Source: Leucobacter triazinivorans (GTDB taxonomy: Bacteria; Actinomycetota; Actinomycetes; Actinomycetales; Microbacteriaceae). From it: a stretch of DNA of 64,000 nt. The translations under genes were made by a program, and so were the position numbers. The DNA lies in contig NZ_CP035806.1 of assembly GCF_004208635.1 (NCBI RefSeq), positions 2,790,001 through 2,854,000 on the forward strand. The letters run 5' to 3'. The first letter of the stretch is position 1; the number at the start of each line of letters is the position of its first letter. Below the pieces are notes generated by a model, which ran no database searches, was not told the DNA's origin, and saw only the letters and a program-made list of their open reading frames with translations. Below, piece by piece: positions 1 through 64,000 of the stretch.

Positions 1-2
1 CT

Positions 3-158
3 GCACGGCCGCGACAGAGCAGCACCTCCGAAGTGATGCCGCCTGCCGCCGACCAGATACCCGTAAACGCAGCAGTCACCTCGGCATGCCGCCGGATGCT
101 GCACGCACGCACTTCCAGAGGCGCATCTGACGCCCACGATCAGGATCAAACAGTTTGA
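3..158 (+). CDS. C-terminal fragment of an unrecognised protein, cut by the left window edge
   Basis: An open frame enters from the left edge and stops with TGA at 156-158. The visible 51 residues are hydrophilic and end in an Asp/His/Gln-rich tail (DAHDQDQ). The stop overlaps the TTG start of the next small frame, as expected in a tightly packed operon. I do not recognise the family. Another frame (2-130) is also open from the edge, so this reading is uncertain. Confidence 0.3.
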   Translation, partial: ARPRQSSTSEVMPPAADQIPVNAAVTSACRRMLHARTSRGASDAHDQDQTV

Positions 159-271
159 ACACGACAGAATCCCCCATCAAACCCCAACACTTCCTCTTCG
201 TCATCGGCACCGTAGCGCTGAGTATCGCGGTGGCCGTGGGACAGTACCTGGTGCTCGGAGTACTCCTATGA
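155..271 (+). CDS. Predicted 38-aa single-pass membrane peptide
   Basis: A TTG-initiated frame encodes a short polar head followed by one hydrophobic helix (FLFVIGTVALSIAVAVG and onward to the C-terminus). Its start overlaps the stop of the upstream frame, and its TGA overlaps the ATG of the M23 peptidase gene (ATGA at 268-271). That double coupling is the main reason to call it real. An AGGA at 142-145 could serve as a weak ribosome site. Function is unknown; it may be a small membrane partner of the following envelope genes. Confidence 0.45.
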   Translation: MNTTESPIKPQHFLFVIGTVALSIAVAVGQYLVLGVLL

Positions 272-1167
272 GCCGGCGTCGCCGCGACCAGGAGCCAGTC
301 GCCCGCCGACGAAGCACCTGGGTGGAGCCGCAAGCAGAGCACCCATCCGACGAAGCCCCCGATCGTCGCGCCCGGCACGGAGAATCATCGGCCACGAGCG
401 AACCGCGATCGAAGAACCCAAGCCCGTCCGCGCCGGCAGGCGGTGGCACGGGGGAGGGCGGATCAGCCGAGACGATGGCGACCCCGATCGCCAAACGTCG
501 GAGACTGCGCAGCTTCATCTCCGGCAGTTCTGCGCTGGCCTGCGTCGGCGCGCTCGTCGTCGGCACACTGCTGCCTGTGACGAATCCGGCAACCGCGGAC
601 AGCGTCGCCGCCGCCATTCCGCAGCAGTCGATCTCCACAGGCGGCACCGCCGAAGACCCCGCGGTGCTCGATGCACTATCTGCGATGCCAACCGCAGTCG
701 CGATCCCGGAGATCCAGACCATCGGCGGAACCGTGAGCGTCACCGGGCTTACCGACACAGCGCTCCGCTACCCCTTTGATCAGGAAGTCCCGCTGACCGA
801 CGGCTTCGGCTACCGGTCGGCACCCGTCGCGGGGTTCCACGATGCACAGGATATGGGCGCTGCCGGAGGCACGCCCGTCCGGATCATCGGGGATGGCGTC
901 ATCACCGAAGCGGGCTGGGCGTCAGATGGATGCGGGTTCTCCTTGAAGGTCCAGCACCAGGTCGCAGGCCAAGCCGTCAGCAGCCGCTACTGCCACATGC
1001 AGGACAACTCCCACGCCTGGCAGGTCGGGCAGACGGTGCAAAGCGGTGATCAAGCCGGGCTCGTCGGCACGACCGGATTGTCGTTTGGCAACCACCTGCA
1101 CCTGGCGCTGCGAGTCGAGGACGAACCGATCGATCCGCTGCCGTTCATCGCCGCGAACGCGAAGTAG
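268..1167 (+). CDS. M23 (LytM-type) peptidoglycan endopeptidase, membrane anchored
   Basis: This 299-aa protein has a long charged cytoplasmic N-terminus (about residues 1-80) rich in Arg/Glu/Pro, then one hydrophobic segment (about 85-110, SSALACVGALVVGTLLPV) that acts as anchor or signal. The C-terminal half is an M23 domain. The metal-binding pattern is visible as HDAQDMG (HxxxD), the RYCHM histidine, and HLHLAL (HxH) near the end. Such zinc enzymes cut peptide cross-bridges in peptidoglycan. The start overlaps the upstream peptide stop (ATGA). Two more M23 proteins occur in the window, at 10,659 and on the minus strand at 41,828, but their N-terminal regions differ. Confidence 0.85.
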   Translation: MSRRRRDQEPVARRRSTWVEPQAEHPSDEAPDRRARHGESSATSEPRSKNPSPSAPAGGGTGEGGSAETMATPIAKRRRLRSFISGSSALACVGALVVGTLLPVTNPATADSVAAAIPQQSISTGGTAEDPAVLDALSAMPTAVAIPEIQTIGGTVSVTGLTDTALRYPFDQEVPLTDGFGYRSAPVAGFHDAQDMGAAGGTPVRIIGDGVITEAGWASDGCGFSLKVQHQVAGQAVSSRYCHMQDNSHAWQVGQTVQSGDQAGLVGTTGLSFGNHLHLALRVEDEPIDPLPFIAANAK

Positions 1168-1215
1168 CCCCGCTCGGCGGCATTGTCGCCTCGTCAGTAA
1201 GGACACCCCCTGCCC

Positions 1216-2139
1216 GTGTATCCCGCGAAGGTCAGCCTCGAGCTCAGTGATCTCTTCCGGCTTGAGCTGCTCAGTATGTCGCCGCTCGCGTGGCTCGCGA
1301 TTGTCTGTCTCGTCATCTATCTGGTTGGTGCGATCTCCCTCTGGATTGCAGGGAAGCCGTGGAGCGTCCTGGCAACGGTCTCGTTCTTCGTCGGATGCCT
1401 GATCTGGTTCCTGGTCACCGGGCTGAGTGGGAACGCCTATGCGGACGAACTCGTCTCGGTGCTCGTCTTCCAGCAGATCACGCTGATGGTCTTCGTGCCG
1501 CCGTTCCTGCTCATGGGATCGCCCGGCAGGTTGCTCCTGCGGGCCACCCCTCACCGGGGAATCGGGCGCCCAGCGCTGCGCGCAGCGCTGGGCGCCTACC
1601 GGTCGCGCACGGCTCTGGTGCTCCTCCACCCAGCGATGGTCGTCATCATCGCGGCTCTGGCCTTCCCCACCCTCTATTTCACGGATGCCGTGAGCTGGTT
1701 CCTCGCTCTGCCAGGCGGGCACCTGATCCTGCTTACGTTCTTCCTCGTCTTCGGAGTCATCGGTGCCGCACCACTCTGGGCGGTCGACCCGCTGCCGCGC
1801 GAGCCCTCCTTCCCCGTGCGTCTCGTGGACCTCTTCATCGAGATCCAGATCCATGCGGTGTTCGGATTGTTGCTGCTCGTGAACGCGGGCCGGATGTTCA
1901 GCTGGTATGCGGAAGATCCCGAGGAGTGGGGACTCACTCGCGAGCTCGACCAGGCCATCGGCGGAGGCCTCGTCTGGTCGTATGGCACCCTTCCGCTCAT
2001 TGTCGTGCTCGTCGTCACCTTCTCCAAGTGGCGCGTGAGCGACCTGCGTCAGGCGAAGCGCCGACAGACGCAGGAGGACGCCGATCTGGATGCCTACAAC
2101 GCGTACCTGGCTGAGATATCTGGAAAGGAGCAGAAATGA
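1216..2139 (+). CDS. CtaG-family (caa3-type) cytochrome c oxidase assembly membrane protein
   Basis: The 307-aa product has about seven hydrophobic helices and the usual features of the caa3_CtaG family: a QQITLMVFVPPFLLMGSP loop, a histidine-bearing helix (IEIQIHAVFGLLLL), and the C-terminal hydrophilic tail ending DADLDAYNAYLAEI. Family members help insert copper into haem-copper oxidases. GTG at 1216 is used as start with AAGGA at 1198-1202; ATG at 1276 is an alternative. The 3' end overlaps the next gene by ATGA. A second CtaG domain is fused to CopD at 22,607, so the island carries two. Confidence 0.85.
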   Translation: MYPAKVSLELSDLFRLELLSMSPLAWLAIVCLVIYLVGAISLWIAGKPWSVLATVSFFVGCLIWFLVTGLSGNAYADELVSVLVFQQITLMVFVPPFLLMGSPGRLLLRATPHRGIGRPALRAALGAYRSRTALVLLHPAMVVIIAALAFPTLYFTDAVSWFLALPGGHLILLTFFLVFGVIGAAPLWAVDPLPREPSFPVRLVDLFIEIQIHAVFGLLLLVNAGRMFSWYAEDPEEWGLTRELDQAIGGGLVWSYGTLPLIVVLVVTFSKWRVSDLRQAKRRQTQEDADLDAYNAYLAEISGKEQK

Positions 2140-2513
2140 TGACCATCGCCGCAGTTGCACTCACCGTGATGCTCGGTCTGCTCGCCGTCTTCCAGATCGC
2201 TTTGGCCGCTGGTGTGCCCCTCGGCAAGTTTGCGTGGGGAGGCCAACATGCGACCCTGCCGCTCAATCTCCGCTTCGGAGCGGTCTCCGCAGTTTTTCGC
2301 TACGGTTTCGTCGCGTTCATCGCCCTCGACCGCAGCGGCACCATCGCCGTGCTCCCGGAGGAGTTCAGCTTCTGGGTGATGTGGATCGTGGTCGCCCATT
2401 TCGGGTTGAGCGTCATTCTCAGTCTGCTTTCCGCGAGCAAATACGAGAAGATGACACTCGCTCCCTATACTCTCGTGATGGGTCTGCTCAGCCTGCTCAT
2501 CGCTCTCAAGTAG
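2136..2513 (+). CDS. Small four-helix membrane protein of unknown function
   Basis: The 125-aa product has four hydrophobic stretches separated by short polar turns. It starts at the ATGA overlap with ctaG, so the two are almost certainly co-translated. The sequence has a well-conserved look (LGKFAWGGQH, RFGAVSAVFRYG) and resembles small integral membrane proteins found beside oxidase or copper genes in Actinobacteria. No catalytic or metal-binding motif stands out and I do not assign a function. Confidence 0.7.
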   Translation: MMTIAAVALTVMLGLLAVFQIALAAGVPLGKFAWGGQHATLPLNLRFGAVSAVFRYGFVAFIALDRSGTIAVLPEEFSFWVMWIVVAHFGLSVILSLLSASKYEKMTLAPYTLVMGLLSLLIALK

Positions 2514-2581
2514 GTCCCGATATGCAGCGCGAGTCAGTCCACTCCCATGGTCCCGTAGAGCGGGCTCGGTACAATCGGGGT

Positions 2582-3019
2582 GTGTTCCCAGTTTCCCGCA
2601 GCGCCCGCACGACGCGGCGACGATTCACGATGAGAGCCGCGACGCTGTTCCTCGCCGCAATCGTCACCGTCGTGGGCTTGTGGGGTGCCTCTCATGCTGA
2701 TGACGTCGGCCTGTCCGCGCCGGCGGTCGCCACCAGCACGGTCGCGGCTCCCTCTGTCGATGCTGCCGGGGGTCACCTTACCGATACGGCAGGGGAGGCC
2801 GCCGCCAGCGAAAGCATGCTGATCGGTATCGTCACCTGTCTGCTCGGGATACTCTGCGGCTTCGCATTGGCAATCTTGATCGTCTTCGCGTTCCGCTGTA
2901 GGGAGCAGTGGTTCCAGCGCCAGCGACCCCGGATCGCTCCGATCGTCGCAGCTGCCGCATTCGATCATCGAGGCAGGCATCGCTTGGGCCTGCACGAGCT
3001 CAGTCTCCTGCGCATCTAG
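2582..3019 (+). CDS. Small exported or membrane protein, DUF6153-like
   Basis: The protein is 145 aa from GTG at 2582; ATG at 2630 would shorten it by 16. It begins with a basic stretch and a signal-like helix (TLFLAAIVTVVGLWGASHA), then an Ala/Val-rich spacer with GGHL, then a second helix (SMLIGIVTCLLGILCGFALA) containing two cysteines, and a basic tail. This two-helix arrangement with a His-bearing linker resembles small DUF6153-type proteins common next to actinobacterial copper genes; that assignment is from overall pattern only. It lies 68 bp after the previous gene, in the same direction as the thiol-redox genes that follow. Confidence 0.5.
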   Translation: MFPVSRSARTTRRRFTMRAATLFLAAIVTVVGLWGASHADDVGLSAPAVATSTVAAPSVDAAGGHLTDTAGEAAASESMLIGIVTCLLGILCGFALAILIVFAFRCREQWFQRQRPRIAPIVAAAAFDHRGRHRLGLHELSLLRI

Positions 3020-3110
3020 GCGCTCCTCACGCTGCCCTTTGGGGCAGGAACGGGCCGGCGTGTCCGCCGTGCCCGCGACCGCGTGTTGAGGATTGAGGAG
3101 AACCGAGAAC

Positions 3111-3722
3111 TTGAGGACGTCTAGACCGGCGTACCTGCTGTTGACCGCACTCGTGGCCACCGCCGCGATCAGTACGGGGCTAATCGGCTGCACCGCCGCC
3201 GAGCCACTGTCGGAACGGTACCAGCAGGGCAGCGAACGAAGCGGCACCTCCGACGGCCGCATCGTTGAGATCCCTATCGATGAGCGCGGAGCCGCGGTGA
3301 GCTTCAGCGGAACAACCGAGTACGGCGATCCCGTCTCGAGCGACGACTACGCCGGGCAGGTGTACGTCGTGAACTTCTGGTACGCCGCCTGCGGCCCCTG
3401 CATCATCGAAGCCCCCATGCTCGAGGAAGTCTGGCAGAGCTACCAAGACGAGGGAGTCGCCTTCCTCGGCGTGAACATCTACGATCAGCCGGCGACCGCC
3501 GTCGCCTTCGCCGAAGAGAACGGCATCACCTACCCGAGCGTGATCGACGTGAACGACGGCCGGATCAAGCAAGCCTTCGCCGGCGTCACCCCGATCCAAG
3601 CCACCCCCACCACGCTCGTGCTCGACCGTGAGGGACGGGTCGCCGCCCGCATCATCGGGCAACTCGAATCGGCTTCCATCCTCGACACGCTCGTGGCCGA
3701 CGCGCTTGCGGAGACACGATGA
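3111..3722 (+). CDS. TlpA/ResA-like thiol-disulfide oxidoreductase lipoprotein
   Basis: A 203-aa thioredoxin-fold protein with a lipoprotein signal (STGLIGC lipobox) and the active-site sequence ACGPC in WYAACGPC. Secreted TlpA/ResA proteins keep apocytochrome c cysteines reduced for haem ligation, receiving electrons from CcdA. TTG at 3111 is preferred because GAGGAGA at 3096-3102 lies at proper spacing; TTG at 3093 would add six residues. The stop overlaps ccdA by ATGA. Order tlpA-ccdA-resB-dsbA-ccsA forms a System II cytochrome c maturation operon. Confidence 0.88.
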   Translation: MRTSRPAYLLLTALVATAAISTGLIGCTAAEPLSERYQQGSERSGTSDGRIVEIPIDERGAAVSFSGTTEYGDPVSSDDYAGQVYVVNFWYAACGPCIIEAPMLEEVWQSYQDEGVAFLGVNIYDQPATAVAFAEENGITYPSVIDVNDGRIKQAFAGVTPIQATPTTLVLDREGRVAARIIGQLESASILDTLVADALAETR

Positions 3723-4483
3723 ACCCGAGCGATCTCGTCTTCGACGGTGCGCTCTGGGTGGGCGTGCTCATCGCCGTACTCGCCGGCTTCGTCTCCTTCG
3801 CCTCACCGTGCGTGCTGCCGCTCGTGCCCGGCTACTTCGGCTACCTCGGCTCCGCCGTCGCGCCTGTGGAGCACCGCGCGGGAGCCGCTGACAGCAGCAC
3901 CGCTCAACGCCGTCGATTGCTCCTCGGCGTGCTCTTGTTCATCACCGGGTTCTCCGTCGTGTTCGTCACCGTCACCGTGCTCGGAGGCGTCTTCGGCCAG
4001 GTCTTCCTCTCCTATGCTGACATCGCCACCCGCATCCTCGGCGTCGTGGTGATCGTCATGGGCCTTGCCTTTGTCGGCGTCTTTCGCAAGATGCAGCGCA
4101 CCGTCCGCCCCCGCTTCCGTTCACGCTTAGGACTCGCCGGAGCCCCACTGCTCGGTCTCGCGCTCGGCATCGGCTGGACGCCGTGCATCGGGCCGACGCT
4201 CGCCGCGATCATCTCCGTCTCGTGGAACCTCGGCGACCCCGTCCGTGCGGGGCTGCTTGGCGTTGCCTACTCGCTCGGCCTCGGCATCCCCTTCCTGCTG
4301 CTCGCTCTCGGGCTCGGCTGGGCGACCCGCTCGATGTCGTTCCTGCGCCGCCACATCCGCACCATCAACATCGCCGGCGGGACCGTGCTCGTGCTGCTCG
4401 GCCTGCTCATGGTGACGGGGCTCTGGACACGCCTCATGTCCTCCCTGCAGGGGGTGATGGCGAATGTCCAACTCCCGCTCTGA
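3719..4483 (+). CDS. ccdA: CcdA-type membrane thiol-disulfide transporter (DsbD core)
   Basis: The 254-aa polytopic protein has the CcdA/DsbD transmembrane signature. One redox cysteine is in FASPCVLPLVPGY near residue 30 and the second in GWTPCIGPTLA near residue 160; both are followed by prolines. The family carries electrons from cytoplasmic thioredoxin to extracytoplasmic thiol carriers such as the TlpA protein upstream. Start overlaps tlpA by 4 bp, and its last 20 bp overlap resB, so translation is probably coupled through the operon. Confidence 0.92.
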   Translation: MNPSDLVFDGALWVGVLIAVLAGFVSFASPCVLPLVPGYFGYLGSAVAPVEHRAGAADSSTAQRRRLLLGVLLFITGFSVVFVTVTVLGGVFGQVFLSYADIATRILGVVVIVMGLAFVGVFRKMQRTVRPRFRSRLGLAGAPLLGLALGIGWTPCIGPTLAAIISVSWNLGDPVRAGLLGVAYSLGLGIPFLLLALGLGWATRSMSFLRRHIRTINIAGGTVLVLLGLLMVTGLWTRLMSSLQGVMANVQLPL

Positions 4484-6185
4484 CAACGACACCCTCCCCG
4501 CACGCCCGAGCGACCACATCGACTCCGTCGAGCGCACACCCGGTACCGGCGGCCTCGGATGGCGGGGCTGGCTCCGGTGGGGGTGGCGGCAGCTCACCAG
4601 CATGCGCACCGCGCTCATGCTGCTCCTATTCATGGCGGTCGCCGCGATCCCCGGATCGCTGTTCCCGCAACGCCAGGCCGATCCCAACGGCGTCGTCAAG
4701 TACTACGACGACAATCCGGAGCTCGCCTCGGCACTCGACACAATGCAGCTGTTCGACGTCTACAGCTCCGCCTGGTTCTCAGCCATCTACCTGCTGCTGT
4801 TCGTCTCCCTCATTGGCTGCATCATCCCCCGGATCAAGCACCACGCGAACGCGCTGCGCGCGAAAGCCCCGAGAACGCCGGCACGCCTCCAACGCATGGC
4901 CGCGCATTTCACCCATGAGCTACATCTCGTAGTCGACGACACCTCAGAAGCCGACATCGAGCAGGCCGTCGCAATCGCCGAGCACGAGCTGCGCCGCCGC
5001 GGATACCGCACCGCCAGATACGACAGCGCGAAGGTCTGGTCCGTCTCCGCCGAACGCGGGTACCTGCGAGAAACCGGCAACCTCGTGTTCCACTCGGCGC
5101 TCGTCGGGATCCTCGTCACTGTGCTCCTGAGCACCGGCCTCAACTACACCGGCGACCGGGTCATCGTGCAAGGCACCACCTTCGTGAACACCGAGAGCGC
5201 CTACTCGTCGTTCTCGCCGGGACGCTACTTCGACCGAACCTCCCTGACCCCGTACGCGCTGAGCCTCGACGGCTTCGACGTCGAGTACGTCGACCCGGGT
5301 CGGCCGGGTGCGGGGCAGGCGGGCAGCTTCGCCGCCCACCTCTCCATCCGCGAGCCCGGCGACGACGACAGCCGGGCCGAGACGGTGCGGGTGAACGCGC
5401 CGATCGAGGTGAACGGCGACCGCATCTACCTTCTCGGCAACGGCTACGCGCCGATGATTACGATCCGCAACGCCGCCGGCGACATCGTCTACCAAGAGCC
5501 GCAGCCGTTCCTCCCGCAGGACTCCGCGATGACCTCGCTCGGTGTGATCAAAGTCCCGGACGGTCTACCCGAGCAGGTTGGACTCATCGGCTTCCTCTAC
5601 CCGACGCAGAGCACACTGGAAAGTGGCGCCTACTACTCGGTGTTTCCCGACCTCATCAACCCGCTGATGACGTTCAACGTCTTCACCGGCGACCTCGGCA
5701 TCGACGACGGCACGCCGCGCTCCGTGTATCAGCTCGACACCCAGTCCATGACCCAGCTCACCGGCGGCGACACCGGGGTCGACTCGATCGAGCTCGCCCC
5801 CGGCCAGACCGCCGACCTCCCCAACGGGATGGGCACCATCACCTTCGAGGACCTCACCGTCACCGAGGGCGCCGAGGAACCAGTGAAACGCTTCGTCTCC
5901 CTGCAGATCCAGCGCGATACCGGAGCCACCTGGGTGCTCATCTTCTCCATCCTTGCCACCGTGGGCCTCGTCACCGGGCTCCTCGTGCCTCGCCGCCGAC
6001 TGTGGGTGAAAGCCACCTTCACTGAACCCGTCGTCGGCGAACGCAAGGTCAGGATCGAGTACGCGGGCCTCGCCCGTGGCGAGGATCCCGGCCTCGTCCG
6101 GGCTGTCGAGCAGTTCCGGGACAGCCACCTGTCAGCCATCGCCGAACAACTACCGCCGCCACACTTCAAGAAGGGAACCCCATGA
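4464..6185 (+). CDS. resB: ResB/Ccs1 cytochrome c biogenesis protein
   Basis: The 573-aa protein fits ResB, the partner of CcsA in System II haem delivery. It has an N-terminal pair of helices (MRTALMLLLFMAVAAIPGSLFPQR), a third near residue 215, a large extracytoplasmic domain, and a last helix near residue 495 (TWVLIFSILATVGLVTGLL). The GSLFPQR sequence after the first helix is typical. It overlaps ccdA by 20 bp and the following dsbA-like gene by 4 bp. Confidence 0.92.
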   Translation: MSNSRSDNDTLPARPSDHIDSVERTPGTGGLGWRGWLRWGWRQLTSMRTALMLLLFMAVAAIPGSLFPQRQADPNGVVKYYDDNPELASALDTMQLFDVYSSAWFSAIYLLLFVSLIGCIIPRIKHHANALRAKAPRTPARLQRMAAHFTHELHLVVDDTSEADIEQAVAIAEHELRRRGYRTARYDSAKVWSVSAERGYLRETGNLVFHSALVGILVTVLLSTGLNYTGDRVIVQGTTFVNTESAYSSFSPGRYFDRTSLTPYALSLDGFDVEYVDPGRPGAGQAGSFAAHLSIREPGDDDSRAETVRVNAPIEVNGDRIYLLGNGYAPMITIRNAAGDIVYQEPQPFLPQDSAMTSLGVIKVPDGLPEQVGLIGFLYPTQSTLESGAYYSVFPDLINPLMTFNVFTGDLGIDDGTPRSVYQLDTQSMTQLTGGDTGVDSIELAPGQTADLPNGMGTITFEDLTVTEGAEEPVKRFVSLQIQRDTGATWVLIFSILATVGLVTGLLVPRRRLWVKATFTEPVVGERKVRIEYAGLARGEDPGLVRAVEQFRDSHLSAIAEQLPPPHFKKGTP

Positions 6186-6925
6186 CCCGGCCCCCGCACA
6201 CCGTGCAGAAACCGAACAAGAAGATGAGCACCTCGCAGAAGACGGCGCTCATTGCGATCCCAGCCGTGCTGCTCGTCGCGCTCATTGTCATCCTCATCTC
6301 GGTGCTCAACCGGCCCGAGGTCCAGGCGCCGAGCGATGCGTCGAACGGCGGCGAAACGGGAGGAGGGGGAACCCCCTCCCAGAGCGAGGTGCCGCTGGTG
6401 CAGGAGAACTCGCACGTCCTCGACGACGCCGGCGAGGGTGCACCGGTGCTCGTCGAGTTCCTCGACTTCGAGTGCGAGGCCTGCGGCGCCGTCTACCCGG
6501 TGATCGAGGAGATCCGGAAGCAGTACGACGGTCAGATCACCTACGTCGCCCGGTACTTCATCACCAACCACACTAACTCGATGAACGCCGCCCTCGCCGT
6601 TGAGGCCGCGTCGCAGCAGGGCAAGTTCGAGGAGATGTACCAGAAGCTCTTCGAATCCCAGCCCGAATGGGCGGAGCAGCAGACCTCCCAGGCCGACAAG
6701 ATCCGCAGCTACGCCGAGGAACTCGGGCTCGACATGGCGGCCTTCGACCAGGCCGTCGCCGATCCAGCAACCCAGGCCCGGGTCGAAGAAGATCACAACG
6801 CCGGCATGGCGCTCGGCGTCCGCGGCACCCCGACGTTCTTCCTGAACGGCGAACTGTTCCAACCCCAAACGGTCACCGACATCACCGACGCGCTCGACGC
6901 AGCGATCGCGGAGAGTAAGGAGTAG
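6182..6925 (+). CDS. DsbA-family membrane-anchored thiol-disulfide oxidoreductase
   Basis: The 247-aa protein has one N-terminal anchor helix (TALIAIPAVLLVALIVILIS), a Gly/Ser-rich linker, and a DsbA-like thioredoxin domain with redox motif CEAC in DFECEACGAVYP. The helical insertion and the cis-proline region (GVRGTPTFFLNG) are both visible. It likely oxidises or isomerises disulfides in exported proteins. Its place inside the cytochrome c operon, with VKOR encoded at 32,510, suggests a complete oxidation route in the island. Confidence 0.88.
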   Translation: MTRPPHTVQKPNKKMSTSQKTALIAIPAVLLVALIVILISVLNRPEVQAPSDASNGGETGGGGTPSQSEVPLVQENSHVLDDAGEGAPVLVEFLDFECEACGAVYPVIEEIRKQYDGQITYVARYFITNHTNSMNAALAVEAASQQGKFEEMYQKLFESQPEWAEQQTSQADKIRSYAEELGLDMAAFDQAVADPATQARVEEDHNAGMALGVRGTPTFFLNGELFQPQTVTDITDALDAAIAESKE

Positions 6926-6927
6926 CC

Positions 6928-7935
6928 ATGGATTTGCAGCTGCAGGCCACGCTCGACGAGTTCTCCGTGATCGCCGTCTGGTCGGCGATCACGGTCTACG
7001 TCCTCGCGTTCCTGGCCTTCGCCTACGATCTGTCGCAGCGCGCCTCGGCGGCACCCGTCAAGCAGCGAGAGGCGGTCCTCGTCGGGGCGGCCGGAGGCCC
7101 GGCGTCCGTGCCGCAGAGCAGCGGAGAGGAGGAGAGCCTCCGGGTGCCCGGTGCGGAACGGTCGCGCCGCTACTGGGCGCGCCTGGGCATCGCCTTCACC
7201 GGGCTGGGGTTCCTGCTCCACCTGGCCGCCACCGTCGCCCGCGGGATCGCAGCCGAGCGGGTGCCGTGGGCGAATATGTACGAGTTCGCCCTCATCGGCA
7301 CTCTGCTGATCGTCGCCGTCTACCTCGTCGCACTGCGCTGGTATGACCTCCGGTTCCTCGGGGTCTTCATCGTTGGCATGGTGGTGTTCTTCCTCGGCGG
7401 CTCGACGATCTCCTTCTATGTCGAAGTGACCCCGCTGATGGATCCGCTCAAGAGCATCTGGCTCATCATCCACGTCTTCGTCGCGTCGCTCGCCACGGCG
7501 CTGCTCGCGATCGCGGCAGGACTCTCGGTCATGCAGCTGCTGCAGGCGCGCCGCGAACGGATCAAGGCCGCCGGTGGCGACGAGGTGGCCCCGGACCGCG
7601 GCTACCTGCGCACGCTGCCGAGCGCCGAGGCGCTCGAAACGCTCGCCTACCGCTTCGCGATCCTCGGCTTCATCTTCTGGACATTCACCCTCATCGCCGG
7701 GGCGATCTGGGCGAACGAGTCCTGGGGCCGCTACTGGGGCTTCGACGTCAAAGAGGTCTGGACGTTCGTGATCTGGGTGATCTACGCCGGCTACATCCAC
7801 GCCCGCGCCACCCGCGGCTGGCGGGGGACGAAGTCCGCATGGCTGTCGCTCATCGGCTTCGCCACGGTGATCTTCAACTTCACCATCGTCAACCTCTACT
7901 TCCAGGGCCTGCACGCCTACTCCGGCGTCAGCTGA
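6928..7935 (+). CDS. ccsA: CcsA/ResC haem-handling cytochrome c biogenesis protein
   Basis: A 335-aa polytopic protein of the CcsA family. The tryptophan-rich haem-binding segment is seen near residues 255-275 (NESWGRYWGFDVKEVWTF), flanked by helices with the conserved histidines (HLAATVA, IIHVFVASLAT, YIHARATRGW). With ResB it forms the System II haem lyase. Actinobacterial genomes often name this gene ccsB. It starts 2 bp after the dsbA-like stop. Confidence 0.92.
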   Translation: MDLQLQATLDEFSVIAVWSAITVYVLAFLAFAYDLSQRASAAPVKQREAVLVGAAGGPASVPQSSGEEESLRVPGAERSRRYWARLGIAFTGLGFLLHLAATVARGIAAERVPWANMYEFALIGTLLIVAVYLVALRWYDLRFLGVFIVGMVVFFLGGSTISFYVEVTPLMDPLKSIWLIIHVFVASLATALLAIAAGLSVMQLLQARRERIKAAGGDEVAPDRGYLRTLPSAEALETLAYRFAILGFIFWTFTLIAGAIWANESWGRYWGFDVKEVWTFVIWVIYAGYIHARATRGWRGTKSAWLSLIGFATVIFNFTIVNLYFQGLHAYSGVS

Positions 7936-7984
7936 GTCGCCCCACGACCACACCCGAGATGCGAGCACCAGGAAGGAAGCCGCG

Positions 7985-9598
7985 ATGACGACCACGGAGA
8001 CACGACCGCCTCGCGACGACCCCGCCGCGTCCCGCGCGGCGGCACCGCGCACCGCGCAGACGTCGCGCAGCTCAGCGGTCGTGCGCGGCCTGCCGTGGGG
8101 CGCAGCGATCCCGGTCGCCGCCCTCTCGGGCCTGCTGCTCGACCTCGCGTTCCCCAGCCTCGGCTGGTGGCCGCTCGCCTTCCTGAGCATCGCCGGCGGC
8201 CTGTGGACGCTCGGGGGCCGCAGCATCGGGGGAGTGTTCGCCGTGGGACTGGCCTACGGCGCCGCGTTCACCTTCACGCACCTCATGTGGGTCGTGCAGT
8301 TCCTCGGCCCGATCCCATGGATCGCGCTCGCCGGGTTCGAAGCGCTGCTCTTCGCGCTCGGTGCGATCCCGATCGCCCTCGCCTACCGCTGGGCCGCAAC
8401 CAGTCCGCACCGCGCGGTACGGACCCTGCTGCTTCCCGCGCTCATCGCGGCGCTGTGGACCGCGCGCGAGCTCGTCCTTGGCTCCTGGCCTTACGGCGGG
8501 TTCCCCTGGGGCCGGATCGGCATGTCGCAAGCCAACGGCCCCTTCGCCGAGGTCGCCTCCTGGGTCGGAGTGACCGGCCTCACCTTCCTCATCGTCTGGT
8601 TCTGCGCCAGCGTCGTCGGCTGGACCACTCGGCCCGCACCACGGAAGCTCACCGGGCTGCTCCCGGCCGCGGTGATCCTCGCCCTGCTCTTCGTGCCGGC
8701 GTTCCCCACGACCGCGGCCGGCAGCCTCCGCATCGGCTGGGTGCAGGGCGACGGGCCCGCCGGCTACTTCGACGCGCGCGGCCCGGGCGACGTGCTCGCC
8801 GCCCAGCGGCAGGCGAGCGAGACGATCCTCGGCGAGCCGATGGATCTGCTCGTGTGGCCCGAGGGCGGCGTCGACTCCGATCCGTTCAGGACGCCGGGGA
8901 CCGCCCGCACCCTCGATGAGCTCGTGGAACAGGCAGGTGCGCCGCTGCTCATGAACGCGGCCACCGCGCGCGACGAGCACACCTACAACACCTCGATGCT
9001 CTGGGAGGGCGGCGGCGCCGAACAGCTGCACGACAAGGTGAATCCGGTGCCCTTCGGCGAGTATGTGCCCGACCGGTGGTTCTACGAACTTATCGTGCCC
9101 GACCTCGTCGGCCTCATCCAGCGCGAATACACACCCGGCACGAACCCGCCGCTCGTCGCCGTCGACGGCATCCAGGTCGGGCTCGCGATCTGCTTCGATG
9201 TGATCTACGACTCGGTGATCTGGGACGGGGCACGCGGAGGGGCGCAGTTCTACGCCTTCCAGACCAACAACGCCGACTTCCGGGGCACCGACGAGAACCT
9301 GCAGCAGCTCGAGTTCGCGCGCATGCGCGCCATCGAAACCGGTCGAGCCGTCGTGAACGTGTCGACCGTGGGCACCAGCCAGGTCATCGCCCCCGATGGC
9401 ACCGTGATCGCCGGCGCCCCCGCCAACACACCTGCCGCCGCCGTCACCTCCGTGCCGCTGCGCACAGGGCTCACCCCGGCCGTCCTCGTCGGCCCGATCC
9501 TCACCCTGATCATCCCGATCGCCGCGATCGGCGGGCTCCTCACCCTGCGTCTGCTGCAGCGGCGATGGAACCGCCTGTCCACCCCCCACCCCTGTTGA
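7985..9598 (+). CDS. lnt: Apolipoprotein N-acyltransferase
   Basis: The 537-aa product has about six N-terminal helices (residues 35-250) and a nitrilase-like domain. The catalytic triad is recognisable: Glu in VWPEGGVD, Lys in DKVNPVPFGEYVP, and Cys in LAICFDVIYD. Lnt adds the third acyl chain to lipoproteins; it exists in high-GC Gram-positives. A GGAAGG ribosome site precedes ATG 7985. lspA follows directly, so lipoprotein maturation genes sit inside the redox island, which encodes several lipoproteins (TlpA-like, cupredoxin). Confidence 0.92.
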   Translation: MTTTETRPPRDDPAASRAAAPRTAQTSRSSAVVRGLPWGAAIPVAALSGLLLDLAFPSLGWWPLAFLSIAGGLWTLGGRSIGGVFAVGLAYGAAFTFTHLMWVVQFLGPIPWIALAGFEALLFALGAIPIALAYRWAATSPHRAVRTLLLPALIAALWTARELVLGSWPYGGFPWGRIGMSQANGPFAEVASWVGVTGLTFLIVWFCASVVGWTTRPAPRKLTGLLPAAVILALLFVPAFPTTAAGSLRIGWVQGDGPAGYFDARGPGDVLAAQRQASETILGEPMDLLVWPEGGVDSDPFRTPGTARTLDELVEQAGAPLLMNAATARDEHTYNTSMLWEGGGAEQLHDKVNPVPFGEYVPDRWFYELIVPDLVGLIQREYTPGTNPPLVAVDGIQVGLAICFDVIYDSVIWDGARGGAQFYAFQTNNADFRGTDENLQQLEFARMRAIETGRAVVNVSTVGTSQVIAPDGTVIAGAPANTPAAAVTSVPLRTGLTPAVLVGPILTLIIPIAAIGGLLTLRLLQRRWNRLSTPHPC

Positions 9599-9634
9599 GG
9601 TCGCGGACGCGACCGAATCCCCACTGAAAGCATC

Positions 9635-10282
9635 ATGACCCACGAACTCCCGCAGGATCCACCCGTCGATGAGGGCGCACGGCCCGCAGCGCGGCCCACG
9701 GGCCGCCGCCCCGCCCGCAGGCTGCTGTTTGCCTACAGCTGCGCCATCGCGGCATTGACGATCGCCATCGACGTGATCAGCAAGCAGCTCGCCCTCCACT
9801 CCCTCGACACCGAAACCCGCATCCCTCTGCTCGGCGATCTGCTCGGACTGCAGCTCGCCTTCAACACCGGGGCCGCATTCTCGATCGGCTCCCAGCTCAC
9901 CCCCTTCATCACGCTGCTCGGGATCGTCGCCTCCGTGCTCCTCGTCAGGGCGGCGCTGCGCACGAAGCGCCGGATCTACGCCGCGGCAGTCGGACTGATC
10001 CTCGGCGGTGCCATTGGCAACCTCGTCGACCGTATCTTCGCCCCGCCCGGGTTCGGCAGCGGCGCCGTCACCGATTTCCTCGCCTACGGCGAGCTGTTCA
10101 TCGGCAACCTCGCCGACGTCGCGATCGGTGCCGGCATCGTGCTCTATCTGTTCGGCGCCTGGCGCATCCGTGCAAGCTCCCGCACATCGCCCGCAACCGC
10201 CGACGGTTCAGCGGCAGCCACGGCGCCAGAGGAACCGAACCCAGATACCGCGACAGCCCGGCTGGAGAGGACGCACCCATGA
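9635..10282 (+). CDS. lspA: Lipoprotein signal peptidase (signal peptidase II)
   Basis: A 215-aa protein with four helices and the LspA signatures: NTGAAFSIG after helix 1-2, GGAIGNLVDR with the first catalytic Asp, and AVTDFLAYG with the second. The C-terminal tail of about 45 residues is a low-complexity Ala/Thr/Pro extension. LspA cleaves prolipoprotein signals after diacylglyceryl transfer. It ends overlapping the next gene by 4 bp. Being an extra, island-borne copy is an inference; the chromosomal copy is not visible here. Confidence 0.92.
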   Translation: MTHELPQDPPVDEGARPAARPTGRRPARRLLFAYSCAIAALTIAIDVISKQLALHSLDTETRIPLLGDLLGLQLAFNTGAAFSIGSQLTPFITLLGIVASVLLVRAALRTKRRIYAAAVGLILGGAIGNLVDRIFAPPGFGSGAVTDFLAYGELFIGNLADVAIGAGIVLYLFGAWRIRASSRTSPATADGSAAATAPEEPNPDTATARLERTHP

Positions 10283-10611
10283 CGCAGAGGCAGCAGGCCC
10301 CGTCCTACCAGCGCAACGCGCTCCTCCCCGGTTTCATCGCACTCGCCACGCTCATCGTCGCCGTCGCCTTCGTCGGCAGCGACTGGTTCACGGTCTTCCG
10401 TTTCGTGGTCTCGATTCTTGCGCTCATCGTCGCCTGGTTCGCCGTCCAGGCACGCCACTGGTGGTGGGTGCCCGTATTCGTCGCGATCGCGGTGCTCTGG
10501 AACCCCGTGTATCCGTTCCCGTTCAGTGGCATCTTCTGGATCCTTGCCCAACCGATCGCCGGCAGCACGTTTCTGCTCGCCGGAATCCTCATCAGGAAGC
10601 CACGCACCTGA
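10279..10611 (+). CDS. DUF6804-like small membrane protein
   Basis: The 110-aa product has three to four hydrophobic helices with a Trp-rich middle (ARHWWWVPVFVAIAVLWNPVYPF). The WNP-x-PF turn is reminiscent of DUF6804 proteins. The start is ATG in the ATGA overlap with lspA. No catalytic residues are evident and the function is unknown. Confidence 0.7.
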   Translation: MTQRQQAPSYQRNALLPGFIALATLIVAVAFVGSDWFTVFRFVVSILALIVAWFAVQARHWWWVPVFVAIAVLWNPVYPFPFSGIFWILAQPIAGSTFLLAGILIRKPRT

Positions 10612-10658
10612 CCACAGCCCGGATCGCACCGGGTTTCAGCCCCAGGGAGAGAGACCAT

Positions 10659-11864
10659 ATGAGACACACGAAGTCCAGCCGCATCAGGCGCATCTCCGTG
10701 AGCCTTGTCGTCGGAGGCGCCATGGTGGCGCTGGTGTTCAGCAGTCCCGGCGGCAGCGGCACCGCCGCGCATGCGGTGGACCTGCCCACCTGGGACGACG
10801 TCCAGGCCGCGAAGCAGAACGAGGCGACGGCGGCGGCGAAGGTGCAGGAGATCGAGCAGCTCATCGCGCAGAGCGAAGCCGAGCTGGAACGCCTCCGCAC
10901 GGCGACCGAGACCGCCAACGCCAAATGGCAGGAAGCCGAAACCGCCGCAGAAGAGGCGGCGCAGCGGGCACAGGAACTCGAAACCGAAGCGAGCGCGAGC
11001 CGGGAGGAGGCCAGAGAGGCCTCCGATCAAGCGAGCGACATCATCTCCCAGCTCTACCGCTCCGGAGGCGTCGACCACAGCACGGAAGTGTTCTTCCAGG
11101 CCGACGCTGAAACCACCGATGCCCTGTTGAATCGGCTCGCCATGATGGAACGCGCCACGCAACGCAACTCCACGATGGCTGAACGCGCCCAGCTCGCATT
11201 GAACACGGCCGCGTCGCTCGGCGAACAGGCCGAGGTGGCGCAGGAGGCACGCGACCAGCTCGCCAGCGAGGCCGAGGCAATGGCGCAGACCGCAGCGGAG
11301 AACCTCGACGACCAGCGTGTGCAGTTCCTCGAACAGGAGGCCCAGCAGCAGGAATTGCAAGCGCAGCTCGCGGCGCTCAAGGATGCGACCACCACAACGG
11401 TTTCCGGTTACGAGGAGCGCCTCCGGATCGAGGAAGAGCAGCGCCGGAACCAGCAGGCCGCGGGCGGCGGCGGTGGCGGCGGTGGCACACCCGGGGGGAG
11501 CGGCTGGTACCAGCCCGTGCCGATCTCCTGGATCTCCACCTACTTCCGCCAGCCGTGGAGCCACACGGGACTCGACCTCCCCGCCGGCTGCGGCACGCCG
11601 ATCGTGGCCCCCGCATCCGGAACGGTCGTCGTCGCCGGCTGGGTCGACAACTTCGGCGGATACATGACGTACCTCAATCAGGACAACGGCTATCAGACCC
11701 GTTTCGCCCACCAGATCGGCACCCCGCCCGTGTCCTACAGCCAATGGGTCCCCGCCGGAGCAGTGATCGGGTACGTCGGCAACACCGGCATGAGCTTCGG
11801 CTGCCACGTCCACTATGAAGTGCTCTCCGGCGCTGCATTCGTCGACCCCACTCCATTCATCTAG
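10659..11864 (+). CDS. Secreted coiled-coil M23 peptidase (EnvC/NlpD-like)
   Basis: A 401-aa exported protein. A signal peptide (ISVSLVVGGAMVALVFSS) is followed by a long Glu/Ala/Gln-rich coiled coil (about residues 50-255), a poly-Gly linker (GGGGGGGG), and a C-terminal M23 domain with HTGLDLP (HxxxD) and GCHVHYEV (HxH). The architecture matches peptidoglycan hydrolases or their activators involved in cell separation. ATG 10,659 has AGGGAGAG just upstream. The longer open frame in the same phase starting at 10,008 only overlaps lspA in another frame. Confidence 0.88.
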   Translation: MRHTKSSRIRRISVSLVVGGAMVALVFSSPGGSGTAAHAVDLPTWDDVQAAKQNEATAAAKVQEIEQLIAQSEAELERLRTATETANAKWQEAETAAEEAAQRAQELETEASASREEAREASDQASDIISQLYRSGGVDHSTEVFFQADAETTDALLNRLAMMERATQRNSTMAERAQLALNTAASLGEQAEVAQEARDQLASEAEAMAQTAAENLDDQRVQFLEQEAQQQELQAQLAALKDATTTTVSGYEERLRIEEEQRRNQQAAGGGGGGGGTPGGSGWYQPVPISWISTYFRQPWSHTGLDLPAGCGTPIVAPASGTVVVAGWVDNFGGYMTYLNQDNGYQTRFAHQIGTPPVSYSQWVPAGAVIGYVGNTGMSFGCHVHYEVLSGAAFVDPTPFI

Positions 11865-12386
11865 CACCATGACGCCGCACCTCATGAGACCAGAGCACGA
11901 CGTGGCGCCAGCACAGCCTTTCAACCCCGAGAAGAGGAGGAGAAACCCGCTCTTTAGGCATTCCGCACTCGGCGACCGTGTCCACTACATGTGTTCTGCC
12001 GACCGGATCGGGCGGACACAGCCGGTACTCCGAGCAGGATCCGCCGCCGTGATCATCGGCAGCGAAGGAATGACCTTTAGTGCGATCCAGCTGCTATGGG
12101 CCCTCAGCAATGTGAGCGTGCTCGCCACCGCCTCACAGCTCGTTACAACGACAGGGTGCACGATCAACGTCGCCAACTCCTCCCGGGTGCGTCGACTGAT
12201 CGAGAGGGGAACGGCCTCCAGAGACTTTCAGGCTCGAAGATCCTCCTCAACCGTCGCCACGACAACTACGACGCCCCGGGGTGTGTCAGGAAGGGAACAG
12301 GTGTACTCGCTGCAATCACACGCAGCCGCGTCAAGCGACTGCGTGTGCGACGCCGTTTCGGTGTATTCGAGCCCAGTTCTAGCTCC
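11865..12386. other. Intergenic stretch, no supported gene
   Basis: About 520 bp between the M23 gene and SURF1. Several frames stay open here, but none has a convincing start, domain or signal, and their composition is low-complexity Ser/Thr/Arg. It may be regulatory or a decayed gene. I see no CTACA-N3-TGTAG dyad in it, only a partial CTACATGT at about 11,992. Confidence 0.4.
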
Positions 12387-13316
12387 ATGACGATGCAAGT
12401 ACCCGCCCCCGAGCATGATCCCACCTCGATCGAACATCAGCCCAGTCGCCGGGCTCGCGGGGCACGACCGGGCTGGTCGTTCCTGCGCTCACGCCGGTGG
12501 CTCGGCTACTACGGACTCTTCGTCGTCTTCTCCGTCGTGTGTGTCTGGCTCGCCGACTGGCAGTTCGATCGCCGAAGCGACGCCCGAGCGGAGATCAACC
12601 GCATCGAACAGAACTACAACGCACCCGCGGTCCCGATCGCGACCGCGGTCCCCGACCCTGCAAGCTTCGACGAGGATGCGCTGAAATGGCAGACCGCCAC
12701 CGTGCGCGGAGAATATGTGGGCGATCCCTTCCTCGCCCGCAACCGTCCCGGTCCCGAGGGGGTCGGCTCCCAGCTCCTCCAACCCCTGCGCACCGAGGAG
12801 GGGCTCTTGTTCTTCGTGGATCGCGGCTGGGTATCCGTGAACGGCAACGAGGCCAACGCCAGCGACACCTGGCTCGCAAGCGCCCCGGCGGCCCCGAGCG
12901 GGCCGGTCGAAGTCGAAGTCCGACTCCGGGCGAGCGAACCACAACTCGCCGGCCGCCTCTCCCAGGGGAGAACCGTCGCGAGCATCAACCTGCCCGAGCT
13001 CGCCCGGGTCGGCGGCTTCGACGCCGCCTACACCGGAGCCTATGGGATGCTCGTTCGCGAATCGCCCGAAACAGCAACCGGCCTGCTCCCCGACCCACCG
13101 GAGCGAGACGAGGGGCCGCATCTGTCATATGCGCTGCAGTGGTATGTGTTCATCGTCATCGCCGCCTTCGGCGTCGTTTACGCCGCCCGGCAGGAACACC
13201 GAGGGCTGAACGCGGGCAGCGAGGCCGTGCTCCGGCAGCAACAGCGTGCTGAGGCGCGCAAGGCGCGTCGCGGCACGACCGATGCCGAAGAGGAAGACGC
13301 CTACCTCGCAGGGTAG
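12387..13316 (+). CDS. SURF1-family oxidase assembly protein
   Basis: The 309-aa protein has the SURF1 topology: one helix near the N-terminus (GYYGLFVVFSVVCVWLADWQFDRR), an extracytoplasmic domain, and a C-terminal helix (YALQWYVFIVIAAFGVVYAA). Family landmarks are WLADWQFDRR, a VRGEY strand, and FFVDRGWVSVN. SURF1 helps haem insertion into cytochrome c oxidase, which fits the CtaG and System II genes nearby. ATG 12,387 is the best start although its ribosome site is weak; the frame is open further upstream. Confidence 0.85.
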   Translation: MTMQVPAPEHDPTSIEHQPSRRARGARPGWSFLRSRRWLGYYGLFVVFSVVCVWLADWQFDRRSDARAEINRIEQNYNAPAVPIATAVPDPASFDEDALKWQTATVRGEYVGDPFLARNRPGPEGVGSQLLQPLRTEEGLLFFVDRGWVSVNGNEANASDTWLASAPAAPSGPVEVEVRLRASEPQLAGRLSQGRTVASINLPELARVGGFDAAYTGAYGMLVRESPETATGLLPDPPERDEGPHLSYALQWYVFIVIAAFGVVYAARQEHRGLNAGSEAVLRQQQRAEARKARRGTTDAEEEDAYLAG

Positions 13317-13381
13317 AACCCGAGACCCCGGGCGTCCTGGCCGAGGCGCCGTCCCGCTGCAGGTCGATGAAAGGAGCTGAG

Positions 13382-13597
13382 GTGGATCTTGCCGTCTGGA
13401 TCACGCAGTTGCTTCTCATGTCTGCCCTGATCGCTGTTATTGCCGCTGCCGGGGCACCTCCGCGAGACGGACGAGAGAGCCCGTCGGCGCGAGAGGAGTT
13501 CGATGATCTTGTCTACCGGTTGCGCGGTTTCGCCACCAGGCTGAAGAGCCGATGGCAGCGGTGCGGCACACGGAAGAAACGTCCCCCACGCCGCTGA
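13382..13597 (+). CDS. Predicted 71-aa membrane protein with basic tail
   Basis: A GTG start at 13,382 has an excellent AAGGAG at 13,371-13,376. The product has one N-terminal helix (VWITQLLLMSALIAVIAAAG), a short acidic linker, and a strongly basic C-terminus (about RKKRPPRR). No family recognised. The ribosome site and the membrane segment support it as a gene; it is separated from the next unit by a palindromic operator. Confidence 0.5.
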   Translation: MDLAVWITQLLLMSALIAVIAAAGAPPRDGRESPSAREEFDDLVYRLRGFATRLKSRWQRCGTRKKRPPRR

Positions 13598-13640
13598 CGG
13601 ACGCCCGAGATACAACGGGGAGCGGAGTTGCCGCTATCTA

Positions 13641-13653
13641 CTACAAGTTGTAG
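13641..13653. promoter_or_regulatory. Operator dyad CTACA-N3-TGTAG, site 1
   Basis: CTACAAGTTGTAG, a perfect 6-bp-arm dyad, lies 10 bp before the GTG of the DUF5134 gene. The same 13-bp pattern occurs at 22,328, 28,368 and 33,906, and a degenerate version at 21,041-21,065. The TACA/TGTA arms resemble operators of BlaI/MecI/CopY-type repressors, one of which is encoded at 21,088. Confidence 0.7.
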
Positions 13654-13662
13654 ATTTACTCT

Positions 13663-14271
13663 GTGCTTGCTGCTCCCTGGGACTGGATCCTGACTGTCCT
13701 GTTCGCGTCGACGGGTGTCTACTGCCTCTGGCATCTTTCCGCTTCGTGGGATCGCTCTACCAGCAGGCCTGATCGTGCGGTCGATGTGTTGCATACGGTC
13801 ATGAGCGTGTCGATGATCGCAATGATCTGGTTCCCGACGGGCTCGGTCGGCACCTGGGTGCAGATTGTGGCGTTCGGGGTGGTGAGCCTCGTGATTGCAG
13901 GATACGCGAGCGCGAAGGCAGTCCCTGCAGGTGTGCGTGTTGATCTCGGCATTCATGTGCTGCTAGCGGGGGCGATGGTGTGGATGCTTGCGGCTATGCC
14001 TCTCATGATGAGTGGAATCCCGGCGCCAGGTGCTGGCGGTGGCGGACACGACGGGCACGGTGCGACGTCCGTGCCCGATGCAGCGGCCGTGAGCGCGGAA
14101 GCACCGGCATGGGTGTTGCTGGTGACCTGGGCTCTGGTCGTGCTCTGTGTCATCGCGATGGGCTGGTGGGTATACCGATTCTCCCGTGAACGGACGCACC
14201 GCTCGCATGTGATGTGTCATATCGGTATGGCCCTCGGCATGGGGGTCATGCTGGCCCTCATGATCAGCTGA
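13663..14271 (+). CDS. DUF5134-family membrane protein, copy A
   Basis: A 202-aa protein with about five to six helices. It shares the opening APWDWILTVLFASTGVYC and the AAMPLMMSG segment with the protein encoded on the minus strand at 27,743-28,351, so the two are paralogues. His/Met content is high (GGGHDGHG, SHVMCHIGMALGMGVMLALM), suggestive of copper handling, but this is inference. It starts with GTG at 13,663 immediately after operator site 1. The PepSY gene follows in the same direction. Confidence 0.75.
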   Translation: MLAAPWDWILTVLFASTGVYCLWHLSASWDRSTSRPDRAVDVLHTVMSVSMIAMIWFPTGSVGTWVQIVAFGVVSLVIAGYASAKAVPAGVRVDLGIHVLLAGAMVWMLAAMPLMMSGIPAPGAGGGGHDGHGATSVPDAAAVSAEAPAWVLLVTWALVVLCVIAMGWWVYRFSRERTHRSHVMCHIGMALGMGVMLALMIS

Positions 14272-14301
14272 TTCTGCTCTTATTTCCCCAGGAAGGTGCG
14301 C

Positions 14302-15738
14302 ATGACCACTCCGCAGACAGACCGTGCCGATGAGCGGTCGACCGACGATTCGAGACGGGCGCTCCCGCGAGCACGATGGTGGCGAGACGGCTTCCGGCCG
14401 CTGCTTGCACGTCTGCACTTCTTCATCGGCGTATTCGTGGGCCCGTTCATCTTGATTGCCGCAGTCACCGGGCTCATGTACGCCGCGACCCCCGCAATCG
14501 AGCAGATCGTGTACCGGGACACGCTCACAGTCGCACCATCCGGACCACCTCTTCCGCTTGCGCAACAGGTGAGCGCAGCCCAAGAAGCCTAAGTCGACGG
14601 CACCCTCATCGAGGTGCGCCCGGCCACCAACCCAGATGACGTCACCCGCGTCACCTTCTCGACCAAATCCGATCCCGCTGACCGAGACCTTACCGTGTTC
14701 ATCAACCCATACAGTGGTGAGGTAACGAACACGCTGCCAACCTTCGGTGAGTGGTTGCCCGTACGCTCGTGGTTCGACGACCTGCACCGGACGCTGTTCC
14801 TCGGTGATGTCGGAAGGCTCTACAGCGAGCTCGCGGCGAGCTGGCTGTGGGTACTCGCCGCGTCCGGCCTCAGCATCTGGGTGTTCCGCAGAGTCCGCAA
14901 AGGCAGGCGGCGGACTCTGGTCATCCCCACGCGCGAGGCAAAGGGGCGCGGGCGGTTGATGGGATGGCACGGTGCGCTCGGCGTGTGGCTCGCACTCGGC
15001 ATGCTCTTCCTCTCGGCCACCGGCCTGACCTGGTCTCAGTATGCCGGAACGAACGTCGGGAACCTTCGAGAAGCACTCGACTGGACCACCCCGTCCGCCG
15101 CAGCAGCGCTCCCTGAGAACACCGAGGTTCCCGAGATTGCGGAGCAGGAGCTTCCGGCGGCTCTCGAACGCGCCGCGGAGAGCGCCCGCGACGAGGGACT
15201 CGACGGGATCATCAAGATCGTGCCCGCCGAGAGCGGTGAGGCATGGACGGTGTCCCAGGCGCAACGCAGCTGGCCCGAGAAGCAGGACTCCATTTCGGTA
15301 AACCCGGCCACCGGGGAAGTGTTATCCCGAGTCGACTTCGCCGACTGGCCGCTCGCGGCGAAGCTCGCCCGCTGGGGAGTCGACGCGCACATGGGCCTGC
15401 TCTTCGGTGCTGCCAACCAGATCGTGCTGGGGGCGCTCGCAATCGGGATCATCTTCATGATCCTCTGGGGATACAGGATGTGGTGGCTGCGACGCCCAAC
15501 TACGCGTGCCGCGCGTTCGAGCTACCTGCGTCCACCCGGCGCTGGGCGGACGCCCACCCGCGTCGCGATCTTCGTGATCGCTCTCCTCGGTGTCGGAGCT
15601 GACCTATTCGCGCCCGCACTCGGTGGCTCGCTCATCCTGTTCCTCGCCGTCGATCTCGCCCTCGGTGCTTTCATAAGGCGACGAGCCTCCCGTCCGGATA
15701 GCACGGAGCGAAAGCACCGCTCCACCTCAGTACGGTGA
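14302..15738 (+). pseudogene. PepSY-associated transmembrane protein, interrupted by an in-frame TAA
   Basis: ATG 14,302 follows a GGAAGG site. The first 96 codons give a basic head and helix (LHFFIGVFVGPFILIAAVTGLMY), then TAA at 14,590-14,592. The same reading frame continues without shift to 15,738 with the rest of a PepSY_TM protein: periplasmic PepSY-like domains (VTRVTFSTKS, GEAWTVSQAQ, VNPATGEVLS), the HGALGVWLALGMLFLSATGLTWS helix pair, and a last helix bundle. The intact length would be about 478 aa. Either the gene is inactivated, the stop is read through, or it is a sequencing error. An internal ATG at 14,614 could start a 374-aa fragment lacking the first helix. Confidence 0.8.
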
Positions 15739-15801
15739 CTGCTCAACGCTGCGATGGTTGACACCACCCCTAAGCAGCAGATCGAGCCGTGTGACGTTGA
15801 T

Positions 15802-16158
15802 TCACCCCCAGATGACCAACATGCGGTAGAGCATGACGGCGATCGCGAAGTTGACGACCACCAGCACGAGGTTCGCCGAGCGGCGACGATCTACAAGAGC
15901 CCAGAACGCGGCACCGAACGGGATGAGAGTCGCGACGATGAGGTACATCCAGAACTCGAGCGGATCGCCCTCGGCAGGATTGCCCGCGCATGGCTGCACG
16001 ATGCCGATGACCACCTGCGCGATGAGCAGGATCCCGACGAGCAGGGTCGCGCCGAGCGTGTAGTCGTTGGGCCCGCGCTTCCGGGCGTACTCGACGATAC
16101 AGACGACCATCGCGAGGAGGGCGACGACGACCTGGACGATGCCGAACCAGACGATCAT
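15802..16158 (-). CDS. Four-helix membrane protein of unknown function
   Basis: The 118-aa product has four hydrophobic segments and a loop containing a cysteine (IVQPCAGNPAEGDPLEFW). It resembles small integral membrane proteins widespread in Actinobacteria, where the loop GNPAEGDP-EFW type motif is recurrent. Start ATG at 16,158 lies 23 bp downstream of the stop of the gene encoded at 16,181-17,338, so the two are probably co-transcribed on the minus strand. The gene converges with the PepSY pseudogene. Confidence 0.7.
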   Translation of the reverse strand: MIVWFGIVQVVVALLAMVVCIVEYARKRGPNDYTLGATLLVGILLIAQVVIGIVQPCAGNPAEGDPLEFWMYLIVATLIPFGAAFWALVDRRRSANLVLVVVNFAIAVMLYRMLVIWG

Positions 16159-16180
16159 GAGGCGATGGCGGAGTCGGCGG

Positions 16181-17338
16181 TCACGGCTCAAGAGTATTCT
16201 GGCGCTGCTGCGCATTTGCCCCGGAGGAGGCCGGCGGTCCTCCCACCGAGGAGAGTCGACCGAGCGCAGCTTCCAGCGGCCCCTGCCCGACCAGCAGACT
16301 CCATGCCACGGAGAGCACCACGGTGGTGATCGTGATCGGGAGGAAAGGGTCGAGGTCGCGGAAGGCATGCTCGTGGGCGGAGCCGAGCAGCATCGTCGAC
16401 GCGGCCGCCCACACCACGATCTGCAGCACATAGGCCGTCAACGGCATCGATCCCACCGCCCGCAGCGGGAAGGTCAGCCAGGGCCACCGACCCCCAGCGC
16501 ACAACAGCAGGCACAGGCCGATCGCCGCGATCGCGAAGCCGCCGCTCCCGATCGCCTCGAGCACGCCGCTCGAATGCGGATCCGCCGTCCACCAGGCAGC
16601 AAGGAACGGTCGATCAGCCGACTCCTCCGACGACTCCGCGCCGGGGGAGAGACTGTATCCGGCTACCGCCAGCAACGTGCCGAGGCCGAGCGCCGCCCAC
16701 TGCACCCGCTGCGACCACATCCCCGCGCGCGCCAGACCGAGGCCCGCGAGGGTGAACGCGACCCACAGCGGAAACGGATAGTTCCATCCGATGTAGTGCC
16801 CGGTGAGCCAGCCCTCATAGCTCTCCCACCATGGCGAGGCGTTCGCCCACACGACCAGGGGCGAGGCCACGAGCGCGACGGTCGCGGCCGCGAGGAACAG
16901 CCGCGAGGCGCGCTGGGTGAGCAGGGGAAGCGCCAGCACGAAGATGATCGCATACGTCGGCAGGATGATCGCGGCCGGCACGTCGAAACTGATGAGCAGC
17001 ACGCCGAGAAGCCAGATCACCAGCGCCCGGATTACCACCTTGAGCCTCGCCCGGCCGAGCCCGGCGCCGTTCGGGGGCGTCGGGCCGCCGGTGGACAGGC
17101 CCAGCGAGACGCCGGCGAGCGTGGCGAAGAGGATCGAGGAGCGACCGGTCACGACCGAGCCCCAGGTCGACGGCTCCGTCCACGAGAGCGAGCCGAGCCA
17201 GAGCAGATGCGCTGCCAGCATCCCGAGTACTGCGAGACCGCGGGCGAGGTCGACCCCAGCGACCCGGCCAGGCCCGTTCAGCCGCTGCCAGTTCTGCGCG
17301 ATGCGACGGCGCAGCGGAGCCGTGACGGTGCGCATCAC
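16181..17338 (-). CDS. DUF418/DUF1624-like polytopic membrane protein (acyltransferase-type fold)
   Basis: A 385-aa protein with about ten helices. It opens with the characteristic RVAGVDLARGLAVLGMLAAHL, typical of heparan-alpha-glucosaminide N-acetyltransferase-like/DUF1624 and DUF418 proteins, and has a C-terminal LRAVGSMPLTAYVLQ segment found in that superfamily. A role in acylation of a cell-surface sugar is possible but unproven. It sits between CDF efflux and a small membrane protein on the minus strand. Confidence 0.75.
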   Translation of the reverse strand: MMRTVTAPLRRRIAQNWQRLNGPGRVAGVDLARGLAVLGMLAAHLLWLGSLSWTEPSTWGSVVTGRSSILFATLAGVSLGLSTGGPTPPNGAGLGRARLKVVIRALVIWLLGVLLISFDVPAAIILPTYAIIFVLALPLLTQRASRLFLAAATVALVASPLVVWANASPWWESYEGWLTGHYIGWNYPFPLWVAFTLAGLGLARAGMWSQRVQWAALGLGTLLAVAGYSLSPGAESSEESADRPFLAAWWTADPHSSGVLEAIGSGGFAIAAIGLCLLLCAGGRWPWLTFPLRAVGSMPLTAYVLQIVVWAAASTMLLGSAHEHAFRDLDPFLPITITTVVLSVAWSLLVGQGPLEAALGRLSSVGGPPASSGANAQQRQNTLEP

Positions 17339-17366
17339 GCTCCGCCGTTGATCCCGCGCCGTCTGC

Positions 17367-18308
17367 TCATGGGTGCTTGATGCCCGCCGGTTCGTCCTCG
17401 CTGATGTGCGCCGTCTCGATCTGGAAGGTCGAGTGGTTGACCGAGACCTCGAAGTGCTCGGCTACGCACGCCTTCACCGCATGGAGCATCTCGGCCGCAT
17501 GCCCGTCGGTGAAGCACTCGTCCTCGACGACGACATGGGCGGTGATCGTCGGCAGGCCGGTCGCGACCGTTGATGCGTGCAGATCGTGCACATCCTTGAC
17601 GTGCTCGAGTTCGAGGATGTGCGCTCGCACCAGGTCGAGTTCGAGGCCCTTGGGGGTGAACTCCATGAGCACGCTCGTCGTCTCGCGCATCAGCTTGAAG
17701 GCGCGGGGCACGATGAGCGCCGCGATGAAGAGCCCGGCGAGCGCGTCGGCGCGCTGGAAGCCGGTCGTCGCGATCACGATCGCGGCGACGATCACGCCCA
17801 GGGAGCCGAGCGCGTCGTTGAGGACCTCGAGGAACGCGGCGCGCATGTTGAAGTTCGCGCCGCGGCTCGAGGACAGGATGAGGATGGCGGTGATGTTCGC
17901 CACGAGGCCGACGATGCCGAAGACTAGCAGCTCGGTCGCGGGCACCTCCGGCGGCTCGAACAGGCGCCGGATGCCCTCGATGGCCGTGTAGAAGCCGACC
18001 ACGAGCAGGAGCGTCGCCTGCCCGAGTGCAGCGATCACCTCGATGCGGCGGAACCCCCAGGTGCGCCTCGACGTCGCCGGCCGCAGCATCAGCGTCGCCG
18101 CGATCAGCGCGACCAGCAGCCCCGAGGCGTCGGTGATGGCATGCGCGGTGTCGGTGAGCAGAGCGAGGCTGCCGGTGATGACGGAGCCGACGGCCTGCGC
18201 CACGACGATCGTCGCGGTGATGCCGAAGGCGATCCAGAGCTTGCGGCGGTAGTCGCCGGGCTGTCCCGCCTCAGTCGCGCTCGGCCCGTGATCATGCCCT
18301 GCACCCAT
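17367..18308 (-). CDS. Cation diffusion facilitator (CzcD/ZitB-like) metal exporter
   Basis: The 313-aa protein has the CDF fold: six helices with LLTDTAHAITDASGLLVAL (HxxxD metal site in helix 2) and EVLNDALGSLGVIVAA (second site in helix 5), followed by a cytoplasmic domain with HDLHASTVATGLPTITAHVV. The N-terminal GHDHGP is a short metal-binding stretch. Family members export Zn, Cd or related divalent metals by proton antiport. ATG 18,308 has a GGAGG site. It is divergent from the ArsR-type gene at 18,452, with a palindromic operator between them. Confidence 0.9.
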   Translation of the reverse strand: MGAGHDHGPSATEAGQPGDYRRKLWIAFGITATIVVAQAVGSVITGSLALLTDTAHAITDASGLLVALIAATLMLRPATSRRTWGFRRIEVIAALGQATLLLVVGFYTAIEGIRRLFEPPEVPATELLVFGIVGLVANITAILILSSSRGANFNMRAAFLEVLNDALGSLGVIVAAIVIATTGFQRADALAGLFIAALIVPRAFKLMRETTSVLMEFTPKGLELDLVRAHILELEHVKDVHDLHASTVATGLPTITAHVVVEDECFTDGHAAEMLHAVKACVAEHFEVSVNHSTFQIETAHISEDEPAGIKHP

Positions 18309-18356
18309 TCGGGGCCTCCGTTCTCGTTCGACACCAATCAATACACTTCATTATAT

Positions 18357-18386
18357 AGATAACATCGCCATATGGCGATGTTATCT
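18357..18386. promoter_or_regulatory. Perfect 30-bp palindrome, likely ArsR-family operator 1
   Basis: A perfect inverted repeat with 15-bp arms centred at 18,371/18,372. Its core CATCGCCA-TA-TGGCGATG (18,363-18,380) has the size and symmetry of ArsR/SmtB operators. It lies in the divergent promoter between the CDF exporter and the ArsR-type gene, inside a short AT-rich stretch. Confidence 0.8.
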
Positions 18387-18442
18387 TGCGTGGGCGTACT
18401 GCGGGTTCGCCCGACCTGGAATGGTTGCCGAATCGGAGATAT

Positions 18443-18460
18443 CATCGTCACATGACGATG
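18443..18460. promoter_or_regulatory. Second ArsR-type operator overlapping the repressor start codon
   Basis: CATCGTCA-CA-TGACGATG has 8-bp perfect arms and matches the core of the palindrome at 18,363-18,380 in 16 of 18 positions. It overlaps the ATG at 18,452, so binding should block the repressor's own expression. Confidence 0.7.
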
Positions 18461-18823
18461 CAAGCCGAACGATCGCGCGAGTTGCCGACGATCGCCGAGG
18501 CCGAGGCGCTCATTTCAGCCGCGGCCCTCTTCCACAGCCTCGGAGACCCCTCCCGCCTGGTGATCCTGCAGCACCTGCAGCTCGGCGAGCACCGCGTCGT
18601 CGACCTGGTGAAGCACCTCGGACTCTCCCAGAGCACCGTCTCCAAGCACCTCGCCTGCTTGAAAGACACCGGCATGGTCGTCTCCCGCGCGGAGGGGCGG
18701 GCCTCAATGTACTCCCTCGCGCAGCCCGACGCCGTCGTCGCGATCCTCGCCGCGGCCGAGAAGATGCTCGCGCTCACGGGGGACGCGGTACGACTGTGCC
18801 CGCAGCATCATCAGCACGACTGA
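18452..18823 (+). CDS. ArsR/SmtB-family metal-sensing repressor
   Basis: A 123-aa winged-helix protein. The fold is clear: FHSLGDPSRLVILQHLQLGEH, then VVDLVKHLGLSQSTVSKHLACLKDTGMV (recognition helix region) and the wing SRAEGRASMYSL. The C-terminal tail CPQHHQHD could bind Zn, Cd or Ni. Divergent orientation to the CDF exporter and two matching palindromes argue that it controls the exporter and itself. The stop is 9 bp from the convergent Nramp stop. Confidence 0.9.
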   Translation: MTMQAERSRELPTIAEAEALISAAALFHSLGDPSRLVILQHLQLGEHRVVDLVKHLGLSQSTVSKHLACLKDTGMVVSRAEGRASMYSLAQPDAVVAILAAAEKMLALTGDAVRLCPQHHQHD

Positions 18824-18832
18824 GCGACGTCC

Positions 18833-20140
18833 TTAGCGCCCGGTGATGATGAGCCACATCAGCAGGACGTTCAACGCCGCCAGGAAGATGGCCGCGAGAA
18901 CTCCGGCGGTTGTCGTGAGTGCGCGGTTGCGGAAGCCGCCGAGCACCGCAGGGTTCGCTGTCAGCGCGACCAGCGGAATCAGGGCGAACGGGATACCGAA
19001 TGACAGCACCACCTGGCTCAGCACCAGCGCGAGCGTCGGGTCGACGCCGAAGGCGAGCAGCGCGAGCGCAGGAACCAGCGTGACCAGCCTGCGAGCCAGC
19101 AGCGGCACCCGGAGTCGGAGCAACCCGCGCATGATCTCGGCCCCGGCATAGGCACCCACTGAAGTGCTCGCCAAGCCGCTCGCGAGCAGACCGACCGCGA
19201 ACAGCGTAGCAACCGCCGGACCGATGCCCTCCCAGAGCGCCGCATAGGCGCCCTCGAGCGTGTCGGTGCCGGAGACGCCGGCGAGATTCGCGGCGGCGAG
19301 CAACAGGATGCACAGATTGACCGTGCCCGCGATGAGCATGGCGATCGTGACGTCCCAACGCGTCGCGCGGAGCAGACGAGACGTCGAGATCCCCCGAAGG
19401 TCCTCCAATACCACGCCACGAGACACCGGCTGATGTTCGCCGCCGCGCGAACGTCCCACCGTGGGAGTAAACCGATCCCTGGCCAGGGCGCTATGCGCGT
19501 AGATGGCATGAGGCATGATCGTCGCGCCGAGAATCGACGCCGCCAGCAGCACGGAATCGGTGCCCTCGAATCTCGGCACCAGACCCTCGGAGATCCCCGC
19601 CGGATCGGGCGGCGCGACGAACACGCCATAGGCGAAACCGATCGCGATGATCACGATGAGCCCCATCACGATGAACTCGAACGGCTTTGCGCCATCCCGC
19701 GACTGCACGGCCAGGAGCGCGATCGAGACGGCGCCAGTGATGATGCCGCCCCACACCAGCGGCACATCGAAGAGGAGATACAGGGCGACGGCTCCGCCGA
19801 TGACCTCGGCGATGTCCGTGGCCATGGCGACGAGTTCAGCTTGCAGCCAGTACAACCGCCGCGCCCACGGTCGACGGATACGGCGCCCCAGCACCTCGGG
19901 GAGGCTCTGCCCGGTGACGACCCCGAGCTTGGCGGAAAGGTACTGGATCAACCAGGCGATGATATTGCCCAGCACCACCACCCAGACGAGCAGATACCCG
20001 TAGCGGGCCCCCGCGGTCATGTTGCTGGCGACGTTCCCGGGGTCGAGATACGCGACACCGGCAACCAACGCGGGGCCGATGAGCCACACCACCCGTCGCG
20101 GAGCCGCCGTATGCTGCCCGCGAGCAGCTATATTCGTCAT
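18833..20140 (-). CDS. mntH: Nramp-family divalent metal (Mn) importer
   Basis: A 435-aa protein with about eleven helices. The Nramp signatures are present: LDPGNVASN in helix 1 and the metal-binding MPHAIYAHS in helix 6. Nramp proteins import Mn2+ or Fe2+ with protons. Pairing of importer and CDF exporter back to back suggests local control of a divalent metal such as Mn. A TTTGC-TAG-GCAAA dyad lies upstream of its ATG. Confidence 0.92.
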   Translation of the reverse strand: MTNIAARGQHTAAPRRVVWLIGPALVAGVAYLDPGNVASNMTAGARYGYLLVWVVVLGNIIAWLIQYLSAKLGVVTGQSLPEVLGRRIRRPWARRLYWLQAELVAMATDIAEVIGGAVALYLLFDVPLVWGGIITGAVSIALLAVQSRDGAKPFEFIVMGLIVIIAIGFAYGVFVAPPDPAGISEGLVPRFEGTDSVLLAASILGATIMPHAIYAHSALARDRFTPTVGRSRGGEHQPVSRGVVLEDLRGISTSRLLRATRWDVTIAMLIAGTVNLCILLLAAANLAGVSGTDTLEGAYAALWEGIGPAVATLFAVGLLASGLASTSVGAYAGAEIMRGLLRLRVPLLARRLVTLVPALALLAFGVDPTLALVLSQVVLSFGIPFALIPLVALTANPAVLGGFRNRALTTTAGVLAAIFLAALNVLLMWLIITGR

Positions 20141-20169
20141 GCCGAAATCATATGTTCGGAGGGCCTAAG

Positions 20170-20182
20170 TTTGCTAGGCAAA
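20170..20182. promoter_or_regulatory. Dyad TTTGC-TAG-GCAAA upstream of the Nramp gene
   Basis: A 13-bp inverted repeat with 5-bp arms 30 bp upstream of the Nramp start. Position and symmetry fit a metalloregulator site, for example of a DtxR/MntR-type protein; no such regulator is encoded in the window. This is inference from symmetry alone. Confidence 0.4.
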
Positions 20183-20283
20183 GTTGCTCAGAGAGAACTC
20201 CTCCTCACCCAGGGGATCGACCAGGAAGCAGGCGACGAGAACGAGGGGTCGCGTGCCTGCGATGCCGACGGTCCCGAGCTCGT

Positions 20284-20736
20284 TCAGAACTGCACCGGTG
20301 GACCCAACCGCAGCAAGACGAGGAAGATCGCAATCACCAACGCGACCACGACGCCGATCGCGAGGGCTGCGTGCCGCAGTGCCCACGCCAGCACGCGCTC
20401 GGCGAATATCCGTGGCTGCTCTCCGGCAGTGCCAAGTCGCCACGACCCCGCAAGGAGACCACGGCGGTCGACCCAAAGTTCAAAGAACACCGTCGCGAAC
20501 GGGATGACCGAGGCGAGCAGCCCCGTCAGGCCGGTACCTGGTCGCCAGCGCCCGTCGATCCATACGCATACCGTGACCACGCAGTAGGTGAGGAACACGA
20601 AGCCATGAATGCCACCGGCAGGACGCACCAGGGCATCGGAGGCGCCGGTGAACCGCAACAGGAGTGCGGCGAGCAGGCCCGCCCAGGTCACCGCCTCTGC
20701 GAACGCAAACCACTTGAAGACTGAACGAGGGGACAT
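20284..20736 (-). CDS. DUF3817-like membrane protein
   Basis: The 150-aa product has four helices in the order typical of DUF3817: FKWFAFAEAVTWAGLLAALLLRF, GGIHGFVFLTYCVVTVCVW with its conserved His, then ASVIPFATVFFELWVDRRG, and a C-terminal anchor. Function of the family is unknown. It is transcribed towards the Nramp gene but separated from it by 143 bp. Confidence 0.8.
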   Translation of the reverse strand: MSPRSVFKWFAFAEAVTWAGLLAALLLRFTGASDALVRPAGGIHGFVFLTYCVVTVCVWIDGRWRPGTGLTGLLASVIPFATVFFELWVDRRGLLAGSWRLGTAGEQPRIFAERVLAWALRHAALAIGVVVALVIAIFLVLLRLGPPVQF

Positions 20737-20768
20737 GCGACACGGACTTCCGATGAACAGGGGCGAGC

Positions 20769-21002
20769 TTAGCTAGGGTGTTCGCCGGCGGACGGCGGCT
20801 CAGGCGTGCTGGGAGGCCGCGCGGACGTCAGCGGCTTCGGCGGGAGCCCAAGCTTCGCTCGCTCCTCGTCCTCCATCTTCCTGTAGACGCGGCGTTCGGT
20901 GCGATCTGCGCGCGAGATCGCTCGGATGACAAAGTAGAAGAAGGTGCCGATGATCACCGATGGAGTGAGCGACCAGAGCGCATTCACCCACCAGTTCTCC
21001 AT
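20769..21002 (-). CDS. Small membrane protein with charged tail (77 aa)
   Basis: One N-terminal helix (LWSLTPSVIIGTFFYFVIRAI) followed by a charged segment (RADRTERRVYRKMEDEERAKLG) and a Pro/Ser-rich end. Small proteins of this form are common in Actinobacteria and of unknown role. It diverges from the BlaI-type gene, so the dyad at 21,041-21,065 lies in its promoter region too. Confidence 0.6.
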   Translation of the reverse strand: MENWWVNALWSLTPSVIIGTFFYFVIRAISRADRTERRVYRKMEDEERAKLGLPPKPLTSARPPSTPEPPSAGEHPS

Positions 21003-21040
21003 GCGCAGAGGCTACTGTTGCATGCTGTGAGAATGATCCA

Positions 21041-21065
21041 TTAACTCGACGAGATGTAGAGTTAA
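21041..21065. promoter_or_regulatory. Degenerate CTACA-N3-TGTAG dyad in an extended inverted repeat (site 5)
   Basis: TTAACTC at 21,041-21,047 and GAGTTAA at 21,059-21,065 form an inverted repeat around CGACGAGATGTAG, which differs from CTACA-N3-TGTAG at two arm positions. It lies 22 bp before the BlaI-type gene, as expected for autoregulation. Confidence 0.6.
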
Positions 21066-21087
21066 GAAATCGACGAGGAGGCGCGAC

Positions 21088-21465
21088 ATGGCAGGGGTGC
21101 GTAAACGCGAATGGGGCGGGCTCGAAGACGAAGTCATGCAACGACTCCACGAGCAAGAACATGCCGTGAGCGCACGCGAACTGCAGGCCATGTTCAGCGA
21201 ACCCGTGCCGGCCTACACAACGCTCATGACAACGCTCACCCGCTTGGAAGGGAAAGGCCGCGTCGAACGGATCGGCGATTCGCCCCGCAAGATCAGCTTC
21301 CGCCCACTGCGCTCAAGCGAGGAAGAGGCGAGTGAGACGATGACCTCCGCCCTCGAGCAGGCCACCGACCGCCGAGCCGCCCTGCTCGCCTTCGCCGGCA
21401 ACCTCGCAGATGACGACGTCGCGGCGCTCATGGACGCCTTCGGCGAGGCGACCGCGCACGAGTAA
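21088..21465 (+). CDS. BlaI/MecI/CopY-family repressor
   Basis: A 125-aa winged-helix protein: GGLEDEVMQRLHEQEHAVSARELQ, then PVPAYTTLMTTLTRLEGKGRVERIG, typical of the penicillinase-repressor family, with a C-terminal dimerisation helix region. GAGGAGG precedes ATG 21,088. The next gene encodes an M56 protease, the usual partner that cleaves this class of repressor. Its likely targets are the TACA/TGTA dyads in this window, making it the candidate master regulator of the copper island. Confidence 0.9.
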   Translation: MAGVRKREWGGLEDEVMQRLHEQEHAVSARELQAMFSEPVPAYTTLMTTLTRLEGKGRVERIGDSPRKISFRPLRSSEEEASETMTSALEQATDRRAALLAFAGNLADDDVAALMDAFGEATAHE

Positions 21466-21472
21466 TCCGATC

Positions 21473-22288
21473 GTGTTACTCCTTGCATTCGCCCTCCTCG
21501 GCACAGCCATCACCCTGGCCGTGCTCTGCCCGCGGCTCTTCGCCGCCGGGCGCTGGCATCTCTTCCACCCTCGAGCCGCGCTCACCGTCTGGTTCGGGAC
21601 ATTCGGCGTCGGCGTCGTCACCGCATTCTCCGGCATCGCGCTCGGCATTGTCTCCGTCGAATCACTGCGCCACGCGATCCCGCACACGCCCGGCGTGACG
21701 GTCTCCGCAGCAGTCTGGGTGGCCGCCGGGATCGCCGGCCTCGCACTGGCCTTCCTCTTCACCTACTCCGGGTCGCTCCAATCGCTCCGCCCCGCCTCCC
21801 ACTCCCACGCCGTCGCCTACGCGCGAGAAGAGCACGTCGGTTTCACGCTCGTCCGATTCCACTCGGAGACCCCCGAAGCCTATGCTGTTCCCGGCCGACG
21901 ACCGGAAATCTTCGTCTCCTCGTCAATGGAACAGCTCCTCACCGCGCCACAGCTGCAGGCCGTGCTCGCACATGAGTTCGCGCATCTACGGCATCAGCAC
22001 GGGCTGGCAATGCGCATCGCACAGATCAACGCGCTGTTCCTCCCGGGCATCCGAGCCAGCCGTGCATTCGAGCGCGCCACCCGTCTGCAGATCGAGCTCG
22101 CCGCGGACGATGCCGCCGCCCGGCAGGTCGGTGCTGCGCATCTCGCGAACGCGCTCCTCGTGCTCGCGGCCGCAACGCAGGACGTCGCCATGACCCTCCG
22201 GGCGGAGCGGCTGAGCCGGAAACGGTGGCCCGCCCCGGGACGTCGACGGGTCCCGCAGGGACTGCAGGCCGCCTCCCAGCTGCGCTGA
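21473..22288 (+). CDS. M56-family (BlaR1-like) membrane metalloprotease, short form
   Basis: A 271-aa protein starting at GTG 21,473, 8 bp after the repressor stop. It has four N-terminal helices region, then the zinc motif HEFAH in VLAHEFAHLRHQHG, and a downstream Glu/Asp in QIELAADDAAARQVG. It lacks the extracytoplasmic penicillin-sensor domain of BlaR1. Pairing with BlaI points to signal-dependent repressor proteolysis; the signal could be copper or oxidase status, which is inference. Confidence 0.88.
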   Translation: MLLLAFALLGTAITLAVLCPRLFAAGRWHLFHPRAALTVWFGTFGVGVVTAFSGIALGIVSVESLRHAIPHTPGVTVSAAVWVAAGIAGLALAFLFTYSGSLQSLRPASHSHAVAYAREEHVGFTLVRFHSETPEAYAVPGRRPEIFVSSSMEQLLTAPQLQAVLAHEFAHLRHQHGLAMRIAQINALFLPGIRASRAFERATRLQIELAADDAAARQVGAAHLANALLVLAAATQDVAMTLRAERLSRKRWPAPGRRRVPQGLQAASQLR

Positions 22289-22327
22289 CAGCAGTGAGCT
22301 CGAGTCCGGCGCCAAGCTCCCATACGT

Positions 22328-22340
22328 CTACATCTTGTAG
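22328..22340. promoter_or_regulatory. Operator dyad CTACA-N3-TGTAG, site 2
   Basis: CTACATCTTGTAG lies 36 bp before the ATG of the copper chaperone gene, which heads the chaperone, CopD-CtaG and CopA operon. It matches sites 1, 3 and 4 in both arms. Confidence 0.75.
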
Positions 22341-22376
22341 TCTTGTGCGAGTATTCGAGTGAGAGATCGAGGGGCG

Positions 22377-22610
22377 ATGGACGCGACCAGCAAGCAGGAG
22401 CTAACCGTCAACGGTATGACCTGCGGCCACTGCGCACAGACACTGACGGCAGAGCTCGGCACGCTCAGCGGAGTGACCTCCGTCGACGTCGACGCGGCCG
22501 CCGGCCGAGCCGTGGTCCATGCCGCGCACCCCCTCAGCACCGAGGTCCTCGCGGGGGCTGTCGGCGAGGCCGGCTTCGAACTCCTGGCAGTGCACGAGCG
22601 CACCCAATGA
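22377..22610 (+). CDS. CopZ-like copper chaperone (HMA domain)
   Basis: A 77-aa heavy-metal-associated domain with GMTCGHCAQTL at residues 14-24 (MxCxxC) and the usual beta-alpha-beta pattern (GVTSVDVDAAAGRAVV, then the C-terminal strand FELLAV). It binds Cu(I) and hands it to CopA. GAGGGG lies before ATG 22,377. It overlaps the next gene by ATGA. Confidence 0.92.
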   Translation: MDATSKQELTVNGMTCGHCAQTLTAELGTLSGVTSVDVDAAAGRAVVHAAHPLSTEVLAGAVGEAGFELLAVHERTQ

Positions 22611-24667
22611 GCGGCAGCGCCGCTTCGCCCGTCCCGGCCGAGGCACACGGGGAGCGCTCACCGAGGCGCACGGCGACAACTCTCGCGATTGTGGCGATCG
22701 CCCTCGCCGCGGCGACCGTGCCCCCGATCGTCGCCACCCTCGACATCGGCCCATTCGCCTACGAGCAGCTTTACCTCACCTTCCCCGGCTTCGACGTCGC
22801 CGTAATGACCGCGCTTGGCCAGGGCCTCGGCGACCTGGCCGCGACGCTCACCTTCGGCGCCCTGCTCTATCTCTTGTTCTTCCGCGACGCTCGCGGCAAA
22901 CGGGCCAGACGGATCGAGCCGTGCCTCGAGCTCACCGTGCTGCGCTCCGCCTCCGTCGCCTGGGCGATGGTGTCAGCGGGCATGGTGGTCTTCGAATCGC
23001 TCGACGCGAGCGGCATGCCCTTCGCCCGACTCGCGGAACCCGGCGCATTCGCCTTCCTCTACGAGGCGAGCGCCTTTCCCCCCGCGTGGACGGTATCCCT
23101 GATCGCGGCAACGATCGTCTCCATCAGTTGCCAGTTCGTCACCCGGTGGACCGGGCTCCTCATTCCGCTCTGGGCCACCTGTTTCGGCATCCTCGCCCCA
23201 GTGGTCGTCGGGCAGATCCTCGTCGGTCCGAACCACGACCTCGGCAGCGACGCCGGCACCTATCAGGCGCTCGTCACCGGAGCCGTCTTCGGAGTCCTCG
23301 TCATCGCCGCCCTGCGCGCGATGACCGGTCGCACCCTCGACCCGGTCATCGCCACCCGCCTCACGAGGCTCGTGCTCGTTGGCATCCCCGTCATCGGCGC
23401 CACCGACCTGCTCCTGGCATGGTTCAAACTCGCCGGATCGAGCCTCCTCGACTCCGCGACAGGCTGGCAGATCCTCGCACGCTGGGCCTGCCTGGGACTC
23501 CTCATCGTCGCCCTCCTGAGCTGGCGAGCTGCGCAGCGGACCGACCCGTCCCGTCCGGCCGTCTGGCCGCCAGCCATCGCGACCGTGGCCATCGCCGGAT
23601 GGCTCGGCATCACCGCGGCGATGACGCGCGTCCCGCCGCCGCACTACTTCCAGCCCACGAGCATCTCCCAGGTATTCCTCGGATTCGACGTCGAAGCCCC
23701 GCCATCGCTGCTCGTCTGGTTCACGCACTGGCGGCCCAACCTCCTCTTCATCGTGCTCGCAATCATCGCGATCGCCGTCTACCTCTGGGCGGTGCGCGTG
23801 CTGCGCAACCGCGGAGACAAGTGGCCCGTCGGACGCACCATCTCGTGGATCGGCGGCTGGTGCGTCATCGTCTTCATCACGAGTTCCGGCTTCGGGAAGT
23901 ACTCGGCCCCAGACTTCGGTACGCACATGATCGTGCACATGAGCCTGAACATGCTCGCACCGATCCTCCTGGTGATGGGCGGCATCATCACCCTGTTGCT
24001 GCGCGCGACCCGAGCCGACCCGGCGCGACCGGCGGGCCTGCACCACTGGATCACCTGGGTGCTGCACTGGAAGGTACTCCGCTTCGTCTTCAACCCCCTG
24101 TTCGTGTTCGTGCTGTTCGTGGGCTCCTACTACGGGCTCTATTTCAGCGGCATCTTCGAAGAGGCGATGCGGTTCCACTGGGCGCACCAGCTCATGAACG
24201 TCCACTTCATCATCGCCGGGTACCTCTTCTACGGGCTCGTGATCGGCGTCGACCGACCCCCGCGCCCACTGCCGCACATCGGCAAGCTCGGCTTCGTGCT
24301 CGCCGCGATGCCGTTCCACGCCTTCTTCGGCGTGATCCTGATGATGGCCGACGGCGAGTGGATCGCGCAGAACTTCTACCTCTACTTCGGGCTGCCCTGG
24401 ACCGACCTCCAAGCCTCCCAGTACCTCGGCGGCGGCGTCGCCTGGGCCGGCGGCGAAATGCCGCTGCTGCTCGTCATCATCGTGCTCGGCATCCAATGGT
24501 CGCGGCAGGATGCGAAAGAGGCCCGCCGCAAGGATCGGCACATGGACTCCGGCCGCGACGAGGAGTTCGACGACTACAACAAGATGCTCGAAACCCTCGC
24601 CAAGCGGCGACAGGCCACAGGCCCCGGGCGTCCCGCACCCCGGAGCGACGAGGAGACCCAGCAGTGA
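22607..24667 (+). CDS. Fused CopD-CtaG copper import / oxidase assembly membrane protein
   Basis: A 686-aa protein with about 14-16 helices. The N-terminal half (residues about 25-340) is CopD-like, a family linked to copper uptake. The C-terminal half is a caa3_CtaG domain with HWRPNLLFIVLAIIAIAVYLW, FGTHMIVHMSLNMLAPILL, WAHQLMNVHFIIAGYLFYG and the tail DEEFDDYNKML. The fusion is a known actinobacterial arrangement. It starts in the chaperone's ATGA overlap and ends in a GTGA overlap with CopA. Confidence 0.92.
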   Translation: MSGSAASPVPAEAHGERSPRRTATTLAIVAIALAAATVPPIVATLDIGPFAYEQLYLTFPGFDVAVMTALGQGLGDLAATLTFGALLYLLFFRDARGKRARRIEPCLELTVLRSASVAWAMVSAGMVVFESLDASGMPFARLAEPGAFAFLYEASAFPPAWTVSLIAATIVSISCQFVTRWTGLLIPLWATCFGILAPVVVGQILVGPNHDLGSDAGTYQALVTGAVFGVLVIAALRAMTGRTLDPVIATRLTRLVLVGIPVIGATDLLLAWFKLAGSSLLDSATGWQILARWACLGLLIVALLSWRAAQRTDPSRPAVWPPAIATVAIAGWLGITAAMTRVPPPHYFQPTSISQVFLGFDVEAPPSLLVWFTHWRPNLLFIVLAIIAIAVYLWAVRVLRNRGDKWPVGRTISWIGGWCVIVFITSSGFGKYSAPDFGTHMIVHMSLNMLAPILLVMGGIITLLLRATRADPARPAGLHHWITWVLHWKVLRFVFNPLFVFVLFVGSYYGLYFSGIFEEAMRFHWAHQLMNVHFIIAGYLFYGLVIGVDRPPRPLPHIGKLGFVLAAMPFHAFFGVILMMADGEWIAQNFYLYFGLPWTDLQASQYLGGGVAWAGGEMPLLLVIIVLGIQWSRQDAKEARRKDRHMDSGRDEEFDDYNKMLETLAKRRQATGPGRPAPRSDEETQQ

Positions 24668-26904
24668 GTCTCACCACGGACGTCGTCGAGCCGCTGCAGC
24701 TCGACGTCTCAGGGATGACCTGCGCCGCCTGTGCGGGCCGTGTCGAGCGCGCCCTGAACAAGATCGAGGGCGTCACCGCGAGCGTGAACTACGCGACCGA
24801 GCGCGCCATCGTCTCCGGTCTCGGTACCGCCCGCGCGGGCGAGGCCCTCGAGCGCGTCGAGAAAGCCGGCTACGGCGCCCGCATCCACGACGAAGCGGAC
24901 GACGCCTGGTCCAAGCGCGCCACCGAGGTGCGCATCACCTCGCTGCGGCGACGGCTGATCCTCGCCGCCGTGCTCACGGTACCGCTCATGGATCTCACGA
25001 TCGTGCTCGCCCTTGTCCCCGAGTGGCGTTTCCCCGGCTGGGAGTGGCTTTGCGTCGCCCTCGCCGTGCCGATCGTCACCTGGGCGGCCTGGCCGTTCCA
25101 CAAGGCGACCCTCAGAAACCTCCGCCACGGCGACGTCAGCATGGACACCCTCGTCTCCCTCGGCATCACTGCCTCCTTCGGCTGGTCGGTAGTGACGCTG
25201 CTGTTCGGCATCGAGGGGGGCGGGACTAGGTACTGGCTCGGTATCGGCGCCACCCCCGAGGGGGCGAACGCCATCTACCTCGACGTCGCCGCCGGTATGA
25301 CCACCTTCCAGCTGGCGGGCCGTTACTTCGAGACCCGCTCCCGCCGCAAGGCCGGCGACGTGCTCGGCGCGCTCAGCGAGCTCGCCGCCACGCACGTCCG
25401 CATCCAGCGCGACGGCGCCGAAGAGATCGTGCCCGCCTCCGCGCTCCGCGTCGACGACGTGTTCGTCGTGCTGCCGGGCGAAACCCTCCCTGCCGACGGT
25501 ACCGTGGTCGCCGGCAGCGCCGACATCGACGCCAGCATGCTCACCGGCGAACCGCTCCCCGTTGCCGCCGGACGCGGTGACACCGTGATCGGGGGCACGA
25601 TCAGCACCAACGGCCGCCTCGAGGTGTGCACGAGCTCCGTGGGTGCGCACACTCAGCTCGCGCAGATGGCCGCCCTCGCCGAGCAGGCCCAGGCCCGCAA
25701 AGCTCGCGTGCAGACTCTCGTCGACCGCGTCACCCGCTACTTCGTGCCCGGCGTGATCGTCCTAGCTATCTTCGTCACCGCCGGGTGGATGCTCGCCGGC
25801 CGCTCATTCGAGGAAGCCTTCGGGATTGGCATCTCCACCCTCATCATCGCCTGCCCCTGCGCCTTGGGGCTCGCCACCCCGACCGCGCTCATGGTCGGCA
25901 TCGGCCGGGGCGCCAGCCTCGGGATCCTCGTCAAGGGGCAGGACGCGCTCGAGGCGAGCGGCACGATCACCACGGTGGTGCTCGACAAGACCGGCACCCT
26001 GACCACCGGCGAGATGAGCGTGCGCAGCATCGCCGCTGTCCCCGGCGTTGGCGAACACGAGCTGCTGCGCATCGCCGCCTCAGTCGAGCAGGGGTCTGAG
26101 CACCTCATCGCCCGCGCCATCGTCGCGGCCGCGAAGCAGCAGATCACCGACCTCGACCATGTCAGAGACTTCATCGCCGTACCGGGCCGGGGCGCCTCCG
26201 GCACCGTCGCCGGCGACACCGTTCTGATCGGCAGCCTTGCCTACATGGACGAGCAGGGCGTCTCCACCGGAGCCGCCCGCGTCTACCTCACCGAAGCCGA
26301 CCCCACTGAGTCGCCCGTGTTCGTTGCCCAGGCGGGACGCCTCATCGGTCGCTTCGGCCTCGCTGACACCATCAAGCCGAACGCCCGGGCCGCGATCCAG
26401 GCGCTCCGGCAGCAGGGCCTCACCACGGTGCTGCTGACCGGCGACTCCCGCGCCGTCGCCGAGGAGATCGCCGGCACCCTCGGCATTGACCGCGTCTGTG
26501 CCGAAGTGCTGCCCGCCGAGAAGGCCGATGCGATCCGCGAGCTGCAGGCTGCGGGGGAGCGGGTCGCTATGGTCGGGGACGGCATCAACGACGCCGTCGC
26601 CCTCGCCGCCGCCGATCTCGGCCTTGCCGTCGTCTCCGGCACCGACATCGCCCTCAAGTCGGCCGACATCATCCTCGTGCGGGAGGACCTCGCCGTGATC
26701 CCCGAGGCGATCGAGCTGTCGCGGCGCACCCTGCGCACCATCCGCGTGAACCTGGGCTGGGCGTTCGGCTACAACCTTGCCGCGATCCCGATCGCCGCCG
26801 CCGGATTCCTGAACCCCCTCATTGCCGCCGGTGCGATGGCGCTCTCCTCGGTGCTCGTCGTGTTCAACAGCCTCCGGCTGCAGAACTTCCGCCGCAGGGT
26901 CTAG
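24664..26904 (+). CDS. copA: Cu(I)-exporting P1B-type ATPase
   Basis: A 746-aa ATPase with one N-terminal HMA domain (GMTCAACAGRVE), the transmembrane metal site CPC (IIACPCALGLATPTA), TGEP actuator loop, phosphorylation motif DKTGTLTTGE, and the MVGDGINDAVAL hinge. The ATP-binding HP motif reads SEHLIARAI instead of the usual SEHP. GTG 24,664 overlaps the upstream stop; the frame stays open far upstream but only as a shadow of the CopD-CtaG gene. It exports copper from the cytoplasm. Confidence 0.93.
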   Translation: MSLTTDVVEPLQLDVSGMTCAACAGRVERALNKIEGVTASVNYATERAIVSGLGTARAGEALERVEKAGYGARIHDEADDAWSKRATEVRITSLRRRLILAAVLTVPLMDLTIVLALVPEWRFPGWEWLCVALAVPIVTWAAWPFHKATLRNLRHGDVSMDTLVSLGITASFGWSVVTLLFGIEGGGTRYWLGIGATPEGANAIYLDVAAGMTTFQLAGRYFETRSRRKAGDVLGALSELAATHVRIQRDGAEEIVPASALRVDDVFVVLPGETLPADGTVVAGSADIDASMLTGEPLPVAAGRGDTVIGGTISTNGRLEVCTSSVGAHTQLAQMAALAEQAQARKARVQTLVDRVTRYFVPGVIVLAIFVTAGWMLAGRSFEEAFGIGISTLIIACPCALGLATPTALMVGIGRGASLGILVKGQDALEASGTITTVVLDKTGTLTTGEMSVRSIAAVPGVGEHELLRIAASVEQGSEHLIARAIVAAAKQQITDLDHVRDFIAVPGRGASGTVAGDTVLIGSLAYMDEQGVSTGAARVYLTEADPTESPVFVAQAGRLIGRFGLADTIKPNARAAIQALRQQGLTTVLLTGDSRAVAEEIAGTLGIDRVCAEVLPAEKADAIRELQAAGERVAMVGDGINDAVALAAADLGLAVVSGTDIALKSADIILVREDLAVIPEAIELSRRTLRTIRVNLGWAFGYNLAAIPIAAAGFLNPLIAAGAMALSSVLVVFNSLRLQNFRRRV

Positions 26905-26909
26905 CCGGG

Positions 26910-27734
26910 GTGCCCCAGATGCGACCGCCCCAGTATGCGCGCTTCGATGTCGTCCCGATCTCGAAGCGCCGACTGCGCTGGGAGCTCGCGATTGTGCTCG
27001 CCCTGTCCTTCGGTTACGCGGGGGTGCAGTCGATCATCACGATCCTGCGCCGCCTCAGCCAGGAGACCGCGCTCGCCTCCCAGACCGCCACGATCAACCG
27101 GCCGCTCGCCGAGCAGCCCCTCTTCGACCTCGCCTATCAACTGCTCGGCTTCTTCGGGGAACTCGCGCCCGTGGCGCTCGTGGCGTACCTGCTCTGGCGC
27201 AGTGCCGCACCGCACCTCGGGAATCTCGGGCTCGGCCGTCTCCCCGGCAGGGACGGCCGTTGGTGGCTGGCCGACACCGGCTGGGGCGTCTTGCTCGCGG
27301 CCGCGATCGGGATCCCGGGGCTCGCGTTCTACCTCTTCTCGCGCATCATCGGCATCAATGCGAACGTCGTGCCGACCGCTCTCGACGCCTACTGGTGGAC
27401 AGTGCCCGTGCTGATCCTCTCCGCTCTGCGCGCAGCTCTCGGCGAGGAGCTCATCGTCGTCGCCTACTTCTTCGACCGCATGCGGCGCCTCGGGGTCGGC
27501 CCGCTCGCCACCATCGTCTCGAGCGCACTGCTGCGCGGCAGTTACCACCTCTACCAGGGCATCGGCGCGTTCATCGGCAACGTCGTGATGGGGCTCCTCT
27601 TCGGCTGGGTGTACCACCGCTGGGGGCGGTCACTGCCGCTCATCATCGCGCACTGGCTGCTCAACATCGTCAGCTTCGTCGGCTACCCGCTCGCGCTGCT
27701 GCTCTGGCCCGCCCTCTTCGAAGTCGCGCCCTAA
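26910..27734 (+). CDS. CPBP-family intramembrane metalloprotease, copy A
   Basis: A 274-aa protein with six to seven helices and the CPBP (Abi/Rce1-like) motifs: ALGEELIVVAYFFDRM, then LLRGSYHLYQG, and IIAHWLLNIVSF. These supply the glutamates and histidines of an intramembrane protease. GTG 26,910 is taken as start; ATG 26,919 is an alternative. It lies 5 bp after copA. A second CPBP gene is at 28,913, but the two are not close copies. Confidence 0.85.
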   Translation: MPQMRPPQYARFDVVPISKRRLRWELAIVLALSFGYAGVQSIITILRRLSQETALASQTATINRPLAEQPLFDLAYQLLGFFGELAPVALVAYLLWRSAAPHLGNLGLGRLPGRDGRWWLADTGWGVLLAAAIGIPGLAFYLFSRIIGINANVVPTALDAYWWTVPVLILSALRAALGEELIVVAYFFDRMRRLGVGPLATIVSSALLRGSYHLYQGIGAFIGNVVMGLLFGWVYHRWGRSLPLIIAHWLLNIVSFVGYPLALLLWPALFEVAP

Positions 27735-27742
27735 CTTGGCCG

Positions 27743-28351
27743 TTACCCGTTCATGAGCAAGAGCATCGCCGCCATACCTGCCGCCATCAGACAGTGGCAG
27801 AGCGCGTGCAGCCGCTCCCCGCGGATCGCCGCCGAACGGTACGCCCACCACATCGCGATCGCCGCGCTCCCGACGACAAAGACCCCGTTCACGATATCTA
27901 CCCAGAGCGGTGTCGTCATCATCATCTCCATGGCTTCACCACTGCCTGCACCATGGCCGGACGAGGCCTCGTCCCCGCCCATTCCAGCCATGAGCAGCGG
28001 CATTGCCGCGATCATCCACACCATCGCCGCGGCGAGCCAGATATGCCCGGCGAGATCCACGCGACGACTGAGCAGCGGCGCCTTCCAGAGCCCCGGCATC
28101 AGTGCGAGCGCGAGCACGGTGAAGACCACGATCTGCGCCCAGTTCAGCGCTGCCGGGATCATCATGAACCAGCACATCGCGATCATTCCGGCGCTCATCA
28201 CCAGGTGCATGAGGTGGATCGCTGTCGACTCGAGCACCGGGCCACGCGGGGCACCGGGCGGCGGCCAGTGCGCGATGAGGCGCACGAGGCAGTACACCCC
28301 GGTGAATGCGAAGACGACGGTGAGAATGAGATTCCACGGGGCAGACAGCAT
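27743..28351 (-). CDS. DUF5134-family membrane protein, copy B
   Basis: The 202-aa product shares with copy A (13,663-14,271) the N-terminal helix (APWNLILTVVFAFTGVYC) and the AAMPLLMAG segment, a Gly/His/Met-rich loop (SSGHGAGSGEAMEMMM), and a final Cys/His/Met helix (HALCHCLMAAGMAAMLLLM). It converges with CPBP copy A with an 8-bp gap. Operator site 3 lies 17 bp upstream of its start, as site 1 does for copy A. Confidence 0.8.
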   Translation of the reverse strand: MLSAPWNLILTVVFAFTGVYCLVRLIAHWPPPGAPRGPVLESTAIHLMHLVMSAGMIAMCWFMMIPAALNWAQIVVFTVLALALMPGLWKAPLLSRRVDLAGHIWLAAAMVWMIAAMPLLMAGMGGDEASSGHGAGSGEAMEMMMTTPLWVDIVNGVFVVGSAAIAMWWAYRSAAIRGERLHALCHCLMAAGMAAMLLLMNG

Positions 28352-28367
28352 ACAGCCGAGCTTACAT

Positions 28368-28380
28368 CTACATCATGTAG
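28368..28380. promoter_or_regulatory. Operator dyad CTACA-N3-TGTAG, site 3 (divergent)
   Basis: CTACATCATGTAG lies between the minus-strand DUF5134 gene (start 28,351) and the plus-strand DUF4418-like gene (start 28,499), so it could govern both directions. Confidence 0.75.
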
Positions 28381-28498
28381 AGTACGGGGCGAGGCCCGCA
28401 CCCCTCACAGTTCCCCGAACCTGGGGCAGGGGAGGAGAGATCCCGGGCGCCCGGCGCGGCCCAGACCCCCTGCGGCGTCCGCGAAAGGAATACCGACC

Positions 28499-28891
28499 AT
28501 GACCGTACTCGCCTTCGCCGTCGGCGGCATCCTCACCGCCACCGGCGTGATCGCCTACTTCGCCTCCGACGCGAGCAGCATGACCGCCCTCATCCCCGCA
28601 GCGCTCGGTGTGCTCATCCTCATCGCCGCCTTTGTCGCACGCGCGCCGAAGGCCCGCCGACACGCGCTCCACGCCGCCCTCGCGATCGCTCTCCTCGGCA
28701 TCGCCGGTACCGCCATGAACGTGATGAAGCTCGGCGAGCTCTTCGCCGGCACCGCCGAACGCCCGAACGCGGTGATCGCGAGCACCGTCACCTTCGTCGT
28801 GCTCCTCGTGTTCCTCGCCGCCGGCATCGCCTCCTTCGTGCGCGCCCGCCGCTACCGCGCCGCCCAGACGCCGACGAACGCCCCCGCCTGA
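28499..28891 (+). CDS. DUF4418-like four-helix membrane protein
   Basis: A 130-aa protein with four helices, no signal peptide, and a basic C-terminus. AAAGGAA lies upstream of ATG 28,499. The first gene after operator site 3 on this strand, it leads a run through CPBP protease, multicopper oxidase, a small membrane protein and cupredoxin. No metal motif is obvious. The family name is from overall resemblance. Confidence 0.6.
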   Translation: MTVLAFAVGGILTATGVIAYFASDASSMTALIPAALGVLILIAAFVARAPKARRHALHAALAIALLGIAGTAMNVMKLGELFAGTAERPNAVIASTVTFVVLLVFLAAGIASFVRARRYRAAQTPTNAPA

Positions 28892-28912
28892 CCCGCAGCT
28901 GCAGACCCCAGC

Positions 28913-29968
28913 ATGTCCAGCCCCGAACCCGAGCCGCGCAAGCCATCTGCGGTGCCGCCATCCTGGGGCTGGGCACGGGGTTCGCAGCAGCTGCGCACCG
29001 TGGAGACCGAACCGCTCGACTACCACCGCCTACTGCGCGGCACCCCCGCCTACCGGTGGTGGAAGCCGCTCGCCCTGCTCCTGCTCTCGGGAGTCTTCTT
29101 CGGCATCCTCACCGTGCTGGTTACCGTGGCGGTTATCCCGGTGCTGACGCTCACAGACCCCGACTACCCCATGCAGGTCGCCGCGGGCACCGCAGAGGTG
29201 CTCGATACGCAGCGGCCCATCTCGGTGCTCGTGAGCATGGTCTCGATCATCATCATGCTCCCGGCGGTGCTGCTCGCAATGCTCGTGATGGGCATGCGGC
29301 CCATCGGCCGGATCTGGTCGGTCGCCGCCCGCATGCGCTGGGGACTCCTCGGCAGGCTGCTCGGCGTCTCCGTGCTCGCCATCGTCGTCATGAACCTTGT
29401 CGGCATCGGCGTCGGCCTGCTCTTCGAGCCCGCCACCGATGCCGCAGCTGCTACTAGCGACACCGGCTTCGACGCGCGCGCCGCGCTGCTATCGATGCTG
29501 CTCGTGCTGTTCCTGGTGCCGCTGCAATCTACCGCCGAAGAGGTCGTCTTCCGCGGGCTCTTCATGCAAGTGCTCGGGGCCTGGATCAGAAGCCCCTGGT
29601 TCGCGATCCTCATCCCCTCGATCGGCTTCGCGTCTCTCCACATCTACGACATCTGGGGGCTCCTCGCCGTCGGGCTGCTCGGCGCCGTCTCCGCCTGGCT
29701 CACCTGGCGTACCGGGGGCCTCGAGGCTGCGATCGCGATCCACATCGTCAACAACTACGTCGCCTTCGGCATCATGGCCTCGGGCCTCACCGGGGAAACC
29801 GCGCAGACCGCAGGCGACGGCAACCCCGCCGGGCTGATCGGCCAGATCGCCGGCCTCGCCCTCTTCGTGTGGCTCACGCTGCGGGTCTTCACCCGAGGCG
29901 GGCACGGCAGGCAGCGCATCGACCTTATCCAGATCCCCGTCGCCCCGCGGGAATGGGGCACCCGGTGA
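28913..29968 (+). CDS. CPBP-family intramembrane metalloprotease, copy B
   Basis: A 351-aa protein with eight or so helices. CPBP motifs are STAEEVVFRGLFMQVLG (EExxxR), PSIGFASLHIYDIWGL (histidine) and IAIHIVNNYVAFG. It ends in a GTGA overlap with the multicopper oxidase gene, so it belongs to the same operon. Whether it processes a substrate encoded nearby is unknown. Confidence 0.88.
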   Translation: MSSPEPEPRKPSAVPPSWGWARGSQQLRTVETEPLDYHRLLRGTPAYRWWKPLALLLLSGVFFGILTVLVTVAVIPVLTLTDPDYPMQVAAGTAEVLDTQRPISVLVSMVSIIIMLPAVLLAMLVMGMRPIGRIWSVAARMRWGLLGRLLGVSVLAIVVMNLVGIGVGLLFEPATDAAAATSDTGFDARAALLSMLLVLFLVPLQSTAEEVVFRGLFMQVLGAWIRSPWFAILIPSIGFASLHIYDIWGLLAVGLLGAVSAWLTWRTGGLEAAIAIHIVNNYVAFGIMASGLTGETAQTAGDGNPAGLIGQIAGLALFVWLTLRVFTRGGHGRQRIDLIQIPVAPREWGTR

Positions 29969-31557
29969 ACGCAGACGAGCCGACCTCCGAGGAGTCGCAC
30001 GGAGCCGCACGCCCGGGCATCACCCGTCGGGGAGTACTCGCGGTCGCCGCCGGCGGCCTGGTCGCCGGCACCGTGATCACGCTGAGCGGCTGGACGCCGC
30101 AGCCCAAACCCATCCTCGCGCCCAGCGGTGGTGTGCGGCGCACACCGCTGCCGATCCCGCCGCTCGCCGAACCCGAGATCGCCCACGACGGCACCCGCAT
30201 CTTCTCCCTCACCGCGCAAACCGGGCAGAGCCGCATCCACCCAGCTGGACCGACCCCGAGCTGGGGCTACAACGGCGCCTTCGCAGGGCCCTCCCTGCGC
30301 GCTGCCGAGGGCGATCGGGTACGGATCGTCGTGCGCAACGAGCTCCCCGAGACGACGACCGTGCACTGGCACGGCTTGAAACTCCCCGCGCAATACGATG
30401 GCGGCCCGCACCAGCCCATCGCCCCCGGCGAGGAATGGATCGCCGAATGGGAGATCGAGCAACCAGCCGCGACCTGCTGGTACCACCCGCACACCCACGG
30501 CACTACCGAAGCACAGGTCACCCGCGGCCTGATGGGTCTATTCATCCTCCAAGACGAGCTCAGCGAGTGGAGCGGCCTGCCGATCGACTACGGTGTCGAC
30601 GACGTGCCCGTCCTCGTCACCGATCGCAGCTTCAACGCCGACGGTACCTTCGCCGCACGCGAACGCACCGCCTTTGGGCTGCTCGGGGACACGGTCATCG
30701 TGAACGGCGCGCTCTCCCCGACGTTCGAGGTCACCCGCGCGCTCACCCGGCTGCGCCTGCTGAACGGTTCCTCGGCGCGCACCTACCACTTCGTGGTTCA
30801 GGGCGCGCCGATGACGCTCGTCGGTACCGAGGCGGGACTGCTGCCCGACCCCACCCCGATCAACAGCGTCACCCTCACCCCAGGGGAGCGGGCCGAGGTC
30901 CTCGTCGAGCTCGAGCCCGGGCAGACCGCCATGCTGCAATCGGTGCCGCATTCGCTGGGTCTCCTGCAGAGTACTTCCCGCGCGGCCGGCGCCGAAGACC
31001 GCTTCGACGTGCTCGAGCTGCGCGCCGCCTCAAGCTTCGCCGGGCCCGACTTGACCATCGCCGGACTCGGCATGATCGCGCAGGTTCTCCCGCCTCCGCT
31101 TGAGGCGCCAGATGTCACCCGGTCGATGGTGCTCACGAACAACCAGATCAACGGCGCCACCATGGAGATGAGCCGCGTCGACCAGGTCGTCACCGTCGGC
31201 GCCCGCGAGCGGTGGGTGATCGATAATCAGCACCACCTGCCCCACAACCTCCACATCCACAACGCGCGCTTCTTGGTCGTCAGCGTCGACGGCGAACCCC
31301 CGCGCGACTACGAGCGCGGCTGGAAAGACACCGTCTATGCGCCGCCCGGTCGTCCCGTGATCATCGACGTCGAGTTCGGTCGCAGCGCCGACCCCGAATG
31401 GCCCTATATGTTCCACTGCCACTGGCTCATGCACCACGACATGGGCATGATGGGGCAGTTCGTCGTGATCGACGACACCCAGGAACCGCCCACCGCGATC
31501 AGCACTCCCGCAGTGCACGCGGGCAACCCCGGAGGAGGCATGAATGGCAGCCACTGA
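29965..31557 (+). CDS. Tat-exported multicopper oxidase (CueO-like)
   Basis: A 530-aa oxidase. The N-terminus has a twin-arginine signal (TRRGVLAVAAGGLVAG). All copper ligands are visible: HWHGL and HPHTHG in domain 1, then HNLHIHNARF and HCHWLMHHDMGMM in domain 3. Such enzymes oxidise Cu(I) to the less toxic Cu(II) outside the membrane. The start is GTG 29,965 in the stop overlap of the CPBP gene. The last 14 bp overlap the next gene. Confidence 0.93.
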   Translation: MNADEPTSEESHGAARPGITRRGVLAVAAGGLVAGTVITLSGWTPQPKPILAPSGGVRRTPLPIPPLAEPEIAHDGTRIFSLTAQTGQSRIHPAGPTPSWGYNGAFAGPSLRAAEGDRVRIVVRNELPETTTVHWHGLKLPAQYDGGPHQPIAPGEEWIAEWEIEQPAATCWYHPHTHGTTEAQVTRGLMGLFILQDELSEWSGLPIDYGVDDVPVLVTDRSFNADGTFAARERTAFGLLGDTVIVNGALSPTFEVTRALTRLRLLNGSSARTYHFVVQGAPMTLVGTEAGLLPDPTPINSVTLTPGERAEVLVELEPGQTAMLQSVPHSLGLLQSTSRAAGAEDRFDVLELRAASSFAGPDLTIAGLGMIAQVLPPPLEAPDVTRSMVLTNNQINGATMEMSRVDQVVTVGARERWVIDNQHHLPHNLHIHNARFLVVSVDGEPPRDYERGWKDTVYAPPGRPVIIDVEFGRSADPEWPYMFHCHWLMHHDMGMMGQFVVIDDTQEPPTAISTPAVHAGNPGGGMNGSH

Positions 31558-32011
31558 CGACACCGCCGCCCGCCCGAGCAGAGCTCGCCGGTTGCTCGGG
31601 GCGCTCGCGCGCTGGGTGCTCATCGTTCACGCCGCACTGCTGGTCGCGCAGCCGTTCATCGCCGGGACGATGCTCGACGGCCGCAGCGCCGACGCCCAAG
31701 CCTGGCACCTGAACATCGGCATGGCCCTGCCCGCCATCGGATTCGTGCAGATCATCGTCACACTCCTCGCCTGGCGACTCGCCCGCTGGCCCCAGGGCGC
31801 TTTCACCGGCTCGATCGCCGTCTGGGTGCTCGAACTTGCCCAGTTCTTCATCGGCTATCTGGGCATGCCGCTCGCGATGCACATCCCGCTCGGCCTGCTC
31901 CTCGTCGTTGCCGGGGTCGGCATGGCCTACTGCTACGGCTACCGAGCTGCTCCCGCACAGCCAGGTGGCTCCGCGCAGCCTGCGCGAAGCGCGGACGAAC
32001 TGACCCCTTGA
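31544..32011 (+). CDS. Four-helix membrane protein next to the multicopper oxidase
   Basis: The 155-aa protein has four helices (for example WVLIVHAALLVAQPFIAGTML and LAMHIPLGLLLVVAGVGMAYCYG) with histidines near membrane faces. That pattern resembles small cytochrome-b-like or DUF6220-type proteins, but no firm assignment is possible. It starts inside the oxidase gene, 14 bp before its end, and is followed 20 bp later by a cupredoxin. Confidence 0.6.
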   Translation: MAATDDTAARPSRARRLLGALARWVLIVHAALLVAQPFIAGTMLDGRSADAQAWHLNIGMALPAIGFVQIIVTLLAWRLARWPQGAFTGSIAVWVLELAQFFIGYLGMPLAMHIPLGLLLVVAGVGMAYCYGYRAAPAQPGGSAQPARSADELTP

Positions 32012-32031
32012 GATTGAGAGGAAGACACACG

Positions 32032-32412
32032 ATGGACACCGATACCCGCCGTATTCTCATGCACGCCCTCGGAGCCGTACTGGCGGTCGGGCTGCTCGGT
32101 GGCCTCGCCGCCTGCGCCGCGGCGAAGCCCGAGGTCACCCCCTCTGCTGATGACGCGGACCCCGCCGTCACCGTGCGCGCCTACGACAACGCCTACGACA
32201 TGGCCGAGGTCGACGTCACCGAGGGCGAAGCGGTGCGCTGGGTGTTCGAGGGGCAATCCAAGCACGACGTCGTCGCCGGGGACGCGAGCTTCGTGAGCGA
32301 ACTCATGCGGCAGGGGAGCTTCACCCACGTCTTCGATGAGGCCGGCAGCTACGAGTACGACTGCTCGATCCACGCCGAAATGAAAGGCGTCGTCAACGTG
32401 ACGGCCGACTGA
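32032..32412 (+). CDS. Cupredoxin lipoprotein (plastocyanin/amicyanin-like)
   Basis: The 126-aa protein has a lipoprotein signal (LLGGLAAC lipobox) and a cupredoxin domain. Blue-copper ligands are apparent as the His in SKHDVV and the cluster YDCSIHAEMKG (C-x2-H-x2-M). GAGAGGAAG precedes ATG 32,032. It may take electrons from, or hand copper to, the multicopper oxidase. Maturation would need LspA and Lnt, both encoded in this island. Confidence 0.9.
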   Translation: MDTDTRRILMHALGAVLAVGLLGGLAACAAAKPEVTPSADDADPAVTVRAYDNAYDMAEVDVTEGEAVRWVFEGQSKHDVVAGDASFVSELMRQGSFTHVFDEAGSYEYDCSIHAEMKGVVNVTAD

Positions 32413-32509
32413 CCCATGCCCAGGATCCCGCACGCGCAGCGCGCACCCGATCGCCACCGCTCCTCGAGCAGCCGTCAGGCATTCGGCCTCGCCTGTGTAG
32501 ATTCGAACC

Positions 32510-33124
32510 ATGACCACGAGCGCTGAGACACCGCTACGCCGACGACGCATCGGCTTCGCCTGGTTCTCGATCTTCGCCGGTATCGTTGGCTGGTTCGCCT
32601 CCTTCGAGCTGCTCACCGAGTACATCAAGACGCTGCAGGAACCCACCCACTTACCGAACTGCAACATCTCGAAGCTCGTCACCTGCGGGCCGAACATGGA
32701 CTCCTGGCAGGGTTCGCTCTTCGGATTCTCCAACACCATCATCGGCGTCACCGCCTTCACTGCCCCGATCCTCGTCGGCGCCGCGATCCTCGCCGGAGCT
32801 CACTTCGCCCGGTGGTTCTGGCGGCTCTACTGCCTCGGCCTCCTCGGAGGCATCGTCTTCATCACCTGGCTGCAGTACCAGAGCTTCTACTCCCTCGCGA
32901 CGCTCTGCCCCTGGTGCATGGTGGTCTGGACGGCAATGATCCCGCTCTGGTGGATCACCCTCGCGAAGGCGGGCGCCGACGGGAACCTCCTTGCAGGGGA
33001 TACGAGTGTGCGCGCGTTCAAAGGGTTCGCCTCCTGGGCGTGGGTCGCGATCCTCCTCCACTTTGTCATCGTTGCTGTCGTCGCACAGCTCGCGGTCGAC
33101 TGGCTCTTGGAGTTCCGGCTCTGA
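32510..33124 (+). CDS. VKOR-family quinone-dependent disulfide oxidase
   Basis: A 204-aa protein with four to five helices. The VKOR loop cysteines are in CNISKLVTCG and the active CxxC in ATLCPWCMVVW. A conserved Ser/Asn region (FGFSNTIIG) is also present. It reoxidises DsbA-like proteins, passing electrons to quinone. This complements the DsbA-like protein at 6,182. Confidence 0.92.
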   Translation: MTTSAETPLRRRRIGFAWFSIFAGIVGWFASFELLTEYIKTLQEPTHLPNCNISKLVTCGPNMDSWQGSLFGFSNTIIGVTAFTAPILVGAAILAGAHFARWFWRLYCLGLLGGIVFITWLQYQSFYSLATLCPWCMVVWTAMIPLWWITLAKAGADGNLLAGDTSVRAFKGFASWAWVAILLHFVIVAVVAQLAVDWLLEFRL

Positions 33125-33208
33125 TCCCTGATGGTCGCGGGCGGAACTCCCAGCCGGCCGTCCTCTTCTTCACAGCCAGGGGTGCTCGCTCTGTCATACG
33201 CTGGCATC

Positions 33209-33517
33209 ATGAACTGCCCGAGTGACGGAACCACCCTGCTGATGAGCGAACGACAGGGGGTCGAGGTCGACTACTGTCCGCAGTGCCGTGGTATCTGGCT
33301 CGACCGGGGCGAGCTCGACAAGATCCTCGAGCGCATGCAGGCCGACACCGCCGAAAAACCGGCCCAGCAGTACTCCGAGCCCCGCTACGACAACCGCGAC
33401 GAACGGCGCTACGACAACCGAGGGCGGGACGGCCACTACGACGACCGCCGGCGCGACCCCCGCTACCGCAAGAAGAAGAGCCCGTTCGAGTTCCTCGGCG
33501 ACATCTTCGAGGGCTAA
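33209..33517 (+). CDS. TFIIB-type zinc-ribbon protein
   Basis: A 102-aa protein with one zinc ribbon: MNCPSDGTTLL and VDYCPQCRGIWLDRGELDKIL, the standard zf-TFIIB pattern (CP-x-D...CP-x-C-x-G-x-W-L-D). The rest is a disordered Arg/Asp/Tyr-rich repeat (RYDNRDERRYDNRGRDGHYDDRR, broken here as two similar units) and a short C-terminal motif (SPFEFLGDIFEG). Function is unknown. It is the last gene of the copper island. Confidence 0.85.
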   Translation: MNCPSDGTTLLMSERQGVEVDYCPQCRGIWLDRGELDKILERMQADTAEKPAQQYSEPRYDNRDERRYDNRGRDGHYDDRRRDPRYRKKKSPFEFLGDIFEG

Positions 33518-33905
33518 GACGCCTGCACGCATTTGAGTGGGCGATACGCTCGTGAACTCACCCCGAGGGGATTCATTCAGGCCAGCTGGACATCAGGCGT
33601 CTCCTTGCTCTTGGCCCGAGCAGGCGCCATGCTCACGACAGTGTGCCTTGGGCCCCATGGAGGAATAGTCCTTGCGGGTATTTTTCTAGATCGTCCGAAC
33701 GGGCCGCGTCTGTGCTGACCCTCCCAGATCTGCGGGCACGTAGACGAAGCGAGGCAACGTAGTGAGACTTCAAACACCAAATGTGCAGGCTTCGACATGA
33801 GGACGCCGACCGCTCTTTTGGCCCACGGCCAGTTCCACCCCATATGAGCACGAACGATTTCGTGAGAACTTCTCTTTCGAAGATGAGCATGTGAATGAAC
33901 GTATG
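33518..33905. other. Junction stretch without a supported gene
   Basis: About 390 bp between the zinc-ribbon gene and operator site 4. Composition drops in GC relative to the left side, and I find no frame with a believable start and product. It separates the metal island from the mobilisation genes and may be an old recombination boundary. Confidence 0.45.
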
Positions 33906-33918
33906 CTACATTATGTAG
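33906..33918. promoter_or_regulatory. Operator dyad CTACA-N3-TGTAG, site 4
   Basis: CTACATTATGTAG is a perfect match to the shared dyad and lies 25 bp before the relaxase ATG at 33,943. A relaxase is not an obvious member of a copper regulon. Confidence 0.65.
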
Positions 33919-33942
33919 TTGCAAGAACATGATTTAGACGAA

Positions 33943-36900
33943 ATGGTGATCCATATGCATGGCGGCGTGATCCTATTCCGGGGAACCGGAGCCGACGCGC
34001 TGCGCTATGTCGAGGCCGACCGGAGCCGTGCTGACGACTACTACCTCAGCGACGGGGCGGGTATCGAGTACGCCGTGCTCGACGCGAGCGGCGAGGCGGT
34101 CTTGGTTCGGGCGCTCTCGAACGAGGAGTACGCCGGATGGGTGGACTGGATCAACCCCGACACCGGGGAGCGGATGGGGCGGCCACGGCTTGCCGGGCAG
34201 GATCGGCTGGGGTCGCCCAGGTTCGCAGAAATGACGATCAACGGCCCGAAATCTCTCTCCATTGCCGCCGCACTGCATCCCGAGGTGTCTAAGGTGCTGG
34301 ATCGCGCGCAGCAGGACGCGCTGGCGGAGATTCGGCGGTGGCTCGCGCAGCACTCGGTGACGCGGGTCGGCCCGCGCGGGGCGCAGGAAGTCGTGCCCAT
34401 CGAGCACATGCAAGTCGTCGGCATCACACACCGCACCTCTCGCGCGGGCGACCCGCACCGGCACATTCATATGCAGATCGGCACACGGGTATGGGCTGCT
34501 GGGAAGTGGCGGGCGCTCGATACCGCCGCGATCTTCCGACAGCAGGGCGCGATCCGCGCCCTCGGCACCGCCGTCATCGCCGCGCACCCAGAGCTTGCCA
34601 AGGTGCTGGATCGGCACGGCCTCACCCTCGACCCCGTAACCAGCGAGGTAGTCGAGTTGGAGCCGTACAACCATCTGATGAGCAAGCGGGGTGAGCAGGT
34701 GCGTCGGAACCTTGAACGGCTCGAAGCCAAATGGGAGGCCGCGCATCCTGGCGAGAGGATGGGGCCGGTCGTATTCTCCCGGCTCACCGCTCAAGCGTGG
34801 GCGCACGAACGCCCGGCGAAGAAGCCGACGACCCTGCGTGAAGAAGAGGCCTGGCTGACCGAGCTGCGCGAGGCCGGCTACGACCCAGCGGCATTGCGCC
34901 GGGCTGCGCGTCGTGCGCCGGTACCGCTGGAGGAGCTATCGGTGCAGCAGATCGCATCTCGCGCCCTGGATCGTTGCGCCGCTGGCGCATCGACGTGGAC
35001 GAGGCACACCGTGCAGGAGCATGCAACGCAGATCATCACCGAGGCCGGGGTGCGCGCAACAGGCGAAGAATTGCGCGACCTCATTACCGTCGCAACACGC
35101 CTCGCGCTCGAAGATTGCTTCTCGGTGCTCGTGCCGGGTGCGCCGACGCCGGAGCATGTGGCGCATCTCACGAGCCTGCGCGTGGTGCAGGCCGAGACGG
35201 AACTACGCGACCTCCTCGCCGCACGAGTGCCAGCCCAAGAGCCGAAGCATACCGACGTGAGTGAAGCAGCAGCAGCGCGGTGGCTCGATGCCGGGCAGGA
35301 GCGCGCCGCCGCTGCCGTCGCATCTGCTGATCCTCTCGTGATCGTGGAGGGAGCAGCGGGCGCAGGCAAGACCACCATGCTCGGCGTCGCAATCGAGGTT
35401 GCCGCCGAACAGGGCAGAGCGTCGCGGGTTCTTGCGCCGACGTTGCGTGCCGCTCAGGTGGTGCGCGAAGAACTCGGCGTACCCACCGCGAGCGTTGCGG
35501 CGCTCGTGCATGCGCACGGGTGGCGATGGAACGACGATGGCGTGTGGTCTCGCCTCGCACCCGGCGACACCGACCCCGCGACCGGCCGCACCTATCGCGG
35601 CCCCTCGGGGAGCGCCCGGCCTGCGCGGGGTGAACGGGTGATCGTTGACGAGGCCGGGATGCTCGACCAAGACACCACAATCGCACTCCTCACGGTCTGC
35701 GCCGAGGCAGGCGCAACGGTCGCGCTGGTTGGGGATCGTGCACAGCTCGCCGCAGTCGGGCGCGGGGGTGTGCTCGACATGGCGGCGCAGCTCAGGGGCC
35801 GCACGTTCGACATGGCCGAGGTTCACCGCTTCGCCGATCCCGTCTATGCCGAGGTCACGTTGCAGATGCGCGACGGCAGAAACCCCGGCGCGGTCTTCGA
35901 TCAGCTCGCAAAACTCGGGCTTGTGCACCTCCACGCCGGTAGCGACGAGTTGCGTGCGCACATCGCCAAGGCGCGGCAAGACGGTGAAGCCGTCACGGTG
36001 ACCTCGAACGACGAGGCGCGCGCCGTGAACTCAAGCATCCGCGACGAGCGAATAGCACGCGGCGAGGTCAACGAGCAGCGCACTGCCTACGGCAGCGACG
36101 GTCTCCCCATCGGTGCGGGCGACCTGATCCAAACCCGTAAGAACCGTACCGATCTTGGCGTGGCGAACCGGCAGCAGTGGATCGTGCAGCACGTCGCAGA
36201 CAACGGCACACTGAGCGTCCTTGAAGCTGGAAACGGTCGGAAGCGACAGCGCACCATCAGCCTCCCCGCCGAGTATGTGGCAGAGCACACCCACCTGTCC
36301 TACGCGGCAACCTCCTACGGCGTACAGGGCGCGACCGTGCCCGCATCGCATACCCTTCTCACCGACTCCACCAGCGCCGCAAGCGTATACGTCGGCATGA
36401 CCAGAGGGCGCGAGTCGAACCTGCTGCACATCGTGGCCGAGAACTTGGGCGATGCGCGGGCGCAGTTCGTCGCGGCGATGGAACGCGACCGCGCCGACCG
36501 TGGCCTTGCCGACGCGACCCAGCGCGCCGCCGAGGAAGTCACCGGACTGATCAAGCACGGCCCCGTCAAGTTCGTGAGCGACGAGATAGCCACACTCATG
36601 CAGCAGGCCGCGACCGCTGAGGTGCAGGCCGAACGTTGGCAGCAGGTCAGCAGCGCCCTCGCCGACCTGAACCAGCGCGAGACAGTAATACGCGAGGCCG
36701 CCAGAGTAGCCGAGCAGACGGCAAGGCACCGCGCCGAGCAGGTGCGCGTCGAGGTCACCGCGCCGATCGTTTCGGCAGCGAGGACGGCGCTCGCAGAGTG
36801 GCAGCAAGCCGAAGCCACCGAGCAGACCGCAGGCAAGCAGGTGCGGGGATCATCGTGGTTCGGGAAGCGCCGCGCCCGCGACGAGCATGAGACCGCCAAG

Positions 36901-37413
36901 AGGCGAACCCACGACGCACGCCAGCAGTTGGCGAGCGAGTGGGGCGAGCTACCGAGGTGGAACGAACGCGCCGACACCTGGGTCAAACGAGTCACCCGCC
37001 CGAAGATCGACGCCGACCCCCGCGTGGTCGATGCCGAGCAGGAGCACCGGGCAGCGCGTGATGAAGTCCTAAGGAGGCCCGAGCGGGCGCAGACAGCACG
37101 CCTGGCGGCGTTCGGTCGCGTCTTCGGCGCAGAGCAGGTGTTCCGCAACCGGGCGGCCTACCTGAGCACCAACCCCGCACAGCGCGCCCAGAGCGCGGCC
37201 CAGACCGCGAAGCACGCGCGAGACGAAGCCGAACTGCTGCGCTCGCTCACGCCTGCTGAGGCGGTCGCACGAATCGAGCAGACCCGCGTGGCGCAGGTCG
37301 AGAGCGAGGCAAAGCAGTCGGAACAAGAGCGTGCTCGATTGTATGGGTTCAATCGACGAAGTCCTGCTTTGAGGAGCAGTCCTAGCGGTGATTGGCCCGG
37401 ACTGAGAAGATAA
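33943..37413 (+). CDS. MobF-family conjugative relaxase-helicase (TrwC/TraA-like)
   Basis: A 1156-aa protein. The N-terminal relaxase domain has YYLSDGAG and the metal-binding three-histidine motif in RAGDPHRHIHMQIG (about residues 178-191). The helicase part has Walker A EGAAGAGKTTML and Walker B VIVDEAGMLD, plus late RecD-like motifs (YAATSYGVQGAT, VYVGMTRGRESN). The C-terminal 250 residues are charged coiled coil. Start ATG 33,943 is chosen; ATG 33,955 (MHGGVILFRG) is equally plausible. It nicks and unwinds plasmid DNA for transfer. No coupling protein or mating-pore ATPase is visible. Confidence 0.9.
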   Translation: MVIHMHGGVILFRGTGADALRYVEADRSRADDYYLSDGAGIEYAVLDASGEAVLVRALSNEEYAGWVDWINPDTGERMGRPRLAGQDRLGSPRFAEMTINGPKSLSIAAALHPEVSKVLDRAQQDALAEIRRWLAQHSVTRVGPRGAQEVVPIEHMQVVGITHRTSRAGDPHRHIHMQIGTRVWAAGKWRALDTAAIFRQQGAIRALGTAVIAAHPELAKVLDRHGLTLDPVTSEVVELEPYNHLMSKRGEQVRRNLERLEAKWEAAHPGERMGPVVFSRLTAQAWAHERPAKKPTTLREEEAWLTELREAGYDPAALRRAARRAPVPLEELSVQQIASRALDRCAAGASTWTRHTVQEHATQIITEAGVRATGEELRDLITVATRLALEDCFSVLVPGAPTPEHVAHLTSLRVVQAETELRDLLAARVPAQEPKHTDVSEAAAARWLDAGQERAAAAVASADPLVIVEGAAGAGKTTMLGVAIEVAAEQGRASRVLAPTLRAAQVVREELGVPTASVAALVHAHGWRWNDDGVWSRLAPGDTDPATGRTYRGPSGSARPARGERVIVDEAGMLDQDTTIALLTVCAEAGATVALVGDRAQLAAVGRGGVLDMAAQLRGRTFDMAEVHRFADPVYAEVTLQMRDGRNPGAVFDQLAKLGLVHLHAGSDELRAHIAKARQDGEAVTVTSNDEARAVNSSIRDERIARGEVNEQRTAYGSDGLPIGAGDLIQTRKNRTDLGVANRQQWIVQHVADNGTLSVLEAGNGRKRQRTISLPAEYVAEHTHLSYAATSYGVQGATVPASHTLLTDSTSAASVYVGMTRGRESNLLHIVAENLGDARAQFVAAMERDRADRGLADATQRAAEEVTGLIKHGPVKFVSDEIATLMQQAATAEVQAERWQQVSSALADLNQRETVIREAARVAEQTARHRAEQVRVEVTAPIVSAARTALAEWQQAEATEQTAGKQVRGSSWFGKRRARDEHETAKRRTHDARQQLASEWGELPRWNERADTWVKRVTRPKIDADPRVVDAEQEHRAARDEVLRRPERAQTARLAAFGRVFGAEQVFRNRAAYLSTNPAQRAQSAAQTAKHARDEAELLRSLTPAEAVARIEQTRVAQVESEAKQSEQERARLYGFNRRSPALRSSPSGDWPGLRR

Positions 37414-37475
37414 TGTATGAGGTAGGAGAGTGATAGTTCTTAGCCCAAGAGTTGCGGTGTGACATTTGATGGAAT

Positions 37476-38096
37476 ATGCTCATGGGTATGTCACACATCC
37501 CCGCGCCGGTTCAGCAGCAGCTGCAGGATCTTGCCTTCGAAGTTCGTGAGGTATTTGGTGAGCGTGGGTATCGTATCGAAGTGGCTTTGTCAGTCGACCC
37601 TTCTTTTAACGAATCGGGTAACCGGTCTGCTCTAGTGAGGAGCATGGTAAAAGACGCCATACGCACCGGAGCTTCGCGTTGGGGAGTGGACTTCGAAGAT
37701 GCTGCCGGTGGTGCGCTGGATATCCGCTTTGACCTGGGGTCGCGGATTTTGGTGTTCCGAGTAAAGAAAGCCAAGCGGCGCGCTGATGGAACTCTGCAGA
37801 TCATCACGAACACTGCTTCTTCATGGGGGTTGATGGATGAAGATCGTTTAGTCCCGGAGGAGCAGTGGGTCTTTGCTTTCGTTGCGAACGACAGCAACAT
37901 TGAAGGGCTTTCTGTCGCTCCTGTGCTTGGTGTGACGCAAAAGATCCCTGGCTATTTCATTTTGGGGGACGAAACCCTGCTTAATGGTGGCGTTGATGCG
38001 CCACGGGGCTTTAGCAGTGACAATGATGATTCTCTTCCTGGATTTGAAGAAGATGAGGATGAGGGGGAACTGGGAAACCTTGGTCCCTCCTTATAG
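37476..38096 (+). CDS. Unknown protein paired with an Xre-ImmA gene
   Basis: A 206-aa soluble protein without recognised domains. It has a mixed alpha/beta central part (ALDIRFDLGSRILVFRVKKAKRR, in two pieces) and a very acidic C-terminus (DNDDSLPGFEEDEDEGELG). Its GC content is visibly lower than neighbours. It lies 49 bp before the Xre-ImmA gene in the same direction, so the two probably form one unit. Start options are 37,476 and 37,488. Confidence 0.65.
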   Translation: MLMGMSHIPAPVQQQLQDLAFEVREVFGERGYRIEVALSVDPSFNESGNRSALVRSMVKDAIRTGASRWGVDFEDAAGGALDIRFDLGSRILVFRVKKAKRRADGTLQIITNTASSWGLMDEDRLVPEEQWVFAFVANDSNIEGLSVAPVLGVTQKIPGYFILGDETLLNGGVDAPRGFSSDNDDSLPGFEEDEDEGELGNLGPSL

Positions 38097-38145
38097 AAGA
38101 ACGGGGTTATTTAGCGGTTGAAGTCCACGTGAAGGAGGGTTTGTT

Positions 38146-39342
38146 GTGAGCGGTTCACAACCAGTTGGCGGTGCGGTTCGTCGGTTGCGTGCTGCACTCG
38201 GTCTGAGTCAGAGCGAACTCGCTGATCGTGCGGGAATTGCTGCGGGCACGATGTCGATGATTGAGAACGACCGGATCTCGGCAACTGCTGAGGCTATTGA
38301 AGCTCTCTCGACCGTACTTGACTGTTCACCCGACTACCTGAGACGAGACAACGGTGATCTGCTTGCGGGACGACCTTGGCTTCGCGCTTACGCTGATGCT
38401 CCCAGCAGGACCGTAGAAAGCGTGGTTGCCGACAGCTCTACGGCGATTGATGCGGCTCAGAGGTTAGACCTGAGGTTTGTTCCTGACGTTCTTCCAATTT
38501 TTAGCGGAGACCCGAACAACGACGCGGACATCGAGGAGTTCACAGCGCAAGTGCGGGTCGCAGCAGGGCTCGGCGAGGATGATGTCGTCAAGAATATGGT
38601 GCGAACCGCGGAGCGTTTGGGTTGTGTTGTTCTGCCTATGGAAAGCGAACTTGGGAGGCATCTAGGGATGTCTAACAGGGTCGACGGGACGGCAGTGATT
38701 CGAGTTGCGCGCTCGAATGACGGGTCAACACATTATGTGCCTGGTGACCGACAGCGCTTCACGGTCGCTCACGAGCTGGGTCACCTAGTTATGCACTTTG
38801 AGCAGCGCCCGCCTGATTCGGCTGTAGAAGCAGCGCGCATTGAGAAGCAAGCGCATCGATTCGCTGCTGCATTCTTGGCGCCGGCAGACCCGCTGATCGA
38901 TGATCTCAACCGTATCGGGGGGCGGGTGACGCTGAGTGCGTTGGCGCAGCTGAAAGAGGCCTGGGGTGTGGCAATCAAGGCGCTTGTCGTTCGATTCCAA
39001 CACCTCGGAGTGATTGAGCAAGATCATGCTCGCAGTCTCTATAAGCAGATTTCAGCTCGTAGGTGGAACAAAAGCGAACCCGTGCATGTTCCAAATGAGG
39101 AATCGGTTTGGCTTGCTAAAGCTCTCAAGAAGCGATTTGGTTCTGAAGGTGACCCGTTCGCAGGGGCTTCCGTTGCGCTGGGCCTCGGACGTTCATACTT
39201 TGAACGATGGGCAATGTGGGCGGTGGAAAATCAGGCCGATGCCGTTGCTGAAGTTGTCCAGCTCGGTTTCGGTAAACGGATCGATAACCAGTCTTTGAAT
39301 GAAGAGTCTCGAGGCCAGGTTCTCCGGATGCCGGTTCGGTAA
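38146..39342 (+). CDS. Xre HTH fused to ImmA/IrrE-type metallopeptidase
   Basis: A 398-aa protein starting at GTG 38,146 after GGAGGG. The N-terminal Cro/C1 HTH is clear (RLRAALGLSQSELADRAGIA and TMSMIENDRIS). The middle carries the zinc motif HELGH in FTVAHELGHLVMHFEQ, followed by the downstream HRFAAAFLAPA helix of ImmA proteins. Proteins of this class cleave repressors (mobile element induction) or act as antitoxins. Its lower GC content marks separate acquisition. Confidence 0.85.
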   Translation: MSGSQPVGGAVRRLRAALGLSQSELADRAGIAAGTMSMIENDRISATAEAIEALSTVLDCSPDYLRRDNGDLLAGRPWLRAYADAPSRTVESVVADSSTAIDAAQRLDLRFVPDVLPIFSGDPNNDADIEEFTAQVRVAAGLGEDDVVKNMVRTAERLGCVVLPMESELGRHLGMSNRVDGTAVIRVARSNDGSTHYVPGDRQRFTVAHELGHLVMHFEQRPPDSAVEAARIEKQAHRFAAAFLAPADPLIDDLNRIGGRVTLSALAQLKEAWGVAIKALVVRFQHLGVIEQDHARSLYKQISARRWNKSEPVHVPNEESVWLAKALKKRFGSEGDPFAGASVALGLGRSYFERWAMWAVENQADAVAEVVQLGFGKRIDNQSLNEESRGQVLRMPVR

Positions 39343-39540
39343 GCGGTTGGTGGCTATTGGCATGTTTGCTGTCTCTGAACTTGCCCTGGCGATCAGGTCA
39401 ACCTTGCCTTCTGCGGGGAAGAAACAAAACCACCGGTTGCGCGCTGCCGTTCATCGTTGTTCGTCGGGTGTATTAGTTCCGCAGATAGGATTGATTATGC
39501 ATAAACACTGCGGCGACGCGCCGACGCCGCCCGGGGTAGA

Positions 39541-40425
39541 TCAATGCGCCCTCGTGACGGTGCAGTAGACGTCGCCCAGAAGGATCGTTGCGCCGTCGGG
39601 GATCACGGTCGGTTCGCCGGGCGTGAGCCAGTGGGGCGGGGCCGACTGCAGTTCGATGCCGTTCGCGGAATCGAGGTCGGTCACGACGATGCGACCGGCG
39701 TCGTCGACGTCGATCGTCGCGTGGGTGCGCGAGAGCATCCGTCCAGGCGTGACGACGGTGAGCGCTTCGCGTCCGTCGACGGGCTCGGGGTTGCGGCCGA
39801 CGACGACATGCGGGCCGGCGTCGATGCTGCGCTGGGTGTTGAAAGCCAGGTGCAGGACCGGCGCGGGAGGCGCTGCGGGGGCCGCTGCGCGGCGGCTGAT
39901 GCGTGTGTGCTCGATGTCGTGCAGCTCGTCGAGCTCGTCGAGCTCAACGGGGCTCGGCCGGGTGACCCGCGCGGCCGCGGGCGGTGCGACGGTGTTCGGC
40001 TCCGCCGGGGGAGCGACCTCGACGCGCAGCGGTTCGTCGACGCCGCACTGGACGCACGTCGCGGAGGTCACCGGCTGTAGCCGGCGGCAGACGCGGCAGC
40101 GTCCCTCGTCGATGCTGAGGCCGTCAGGGGCGGGAATGGTGCCGTCGGCGCCGATGAGCTGCACGTAGCCCTCCGGGCGCACGGCGAGGGCGTGTGTGCG
40201 GCCGTCCTCGGTCACATCGAGACGGATCGGGCGACGTAGCTGCGTGCCGATCGCCACGGCGCGCGCGATCATGCCGGTGCGGAGCGCTGCGACGGACTCG
40301 GCCGCGCACGCGCGGCTGACGCCGTTGATCGTGAGGGTGCCTGTGCCGTCGTGCGTGACGGTGGCGGCGAGACGGGGCCACTCGGGGACGCGATGCAGCC
40401 CTGTGAGCGGCTGTGTGGCGTTCAT
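39541..40425 (-). CDS. FHA-domain protein with zinc-ribbon and shared N-terminal domain
   Basis: A 294-aa protein in three parts. Residues 1-100 share a domain with the N-terminus of the ParA-like protein upstream (TINGVS, RRPIRLDV, LAVRPEGYV). A zinc-ribbon-like segment follows (CRVCRRLQPVTSATCVQCG). The C-terminal FHA domain shows VVVGRNPEP, GRMLSRTHATIDV and TDLDSANGIEL, which bind phosphothreonine. ATG 40,425 sits in the ATGA overlap with the ParA-like gene. It ends the operon. Confidence 0.85.
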   Translation of the reverse strand: MNATQPLTGLHRVPEWPRLAATVTHDGTGTLTINGVSRACAAESVAALRTGMIARAVAIGTQLRRPIRLDVTEDGRTHALAVRPEGYVQLIGADGTIPAPDGLSIDEGRCRVCRRLQPVTSATCVQCGVDEPLRVEVAPPAEPNTVAPPAAARVTRPSPVELDELDELHDIEHTRISRRAAAPAAPPAPVLHLAFNTQRSIDAGPHVVVGRNPEPVDGREALTVVTPGRMLSRTHATIDVDDAGRIVVTDLDSANGIELQSAPPHWLTPGEPTVIPDGATILLGDVYCTVTRAH

Positions 40426-41813
40426 AGCCCGCGGGCGACCGCCGCGCCCGCTGCGAGCCACGCACGCTGCGTCTGGGGGCGCAGGGAGCCGAAGCGCAGC
40501 ACTCCGTCGACCATCGCCGGGTCGTGGGGGACCGTCACGGCCTCACGGGCGAGGGACCGGTAGCCGTCGGCCACGCGCGCCAGGTCAGCGGCGGTGGACT
40601 TCGGATCGGCCTGGTTCACGATCACGACGGCATCACGGGCCAGCTCGGCCGATCCGGCGTCGCGCTCTGCGAGGGCTTCGAGGAGGAGCGCGCCGGCTTC
40701 GGCGTGGTCGTCGCGGGTGGTCGTGGCGACCACGAGCTGGTCGGCGTGGTCGATCATGCGCAGCCACATCGGATCGGACTCGTCGTTGCCGGAGTCGATG
40801 AAGATCAGCCGGTAGTACTTCGCGGCGACGGCGTGGATCGCGTCGACGTCGCTCGGCTCGACGCGCTGCTCGTGCGCGAGGGCCATCGGCTTGCTGCGCA
40901 GCACGTCGAACCGGTCGCGGGTCTGGTGGTGCACGTAGTGCGCCAGGTCCGCTGACTGCGCTCCGGTGCTCAGGAGCCGGTCGACCTGGGGGAGGAGGTC
41001 AAGCAGGGTCGCCTCGTGCGGTCCCTGCTCGGTGCGCCAGCCGAGCGTTCCGCGGGTCTGGTTGTTGTCCCATGTGAGGACGCCTGCGCCGCCGTGGCGG
41101 GCGAACACGGCCGCGAGGAGGACGGTGGTCGGGGTCTTGCCCGCGCCTCCCTTGCCGTTCACGACGGCGATCGTGCGGGGGCCGGGCCAGTGCTGCGAGA
41201 CGGCGAGGACGTCGGAACGCTCCGCGCGCTCGGATTCGCTCGGGCTCATGCGGATGCCGGCACGGGTGAGCGCTCCGCGCCATCCCTGGGTTGCCGGCTC
41301 CTCCATCTGCTCGTGCGTGAGGAACGACTGTCGGGCCTCGCGACGGCTCGGGTACTCGGTGGCCGGGGCGGGAGCCTGACGCACCCATGCGTTCCCGTCG
41401 GGCGCGGGAGCCGGCGCTGCGGCCGGAACCTCCGGCGCGGGAGCGAACGTCGGAGCCTCCGGCGCGGGGGCGGGCGCGGGAACCTGGTCGATCGGCGCGG
41501 GCGTCGACTCGATGGGGGACGCGGCGTCCTCGATCGGCGCCGGCCGGGCGGGCAGGCTCTCGTCGGGCTCTACGCTGCCGTCGGGGTGGACGATTAGCGG
41601 CCATTCCCCGTCGGGGCCGCTGGTGGTGACCCGCACGGGGCGCTGCATCTTCGTGGCCGTGTCGGCCACGCGAGCGAGGATCGCGGCGCGAGCATCCTCG
41701 AGAGTGGTCGTCTCGATCGGGTGCGACGTGCCGTTGATCGTGACCTCTCCCGATCCGTTCGCGAACGTGCGCGCCTCGATCTTGGGGAACGTGGGTACTT
41801 CGATGCTGCTCAT
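40422..41813 (-). CDS. ParA/MinD-like ATPase with extra N-terminal domain
   Basis: A 463-aa protein. Residues 1-85 form the domain shared with the FHA protein (EVTINGTS, QRPVRVTTSGPDG, LIVHPDGSV). A Pro/Ala-rich linker follows (PAPAPAPEAP). The C-terminal ATPase has the deviant Walker A VNGKGGAGKTPTT, an Asp/Asn-rich switch (TWDNNQTRGTLGW), and FIDSGNDESDP. It may position a plasmid or transfer complex. It lies 14 bp downstream of the lytic-enzyme gene and overlaps the FHA gene. Confidence 0.85.
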   Translation of the reverse strand: MSSIEVPTFPKIEARTFANGSGEVTINGTSHPIETTTLEDARAAILARVADTATKMQRPVRVTTSGPDGEWPLIVHPDGSVEPDESLPARPAPIEDAASPIESTPAPIDQVPAPAPAPEAPTFAPAPEVPAAAPAPAPDGNAWVRQAPAPATEYPSRREARQSFLTHEQMEEPATQGWRGALTRAGIRMSPSESERAERSDVLAVSQHWPGPRTIAVVNGKGGAGKTPTTVLLAAVFARHGGAGVLTWDNNQTRGTLGWRTEQGPHEATLLDLLPQVDRLLSTGAQSADLAHYVHHQTRDRFDVLRSKPMALAHEQRVEPSDVDAIHAVAAKYYRLIFIDSGNDESDPMWLRMIDHADQLVVATTTRDDHAEAGALLLEALAERDAGSAELARDAVVIVNQADPKSTAADLARVADGYRSLAREAVTVPHDPAMVDGVLRFGSLRPQTQRAWLAAGAAVARGL

Positions 41814-41827
41814 GGTCGTCTCCTGAT

Positions 41828-42910
41828 CTACTGTCCGAGCTGAATGCCGACCTCTGCCATGAAGGGCGCGGGGTCGACGTTCTCGCCGTTGACGCGCACT
41901 TCAAAGTGCAGGTGGCATCCGGTGGATTCACCGCTGCTGCCGACGCGAGCGATCTGCTGGCCGGCCTTCACCTTGTCGCCGGTCTGCACGAGCATCCCGG
42001 AGTCGTACATGTGGAGGTAGCGGGTGGTGACCCCGCCGCCGTGGTCGATCGAGATTGTGCCGTTGCCGGCGTCGTCGAAGCCGCGGAACGTCACTACACC
42101 GTCCTGTGCGGCCCAGATCGGGCCGTCGCAGCCGCCGCCGGCAAGGTCGGTGCCGGCGTGGAGTCGCTGCGTGCCGTAGATCGGGTGCACGCGGATGCCG
42201 TAGGGGCTGCTGACCGGGCCGGCGCCGGGGGAGGCCCAGCCTTCGGCGCTGACTTCGCCGGGAAGCAGGCCCTCGCATGCGCCGCCGCTGGCGCTGCCGT
42301 CGCCGGAGTCGAGGCCGGTGCGGACACCACTCAGGCCCTCGACGATCTGCACCGCGCCGTCCCAGAACTTCGTGTAGTGGTACGGGTCGGCGTTCACCTG
42401 AGTGCGGTGGGCGACGATCGTCGGTTCCAGCGACTCGCGGTCGGGAACCTTCGTGGTCATCGCGTTGAAGAACTTCGTCGACGAGATGTAGGGGTCCAGC
42501 CGCTCCTCGCGGGTGCCCCATCCGTCCTGCTGCTGGAACAGGCCGATCGACGTCGTGCGGGTGCCGTCGGGGTTGGTGACCCCGCCGGTTTCCCAGTCGC
42601 CGTAGTCGATGTTCCGGAGGCTGGATTCACCCATCGCAGTCATGACGCCGATGGTCTGATCCCGCGCGTTCAGGCCGAGGTCTTTGCCCGCCTGCATGAC
42701 ATATGCGGCGTTCACAAGCTGCTCGTGGCCGTAGCCGGCAATCTCCGTCTCGGGGACGGATGCGGGGTCGATCGAGACGCTCGATCCGCCGTTGCCGGCG
42801 CTCGGGCCGCACTCGTCCTCGCCCATGAGGAGGAGCCCGAACAGGGAGCCGACGATGAGGAGCGGCACCGCCGCGATCGCGTAGGCGGCGCTGCCCTTGG
42901 GCGCTGCCAT
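41828..42910 (-). CDS. Bifunctional peptidoglycan hydrolase (lysozyme-like plus M23), VirB1-type
   Basis: A 360-aa exported protein. A signal or anchor helix (AIAAVPLLIVGSLFGLLLMG) is followed by a transglycosylase-like region (QTIGVMTAMGESSLRNIDYGD, TTSIGLFQQQDGWG) whose Glu in GES is the likely catalytic residue, then an M23 domain with RLHAGTDLAGG and TGCHLHFEV. In conjugative elements such proteins open the cell wall for the mating channel. It overlaps the upstream lipoprotein gene by one base (TGATG). Confidence 0.88.
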   Translation of the reverse strand: MAAPKGSAAYAIAAVPLLIVGSLFGLLLMGEDECGPSAGNGGSSVSIDPASVPETEIAGYGHEQLVNAAYVMQAGKDLGLNARDQTIGVMTAMGESSLRNIDYGDWETGGVTNPDGTRTTSIGLFQQQDGWGTREERLDPYISSTKFFNAMTTKVPDRESLEPTIVAHRTQVNADPYHYTKFWDGAVQIVEGLSGVRTGLDSGDGSASGGACEGLLPGEVSAEGWASPGAGPVSSPYGIRVHPIYGTQRLHAGTDLAGGGCDGPIWAAQDGVVTFRGFDDAGNGTISIDHGGGVTTRYLHMYDSGMLVQTGDKVKAGQQIARVGSSGESTGCHLHFEVRVNGENVDPAPFMAEVGIQLGQ

Positions 42911-43449
42911 CAGTTCACCCCTTCGGGGAGGATGAAGCGCCCCGCGAGCCAGGGGGAGTCAGCGTCGGCACGGCTGAGCACGACGCCGTAGGTGCCGGCG
43001 TTGGTGGGGACGTCGACGAACGCGACGTAAGCGCTCGTGTCGTCGGTGATGACGGCGGGGCCGGTGACGCTCGTCGCGACGATGCGTGCCGGGTCCATGT
43101 AGGCGTAGTCCTGGGTGGCCTTGTTGTCGAGGAGGGGCTGCAAGCCGGCCCACCACTGCTCGAACGGAAGATCGGGGCGCGCGTAGGCGGTCATCACGGC
43201 GACCGCGGCCGCCGTTGCGCTCTCGCGCGATTCGTCATCCCACGTGGGCACGGGCCGCGGGCCGTGCGTCTCTCCGCTGTCCTCGTCGATGAGGCCTTCG
43301 GGGGCGGGGGTGAACTGGTCGAGGTCGGGATAGATCGGGCCGGTGCTACTGGCGCTGGGGGTCGGCGCTGGCGCGTTGTTCTGGCCGGTGCAGGCGGTCA
43401 GGGCCGCCGCGGTGACGACTATGAGTAGCGCCGTCCCGATCTTCCGCAT
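42910..43449 (-). CDS. Conjugation-operon lipoprotein of unknown fold
   Basis: A 179-aa protein with a lipoprotein signal (TALLIVVTAAALTAC) and a Pro/Ser/Thr-rich spacer (APAPTPSASSTGP). The C-terminal domain (VMTAYARPDLPFEQWWAGLQPLL ... AGRFILPEGVN) resembles NTF2-like accessory domains of transfer proteins; that comparison is tentative. It starts 2 bp after the HTH gene stop and overlaps the lytic enzyme gene, so the operon order is HTH, lipoprotein, hydrolase, ParA-like, FHA. Confidence 0.75.
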   Translation of the reverse strand: MRKIGTALLIVVTAAALTACTGQNNAPAPTPSASSTGPIYPDLDQFTPAPEGLIDEDSGETHGPRPVPTWDDESRESATAAAVAVMTAYARPDLPFEQWWAGLQPLLDNKATQDYAYMDPARIVATSVTGPAVITDDTSAYVAFVDVPTNAGTYGVVLSRADADSPWLAGRFILPEGVN

Positions 43450-43450
43450 G

Positions 43451-43726
43451 TCAGTCCCCTTCGTGCCGTTCTGAGTTGATGACGACGACCGGGCCGGTGT
43501 CGCGAGGGACATTCGCACCCCGGCGCAAGGTGTCTTTCAGCTCGTCGCGGATGATGAACCACGTCGAGCCGACCTTGTAGCCGGGGATCAGTCCCTCGCG
43601 GAGCCACGTGTACACGCTCTTGTTAGAGACTCCGAGTCGTTCTGCTACTTCGGTGGGGCCGAGGGTCGGAGGGCTCTGCTCGAATAGGCGATCGAGCGCG
43701 TCACACGCACCGCTGTCGCTGCTCAC
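43451..43726 (-). CDS. Excisionase-type HTH DNA-binding protein
   Basis: A 91-aa protein with a MerR/AlpA-like winged HTH: TLGPTEVAERLGVSNKSVYT, then WLREGLIPGYKVGSTWFIIRDEL, which is the HTH_17 (excisionase family) pattern. GTG 43,726 has a strong AGGAGG at the right distance. It is the first gene of the minus-strand operon and is divergent from the truncated gene at 43,880, so it may regulate both. Confidence 0.85.
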   Translation of the reverse strand: MSSDSGACDALDRLFEQSPPTLGPTEVAERLGVSNKSVYTWLREGLIPGYKVGSTWFIIRDELKDTLRRGANVPRDTGPVVVINSERHEGD

Positions 43727-43879
43727 GGTGAGACCTCCTGTTGGCTCCACGGTCCTAGTGTACCGGTTAGGGCATGTTTGTATAGGTTCGGGTTCATTCG
43801 GGTTCACCCTTCCTTGTTTGGGCGCTTGGGCGTAGGATTCCCTTATTAGGGTGAATCTCACTGTACCTAGGGGGGCAAC

Positions 43880-43945
43880 ATGAGCGACCCGCTCAACCCG
43901 TGGCTTTCTCGGCCGACGACGCCGCCGCCTACCGAGGCGGCCCCG
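43880..43945 (+). pseudogene. 5' stub of an actinobacterial gene cut by the lpdA/IS91 block
   Basis: ATG 43,880 after GGGGGG starts MSDPLNPWLSRPTTPPPTEA, with actinobacterial codon use. At about 43,946 the DNA switches to the proteobacterial lpdA sequence, confirmed by alignment to the second lpdA copy from 52,714. The remainder of the gene is not found in the window. The promoter region and divergent HTH suggest it was part of the transfer module. Confidence 0.65.
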
Positions 43946-44607
43946 ACGCCTGGATGTGGTGGAAATGATGGACGGCCTGATGCAGGGCGCCGACCGCGAC
44001 CTGGTCAAGATCTGGCAGAAGATGAACGCCAAGCGCTTCGACAACATCATGTTGAAGACGAAAACCGTGGGTGCCGAGGCCACACCTGAAGGCATCAAGG
44101 TCACATTCGCGCCAGCGGAAGAGGGCGGCACCACCCCCGAACCCCAGGTGTACGACCTGGTGCTGCAGGCCGTGGGCCGCACGCCCAACGGCAAGAAGAT
44201 TGCCGCTGAAAAGGCCGGCGTGTCTGTGACGGACCGCGGTTTCATCAACGTCGACATCCAGATGCGCACCAACGTGCCGCACATCTTCGCCATCGGCGAC
44301 ATCGTCGGGCAGCCCATGCTGGCGCACAAGGCGGTGCATGAGGCACACGTGGCGGCAGAAGTGATTGCCGGTGAACTGCAAGGCAACAAAGAGCTGGCAA
44401 GCGCCGCCTTCAACGCCCGCGTGATCCCAAGCGTGGCCTACACCGACCCTGAAGTGGCTTGGGTGGGCCTGACGGAAGACCAGGCCAAGGCCCAAGGCAT
44501 CAAGGTCAAGAAGGGCCTGTTCCCCTGGACGGCCTCGGGCCGCGCCATTGCCAACGGCCGCGACGAAGGCTTCACCAAGCTGCTGTTCGACGACAGCCCC
44601 GAAGCAG
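43946..44607 (+). repeat. Direct repeat A1 (lpdA part), partner 52,714-53,375
   Basis: 662 bp aligned without gaps at a constant offset of 8,768 bp. About 21 mismatches lie before position 44,315 and none after it. Confidence 0.9.
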
Positions 44608-44840
44608 GATCAGGAGACGGCCATGCTGGCCGGGGCCACGGCAAGATCCTGGGCGGTGGCATGGTCGGCACCCACGCGGGCGACATGATCGGAGAGATCG
44701 CGCTGGCTATCGAGATGGGTGCGGACGCAGTGGACATCGGCAAGACCATCCACCCGCATCCGACGCTGGGCGAGAGCATCGGCATGGCGGCGGAAGTGGC
44801 GCATGGCAGCTGCACGGATGTGCCGCCTGCGCGCAAGTAA
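43946..44840 (+). pseudogene. lpdA: 3' part of lpdA (dihydrolipoyl dehydrogenase), copy 1
   Basis: About 298 codons remain. They include the NAD-domain remainder, the GRTPNGKKI and VPHIFAIGDIVGQPML segment (FAD/ATG motif) and the C-terminal dimerisation domain (GGGMVGTHAGDMIGEIALAIEMGADA, HPTLGESIGMAAEVAHG). The N-terminal FAD-binding and redox-cysteine region is absent, so it cannot be active. Codon use and sequence are of Comamonadaceae/betaproteobacterial type. The left 360 bp differ at about 21 sites from copy 2; the right 290 bp are identical. Confidence 0.88.
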
Positions 44841-44862
44841 GTCCGCAGCCAAGCTACCCTGA

Positions 44863-44894
44863 CAAGGCCCGAACTGGCGACGGTTCGGGCCTTG
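44863..44894 (+). terminator. Strong hairpin after lpdA, likely Rho-independent terminator
   Basis: CAAGGCCCGAAC and GTTCGGGCCTTG form a perfect 12-bp stem with an 8-base loop, 22 bp after the lpdA stop. The trailing T content is modest (GTGCTTTG). Confidence 0.7.
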
Positions 44895-44925
44895 TGCTTT
44901 GCGTACCCAAACAATCGCCGCAGAA

Positions 44926-44945
44926 TACTGTGCATTTGTACAGTA
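44926..44945. promoter_or_regulatory. LexA (SOS) box in front of the IS91-family transposase
   Basis: TACTGTGCATTTGTACAGTA matches the gamma/betaproteobacterial LexA consensus CTGT-N8-ACAG exactly, with outer symmetry extending one more A/T pair on each side. It ends 3 bp before the transposase ATG at 44,949. Confidence 0.75.
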
Positions 44946-44948
44946 TTC

Positions 44949-46496
44949 ATGTCAGCCACTTCCAAGCCCAAGCTCTACAACCCACGCCACCCCGAACGCA
45001 CGCTGCTCTACCAAATGGTAGCCGAGCACTACGAGACCTGGCTAGAGTTGGCCAGCGCGGGTCAGTTCGACGGCCAGGGCGACCACCACACCCCCAAGCC
45101 CTTCGTGCGCAAAGCGTTTGCCAAGTATCTTGAGTGCGGCATCTTTGCCCATGGCTTTGCCCGCGCTCGCTGCGGCGACTGTGGGCACGACTACTTTGTA
45201 GCCTTCTCCTGCAAAGGCCGGGGAGTCTGCCCCTCGTGCACCACGCGGCGGATGGTGGAGACGGCGGCACACCTGAGCGACCACGTTTTCCCCCGCCTGC
45301 CGGTGCGCCAGTGGGTGCTCTCCGTGCCCAAGAGGTTGCGGTACTTCATGCAACGCGACGGAGCGGTGCTGAGCATGGTGCTGCGCATCTTTCTGCGGGT
45401 GATCGCACAAACTCTGCAGACCCACAGCCCCGGTGCGGCCCATATGGACAAGGCAGGCCTGCACATCGGTGCCATCGCCTTCATTCACCGATTCGGCTCC
45501 AGCCTCAATGAACACGTCCACTTCCACGTTTGTGTGGTGGACGGGGTGTTTGAGGAAGTGGAGGGCGAGGGCGATGCTGATGCGACCCCTCGAATCTCAT
45601 CGCCGGGTGTCATCTTTCACGCGGCCACCGGCATCGATGCGGCTACCGTGGCCCCAGTGCAGACCACACTGCAAAAACGCATCCTGCGCGCCTTCGTTGC
45701 TCGGGGCCTGCTGGAGAACTGTGACGCCAAAGACATGCTGGGCTACAAACACAGCGGCTTCTCGGTGGACGCCGGTGTCTGCATCGAAGCCCACGACCGC
45801 GCTGCGCTGGAGCGGCTGCTGCGCTATTGCGCGCGTCCACCGTTTTCCATGGAGCGCCTACGCAAAGAGGGAAGCAAACTGGTGTACCGCTGTGCCAAAC
45901 AGCGCAGCGAGCCCACCAGTGACAAGCGTGGTGCCAAGGCAGATGAGCTGCACCTCACACCGCTGGAACTGATCGACCGCATCGCCGCGCTGGTGCCACC
46001 GCCACGCACCCACCGGCACCGCTACTTTGGTGTGCTGGCACCAAACTCGCCGCTGAGAGCGGCGGTAACGGCGCTGGCCCAGCCTGCTGCGTCGCAACCA
46101 GCCACGGTGGAGACTGCACAACCTGGCGCGGGCGTACCTGGGGTGGCGGCGCCGGGCAACGCGGCCACACCCACACCCGAACCTGAAGCACGCCCGAAGC
46201 GAGCGGCGCATTACTTGTGGGCGGTGCTGATTGCCCGCATCTACGAGGCATTTCCGCTGCTGTGCCCCATGTGCGGTGGGCAGATGCGCATCATTGCCTT
46301 CATCACCCACAGCGCCGAAATCCGCCACATCCTGAACCACATCGGGGTGGAGTCTGCCCCCCCGCACATCACCCCGGCACGCGGGCCACCGCTGTGGGAG
46401 GGCTGCGACGCGCCGGTGGATGATGGTGCGCAAGGCGAGCCGGATTGGGATCTGGCAGCTCAACCCGACGAGGTAGACCAGCGCGTCAATTGGTGA
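44949..46496 (+). CDS. IS91-family (ISPps1-like) rolling-circle transposase, intact
   Basis: A 515-aa transposase. The N-terminal zinc-binding region reads CGDCGHDYFVAFSCKGRGVCPSC. It continues with the Y2 replicase-like domain (LNEHVHFHVCVVDGVFEE, RYFGVLAPNSPLR) and a C-terminal cysteine pair (LLCPMCGGQMRIIAFI). Proteins of this family start rolling-circle transposition at oriIS. ATG 44,949 lacks a clear ribosome site, being adjacent to the LexA box; ATG 45,015 is an alternative start. A truncated second copy is fused to lpdA at 53,375. Confidence 0.9.
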   Translation: MSATSKPKLYNPRHPERTLLYQMVAEHYETWLELASAGQFDGQGDHHTPKPFVRKAFAKYLECGIFAHGFARARCGDCGHDYFVAFSCKGRGVCPSCTTRRMVETAAHLSDHVFPRLPVRQWVLSVPKRLRYFMQRDGAVLSMVLRIFLRVIAQTLQTHSPGAAHMDKAGLHIGAIAFIHRFGSSLNEHVHFHVCVVDGVFEEVEGEGDADATPRISSPGVIFHAATGIDAATVAPVQTTLQKRILRAFVARGLLENCDAKDMLGYKHSGFSVDAGVCIEAHDRAALERLLRYCARPPFSMERLRKEGSKLVYRCAKQRSEPTSDKRGAKADELHLTPLELIDRIAALVPPPRTHRHRYFGVLAPNSPLRAAVTALAQPAASQPATVETAQPGAGVPGVAAPGNAATPTPEPEARPKRAAHYLWAVLIARIYEAFPLLCPMCGGQMRIIAFITHSAEIRHILNHIGVESAPPHITPARGPPLWEGCDAPVDDGAQGEPDWDLAAQPDEVDQRVNW

Positions 46497-46684
46497 CCCA
46501 GTGAAGCGGCGGTATCCATCGCTGCGGGGAAGCAGCTGCACGCGCGCCAGGCCCAAATGCATACTGCCTCCCAAGCTCTTGCCATTGAGCGGCAAGCGAG
46601 CGCTCAACCTTCCTTGGCCGAACGTGTTTCGAGGCCCAAAACTCGTGCCATACTTGGCCTCATGCGGTTGAATTTCCTATCCGT
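45582..46684 (+). repeat. Direct repeat B1 (IS91 part), partner 53,375-54,477
   Basis: 1,103 bp repeated at a constant offset of 7,793 bp; no mismatch was noticed on reading both copies. It covers the C-terminal 60 percent of the transposase and the right end of the element. Confidence 0.9.
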
Positions 46685-46720
46685 GAACCCTTCAGCACTG
46701 TTGTGCATGGGCCATGGCAG

Positions 46721-46838
46721 TTCTGACGTCTGACGTGAACACGCAACACGAATGCAAGAGCATCCTGCCGAGGCCCGGTGCACTGCGGTTGCGTCTGACG
46801 TCTGACGTGCAGCGTCTAACGTGCAACGTCTGGCGTCT
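46721..46838. repeat. Cluster of short GTCTGACGT-type repeats
   Basis: TCTGACGT or near variants (TCTAACGT, TCTGGCGT) recur six or more times, as pairs at 46,721-46,737 and 46,793-46,838. Just downstream, CAGAC-N7-GTCTG at about 46,856-46,872 forms an inverted repeat. It lies ahead of the NCS2 permease gene and may be regulatory or slippage-derived. Confidence 0.55.
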
Positions 46839-47048
46839 GATCCTTTACAACAGGTCAGACAATCACAGTCTGAACAATGTGCACAAACCCTTGTCCTGGC
46901 ACAGATCAAAGCGGAACAACAGCCGTCGGTACGCAATTTGCAGACCATTTGGACAGGTTTTCAAAACCATCCGCTGCTGCCACTGCTCCCGAGGCTGCCC
47001 TTGAACAAGTCTGCTGATACCGCCGCGCCCGACTGCACCCCTACCCCC

Positions 47049-48389
47049 ATGCCTACCCCGATGGAGCGGGTGGACCGCTTTTTCGAACTGAGTTCCCGGG
47101 GCACTACCGTGCAGCGGGAGTTGCTGGCGGCGGTGACCACCTTTGCCACCATGTCCTACATCCTGGTGGTGCATCCACTGATCATGTCCGATGCCGGCAT
47201 GGACAGAGCCCAGGTGCTCACCATCACCGCCGTGGTGGCGGGGGTTTTTTCCATTCTGATGGGGCTCATGGCCAATCTGCCCATCGCCGTGGCGCCCGGC
47301 ATGGGCGCCAATGGACTGGTGGCCTACACCCTCATTCTGGGCCTTGGCGTGCCCTGGCAGGGCGCGCTGGGGCTGGTGTTCTGGAGCGGGGTGGTGTTTC
47401 TTGTCCTCACCCTCACCGGCATCCGGCGGCTGCTGCTCGATGCCTTCCCCGATGCCCTGCGCCGGGCGCTGACGGCGGGCATCGGTCTTTTCATCATGTT
47501 CATCGGCCTCAAAACGGCGGGCATTGTGGTGGCGGCCCCGGCCCCCTCCCTGGTGCAGATCGGCGTGGTCACGGCACCCACGGTGCTGCTGGCGCTGTCC
47601 GGCATCCCGATTGTCATGGGACTCATGGCCCGGCGGGTGCCCGGGGCGATCATTCTCACCATCATACTGCTCACCGCCATCGGCTTTTTTATCCCCACAG
47701 CCACAGGTTCCCTGACTCCGATGCCGAGCGCCGCCCTGGCCCAGCCGACAGGCTTTGGTGACCTGTGGCTGGCGCTCGATTTTGGCTATCTGTGGTCGCA
47801 TCTCGGCATTGCCCTGCCAGCCATGCTGTCCCTGGTGTTCATGGACCTGTTCAGCTCCCTCGCGGCCATGAACGCCCTGTGCCAGCGGGCCGGTCTTGTC
47901 GATGACCAGGGCGCGATGCTGAAGCCGACCGAGGCCCTGTCGGCGGATGCCATGGCCGCCATCGGCGCCTCCCTGGCGGGCACCTCCACCGCCATCTGTT
48001 TCGGCGAATCCGCCGCCGGTATCGAAAGTGGCGGGCGCACCGGCCTTGTCGCCATTTTCGTGGGCCTGTTCTTTTTCCTGGCCCTGTATCTGAACCCGCT
48101 GATTCTTATCATTCCCGCCGAGGCCTCGGCCCCGGCACTGGTGTTCATTGGCCTCTTGATGTTCGTGGAAGTGGCGCGCATCGATTTTTCCGATGTCATC
48201 ACCGGCGGCGCTGCCACCCTGACCCTGATCCTGATGGCGGTTACCTCCATCAGCGATGGCATGGCCATAGGGCTGATCGTCTACGCCATCGCCATGGTGA
48301 TCACCGGCCGCGCCCGCCAGGTACACCCCATCGCCTACGGTCTTGCCGTGGTGCTCGGCGCCTACTACGTACTGCTGCCGCCGCTATGA
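47049..48389 (+). CDS. NCS2/AzgA-like purine permease
   Basis: A 446-aa permease with about 12-13 helices. The AzgA-type opening is present (RVDRFFELSSRGTTVQRELLAA followed by TTFATMSYILVVHP), as is APGMGANGLVAYTLILG, and the SLAGTSTAICFGESAAGIESGGRTGL segment that carries binding residues. Substrates of the family are hypoxanthine, guanine and adenine. ATG 47,049 or 47,061 fits the family N-terminus; the frame is open further left. It is in the atzB segment, with a TetR gene between. Confidence 0.88.
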   Translation: MPTPMERVDRFFELSSRGTTVQRELLAAVTTFATMSYILVVHPLIMSDAGMDRAQVLTITAVVAGVFSILMGLMANLPIAVAPGMGANGLVAYTLILGLGVPWQGALGLVFWSGVVFLVLTLTGIRRLLLDAFPDALRRALTAGIGLFIMFIGLKTAGIVVAAPAPSLVQIGVVTAPTVLLALSGIPIVMGLMARRVPGAIILTIILLTAIGFFIPTATGSLTPMPSAALAQPTGFGDLWLALDFGYLWSHLGIALPAMLSLVFMDLFSSLAAMNALCQRAGLVDDQGAMLKPTEALSADAMAAIGASLAGTSTAICFGESAAGIESGGRTGLVAIFVGLFFFLALYLNPLILIIPAEASAPALVFIGLLMFVEVARIDFSDVITGGAATLTLILMAVTSISDGMAIGLIVYAIAMVITGRARQVHPIAYGLAVVLGAYYVLLPPL

Positions 48390-48777
48390 GCCGAGGCGTT
48401 GTGACTGTGGGCCTTGGCTTTGTGACCGCAGTTACCGGATAATCCCTCGCCATCACCGGGGTTGGTCTTGCAAGGAGATTGGTCTTGCAACGGATTGGTA
48501 TTGCAAGACCTCCGCCAGTGAAAACATCCCTGTCCCGTAGCAAGATCCGGTGCATCGCAACCATTGCCATGCAGATCGGGAGCTGCCTATCATCGAGAGC
48601 TAGTTATCATCGAGAGCTGGTTATCATCGAGAGCTGCGCATTATCGAGTTATCGAGAGCTCTCCATGATCAGGGCTGCCCATGCCTGGCTCGCCAGGCCG
48701 AACATTGAAACTCGAATAGTCAAGCTCGAACAGTCAAGCTCGAACATTGCGCTCTTCTGAATTATTGACGGTATGAC
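48390..48777. repeat. Intergenic region made of three short tandem-repeat families
   Basis: Three families follow one another. ATTGGTCTTGCAA-like units occur at about 48,455-48,512. ATCATCGAGAGCTRG units are repeated three to four times at 48,588-48,663. AGTCAAGCTCGAAC-like units lie at 48,706-48,749. No gene is seen. The last family is 30 bp before the tetR start and may hold operator sites. Confidence 0.65.
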
Positions 48778-49353
48778 ATGACCAAAGAACCAGGCACCAG
48801 AGCTCTTGAAACCCGGAAAAGAATCATTGCTGCGGCACTTGAACTCACCCTGCGACAGGGTGAAAGCGGCATCACCATGACCGAGATCTACAAGCTGGCA
48901 AACATTTCCAGAACTTCCCTGTACCGCCACTTCAGCACTGTCGAAGAAATCCTGACCAGCATCTATTTAAAGATCAGAAGCGAATTTGAATCGGGCCTGC
49001 AAAATGCCATAGAGGCAAACCCTTCGGCGGAAAACCGGCTGGATGTGGTGACAGATTACCTGCACCACTTCTTTACCAGTGACCTTGCCCAGAAGCTCAG
49101 CGCCGCCAATACCAGCTACCTGAAAAAATTGAGCCTTATCAGTTTCGATGCCCGGGTCGACATGTACAAAAAAGTTCTGGGGCCGTATTTCGACATTGCC
49201 GAACAGCAAAAAGGCGCGCCGGTGGACCGGGATCTGGTCGCCTATTTCATCACCCACTACTATGCATCCATGGCACTCTACGGGGGTTATGGTAGACCCG
49301 AGGCAATAAACCTTTTGCTCAAGAAACTCATCACCGGCCTCAGCATGGTGTGA
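48778..49353 (+). CDS. TetR/AcrR-family regulator
   Basis: A 191-aa protein. The N-terminal HTH reads TRKRIIAAALELTLRQGESGITMTEIYKLANISRTSLYRHF, in the standard TetR spacing (shown as motif span residues 12-52). The ligand domain (residues 60-190) is unassigned. It converges on atzB, their ends overlapping by 14 bp. Context between a purine permease and a deaminase-family gene suggests a purine- or triazine-responsive regulator; this is inference. Confidence 0.85.
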   Translation: MTKEPGTRALETRKRIIAAALELTLRQGESGITMTEIYKLANISRTSLYRHFSTVEEILTSIYLKIRSEFESGLQNAIEANPSAENRLDVVTDYLHHFFTSDLAQKLSAANTSYLKKLSLISFDARVDMYKKVLGPYFDIAEQQKGAPVDRDLVAYFITHYYASMALYGGYGRPEAINLLLKKLITGLSMV

Positions 49354-50803
49354 CACCGGTGCCCCGTCGAAGGGCTGCCACCAAAGGATCGCCGTAAATC
49401 ACCCGGCGAAACACCTCGTCCGCAGCCCGGGCCAGCTCCATTTCATCAAGGCCCGGAAATTCACCGTTGCGCCACACCACCTTGCCGTTGATCACGGTCA
49501 TGTCCACGGGGCCGGAAAAACCCACTTTCGCGGGCAGGCTCCGTGGATCGTGGTTGGCGCCGATGTATTCGATCCGGTTCAGATCGACGGCAAAGAAATC
49601 CGCAGCCCTGCCCACGGCGAGGGCGCCGAGATCAGGCCGGTTGAGGCAATCCGCACCACCCTGGGTGGCCATGCGCAGAAAGTCATAGGGAGCTGGCACC
49701 GGATGCTGGCGCTCACTGGCCTTCAGGCACTGGAGCAGGTAGGCAAGGCGGATGCACTCGGCGAGGTTCGAGCTGTCGTTGGAGGCGTGGCCATCCACCC
49801 CAAAGCCCACCCGCACACCTGCCGCCGCCATGGCGGGAATGTCGGTGACTTCGGCACCCACCAGAAACACCGGCGCCGGGCAATGGGCAACACCGGTGCC
49901 GGTGGCGGCAAGGCGGGCGATGTCCGCTGCGGTGAATTCCCAGCCGTGGGCGAGCCACACATCCGGCCCGACAAAGCCCCGGTTTTCGCACCAGTCGAGG
50001 CTGCGCTCGCCAGAACGGGCCACCATGGCGGGGGTTTCCCCCTCCCCCAGATGGGTGTGCAGGCTCACCCCCAGGTGGCGGGCCAGACGGGCAGACTCGA
50101 CGAAGGTTTCCGGGTAGGCAATCACCGGCGAGCTGGGCGCCACCACCACCCGCTGCATGGCGAAGGGCCGCGGGTCATGAAAGCGGCTCACCAGGCGTTC
50201 GCAATCGGCAAGAAAAGTATCGGTGCTCTCCCGCATGGCATCGGGAATGGTGCTGTCCTCCAGGGTGATGCAGCCGCGCCCGGCGTGAAAACGCAGCCCC
50301 AGCAGGTTAGCGGCATCAAACTGGCGGTCCACCAGAAAGGGTCCACCCCGGCGGCTGTAGTTGTACTGGTGATCAAACGCGGTGGTGCAGCCGTGCTTGA
50401 TCAGCTCCGCCATGGACACCACTGTGCTGTGGTAGATGCAGTCTTCATCCACCAGGGCAAACACCGGGTAGATCTTGCGCAGCCAGGCCAGCACATCAAG
50501 CTGGGTCCAGTCGAGGGGGGCAAGATTGCGGACAAAGGCCTGAAAAAAATGGTGATGGGTGTTGATCAGCCCCGGATAGGCGGTCAGCCCCCGGCAGTTC
50601 ACCACCTCAACACCCTGTTCCTGGCCAACGCCAATTGGGGCCAGAGTTCGGGGCAGATCCGGGCCAAGGCCAATAATCTCCCCGTCTCTCACCAGAATAT
50701 CGACGCCATTAAGCACCGTGCCCGCGACATCCCCGGTGACCAGCTGGTGAAACCCGGTGTAAAGAGTAACGGCAGCTTTTGCAGGTGTGGCGGTGTGGCT
50801 CAT
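49340..50803 (-). CDS. atzB: Hydroxyatrazine ethylaminohydrolase AtzB
   Basis: A 487-aa amidohydrolase recognised as AtzB. It hydrolyses hydroxyatrazine to N-isopropylammelide plus ethylamine. Metal ligands are visible: H83 and H85 in INTHHHFF, H251 in LHTHLGEGE (with E254), H286 in WLAHGW, and D337 in GFGVDGHAS. Relative to the numbering I recall for Pseudomonas sp. ADP AtzB (481 aa; H74, H76, H245, D331) this protein has nine more N-terminal residues and three fewer between H85 and H251. That places a difference near residues 182-183, where ITL-ED-STIP is read. A GGGAGA site precedes ATG 50,803. Confidence 0.93.
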   Translation of the reverse strand: MSHTATPAKAAVTLYTGFHQLVTGDVAGTVLNGVDILVRDGEIIGLGPDLPRTLAPIGVGQEQGVEVVNCRGLTAYPGLINTHHHFFQAFVRNLAPLDWTQLDVLAWLRKIYPVFALVDEDCIYHSTVVSMAELIKHGCTTAFDHQYNYSRRGGPFLVDRQFDAANLLGLRFHAGRGCITLEDSTIPDAMRESTDTFLADCERLVSRFHDPRPFAMQRVVVAPSSPVIAYPETFVESARLARHLGVSLHTHLGEGETPAMVARSGERSLDWCENRGFVGPDVWLAHGWEFTAADIARLAATGTGVAHCPAPVFLVGAEVTDIPAMAAAGVRVGFGVDGHASNDSSNLAECIRLAYLLQCLKASERQHPVPAPYDFLRMATQGGADCLNRPDLGALAVGRAADFFAVDLNRIEYIGANHDPRSLPAKVGFSGPVDMTVINGKVVWRNGEFPGLDEMELARAADEVFRRVIYGDPLVAALRRGTGVTPC

Positions 50804-50942
50804 GGTATCTCCCTTTTTCTGGTAAACCTGTCTGATGGCATGGTTTCACGAAACACCGGTGTTTGTCAACGTAGTTGTCGTGTAGACCGTGTTTTTATGC
50901 AGCCTCGTTCAACTGCATTTCTTGCCTCTCCGGATTGAGTGT

Positions 50943-52257
50943 GTTCCCGGTCTGGGCTGGAGATCGAAACCTGCCAGATCATTCCCAGACTTGGTGCCAC
51001 CACTTCAACTGGCAGCTTTCTGGATCCTTTGAGATATAAAGCTTGCAGCTTGGCAAGGTACTCGATGGCAGGATGCTCGCCGGTGGCCTGCCAGGGCAGC
51101 TTTGCAATGGCGACGAGCAACGACCGCACGGGGCGAATTCCATCAATCAATCCCTCGCGGACCAGGGAGGCCCTGCTCGGTGGTTTGCGTTTCTGGGTTT
51201 CGGTGATCAAGGCTTCAAGACGGGCACGCAACTCAGCATCTGGCACCGCACCTTGCGCGCTCAAGGCAACAAGTTCGCCGAGCAGCGTTTTGTACATTGC
51301 GGCCCAATTGACGGTAGCGGGGACATCGGCGGCAGCCTGACGCCACAGATCGGCGATCCGGCGCTGCACCATAAGGATCAACTGGTCTGTGGTGGTGAAC
51401 AGGCAATACCGAAGAAAGCATGCGACCTCCACGGTGCGCGCTGGCTCTTTGATCTTGGCTCCGGCTGAGGGCGGCCTGGAGACAAGTCGGCGCGCGTAGC
51501 GGCGCAAGATGAGATCGGGGATGTCTGCCAGGTGCTTATGAACGTCCAGCGTGTAAAGCAGGTCGATGCGCTCCAGTACCTCGCTGATTTGGCGGGTTGA
51601 GTGTTTCGCCGGTGCAGCCCATAGCCAACTCTGCTGGGTTTGTCCATCTGGGCGCAGCTCTGAAACTGAGGCTCGCCAGCGATCAAGTGTTGCTGGATCA
51701 ACGCTGGCGGCGATGGCGGTGCCTGTTTCAACTTCAAGCTGGGCAAGTGCCGCCGCAATCAGTGTCCGAATTGCCCGCTCGTGCACGATCACCAGCTTGT
51801 TCTTGTACAGCCATTGACGCGCCCGCACGAGTAGCTGATCGCGGTCGGCGCAGCGCGCCACTTCGTCGCGCAGTTCACGTACCAGTGAGCGGCGCTGGTG
51901 CTCGCTCATCCACTGGAATCCAAGGACCGTGCAGGCTACTTGTTGGTGATCGAATAGCGTGCGCCCGCGTTCATACATGGCTCTCAGCGAGGCGACTTCT
52001 GGTGCTGCAATGCCAAGCTCGTTGCCAAGGTGGCGCCACAAGGCTACTGGAATTACCCGAAAGGCACCGAGCAAACGCCCACTCATGCGCAGGAAACCAA
52101 TATGGAGCGCCAGACCAAGCTTGTGGGAATCACCTCGGCGTGCATTGATTGCGTCGCGCTCGGCACCATCGAAGGTGAAAAATGCCTTCATCTCGAAGTC
52201 GCTGATATCGCGGGGGAGCCCACGCATCCCCAAAAACGTTGTGTGCCAACCCTGCAT
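50943..52257 (-). pseudogene. tnpA: IS1071 transposase gene, 3'-truncated
   Basis: The first 438 or so residues match IS1071 TnpA (Tn3 family): MQGWHTTFLGMRGLPRDISD at the start and WQVSISSPDRE at the last recognisable point. After that the frame enters unrelated DNA (HTQSGEARNAVE) and stops at 50,866. The full protein is about 970 aa, so the catalytic C-terminal half is missing and it is inactive. Confidence 0.9.
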
Positions 52258-52292
52258 CGTGAACCTCAAAAGTGGGAGGCCACCATACCCGT

Positions 52293-52402
52293 TTACAAAG
52301 CGAACAGGAAAGTCAATGAAATCAACGGTCTACCCAGACCACCCCCGCGCCAGTGCTAGCTTTGCGTACCGTCACTTATTGCACTGAAAACGAGGAGACC
52401 CC
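52293..52402 (-). repeat. IS1071 terminal inverted repeat (about 110 bp)
   Basis: From memory, IS1071 has unusually long (about 110-bp) terminal repeats. Only this copy is present; the opposite end is lost with the deleted part of the element. Confidence 0.65.
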
Positions 52403-54289
52403 GCCATGGCCAAAATGCGCAAGGTCACCACCGTTCGCGGCTACGGTGCCTTTGTCGGCGCCAACCACCTCGAAGTGGAAGAAACCACCGGCACGGGCCA
52501 GGAGAAGACGGGCACCAAGAAGGTCATCGCCTTCAAGCGCGCCATCATCGCCGCTGGCAGCCAGGCCGTGCGCCTGCCGTTCATGCCCAACGACCCGCGC
52601 GTGGTCGATTCCACCGGCGCGCTGGCGCTCAGCGGCGTGCCCAAACGCATGCTCATCCTGGGTGGCGGCATCATCGGCCTGGAAATGGGCACGGTGTACA
52701 GCACCCTGGGCGCACGCCTGGATGTGGTGGAGATGATGGAAGGCCTGATGCAGGGCGCCGACCGCGACCTCGTCAAGATCTGGCAAAAGATGAACGCCAA
52801 GCGCTTCGACAACATCATGTTGAAGACGAAAACCGTCGGTGCCGAGGCCACACCTGAAGGCATCAAGGTCACATTCGCGCCAGCGGAAGAGGGCGGCACC
52901 GCCCCCGAGCCACAGGTGTACGACCTGGTGCTGCAGGCCGTGGGCCGCACGCCCAACGGCAAAAAGATCGCTGCTGAAAAGGCTGGCGTGGCCGTCACGG
53001 ACCGTGGCTTCATCAACGTCGATATCCAGATGCGCACCAACGTGCCGCACATCTTTGCCATCGGCGACATCGTGGGCCAGCCCATGCTGGCGCACAAGGC
53101 GGTGCATGAGGCACACGTGGCGGCAGAAGTGATTGCCGGTGAACTGCAAGGCAACAAAGAGCTGGCAAGCGCCGCCTTCAACGCCCGCGTGATCCCAAGC
53201 GTGGCCTACACCGACCCTGAAGTGGCTTGGGTGGGCCTGACGGAAGACCAGGCCAAGGCCCAAGGCATCAAGGTCAAGAAGGGCCTGTTCCCCTGGACGG
53301 CCTCGGGCCGCGCCATTGCCAACGGCCGCGACGAAGGCTTCACCAAGCTGCTGTTCGACGACAGCCCCGAAGCAGCGACCCCTCGAATCTCATCGCCGGG
53401 TGTCATCTTTCACGCGGCCACCGGCATCGATGCGGCTACCGTGGCCCCAGTGCAGACCACACTGCAAAAACGCATCCTGCGCGCCTTCGTTGCTCGGGGC
53501 CTGCTGGAGAACTGTGACGCCAAAGACATGCTGGGCTACAAACACAGCGGCTTCTCGGTGGACGCCGGTGTCTGCATCGAAGCCCACGACCGCGCTGCGC
53601 TGGAGCGGCTGCTGCGCTATTGCGCGCGTCCACCGTTTTCCATGGAGCGCCTACGCAAAGAGGGAAGCAAACTGGTGTACCGCTGTGCCAAACAGCGCAG
53701 CGAGCCCACCAGTGACAAGCGTGGTGCCAAGGCAGATGAGCTGCACCTCACACCGCTGGAACTGATCGACCGCATCGCCGCGCTGGTGCCACCGCCACGC
53801 ACCCACCGGCACCGCTACTTTGGTGTGCTGGCACCAAACTCGCCGCTGAGAGCGGCGGTAACGGCGCTGGCCCAGCCTGCTGCGTCGCAACCAGCCACGG
53901 TGGAGACTGCACAACCTGGCGCGGGCGTACCTGGGGTGGCGGCGCCGGGCAACGCGGCCACACCCACACCCGAACCTGAAGCACGCCCGAAGCGAGCGGC
54001 GCATTACTTGTGGGCGGTGCTGATTGCCCGCATCTACGAGGCATTTCCGCTGCTGTGCCCCATGTGCGGTGGGCAGATGCGCATCATTGCCTTCATCACC
54101 CACAGCGCCGAAATCCGCCACATCCTGAACCACATCGGGGTGGAGTCTGCCCCCCCGCACATCACCCCGGCACGCGGGCCACCGCTGTGGGAGGGCTGCG
54201 ACGCGCCGGTGGATGATGGTGCGCAAGGCGAGCCGGATTGGGATCTGGCAGCTCAACCCGACGAGGTAGACCAGCGCGTCAATTGGTGA
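52403..54289 (+). pseudogene. Chimeric ORF: lpdA middle part fused in frame to IS91 transposase C-terminus
   Basis: An uninterrupted frame (627 codons from ATG 52,406). Residues 1-323 are lpdA sequence starting just inside IS1071 and including GGGIIGLEMGTVYSTLG (NAD motif) and VPHIFAIGDIVG. At 53,375 the frame passes to transposase sequence, beginning TPRISSPGVIFHAATG. Comparison with copy 1 shows that the equivalent of 44,608-45,581 (974 bp) is missing, with one shared G at the junction. The product would lack lpdA's redox cysteines and dimer domain and the transposase's zinc region, so no activity is expected. Confidence 0.88.
52714..53375 (+). repeat. Direct repeat A2 (lpdA part), partner 43,946-44,607
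   Basis: Second copy, same orientation. Mismatches to A1 are confined to the left half (ending at about 53,083). Confidence 0.9.
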
Positions 54290-54477
54290 CCCAGTGAAGC
54301 GGCGGTATCCATCGCTGCGGGGAAGCAGCTGCACGCGCGCCAGGCCCAAATGCATACTGCCTCCCAAGCTCTTGCCATTGAGCGGCAAGCGAGCGCTCAA
54401 CCTTCCTTGGCCGAACGTGTTTCGAGGCCCAAAACTCGTGCCATACTTGGCCTCATGCGGTTGAATTTCCTATCCGT
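53375..54477 (+). repeat. Direct repeat B2 (IS91 part), partner 45,582-46,684
   Basis: Second copy of the transposase 3' part and right end, followed by CTTATAG and then atzC. The hairpin with GAGGCC/GGCCTC arms recurs at 54,424-54,454. Confidence 0.9.
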
Positions 54478-54546
54478 CTTATAGTACAATGGTTACAACC
54501 ATGGCACGAAACGGGACAAGTCCTAGTTTAAAAAATGAGGATAAAA

Positions 54547-55770
54547 ATGAGTAAAGATTTTGATTTAATCATTAGAAACGCCTATCTAAGTGAAAAAGAC
54601 AGTGTATATGATATTGGGATTGTTGGTGACAGAATAATCAAAATAGAAGCTAAAATTGAAGGAACCGTAAAAGACGAAATTGATGCAAAGGGTAACCTTG
54701 TGTCTCCCGGATTTGTCGATGCACATACCCATATGGATAAGTCATTTACGAGCACAGGTGAAAGATTACCGAAGTTTTGGAGCAGACCTTATACAAGGGA
54801 TGCTGCCATCGATGCTGCCATCGAGGATGGCTTGAAATATTATAAAAATGCTACCCACGAAGAAATAAAAAGACATGTGATAGAACATGCTCACATGCAG
54901 GTACTCCATGGGACTTTATACACCCGGACCCATGTAGATGTAGATTCAGTTGCTAAAACAAAAGCAGTGGAAGCAGTTTTAGAAGCCAAGGAAGAGTTAA
55001 AGGATCTTATCGATATACAAGTCGTAGCCTTTGCACAGAGTGGATTTTTCGTTGATTTGGAATCTGAATCATTGATTAGAAAATCCTTGGATATGGGCTG
55101 TGATTTAGTTGGGGGAGTTGATCCTGCTACGCGGGAAAATAATGTTGAGGGTTCTTTAGACCTATGCTTTAAATTAGCAAAGGAATACGATGTTGATATC
55201 GACTATCACATACATGATATTGGAACTGTTGGAGTATATTCGATAAATCGTCTTGCCCAAAAGACAATTGAAAATGGGTATAAGGGTAGAGTAACTACGA
55301 GTCATGCCTGGTGTTTTGCAGATGCTCCGTCCGAATGGCTCGATGAGGCAATCCCATTGTACAAGGATTCGGGTATGAAATTTGTTACCTGTTTTAGTAG
55401 TACACCGCCTACTATGCCGGTGATAAAGCTGCTTGAAGCTGGCATCAATCTTGGCTGTGCTTCGGACAATATCAGAGATTTTTGGGTTCCCTTTGGCAAC
55501 GGTGATATGGTACAAGGGGCTCTGATCGAAACTCAGAGATTAGAGTTAAAGACAAACAGAGATTTGGGACTAATTTGGAAAATGATAACGTCAGAGGGTG
55601 CTAGAGTTTTAGGAATTGAAAAGAACTATGGGATAGAAGTTGGTAAAAAGGCCGATCTTGTTGTATTAAATTCGTTGTCACCACAATGGGCAATAATCGA
55701 CCAAGCAAAAAGACTATGCGTAATTAAAAATGGACGTATCATTGTGAAGGATGAGGTTATAGTTGCCTAA
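54547..55770 (+). CDS. atzC: N-isopropylammelide isopropylaminohydrolase AtzC (with 4-aa insertion)
   Basis: A 407-aa amidohydrolase recognised as AtzC. It converts N-isopropylammelide to cyanuric acid plus isopropylamine. Metal ligands: H60 and H62 in VDAHTHMD, H221 in IDYHIHDIG, D307 in CASDNIRD; H253 (TSHAWC) also lines the site. The Pseudomonas sp. ADP enzyme is 403 aa; the four extra residues are a second DAAI at 89-92, caused by a 12-bp tandem repeat. The gene is strikingly AT-rich next to its neighbours. ATG 54,547 is the known start; GAGGA is just upstream. Confidence 0.94.
   Translation: MSKDFDLIIRNAYLSEKDSVYDIGIVGDRIIKIEAKIEGTVKDEIDAKGNLVSPGFVDAHTHMDKSFTSTGERLPKFWSRPYTRDAAIDAAIEDGLKYYKNATHEEIKRHVIEHAHMQVLHGTLYTRTHVDVDSVAKTKAVEAVLEAKEELKDLIDIQVVAFAQSGFFVDLESESLIRKSLDMGCDLVGGVDPATRENNVEGSLDLCFKLAKEYDVDIDYHIHDIGTVGVYSINRLAQKTIENGYKGRVTTSHAWCFADAPSEWLDEAIPLYKDSGMKFVTCFSSTPPTMPVIKLLEAGINLGCASDNIRDFWVPFGNGDMVQGALIETQRLELKTNRDLGLIWKMITSEGARVLGIEKNYGIEVGKKADLVVLNSLSPQWAIIDQAKRLCVIKNGRIIVKDEVIVA
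54799..54822 (+). repeat. 12-bp tandem duplication inside atzC
   Basis: GATGCTGCCATC occurs twice in a row (54,799-54,810 and 54,811-54,822), duplicating Asp-Ala-Ala-Ile without a frameshift. Confidence 0.9.
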
Positions 55771-55824
55771 TAGATGCTTTTTTTGGAGCGGCACCCTAAG
55801 GAAGCCCTGCACGAAGGAGAGAGA

Positions 55825-57195
55825 ATGATCCTGATCCGCGGACTGACACGTGTCATCACTTTCGACGATCAAGAACGCGAGTTGGAAGACGCCGACATTC
55901 TGATCGACGGGCCGAAGATCGTCGCCGTCGGAAAGGACCTGTCGGATCGCAGCGTTTCACGGACAATCGACGGGCGTGGAATGATTGCGCTGCCAGGTCT
56001 CATCAACTCGCACCAGCACCTGTTCGAAGGCGCAATGCGGGCGATTCCCCAACTCGAGCGGGTCACGACGGCCAGTTGGCTCGAAGGCGTCCTGACCAGA
56101 AGCGCAGGATGGTGGCGCGACGGGAAGTTCGGTCCAGATGTCATCCGGGAGGTTGCGCGCGCCGTCCTCCTCGAGTCGCTCCTCGGTGGCATCACCACGG
56201 TCGCCGACCAGCACCTATTCTTCCCCGGTGCCACGGCCGATAGCTATATCGACGCAACCATCGAGGCCGCCACCGACCTCGGGATCCGGTTCCATGCGGC
56301 AAGGTCATCGATGACGCTCGGCAAGAGCGAAGGTGGCTTCTGCGACGACCTGTTCGTCGAGCCCGTCGACAGAGTCGTCCAGCACTGTCTGGGTCTCATC
56401 GACCAGTACCACGAGCCGGAACCGTTTGGAATGGTTCGAATCGCTCTTGGACCCTGCGGCGTCACCCACGACAAGCCCGAACTCTTCGAAGCGTTCGCAC
56501 AGATGGCGGCGGACTACGACGTGCGCCTCCACACCCACTTCTACGAACCGCTCGACGCGGGAATGAGCGACCACCTCTACGGTATGACGCCGTGGCGTTT
56601 CCTTGAGAAGCACGGCTGGGCCAGCGACCGAGTATGGCTGGCTCACGCTGTGGTACCTCCACGGGAGGAGATCCCCGAGTTCGCCGACGCAGGCGTCGCG
56701 ATCGCGCATCTCATTGCGCCGGACCTTCGGATGGGCTGGGGACTCGCGCCTATCCGGGAATACCTCGACGCCGGAATCACGGTTGGGTTTGGAACGACCG
56801 GGTCCGCCAGCAACGATGGCGGGAACCTGCTTGGCGATCTGCGCCTGGCTGCGCTGGCGCACCGCCCCGCTGACCCCAACGAGCCCGAGAAGTGGCTGTC
56901 GGCACGCGAGCTGCTCCGAATGGCAACCAGGGGATCAGCGGAGTGCCTCGGCAGGCCCGACCTGGGCGTCCTCGAGGAGGGTCGTGCTGCGGACATCGCC
57001 TGTTGGCGCCTCGATGGAGTCGACCGGGTTGGTGTGCACGACCCGGCGATCGGCCTGATCATGACTGGTCTTTCAGACCGGGCAAGCCTGGTGGTCGTGA
57101 ATGGTCAGGTGCTCGTCGAGAACGAACGACCCGTTCTGGCAGATCTCGAACGCATCGTCGCGAATACGACAGCACTCATTCCCAAGAACTTGTAG
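55825..57195 (+). CDS. trzN: Triazine hydrolase TrzN
   Basis: A 456-aa amidohydrolase of the same length as characterised TrzN. It replaces the chloro, methylthio and other leaving groups of s-triazines with hydroxyl. H63 and H65 (NSHQHLF), H238 and E241 (HTHFYE) and H274 (WLAHAV) line the Zn site. T325 (GFGTTGSASN) stands where most relatives have Asp, a TrzN hallmark. ATG 55,825 has GAAGGAGAGAG upstream; the in-frame ATG at 55,774 would add 17 atypical residues. It lies 54 bp after atzC, a pair of opposite base composition. Confidence 0.95.
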   Translation: MILIRGLTRVITFDDQERELEDADILIDGPKIVAVGKDLSDRSVSRTIDGRGMIALPGLINSHQHLFEGAMRAIPQLERVTTASWLEGVLTRSAGWWRDGKFGPDVIREVARAVLLESLLGGITTVADQHLFFPGATADSYIDATIEAATDLGIRFHAARSSMTLGKSEGGFCDDLFVEPVDRVVQHCLGLIDQYHEPEPFGMVRIALGPCGVTHDKPELFEAFAQMAADYDVRLHTHFYEPLDAGMSDHLYGMTPWRFLEKHGWASDRVWLAHAVVPPREEIPEFADAGVAIAHLIAPDLRMGWGLAPIREYLDAGITVGFGTTGSASNDGGNLLGDLRLAALAHRPADPNEPEKWLSARELLRMATRGSAECLGRPDLGVLEEGRAADIACWRLDGVDRVGVHDPAIGLIMTGLSDRASLVVVNGQVLVENERPVLADLERIVANTTALIPKNL

Positions 57196-57355
57196 TGCCC
57201 TGCGCCCCCTGCAGTAGGGGTCACGGCGGTACTGGACGCCGAGCATCTGTGCTCCCAAGTTCCTTGCCACACGCACGTCATCGACGCTCTTGCTCGCCGT
57301 CGATGCCCGCTCGGGCGAATTGATACGGATTTCCCACTTGAAAGGATCGATATCG

Positions 57356-58366
57356 ATGGCAGTTCGACGGGTTTCAGCCGCGCTCGCGGTCGCACTCCTG
57401 ATCATTGCCTCCATCGCGGGATGCGGCAAGGACAGCGAAGGCGGCACCACCACATCAAACGGCGCGCCGACGAGGCTACGGATGCAGCTGAGCTGGGTGG
57501 CGAACGCACAGTTCGCTGGATACATGATGGCTAAGGAGCAGGGCTTCTACGAGGACGCAAACCTGGATGTAGACCTTCTCTACGGCGGGCCGAACGTCAA
57601 CAACGTTCAGCAACTGACCAGCGGTCAGGCCGACCTCACCGTCGACCGCGTCAGCACCCTCTTCCTGTCGCGTGACAAGGGCATCCCGATCAAGGGCATC
57701 GCGGAGTTCGATCAGAAGTCCGGATTCTGGCTCGTGGCCAAGAAGAGCAGCGGAATCAACTCACCTGATGACCTTGTCGGGCAGAAGGTAGGAATCTTCG
57801 CAGACGACGAGTTCCAGGCCGACGCCCTCCTCACAGCGATGGGCGTCGACCCCAGCGATGTTAAGACGTTCTACCAGGGATTCACGATGGATCCGTGGCT
57901 CAACGACGAGTACCCCGTCGCAGAGATGACATCGTTTGGGCAGCTCCAGGAGGTCTATCACGCTGGTTACACAGACAAGGACCTTGTCTTCTTCAAGCCT
58001 TCTGACTATGACGTCGGCATTCTCCACGGGTGCCTGATCGCCAACGAGAGCGCCATCCAGTCCAGCCCCGACGCGCTCACCGCTTTCGTCGAGGCAACGA
58101 TGAAGGGGTGGACCTACGCCTTCGCGCATCCCGACGAGGCTGTTGACGCCATCCTCGCAGAGGAGCCCAGCGCCAGCCGACCAGTCGAAACCTCTGCGCT
58201 GGACGCGATGAAGGACGTCCTCTGGGATGGAGACACGCCTCCAGACAACTGGGGCCAGATTCCCATGGACAACTACGAGGAAACGGCCAAGATTCTTGAG
58301 GACGGCGACTACGTCGACCACCCGATCGACGTCGAGAAGTCGGTGGATCTGACCATCGCGCCGTGA
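57356..58366 (+). CDS. NMT1/THI5-like ABC-transporter substrate-binding lipoprotein
   Basis: A 336-aa lipoprotein (signal VALLIIASIAGC) with the NMT1/SsuA-type binding fold: LQLSWVANAQFAGYMMAKEQGFYEDANL (matched in segments QLSWVANAQFAG and KEQGFY), GGPNVNNVQQLTSGQADL, and WLNDEYPVAEMTSFGQ. Relatives bind pyrimidine thiamin precursors or similar small heterocycles. AAAGGA precedes ATG 57,356. No permease or ATPase gene is present nearby. Linked to trzN in the same direction. Confidence 0.88.
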   Translation: MAVRRVSAALAVALLIIASIAGCGKDSEGGTTTSNGAPTRLRMQLSWVANAQFAGYMMAKEQGFYEDANLDVDLLYGGPNVNNVQQLTSGQADLTVDRVSTLFLSRDKGIPIKGIAEFDQKSGFWLVAKKSSGINSPDDLVGQKVGIFADDEFQADALLTAMGVDPSDVKTFYQGFTMDPWLNDEYPVAEMTSFGQLQEVYHAGYTDKDLVFFKPSDYDVGILHGCLIANESAIQSSPDALTAFVEATMKGWTYAFAHPDEAVDAILAEEPSASRPVETSALDAMKDVLWDGDTPPDNWGQIPMDNYEETAKILEDGDYVDHPIDVEKSVDLTIAP

Positions 58367-58486
58367 GGACTGTCCGTCGGCTCGGCGGCTCCTGCAGGAG
58401 GCGCTCTGGATTGGGGAGCCCGCACGACGGCAGGCAGGCGCAACTGCCTGCGGGACGTGCCATCGGCTGAGCCGATCGCTCAAACG

Positions 58487-58527
58487 ACCAGCGCCCCAGA
58501 CAATCTGACTGGGGCGCTGGTCTTTCG
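58487..58527 (+). terminator. Rho-independent terminator
   Basis: ACCAGCGCCCCAG and CTGGGGCGCTGGT form a perfect 13-bp stem with a 9-base loop, followed by CTTTC. It lies 120 bp after the binding-protein gene and could also end transcription from the convergent RidA gene. Confidence 0.85.
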
Positions 58528-58622
58528 TGGGTATGGCCTGTGAAGGTAGGCACCGAACCGCAGAGCCGATGCCTAGTTTGGTTCCGGCAAGCCGGACGGA
58601 CCATACATTGGTCCGGTGGCGG

Positions 58623-59015
58623 CTAGCCGATGATGGCGTCTGCCTCGATTTCGACGAGTAGGTCGGGAAGAGCCAGTGCGCCAACCTCAACAAGCGCATT
58701 CGCTGGCCGTACCTCCCCGAACACCTCACCATGGACGGCGGCCACCGCCTCGAAGTCCGAGATATTCGTGACGAAGATCCGAGTCCGGACCACGTCCGCG
58801 ATCGACGCGCCCGCTTCTTTCAGCGCGGACTCGACTCGCGTAAGAGTCTCACGCGTCTGTGCGACGACGTCGTCGCCGCCAACGGCTCCCTCACTCGACC
58901 CTGCGGTCATCCCACCAACAAACACAAACGGCCCCTTGCAGACGGCCCGCGAGTAGCCCCGGAGGCTCTCGAGGTGAGACCCAGACGAGATATTCTGCCG
59001 AGTCATCGACTCCAT
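58623..59015 (-). CDS. RidA/YjgF-family protein
   Basis: A 130-aa protein of the Rid superfamily (CKGPFVFVGGMTAGSS, TRETLTRVESALKEAGASIADVVRTRIFVTN, ALVEVGALALPDLLVEIEADAI in pieces). Canonical RidA has an Arg in the P-A-R-S-x-V-E-V strand for imine hydrolysis; here the sequence is RPANALVEV, so that Arg is missing and the protein belongs to a non-canonical subgroup. Start MESMTR at 59,015 is chosen over 59,099. It converges on the trzN-side genes. Confidence 0.88.
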   Translation of the reverse strand: MESMTRQNISSGSHLESLRGYSRAVCKGPFVFVGGMTAGSSEGAVGGDDVVAQTRETLTRVESALKEAGASIADVVRTRIFVTNISDFEAVAAVHGEVFGEVRPANALVEVGALALPDLLVEIEADAIIG

Positions 59016-59221
59016 GTTGACCCTTTCGGTCGGTCTCGGGCCATCCGACCCGGTGATTTGGGCGGCGGAGTTGCCCGCCATCCGTCGTCGGCCGCGCACC
59101 TTGGGACGGCACGGCTTACGCTGTGTGAAAGTCTAACTCCAATGAACGAAGTTCTCAGATGGGGTCTGCGCTTGCCGTGACTCCCAATCGACAGCAAAGG
59201 CTGAGGTGAGTCGTGGTAGCG
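59016..59221. other. Upstream region of the RidA gene, no gene seen
   Basis: About 200 bp between the RidA start and the left end of the IS21 element. It should hold the RidA promoter. No coding frame is supported. Confidence 0.4.
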
Positions 59222-59347
59222 TGTCAAGGGACAGTAGGAACTGCCCAGGGGCGGACATGAAACCTGCCCGCTGACGGCCACGAGAACTGCCCGGTGGTGG
59301 CCACGGGATCTGCCCAAGGGGGCGGTGGCCACCACCGACCGGGGTGC

Positions 59348-60133
59348 TCAGCTCAACGGGCTCACCCCCTGGCCGGCGAGTGCCTGGGTCAGGCGCACGC
59401 TGTCGCCGCTGGTCTGGCAGACGTGGGCGTGGTGGAGCAGCCGGTCGACTGTGGCGGTGGCCAGCGTCTTGGGCATGAGCTCGTCGAACCCGGACGGGTG
59501 CAGGTTCGAGCTGATCGCGACCGAGCGCTTCTCATAGGCGGCGTCGACGAGGCGGTAGAGGCCTTCGGCGGCGTCGGCGGCGACGGCCAGGAGCCCGATG
59601 TCATCGACGATGACCAGGTCGGCCCGCAGGATTCGGGCGATGGCCTTGGTGACGGTGTCGTCCGCACGGTGCCGGCGCAGCAGGACGCCGAGGTCTTCCA
59701 GGGTGAACCAGGCGACCTTGAGTCCCTGCTCGACGGCTTGTTGTCCGAGCGCTTCGAGCAGGAACGTCTTCCCGGTCCCGGATGGCCCGCAGACCACGAG
59801 GTTCTCTCGCCGGTGGACCCACTCCAAGGTCCGCAGCGCCTGCTGGGTCGGGGCCGGGATCGAGGAGATCTCGGGCTGCCACGCATCGAACGTCTTGCCG
59901 GTCGGGAACCCTGCGGCCGCCCGCCTCGTGGCCAAGGCGGAGCGTTCCCGGCCGGCGACCTCCTCAGCGAACAGGGCCTTGAGGACCTCGGCGGGCTCCC
60001 AGCGTTGGGCCTTCGCGGTCGCGACCACCTCGGGCGCGTGGCGACGGATGTGCGGCAGCCGCAGCTTGCGCAGCAGCTCCTCCAACTCGACCGGCAACGG
60101 CGGCGCGGTGCTGATGGGGCTCCTCGTCGTCAT
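59348..60133 (-). CDS. istB: IS21-family helper ATPase IstB
   Basis: A 261-aa AAA+ ATPase (DnaC-like) with Walker A VVCGPSGTGKTFLLEALG and Walker B LVIVDDIGLL, and sensor region VAISSNLHPSGFDEL. IstB assists IstA in transposition. ATG 60,133 overlaps the istA stop (ATGA). Confidence 0.93.
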   Translation of the reverse strand: MTTRSPISTAPPLPVELEELLRKLRLPHIRRHAPEVVATAKAQRWEPAEVLKALFAEEVAGRERSALATRRAAAGFPTGKTFDAWQPEISSIPAPTQQALRTLEWVHRRENLVVCGPSGTGKTFLLEALGQQAVEQGLKVAWFTLEDLGVLLRRHRADDTVTKAIARILRADLVIVDDIGLLAVAADAAEGLYRLVDAAYEKRSVAISSNLHPSGFDELMPKTLATATVDRLLHHAHVCQTSGDSVRLTQALAGQGVSPLS

Positions 60134-61665
60134 CGGGTCACCTCGCCGTCGCCGTCCGCGGTGGACCGCTGGCCGAGCCGTGCCCACGCGGCGGTGCCCT
60201 GGGTCAGCGAGGAGTCCTCGCTGGCACGATGCTCACCTGTGCCGGGCTGCCGGGCGTGGTGGTCCAGGATCGAAGAGAGGTCGGCCTCGGCGAACCGGCC
60301 ATGGACCGCGGCGTGGCCCAGTGCCCAGTCGACCTCGACGGGGTCGAACAACTTGGCCAACGCGAGCGCCTCGGTCATCTTGACCCGCATCCGCGGCGTG
60401 CCCGCGGCAGCCGCCTCGACCAACCACAGCCGGGCCCCCTCACCCAGGTCGAGGAACTCCGACTCCGCGGCGTTCTTCGCTCGGGGCTGGCGGTCCAGCG
60501 GGCCGGACGGCTGGGGCGGGAAGTGCCCGTCATCGATCTTCGGCGTTCCCGGCGTGGCGCGACGGTGGCGGGCGACCTCGATCGGACCGTCGTCGCCGAC
60601 ATGAACGATGACGACCCACTCGTCCTCACCGACCCCGTGGGTGCGGACCCACACTGTTGCACCGAGCAGGGTGTGTGGGACCGAGTACTGGCCGGACTCG
60701 AACATCACCATCGGGGTGTTCGCCGGCACCATGCGGGTGGTGCCGAACGCGACCGTGTGCGCTCGCGCCGGAACGGGGTGCAGCCGAGCTCGTTCCTCGG
60801 CGAGCATCTCGATCGGCGGCCGCTTCGTCGTCCGGTGGGCACGGGTGTTGACCTTCTCGCAGAACGCCTCGCAGGCCGCCTCGAGCTCAGCGAAACTCGC
60901 GTACTCCTCCCGCAGGTTGGTGTCCTTGGGGACGAGGTCGGCCTTGCTGATCTTCACCGACGCCTCGGTGCCGCCCTTGGACGCCGGATCCGCGGGCACA
61001 CAGGTGTGCACCACGACCGAGTAGTGCTCGGCGAAGGTGACCAACTGCTGGTTCCTGACCGGGATCCCGGCGATGTGCTCGACCGTGACGGTCTTCTCGT
61101 TGTCGGTCAGCACGTAGGTCGGCACTCCACCGAGTCGGCGGAACGTGACGTCCAGCGCGGCGAACACGGACGGCATCGTCTTGTCACGCAACGGCAGCAC
61201 GACCCGGAACCGCGACCACGCCAGCCACGCCACGAACAGCACCGTCTTGACGCCGTCGACGACCGGGCCGTCGCCGTAGTCGTACTGCAGCCACATCCCC
61301 GGCTCGGTGACCCAGGGCCGGTGCACCCGCACCCGACCAGAGCGATAGGACGCCTTGACTTTAGCGACCGCGCGGCGTGTGGTGCGTTCCGAACCCTTGT
61401 AGCCCAACGCCACGAGCTTCTCGTGGGCGACATCGGCACGGACCTTCCCGAACGACCGCTCGACCCACTCCTCGACCTTGGGCAGGTACTCATCGATCAA
61501 CTGCAGCCGGGCTGCGGTCTGGTCCAGCTCCCCGCCGGCAGCGCGGCGGTCCACGTAGTGCTTCACCGTGTGGTGCGAACAGCCGGCCAACTCACCGGCA
61601 TCACGAAACGACCCAGTCAGGTCGTAGGCATCCAAGATTTCCATGATCTCCTCGGCAGACTTCAC
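60130..61665 (-). CDS. istA: IS21-family transposase IstA
   Basis: A 511-aa DDE transposase. The N-terminal HTH is LTGSFRDAGELAGCSHHTVKHYV. The catalytic residues appear as WLQYDYGDGPVV, YVLTDNEKTV and KGGTEASVKISKADL. The start is GTG 61,665 in ACATGTGAAG, preceded by GAGGAGG; a longer frame from 61,728 lacks support. Translational coupling to istB. Confidence 0.92.
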   Translation of the reverse strand: MKSAEEIMEILDAYDLTGSFRDAGELAGCSHHTVKHYVDRRAAGGELDQTAARLQLIDEYLPKVEEWVERSFGKVRADVAHEKLVALGYKGSERTTRRAVAKVKASYRSGRVRVHRPWVTEPGMWLQYDYGDGPVVDGVKTVLFVAWLAWSRFRVVLPLRDKTMPSVFAALDVTFRRLGGVPTYVLTDNEKTVTVEHIAGIPVRNQQLVTFAEHYSVVVHTCVPADPASKGGTEASVKISKADLVPKDTNLREEYASFAELEAACEAFCEKVNTRAHRTTKRPPIEMLAEERARLHPVPARAHTVAFGTTRMVPANTPMVMFESGQYSVPHTLLGATVWVRTHGVGEDEWVVIVHVGDDGPIEVARHRRATPGTPKIDDGHFPPQPSGPLDRQPRAKNAAESEFLDLGEGARLWLVEAAAAGTPRMRVKMTEALALAKLFDPVEVDWALGHAAVHGRFAEADLSSILDHHARQPGTGEHRASEDSSLTQGTAAWARLGQRSTADGDGEVTR

Positions 61666-61857
61666 ATGTCCCTCCTCAGGGGCGAACGGCGCATCAGCAC
61701 GCCAACCGCACCTGAGGAGGGGCCTCAACCGTGGGAACCGGTGAGGCAGACGACGTCGTGTCGGGCAGATCCCATGACCGTCAGTGGGCAGTTCTCATGT
61801 CCGCCACCGGGCAGCTTCGTGGCCGTCTCCGGGCAGTTTCTCGTGGCCGCCGACAGG

Positions 61858-62697
61858 TCAGTCACGTCCGCTCCGTCCTGTGTCGGTTCTGCCTCTTTCG
61901 GGGTGCTGCGTCGTCGAACGCCCTGCGACGTTCGCGCCCGGCGTGGGTGTAGGTCGCACCGCCCCTCTCGCACTCATGGGGAAGCTTGCGCGGAGGGCGT
62001 CGGCTACGCCGTTGTCGCTCATCCGGGACGCCGAAGCGTCACGGTCTAAAGGGGTAATCGCCTTCCCCAGCACCGCGGCGAGCTGATCGTTTCGGCCGGT
62101 GTCCTGGGAGTGAAACCGTGCCTGCACGAACTCGTCGCGCAGCGGCGAGCCAGGGGCAAATTGCGCGGCGTCGATCCGATAGCCGGCCTGCTCTGCGAGC
62201 TGGGAGAAGAACACGAACTGCGTCCGCGTATTGCCCTCACGGAAGCTGTGTACGACATTCAGCTCCCCCCAGCTCTCCGCGAGCTCGTCGACGAACTTCG
62301 CTTGCGGCAGTCCGCGCAGATAGTCCTTGCCGGCGAGTTTGGCGTACTCGGCCTCGGCGGCCGCCGTCAGGTGAGGACCGGCGCCGTAGTAGGCGTGCCC
62401 GTCCTTTGTCATGAACTGCCCGGCCGGCGCCACCCGTTCTTGACCAGCCCACTCGTAGACATCCTGGAACACGTAAGCGTGGATCGCCTTCATGTGGTCG
62501 TAGTCGAACTGGCCGGGAATCGGGTTGTCGTACAGCTCTTGAAGGCGCGTGTGCGCGTATGCCTCTTCCAACTGCCGGAGCTTGTCGGGGTCGGGTTCCC
62601 CATACGGCTTGCCGGGTGCGGTGAACTTGTTCCTCAACACAGATGTACCTGGGATGAAGTAGTCATCCCAGGTACGAAAGGTGGTGCCGCGAGGCAT
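61858..62697 (-). CDS. Fic-domain protein (AMPylase-type toxin)
   Basis: A 279-aa protein. The Fic motif reads HSFREGNTRTQFVFF, near the canonical HPFREGNxRTQ, with Ser in place of Pro. The upstream flap and helix (HAYVFQDVYEWAGQER) are typical of the VbhT/BepA class. Such enzymes attach AMP to target proteins. The stop lies 3 bp from the IS21 end, so the original C-terminus may have been changed by the insertion. It overlaps the antitoxin gene by one base (TGATG). Confidence 0.88.
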   Translation of the reverse strand: MPRGTTFRTWDDYFIPGTSVLRNKFTAPGKPYGEPDPDKLRQLEEAYAHTRLQELYDNPIPGQFDYDHMKAIHAYVFQDVYEWAGQERVAPAGQFMTKDGHAYYGAGPHLTAAAEAEYAKLAGKDYLRGLPQAKFVDELAESWGELNVVHSFREGNTRTQFVFFSQLAEQAGYRIDAAQFAPGSPLRDEFVQARFHSQDTGRNDQLAAVLGKAITPLDRDASASRMSDNGVADALRASFPMSARGAVRPTPTPGANVAGRSTTQHPERGRTDTGRSGRD

Positions 62698-62894
62698 CAG
62701 CCCTGCACGTGGCGGCGGATCGCAGCGCGCGCCTCATCCCCCGTCAGCTCGTGGCGAGCGGCCCGCTCGACGATGGTGCGCAGCGCCGGGTCGATGACCT
62801 CGTGGCCGGCCAGCGCGAGAGCTGCATCCGCGAACGCCAGGCGGTCCTCGGCAGTGGTCGATGCCGGCGGTGCGGCGATGAGCGTACGGACCAT
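62697..62894 (-). CDS. VbhA-like antitoxin of the Fic protein
   Basis: A 65-aa helical protein directly upstream of and coupled to fic. Its C-terminal segment (ARHELTGDEARAAIRRHV) matches the pattern of VbhA-type antitoxins, and a preceding helix (AFADAALALAGHEV) should block the Fic ATP site; the inhibitory S/T-x3-E motif is not perfectly obvious. Context makes the assignment likely. Confidence 0.75.
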   Translation of the reverse strand: MVRTLIAAPPASTTAEDRLAFADAALALAGHEVIDPALRTIVERAARHELTGDEARAAIRRHVQG

Positions 62895-62945
62895 GCTTGC
62901 CCCTCTCGTGGCGTGCTTCGATTCTATCAGCTATGGGTCGAAAAC

Positions 62946-63058
62946 GGTCGAATCAGGTTTCGGAACATGGGAGGTTTTGGCACGGAGTTTCGGCACGGCG
63001 TGTCGACGTCGACGAGCCGGGGTTGGCACTCGTCCCGAAATCGATCGATTTCGGGACG
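62946..63058. repeat. TTTCGG-type repeats with a perfect 28-bp palindrome
   Basis: The motif TTTCGGxAC or a variant appears four times: about 62,958 (TTTCGGAAC), 62,974 (TTTTGGCAC), 62,986 (TTTCGGCAC) and 63,048 (TTTCGGGAC). The last lies in a perfect palindrome at 63,031-63,058 with half-site CGTCCCGAAATCGA. It precedes the methylase gene by 52 bp and may bind a controller. Confidence 0.65.
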
Positions 63059-63110
63059 TCTAGGGAGCGTCGATCCCCGCGGTGTGGGTGGTATCGGACA
63101 GAATTGGTGC

Positions 63111-64000
63111 GTGATCCTCGGCGCGCGCGACCCCTCCGACGGCGCCGAAGCTCGGAAGGCGCGCGGAGCGTTCTTTACTCCCCCTGCGATCGCTTCTTTC
63201 ATCGCCAACTGGGCGGTACGAGACGCGAGCGATCTGATCCTCGAGCCGTCCGCAGGCGATGCCGAGTTTCTTGCGCACGCGGTGTCGCGACTGCGCATGC
63301 TCGGCGTATCAACGCCGGTCGTACACGGTGTTGAGCTGCATGGGTGGAGCGCGGAATACGGAGCCAGACGAATCAGGGCGGCGGGCGGCGAGGTCGTCAT
63401 GACCGTGAGCGACTTCTTCGATACCCCTGCGAGCGGCCAGTACACCGCGGTCGTCGGCAATCCTCCGTACATCCGATTCCAAGACTTCACGGGCGAGGCG
63501 CGCACGAAGGCGCGTGCCGCGGCTCTCCGCGGAGGGGTCGCGCTCTCGGGACTGGCATCGTCGTGGGCGGCGTTCACCGTCCACGGCGCCCTCGGCCTGC
63601 GCGCTGGGGGCCGACTCGGCTACGTACTGCCTGCGGAACTGCTACACGCGAACTACGCCGCCCCCGTCCGTCGGTTCCTCTTCGAGAACTTTGCTCAGGT
63701 CGACCTTGTGCTGTTCGAGCAGCGAGTGTTCGAGGAGGCAGAGACAGAGGCCATTCTGCTCCTGGCCGACGGCTACGGCGGCTCGACCGACCATGCCCGC
63801 ATCCGCCAGGTGGCGAACGCGGCCTCGCTGGCCACCGACTTGCCCCCGATCGCCACCTGGACGCCCCCCGACCCCGCAGCGAAATGGTCAAGCTCGACAG
63901 TCACACCCGAAGCCCTGAAGATCTACGGAAAGCTGATCCTGAGCGGCCAATTCATGGCGATGCAGAACTGGGGCGAGACGTCGCTCGGGATGGTCACCGG
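63111..64000 (+). CDS. Class I DNA adenine-N6 methyltransferase, partial (runs off the right edge)
   Basis: The 296 visible residues start at GTG 63,111. ARGAFFTPPAIASFIANW and ILEPSAGDAEFLAH form the SAM-binding part (motif I region). VVGNPPYIRFQDF contains the catalytic NPPY (residues 117-120). Later LGYVLPAELLHANYAAPVR matches the TaqI/Eco57I-type class. The target-recognition part and any endonuclease domain are beyond the window. It may be a lone methylase or part of a restriction-modification system. Confidence 0.88.
   Translation, partial: MILGARDPSDGAEARKARGAFFTPPAIASFIANWAVRDASDLILEPSAGDAEFLAHAVSRLRMLGVSTPVVHGVELHGWSAEYGARRIRAAGGEVVMTVSDFFDTPASGQYTAVVGNPPYIRFQDFTGEARTKARAAALRGGVALSGLASSWAAFTVHGALGLRAGGRLGYVLPAELLHANYAAPVRRFLFENFAQVDLVLFEQRVFEEAETEAILLLADGYGGSTDHARIRQVANAASLATDLPPIATWTPPDPAAKWSSSTVTPEALKIYGKLILSGQFMAMQNWGETSLGMVT

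Follow-up and report, generated by a model that had tools for sequence, protein, structure and literature searches.

Which regulator do the copper and redox genes of this Leucobacter triazinivorans locus obey, and to which signal, given that a palindrome of the form CTACA-N3-TGTAG recurs among them? In the window, by which we mean the whole stretch of 64,000 nucleotides analysed here, a scan found exact 13-bp copies at 13641, 22328, 28368 and 33906, just as a sequence-only reading of this DNA had listed them, against a mean of 0.00 in 100 dinucleotide shuffles. Dyads with up to two mismatches numbered 23, with 7.05 expected. The same reading had set a genome-wide motif scan as its refuting test, with many random dyads elsewhere as the adverse outcome; counting exact copies only, we found zero elsewhere in the genome (3,478,815 bp), and the four span 20.3 kb. 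A reversed control pattern occurred 8 times genome-wide, so the number of dyads alone is unremarkable and their clustering is the unusual part; by our own arithmetic, four random sites would fall within 20.3 kb with a chance of about 8e-7. A one-mismatch dyad at 4920 was rejected as an operator since it falls within a ResB gene, as were two-mismatch dyads at 42479, 44042 and 52810, which lie within ORFs. No clear general overlap between dyad and -10 hexamer was seen (the sixth position was T in 34 of 98 cases, from 49 dyads read in both orientations).

Three of the exact sites stand before copper or redox genes. Operator 1 (CTACAAGTTGTAG, 13641..13653), conserved in loci L145 and L150, lies 5' of DUF5134 copy A (13663..14271, plus strand; PF17197, 78 bits), which is followed by a PepSY_TM gene whose codon 99 is an in-frame stop (14296..15738, plus strand; PF03929). 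Operator 2 (CTACATCTTGTAG, 22328..22340) precedes, all on the plus strand, a CopZ-like HMA chaperone (22377..22610; NF047957, 51.6 bits, below the cut-off of 85), a CopD-CtaG membrane protein like CtiP of Corynebacterium glutamicum (22607..24667; PF09678 Caa3_CtaG, 243.8 bits, the CopD half being assigned by resemblance without a Pfam match), a CopA-like Cu(I) P-type ATPase (24664..26904; TIGR01525 and TIGR01511, above cut-off) and a first CAAX protease (26910..27734; PF02517). Operator 3 (CTACATCATGTAG, 28368..28380) is intergenic between DUF5134 copy B (27743..28351, minus strand; PF17197, 70.7 bits) and a rightward oxidase operon delimited from Pfam matches and ORFs (28499..33517, plus strand), which encodes a small membrane protein, a second CAAX protease, a multicopper oxidase, another small membrane protein, a cupredoxin, a VKOR protein and a Zn-ribbon protein. 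Across five loci, 13/13 footprint positions of operator 2 and 12/13 of operator 3 were invariant. The degenerate dyad described earlier was likewise present: the inverted repeat at 21041..21065 contains the half-degenerate site CGACGAGATGTAG (21047-21059, two mismatches) 5' of the blaI gene, and such a site occurs at about the same spot in many, though not all, relatives. Four dyads had originally been named for three targets; the one at 28368 is that of DUF5134-B and the oxidase operon, and the one at 33906 precedes a MobF relaxase.

The candidate regulator is a BlaI-type repressor of 125 aa (21088..21465, plus strand; PF03965, 56.6 bits, cut-off 22.6), and its partner gene encodes a membrane zinc metalloprotease (21473..22288, plus strand; 271 aa) that carries HEFAH at residue 167 and has roughly three hydrophobic segments. 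This protein had been called an M56 protease, which agrees with the annotation of its relatives, while its profile match is to M48 (PF01435, 37.5 bits); no match to a beta-lactam sensor family was found on it. The repressor and its nine closest aligned relatives contain no cysteine (10/10 sequences), which makes direct copper sensing of the CopY type unlikely, and an L-X-F motif is conserved in all ten. Its sole PDB sequence match was 2g9w, which we take to be M. tuberculosis BlaI Rv1846c. In the plasmid collection, relatives (E 1e-5) were found in 19 Rhodococcus records, with up to 40% identity.

The association of dyad and repressor was followed in 58 loci of BlaI relatives and in the listed part of 199 genomes. 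Exact dyads numbered 49 in the 58 loci, whereas the 29 other arms of equal composition together gave 16; many of these loci are nearly identical to one another, so the counts are not independent. The spacer was almost only three bases long (49 dyads with spacer 3, none with spacer 2). An exact dyad was present in 28/58 loci and one with at most one mismatch in 41/58; the remaining 17, six Clavibacter loci among them, had none at that threshold. Among the 75 family dyads listed, 19 had a BlaI match no more than 1 kb away, where about 0.05 were expected. The dyads accompany the local BlaI type, even into Tessaracoccus, and the genes linked to them in relatives include YcnI-CopCD and CopC-PCuAC (CopC and PCuAC lie downstream of dyads in, e.g., L151, L152 and L157) and, with distant BlaI proteins, cydA. 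By this comparison it is very probable that the local BlaI uses the dyad as its operator and that the dyad marks a copper/redox regulon, as had been proposed. Judged from sequence conservation, sites 1-3 and the half-degenerate blaI site are operators that a mobile BlaI-protease locus has retained.

DUF5134 appears to be among the main targets of this regulon. Among 40 DUF5134 genes, 26 had an exact dyad at the start; among all ORFs, 39 of 732 did. Two other families, with 30 DUF5134 loci, had only two one-mismatch sites and otherwise lacked the dyad, so that DUF5134 does not always belong to such a regulon. Its four invariant residues are all methionines, and conserved Met and His residues line one face of three helices (the model of copy A has six helices, pLDDT 85.7); we predict a Cu(I)-holding membrane protein. 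Fold searches gave no convincing relative among the matches listed. Of 394 genomes drawn from the class, 119 had the family, and none of 14 control genomes, C. glutamicum included, did; no paper in the literature searched names it, and the locus supplies a functional lead.

Taken together, it is likely that we are dealing with a horizontally spread BlaI-protease regulon of respiration-linked copper handling that acts through CTACA-N3-TGTAG. BlaI dimers would bind three promoter operators, those serving DUF5134-A, the CopZ/CopD-CtaG/CopA genes and the divergent pair of DUF5134-B and the multicopper-oxidase operon, and, more weakly, the half-degenerate copy at blaI itself; the adjacent membrane protease would cleave BlaI near the conserved L-X-F, and induction might occur when the heme-copper oxidase is short of copper. 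The earlier suggestion of proteolytic induction by copper thus fared unevenly: a membrane metalloprotease with HEFAH adjoins BlaI, which makes proteolysis plausible, but copper excess as the inducer is doubtful, given the conserved targets of the copper-import and oxidase-assembly kind and five CsoR-family matches in the genome, which could serve metal excess. As the targets suit copper supply to respiratory oxidases more than detoxification, we lean somewhat towards copper limitation. The same BlaI regulon could instead be a copper-resistance island, induced through the protease by copper excess. Its operons contain CopZ, the copper ATPase, the multicopper oxidase and the cupredoxin, as in detoxification loci, and close relatives include Leucobacter chromiisoli, for which a metal-polluted source is suggested by the name. 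The targets found elsewhere (YcnI, CopC/CopD, PCuAC, CopD-CtaG and cydA) are, however, known for copper supply or shortage, and both the CsoR-family proteins and the cysteine-free BlaI also speak against excess as the signal; we regard a resistance island as possible but the less probable reading. The supply reading can be extended, tentatively and with slightly less than even confidence, to the proposal that BlaI and a sensorless membrane protease form an actinobacterial proteolytic switch for copper limitation, or for failed oxidase assembly, with DUF5134, its core output, as a membrane copper carrier of a new Met/His class. To our knowledge, most copper switches sense excess, and bacterial sensing of copper lack is less known. 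With its defined operator, its repressor and protease, and a brief set of conserved targets, the present locus makes such sensing directly testable.

The fourth dyad (CTACATTATGTAG, 33906..33918) had been counted as an ordinary member of the regulon, which we do not uphold. It ends 24 bp 5' of the ATG of the MobF/TrwC relaxase gene (33943..37413, plus strand; PF08751, 140.4 bits; NF041492, 125.3 bits, cut-off 100), where relaxases of this family carry a palindrome of their own, often CTACC/GGTAG. At 41 relaxase loci we found CTACC/GGTAG in 15, CCACC/GGTGG in 10, other or imperfect palindromes in 13 and CTACA/TGTAG in three: the window, L. soli and genome G020. Dyad 4 is therefore probably a look-alike variant of that family palindrome, to which BlaI may nevertheless bind. 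Had BlaI captured the relaxase promoter, the family palindrome would have become a perfect, working operator in this strain and transfer of the element could follow copper status. A perfect site so close to the ATG and beside the BlaI island, in both the window and L. soli, would fit this, as would the lack of the dyad at the remaining four relaxase matches of the genome. On two plasmids, relatives of the relaxase at 60% lack it as well. We nevertheless consider capture unlikely, since dyad 4 replaces an older palindrome, the same form occurs in G020 without a BlaI match, and G056, whose BlaI copper locus lies on a different contig, has a sister relaxase with CTACC/GGTAG. The site is a caution that a perfect promoter motif beside a regulator may be a different operator. 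It is very improbable that another factor binds the dyads, such as a second BlaI of the genome (at 2390289): distant BlaI proteins of the family adjoin the same dyad type, so recognition may overlap, and this one matches the local BlaI at 35%, but the dyads move with the local type, Tessaracoccus included, and only two-mismatch dyads lie near the second gene.

Among known systems, BlaI-BlaR1 and MecI-MecR1 of staphylococci similarly combine a penicillinase-repressor family protein with a membrane zinc metalloprotease. The likeness extends to the palindromic TACA/TGTA operators given in the available text of PMC7253601 and to a conserved Phe near the cut at Asn101-Phe102 described in that of PMC9834060; unlike there, the present locus has no beta-lactam sensor domain, a 3-base spacer and copper and respiration targets. 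CopY/CopR of Firmicutes share the superfamily, the control of copper genes and TACA/TGTA half sites. CopY, as portrayed in the accessible part of PMC7253601, has Cys-X-Cys metal motifs and an operator with a 2-base spacer, RNYKACANNYGTMRNY, whereas the local repressor lacks cysteine and the spacer of its dyad is 3, with no 2-base case in the 58 loci, and we rejected membership in that group. M. tuberculosis BlaI (Rv1846c) is likewise actinobacterial, but two papers (PMC12565901, PMC7924339), in the portions available, report ATP synthase and cell-division genes as its targets; its operator letters were sought in the literature and not found. The accessible text of a Haloferax paper on BlaI and copper (PMC9240420) describes no such regulon, and that of a paper on gene transfer in cheese (PMC5526665) mentions neither copper nor BlaI. 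The dyad family also resembles the YcnK-YcnJ-YcnI copper import system of Bacillus subtilis in having YcnI and CopC/CopD among its targets. There YcnK is the regulator of YcnJ-YcnI copper import, whereas here the role would fall to BlaI with a protease. YcnI and CopC/CopD proteins aid respiration under copper starvation in B. subtilis, according to the available part of PMC13344008. In the copper-deprivation regulon of C. glutamicum, a CopD-CtaG fusion (CtiP), CopC and PCuAC serve oxidase assembly, as the accessible text of PMC9145763 has it; DUF5134 is absent there, and the likeness lies in CopD-CtaG within the window and in CopC and PCuAC behind the dyads of its relatives.

The sequence-only reading had proposed a copper and redox regulon defined by a CTACA-N3-TGTAG operator under the local BlaI-type repressor. 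Its four exact dyads (13641, 22328, 28368 and 33906) were confirmed in the window, the degenerate inverted repeat before blaI was present as described, and a motif scan of the whole genome (3,478,815 bp) found no further exact copy. A reversed control pattern occurred eight times in this genome, so four copies are not many by number; the notable feature of the dyads is their confinement to 20.3 kb. Gene families were assigned by Pfam and NCBIfam profiles. These identified BlaI (PF03965; 21088..21465, +), a zinc metalloprotease (Pfam M48, HEFAH; 21473..22288, +), a CopZ-like HMA protein, a CopD-CtaG protein (Caa3_CtaG match), a Cu P-type ATPase, a multicopper oxidase and a cupredoxin, as well as DUF5134 copies A and B, PepSY_TM, two CAAX proteases, VKOR and a MobF relaxase. 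Upstream genes encode a second CtaG and TlpA-like, DsbD-like, ResB, DsbA-like, CcsA-like, Lnt and SURF1 proteins, a group for cytochrome maturation. The PepSY_TM gene behind DUF5134-A (14296-15738) contains an in-frame stop at codon 99; in L. soli (L145) the stop is at codon 345, and in Gulosibacter (L150) there is none before codon 480.

A scan of named genomes resulted in 58 BlaI-relative loci (1,055,185 bases), which include near-copies (L146-L148; L160-L162), so that dyad counts are not independent: the exact dyad occurred 49 times in 28 loci, and 41 loci had one with up to one mismatch. In the same loci 29 other arms of the same composition gave 16 occurrences in total, and spacer lengths of 0-11 except 3 yielded 0 to 2 each. 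No dyad with up to one mismatch was found in 17 of the 58, including L166, L171, L177, L178, L183 and six Clavibacter loci (L186-L191). By tblastn, 16 of the 49 exact dyads precede DUF5134 (one in common with CopD-CtaG), 15 CopZ/CopD-CtaG alone, four CopC, one CopCD and one BlaI; among the 12 without tblastn assignment, four precede DUF5134 by HMM (L160, L161, L162, L168) and one a BlaI-like ORF (L201). Exact dyads stood at the start of 26 of 40 DUF5134 genes versus 39 of 732 ORFs, a background that includes these 40 genes, and dyads with up to one mismatch at 35 of 40 versus 61 of 732. In the family sample, 68 of 199 genomes contained the exact dyad and 112 a BlaI match; among the 75 dyads listed (50 genomes), 19 lay within 1 kb of a BlaI match versus roughly 0.05 expected, and 34 within 15 kb versus roughly 0.7. 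Across five loci each, all 13 positions of site 2 (22328) and 12 of the 13 of site 3 (28368) were invariant. Before blaI of relatives TGTAG was often kept and the left half degenerate.

The closest relatives of the BlaI locus were Leucobacter soli (98%), L. chromiisoli, L. chironomi and Tessaracoccus caeni (95%), and Gulosibacter chungangensis (84%); further loci were found in Leucobacter, Arthrobacter, Microbacterium, Frigoribacterium, Agrococcus casei, Mycetocola reblochoni, Brachybacterium and others. Because T. caeni belongs to the Propionibacteriaceae and Leucobacter to the Microbacteriaceae, its 95% match makes horizontal transfer between families likely. None of three sampled genomes of the same genus had a BlaI match. 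Sites 2 and 3 are retained in loci L146, L147 and L148, from which DUF5134-A is missing together with its dyad. The gene set and its dyads also occur on plasmids: in a conjugative one of Arthrobacter, two exact copies separate BlaI from PepSY and a one-mismatch dyad precedes CopD-CtaG, and in one of Leifsonia an exact dyad precedes DUF5134 and a one-mismatch dyad the HMA gene; no such dyad was found on a Rhodococcus fascians plasmid with BlaI-M56-ctaD-CopC-CtaG. The copper loci of Agrococcus casei, Microbacterium gubbeenense and Frigoribacterium sp. JB110 (L160, L161, L162) matched one common query at 99-100% in YcnI and CopCD, which points to a recent transfer, perhaps between bacteria of cheese.

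The end of dyad 4 (33906) and the start codon of the relaxase are 24 bp apart. In 38 of 41 loci the relaxase is preceded by an ACGnA[T/A] box, with a palindrome after it in most; of these 41 loci among the matches listed, 15 had CTACC/GGTAG, 10 had CCACC/GGTGG, 13 had another or an imperfect form, and three, namely the window, L. soli and the sampled family genome G020, had CTACA/TGTAG. In the relaxase tree these three form one supported clade (98/95) with a fourth member, the family genome G056, which has CTACC/GGTAG, so an older palindrome had both of its arms altered together. The simpler reading is that the match of dyad 4 to the BlaI operator would be a coincidence. Capture of the relaxase promoter by BlaI would also account for the match, but CTACA/TGTAG stands before the relaxase of G020 as well, a genome in which no BlaI match was found. 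The genome encodes five relaxase genes of this type, the others at 1901795, 3374783, 3343000 and 327941; two of these four have identical N-terminal regions. Next to the conjugation genes (43956-54289) lie two truncated dihydrolipoamide-dehydrogenase-like copies, both with Y2/IS91-type transposase sequence behind or fused to them, which suggests that a mobile unit was duplicated there.

Among 31 aligned DUF5134 sequences M47, M51, M54 and M105 were invariant, and seven of 13 nearly invariant columns were Met or His (H44, H98, M108, M112, M189, M193, M200), the remainder being F14, W56, Q67, F71, A104 and W107. The structure model has six helices (pLDDT 85.7, pTM 0.80), in which the Met/His positions of each of helices 2, 4 and 6 share a single face (random p 0.020, 0.009 and 0.002, for positions picked after viewing the alignment and with M196, at 87%, added). 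Many of these columns were kept in 30 members from two other families, whose short loci had a BlaI match in one and one-mismatch dyads in two, so the role of DUF5134 is not tied to this regulon. Of 394 genomes sampled from the class, 119 had a DUF5134 match, 109 of them over the cut-off; the 14 control genomes had none. Both copies in this genome lie inside the regulon.

The proteolytic induction proposed earlier, perhaps by copper, has a counterpart in S. aureus, where BlaR1 cuts BlaI between Asn101 and Phe102 according to a passage of PMC9834060. L-X-F-A/T-G was kept in all ten BlaI sequences aligned and may be a cleavage site. Profile search found no separate sensor domain on the protease, which may respond to copper in the membrane or to an intermediate of the oxidase. 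CopY-type copper sensing by BlaI is unlikely, since none of the ten sequences has a cysteine and the CopY operator differs from the 3-base spacer found here.

In the titles and abstracts of the open-licence PMC papers searched, no link was made between these copper genes and a BlaI-protease pair for actinobacteria. In relatives, DUF5134-YcnI-CopCD stands behind such a dyad, as do CopC-PCuAC, accompanied by a DyP-like protein, and iron/siderophore-kind ABC transporters (the names YcnI, DyP and ABC were assigned by inspection of the sequences). Where the BlaI protein is more distant, a divergent cydA shares the dyad. It stands before cydA in L038, L055, L059, L064 and L203 of other actinobacteria, and in the last three a distant blaI lies on its other side, which suggests that bd oxidase, an enzyme without copper, is controlled by BlaI there. 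In G056 BlaI-type dyads precede FecCD-like ABC transporter and lipoprotein genes (L067, 14787-18821; L068, 6402-9282), which could represent metallophore uptake under copper control. In C. glutamicum the CopD-CtaG fusion CtiP and CopC/PCuAC have been linked to assembly of the oxidase (PMC9145763), in B. subtilis YcnJ, which contains CopC and CopD domains, supports the respiration of copper-starved cells (PMC13344008), and M. tuberculosis cydA is induced by copper deprivation (PMC12140626). The YcnI-CopCD, CopC-PCuAC and cydA targets parallel these copper supply and shortage genes, and by this analogy copper limitation is somewhat favoured over copper excess as the predicted inducer.
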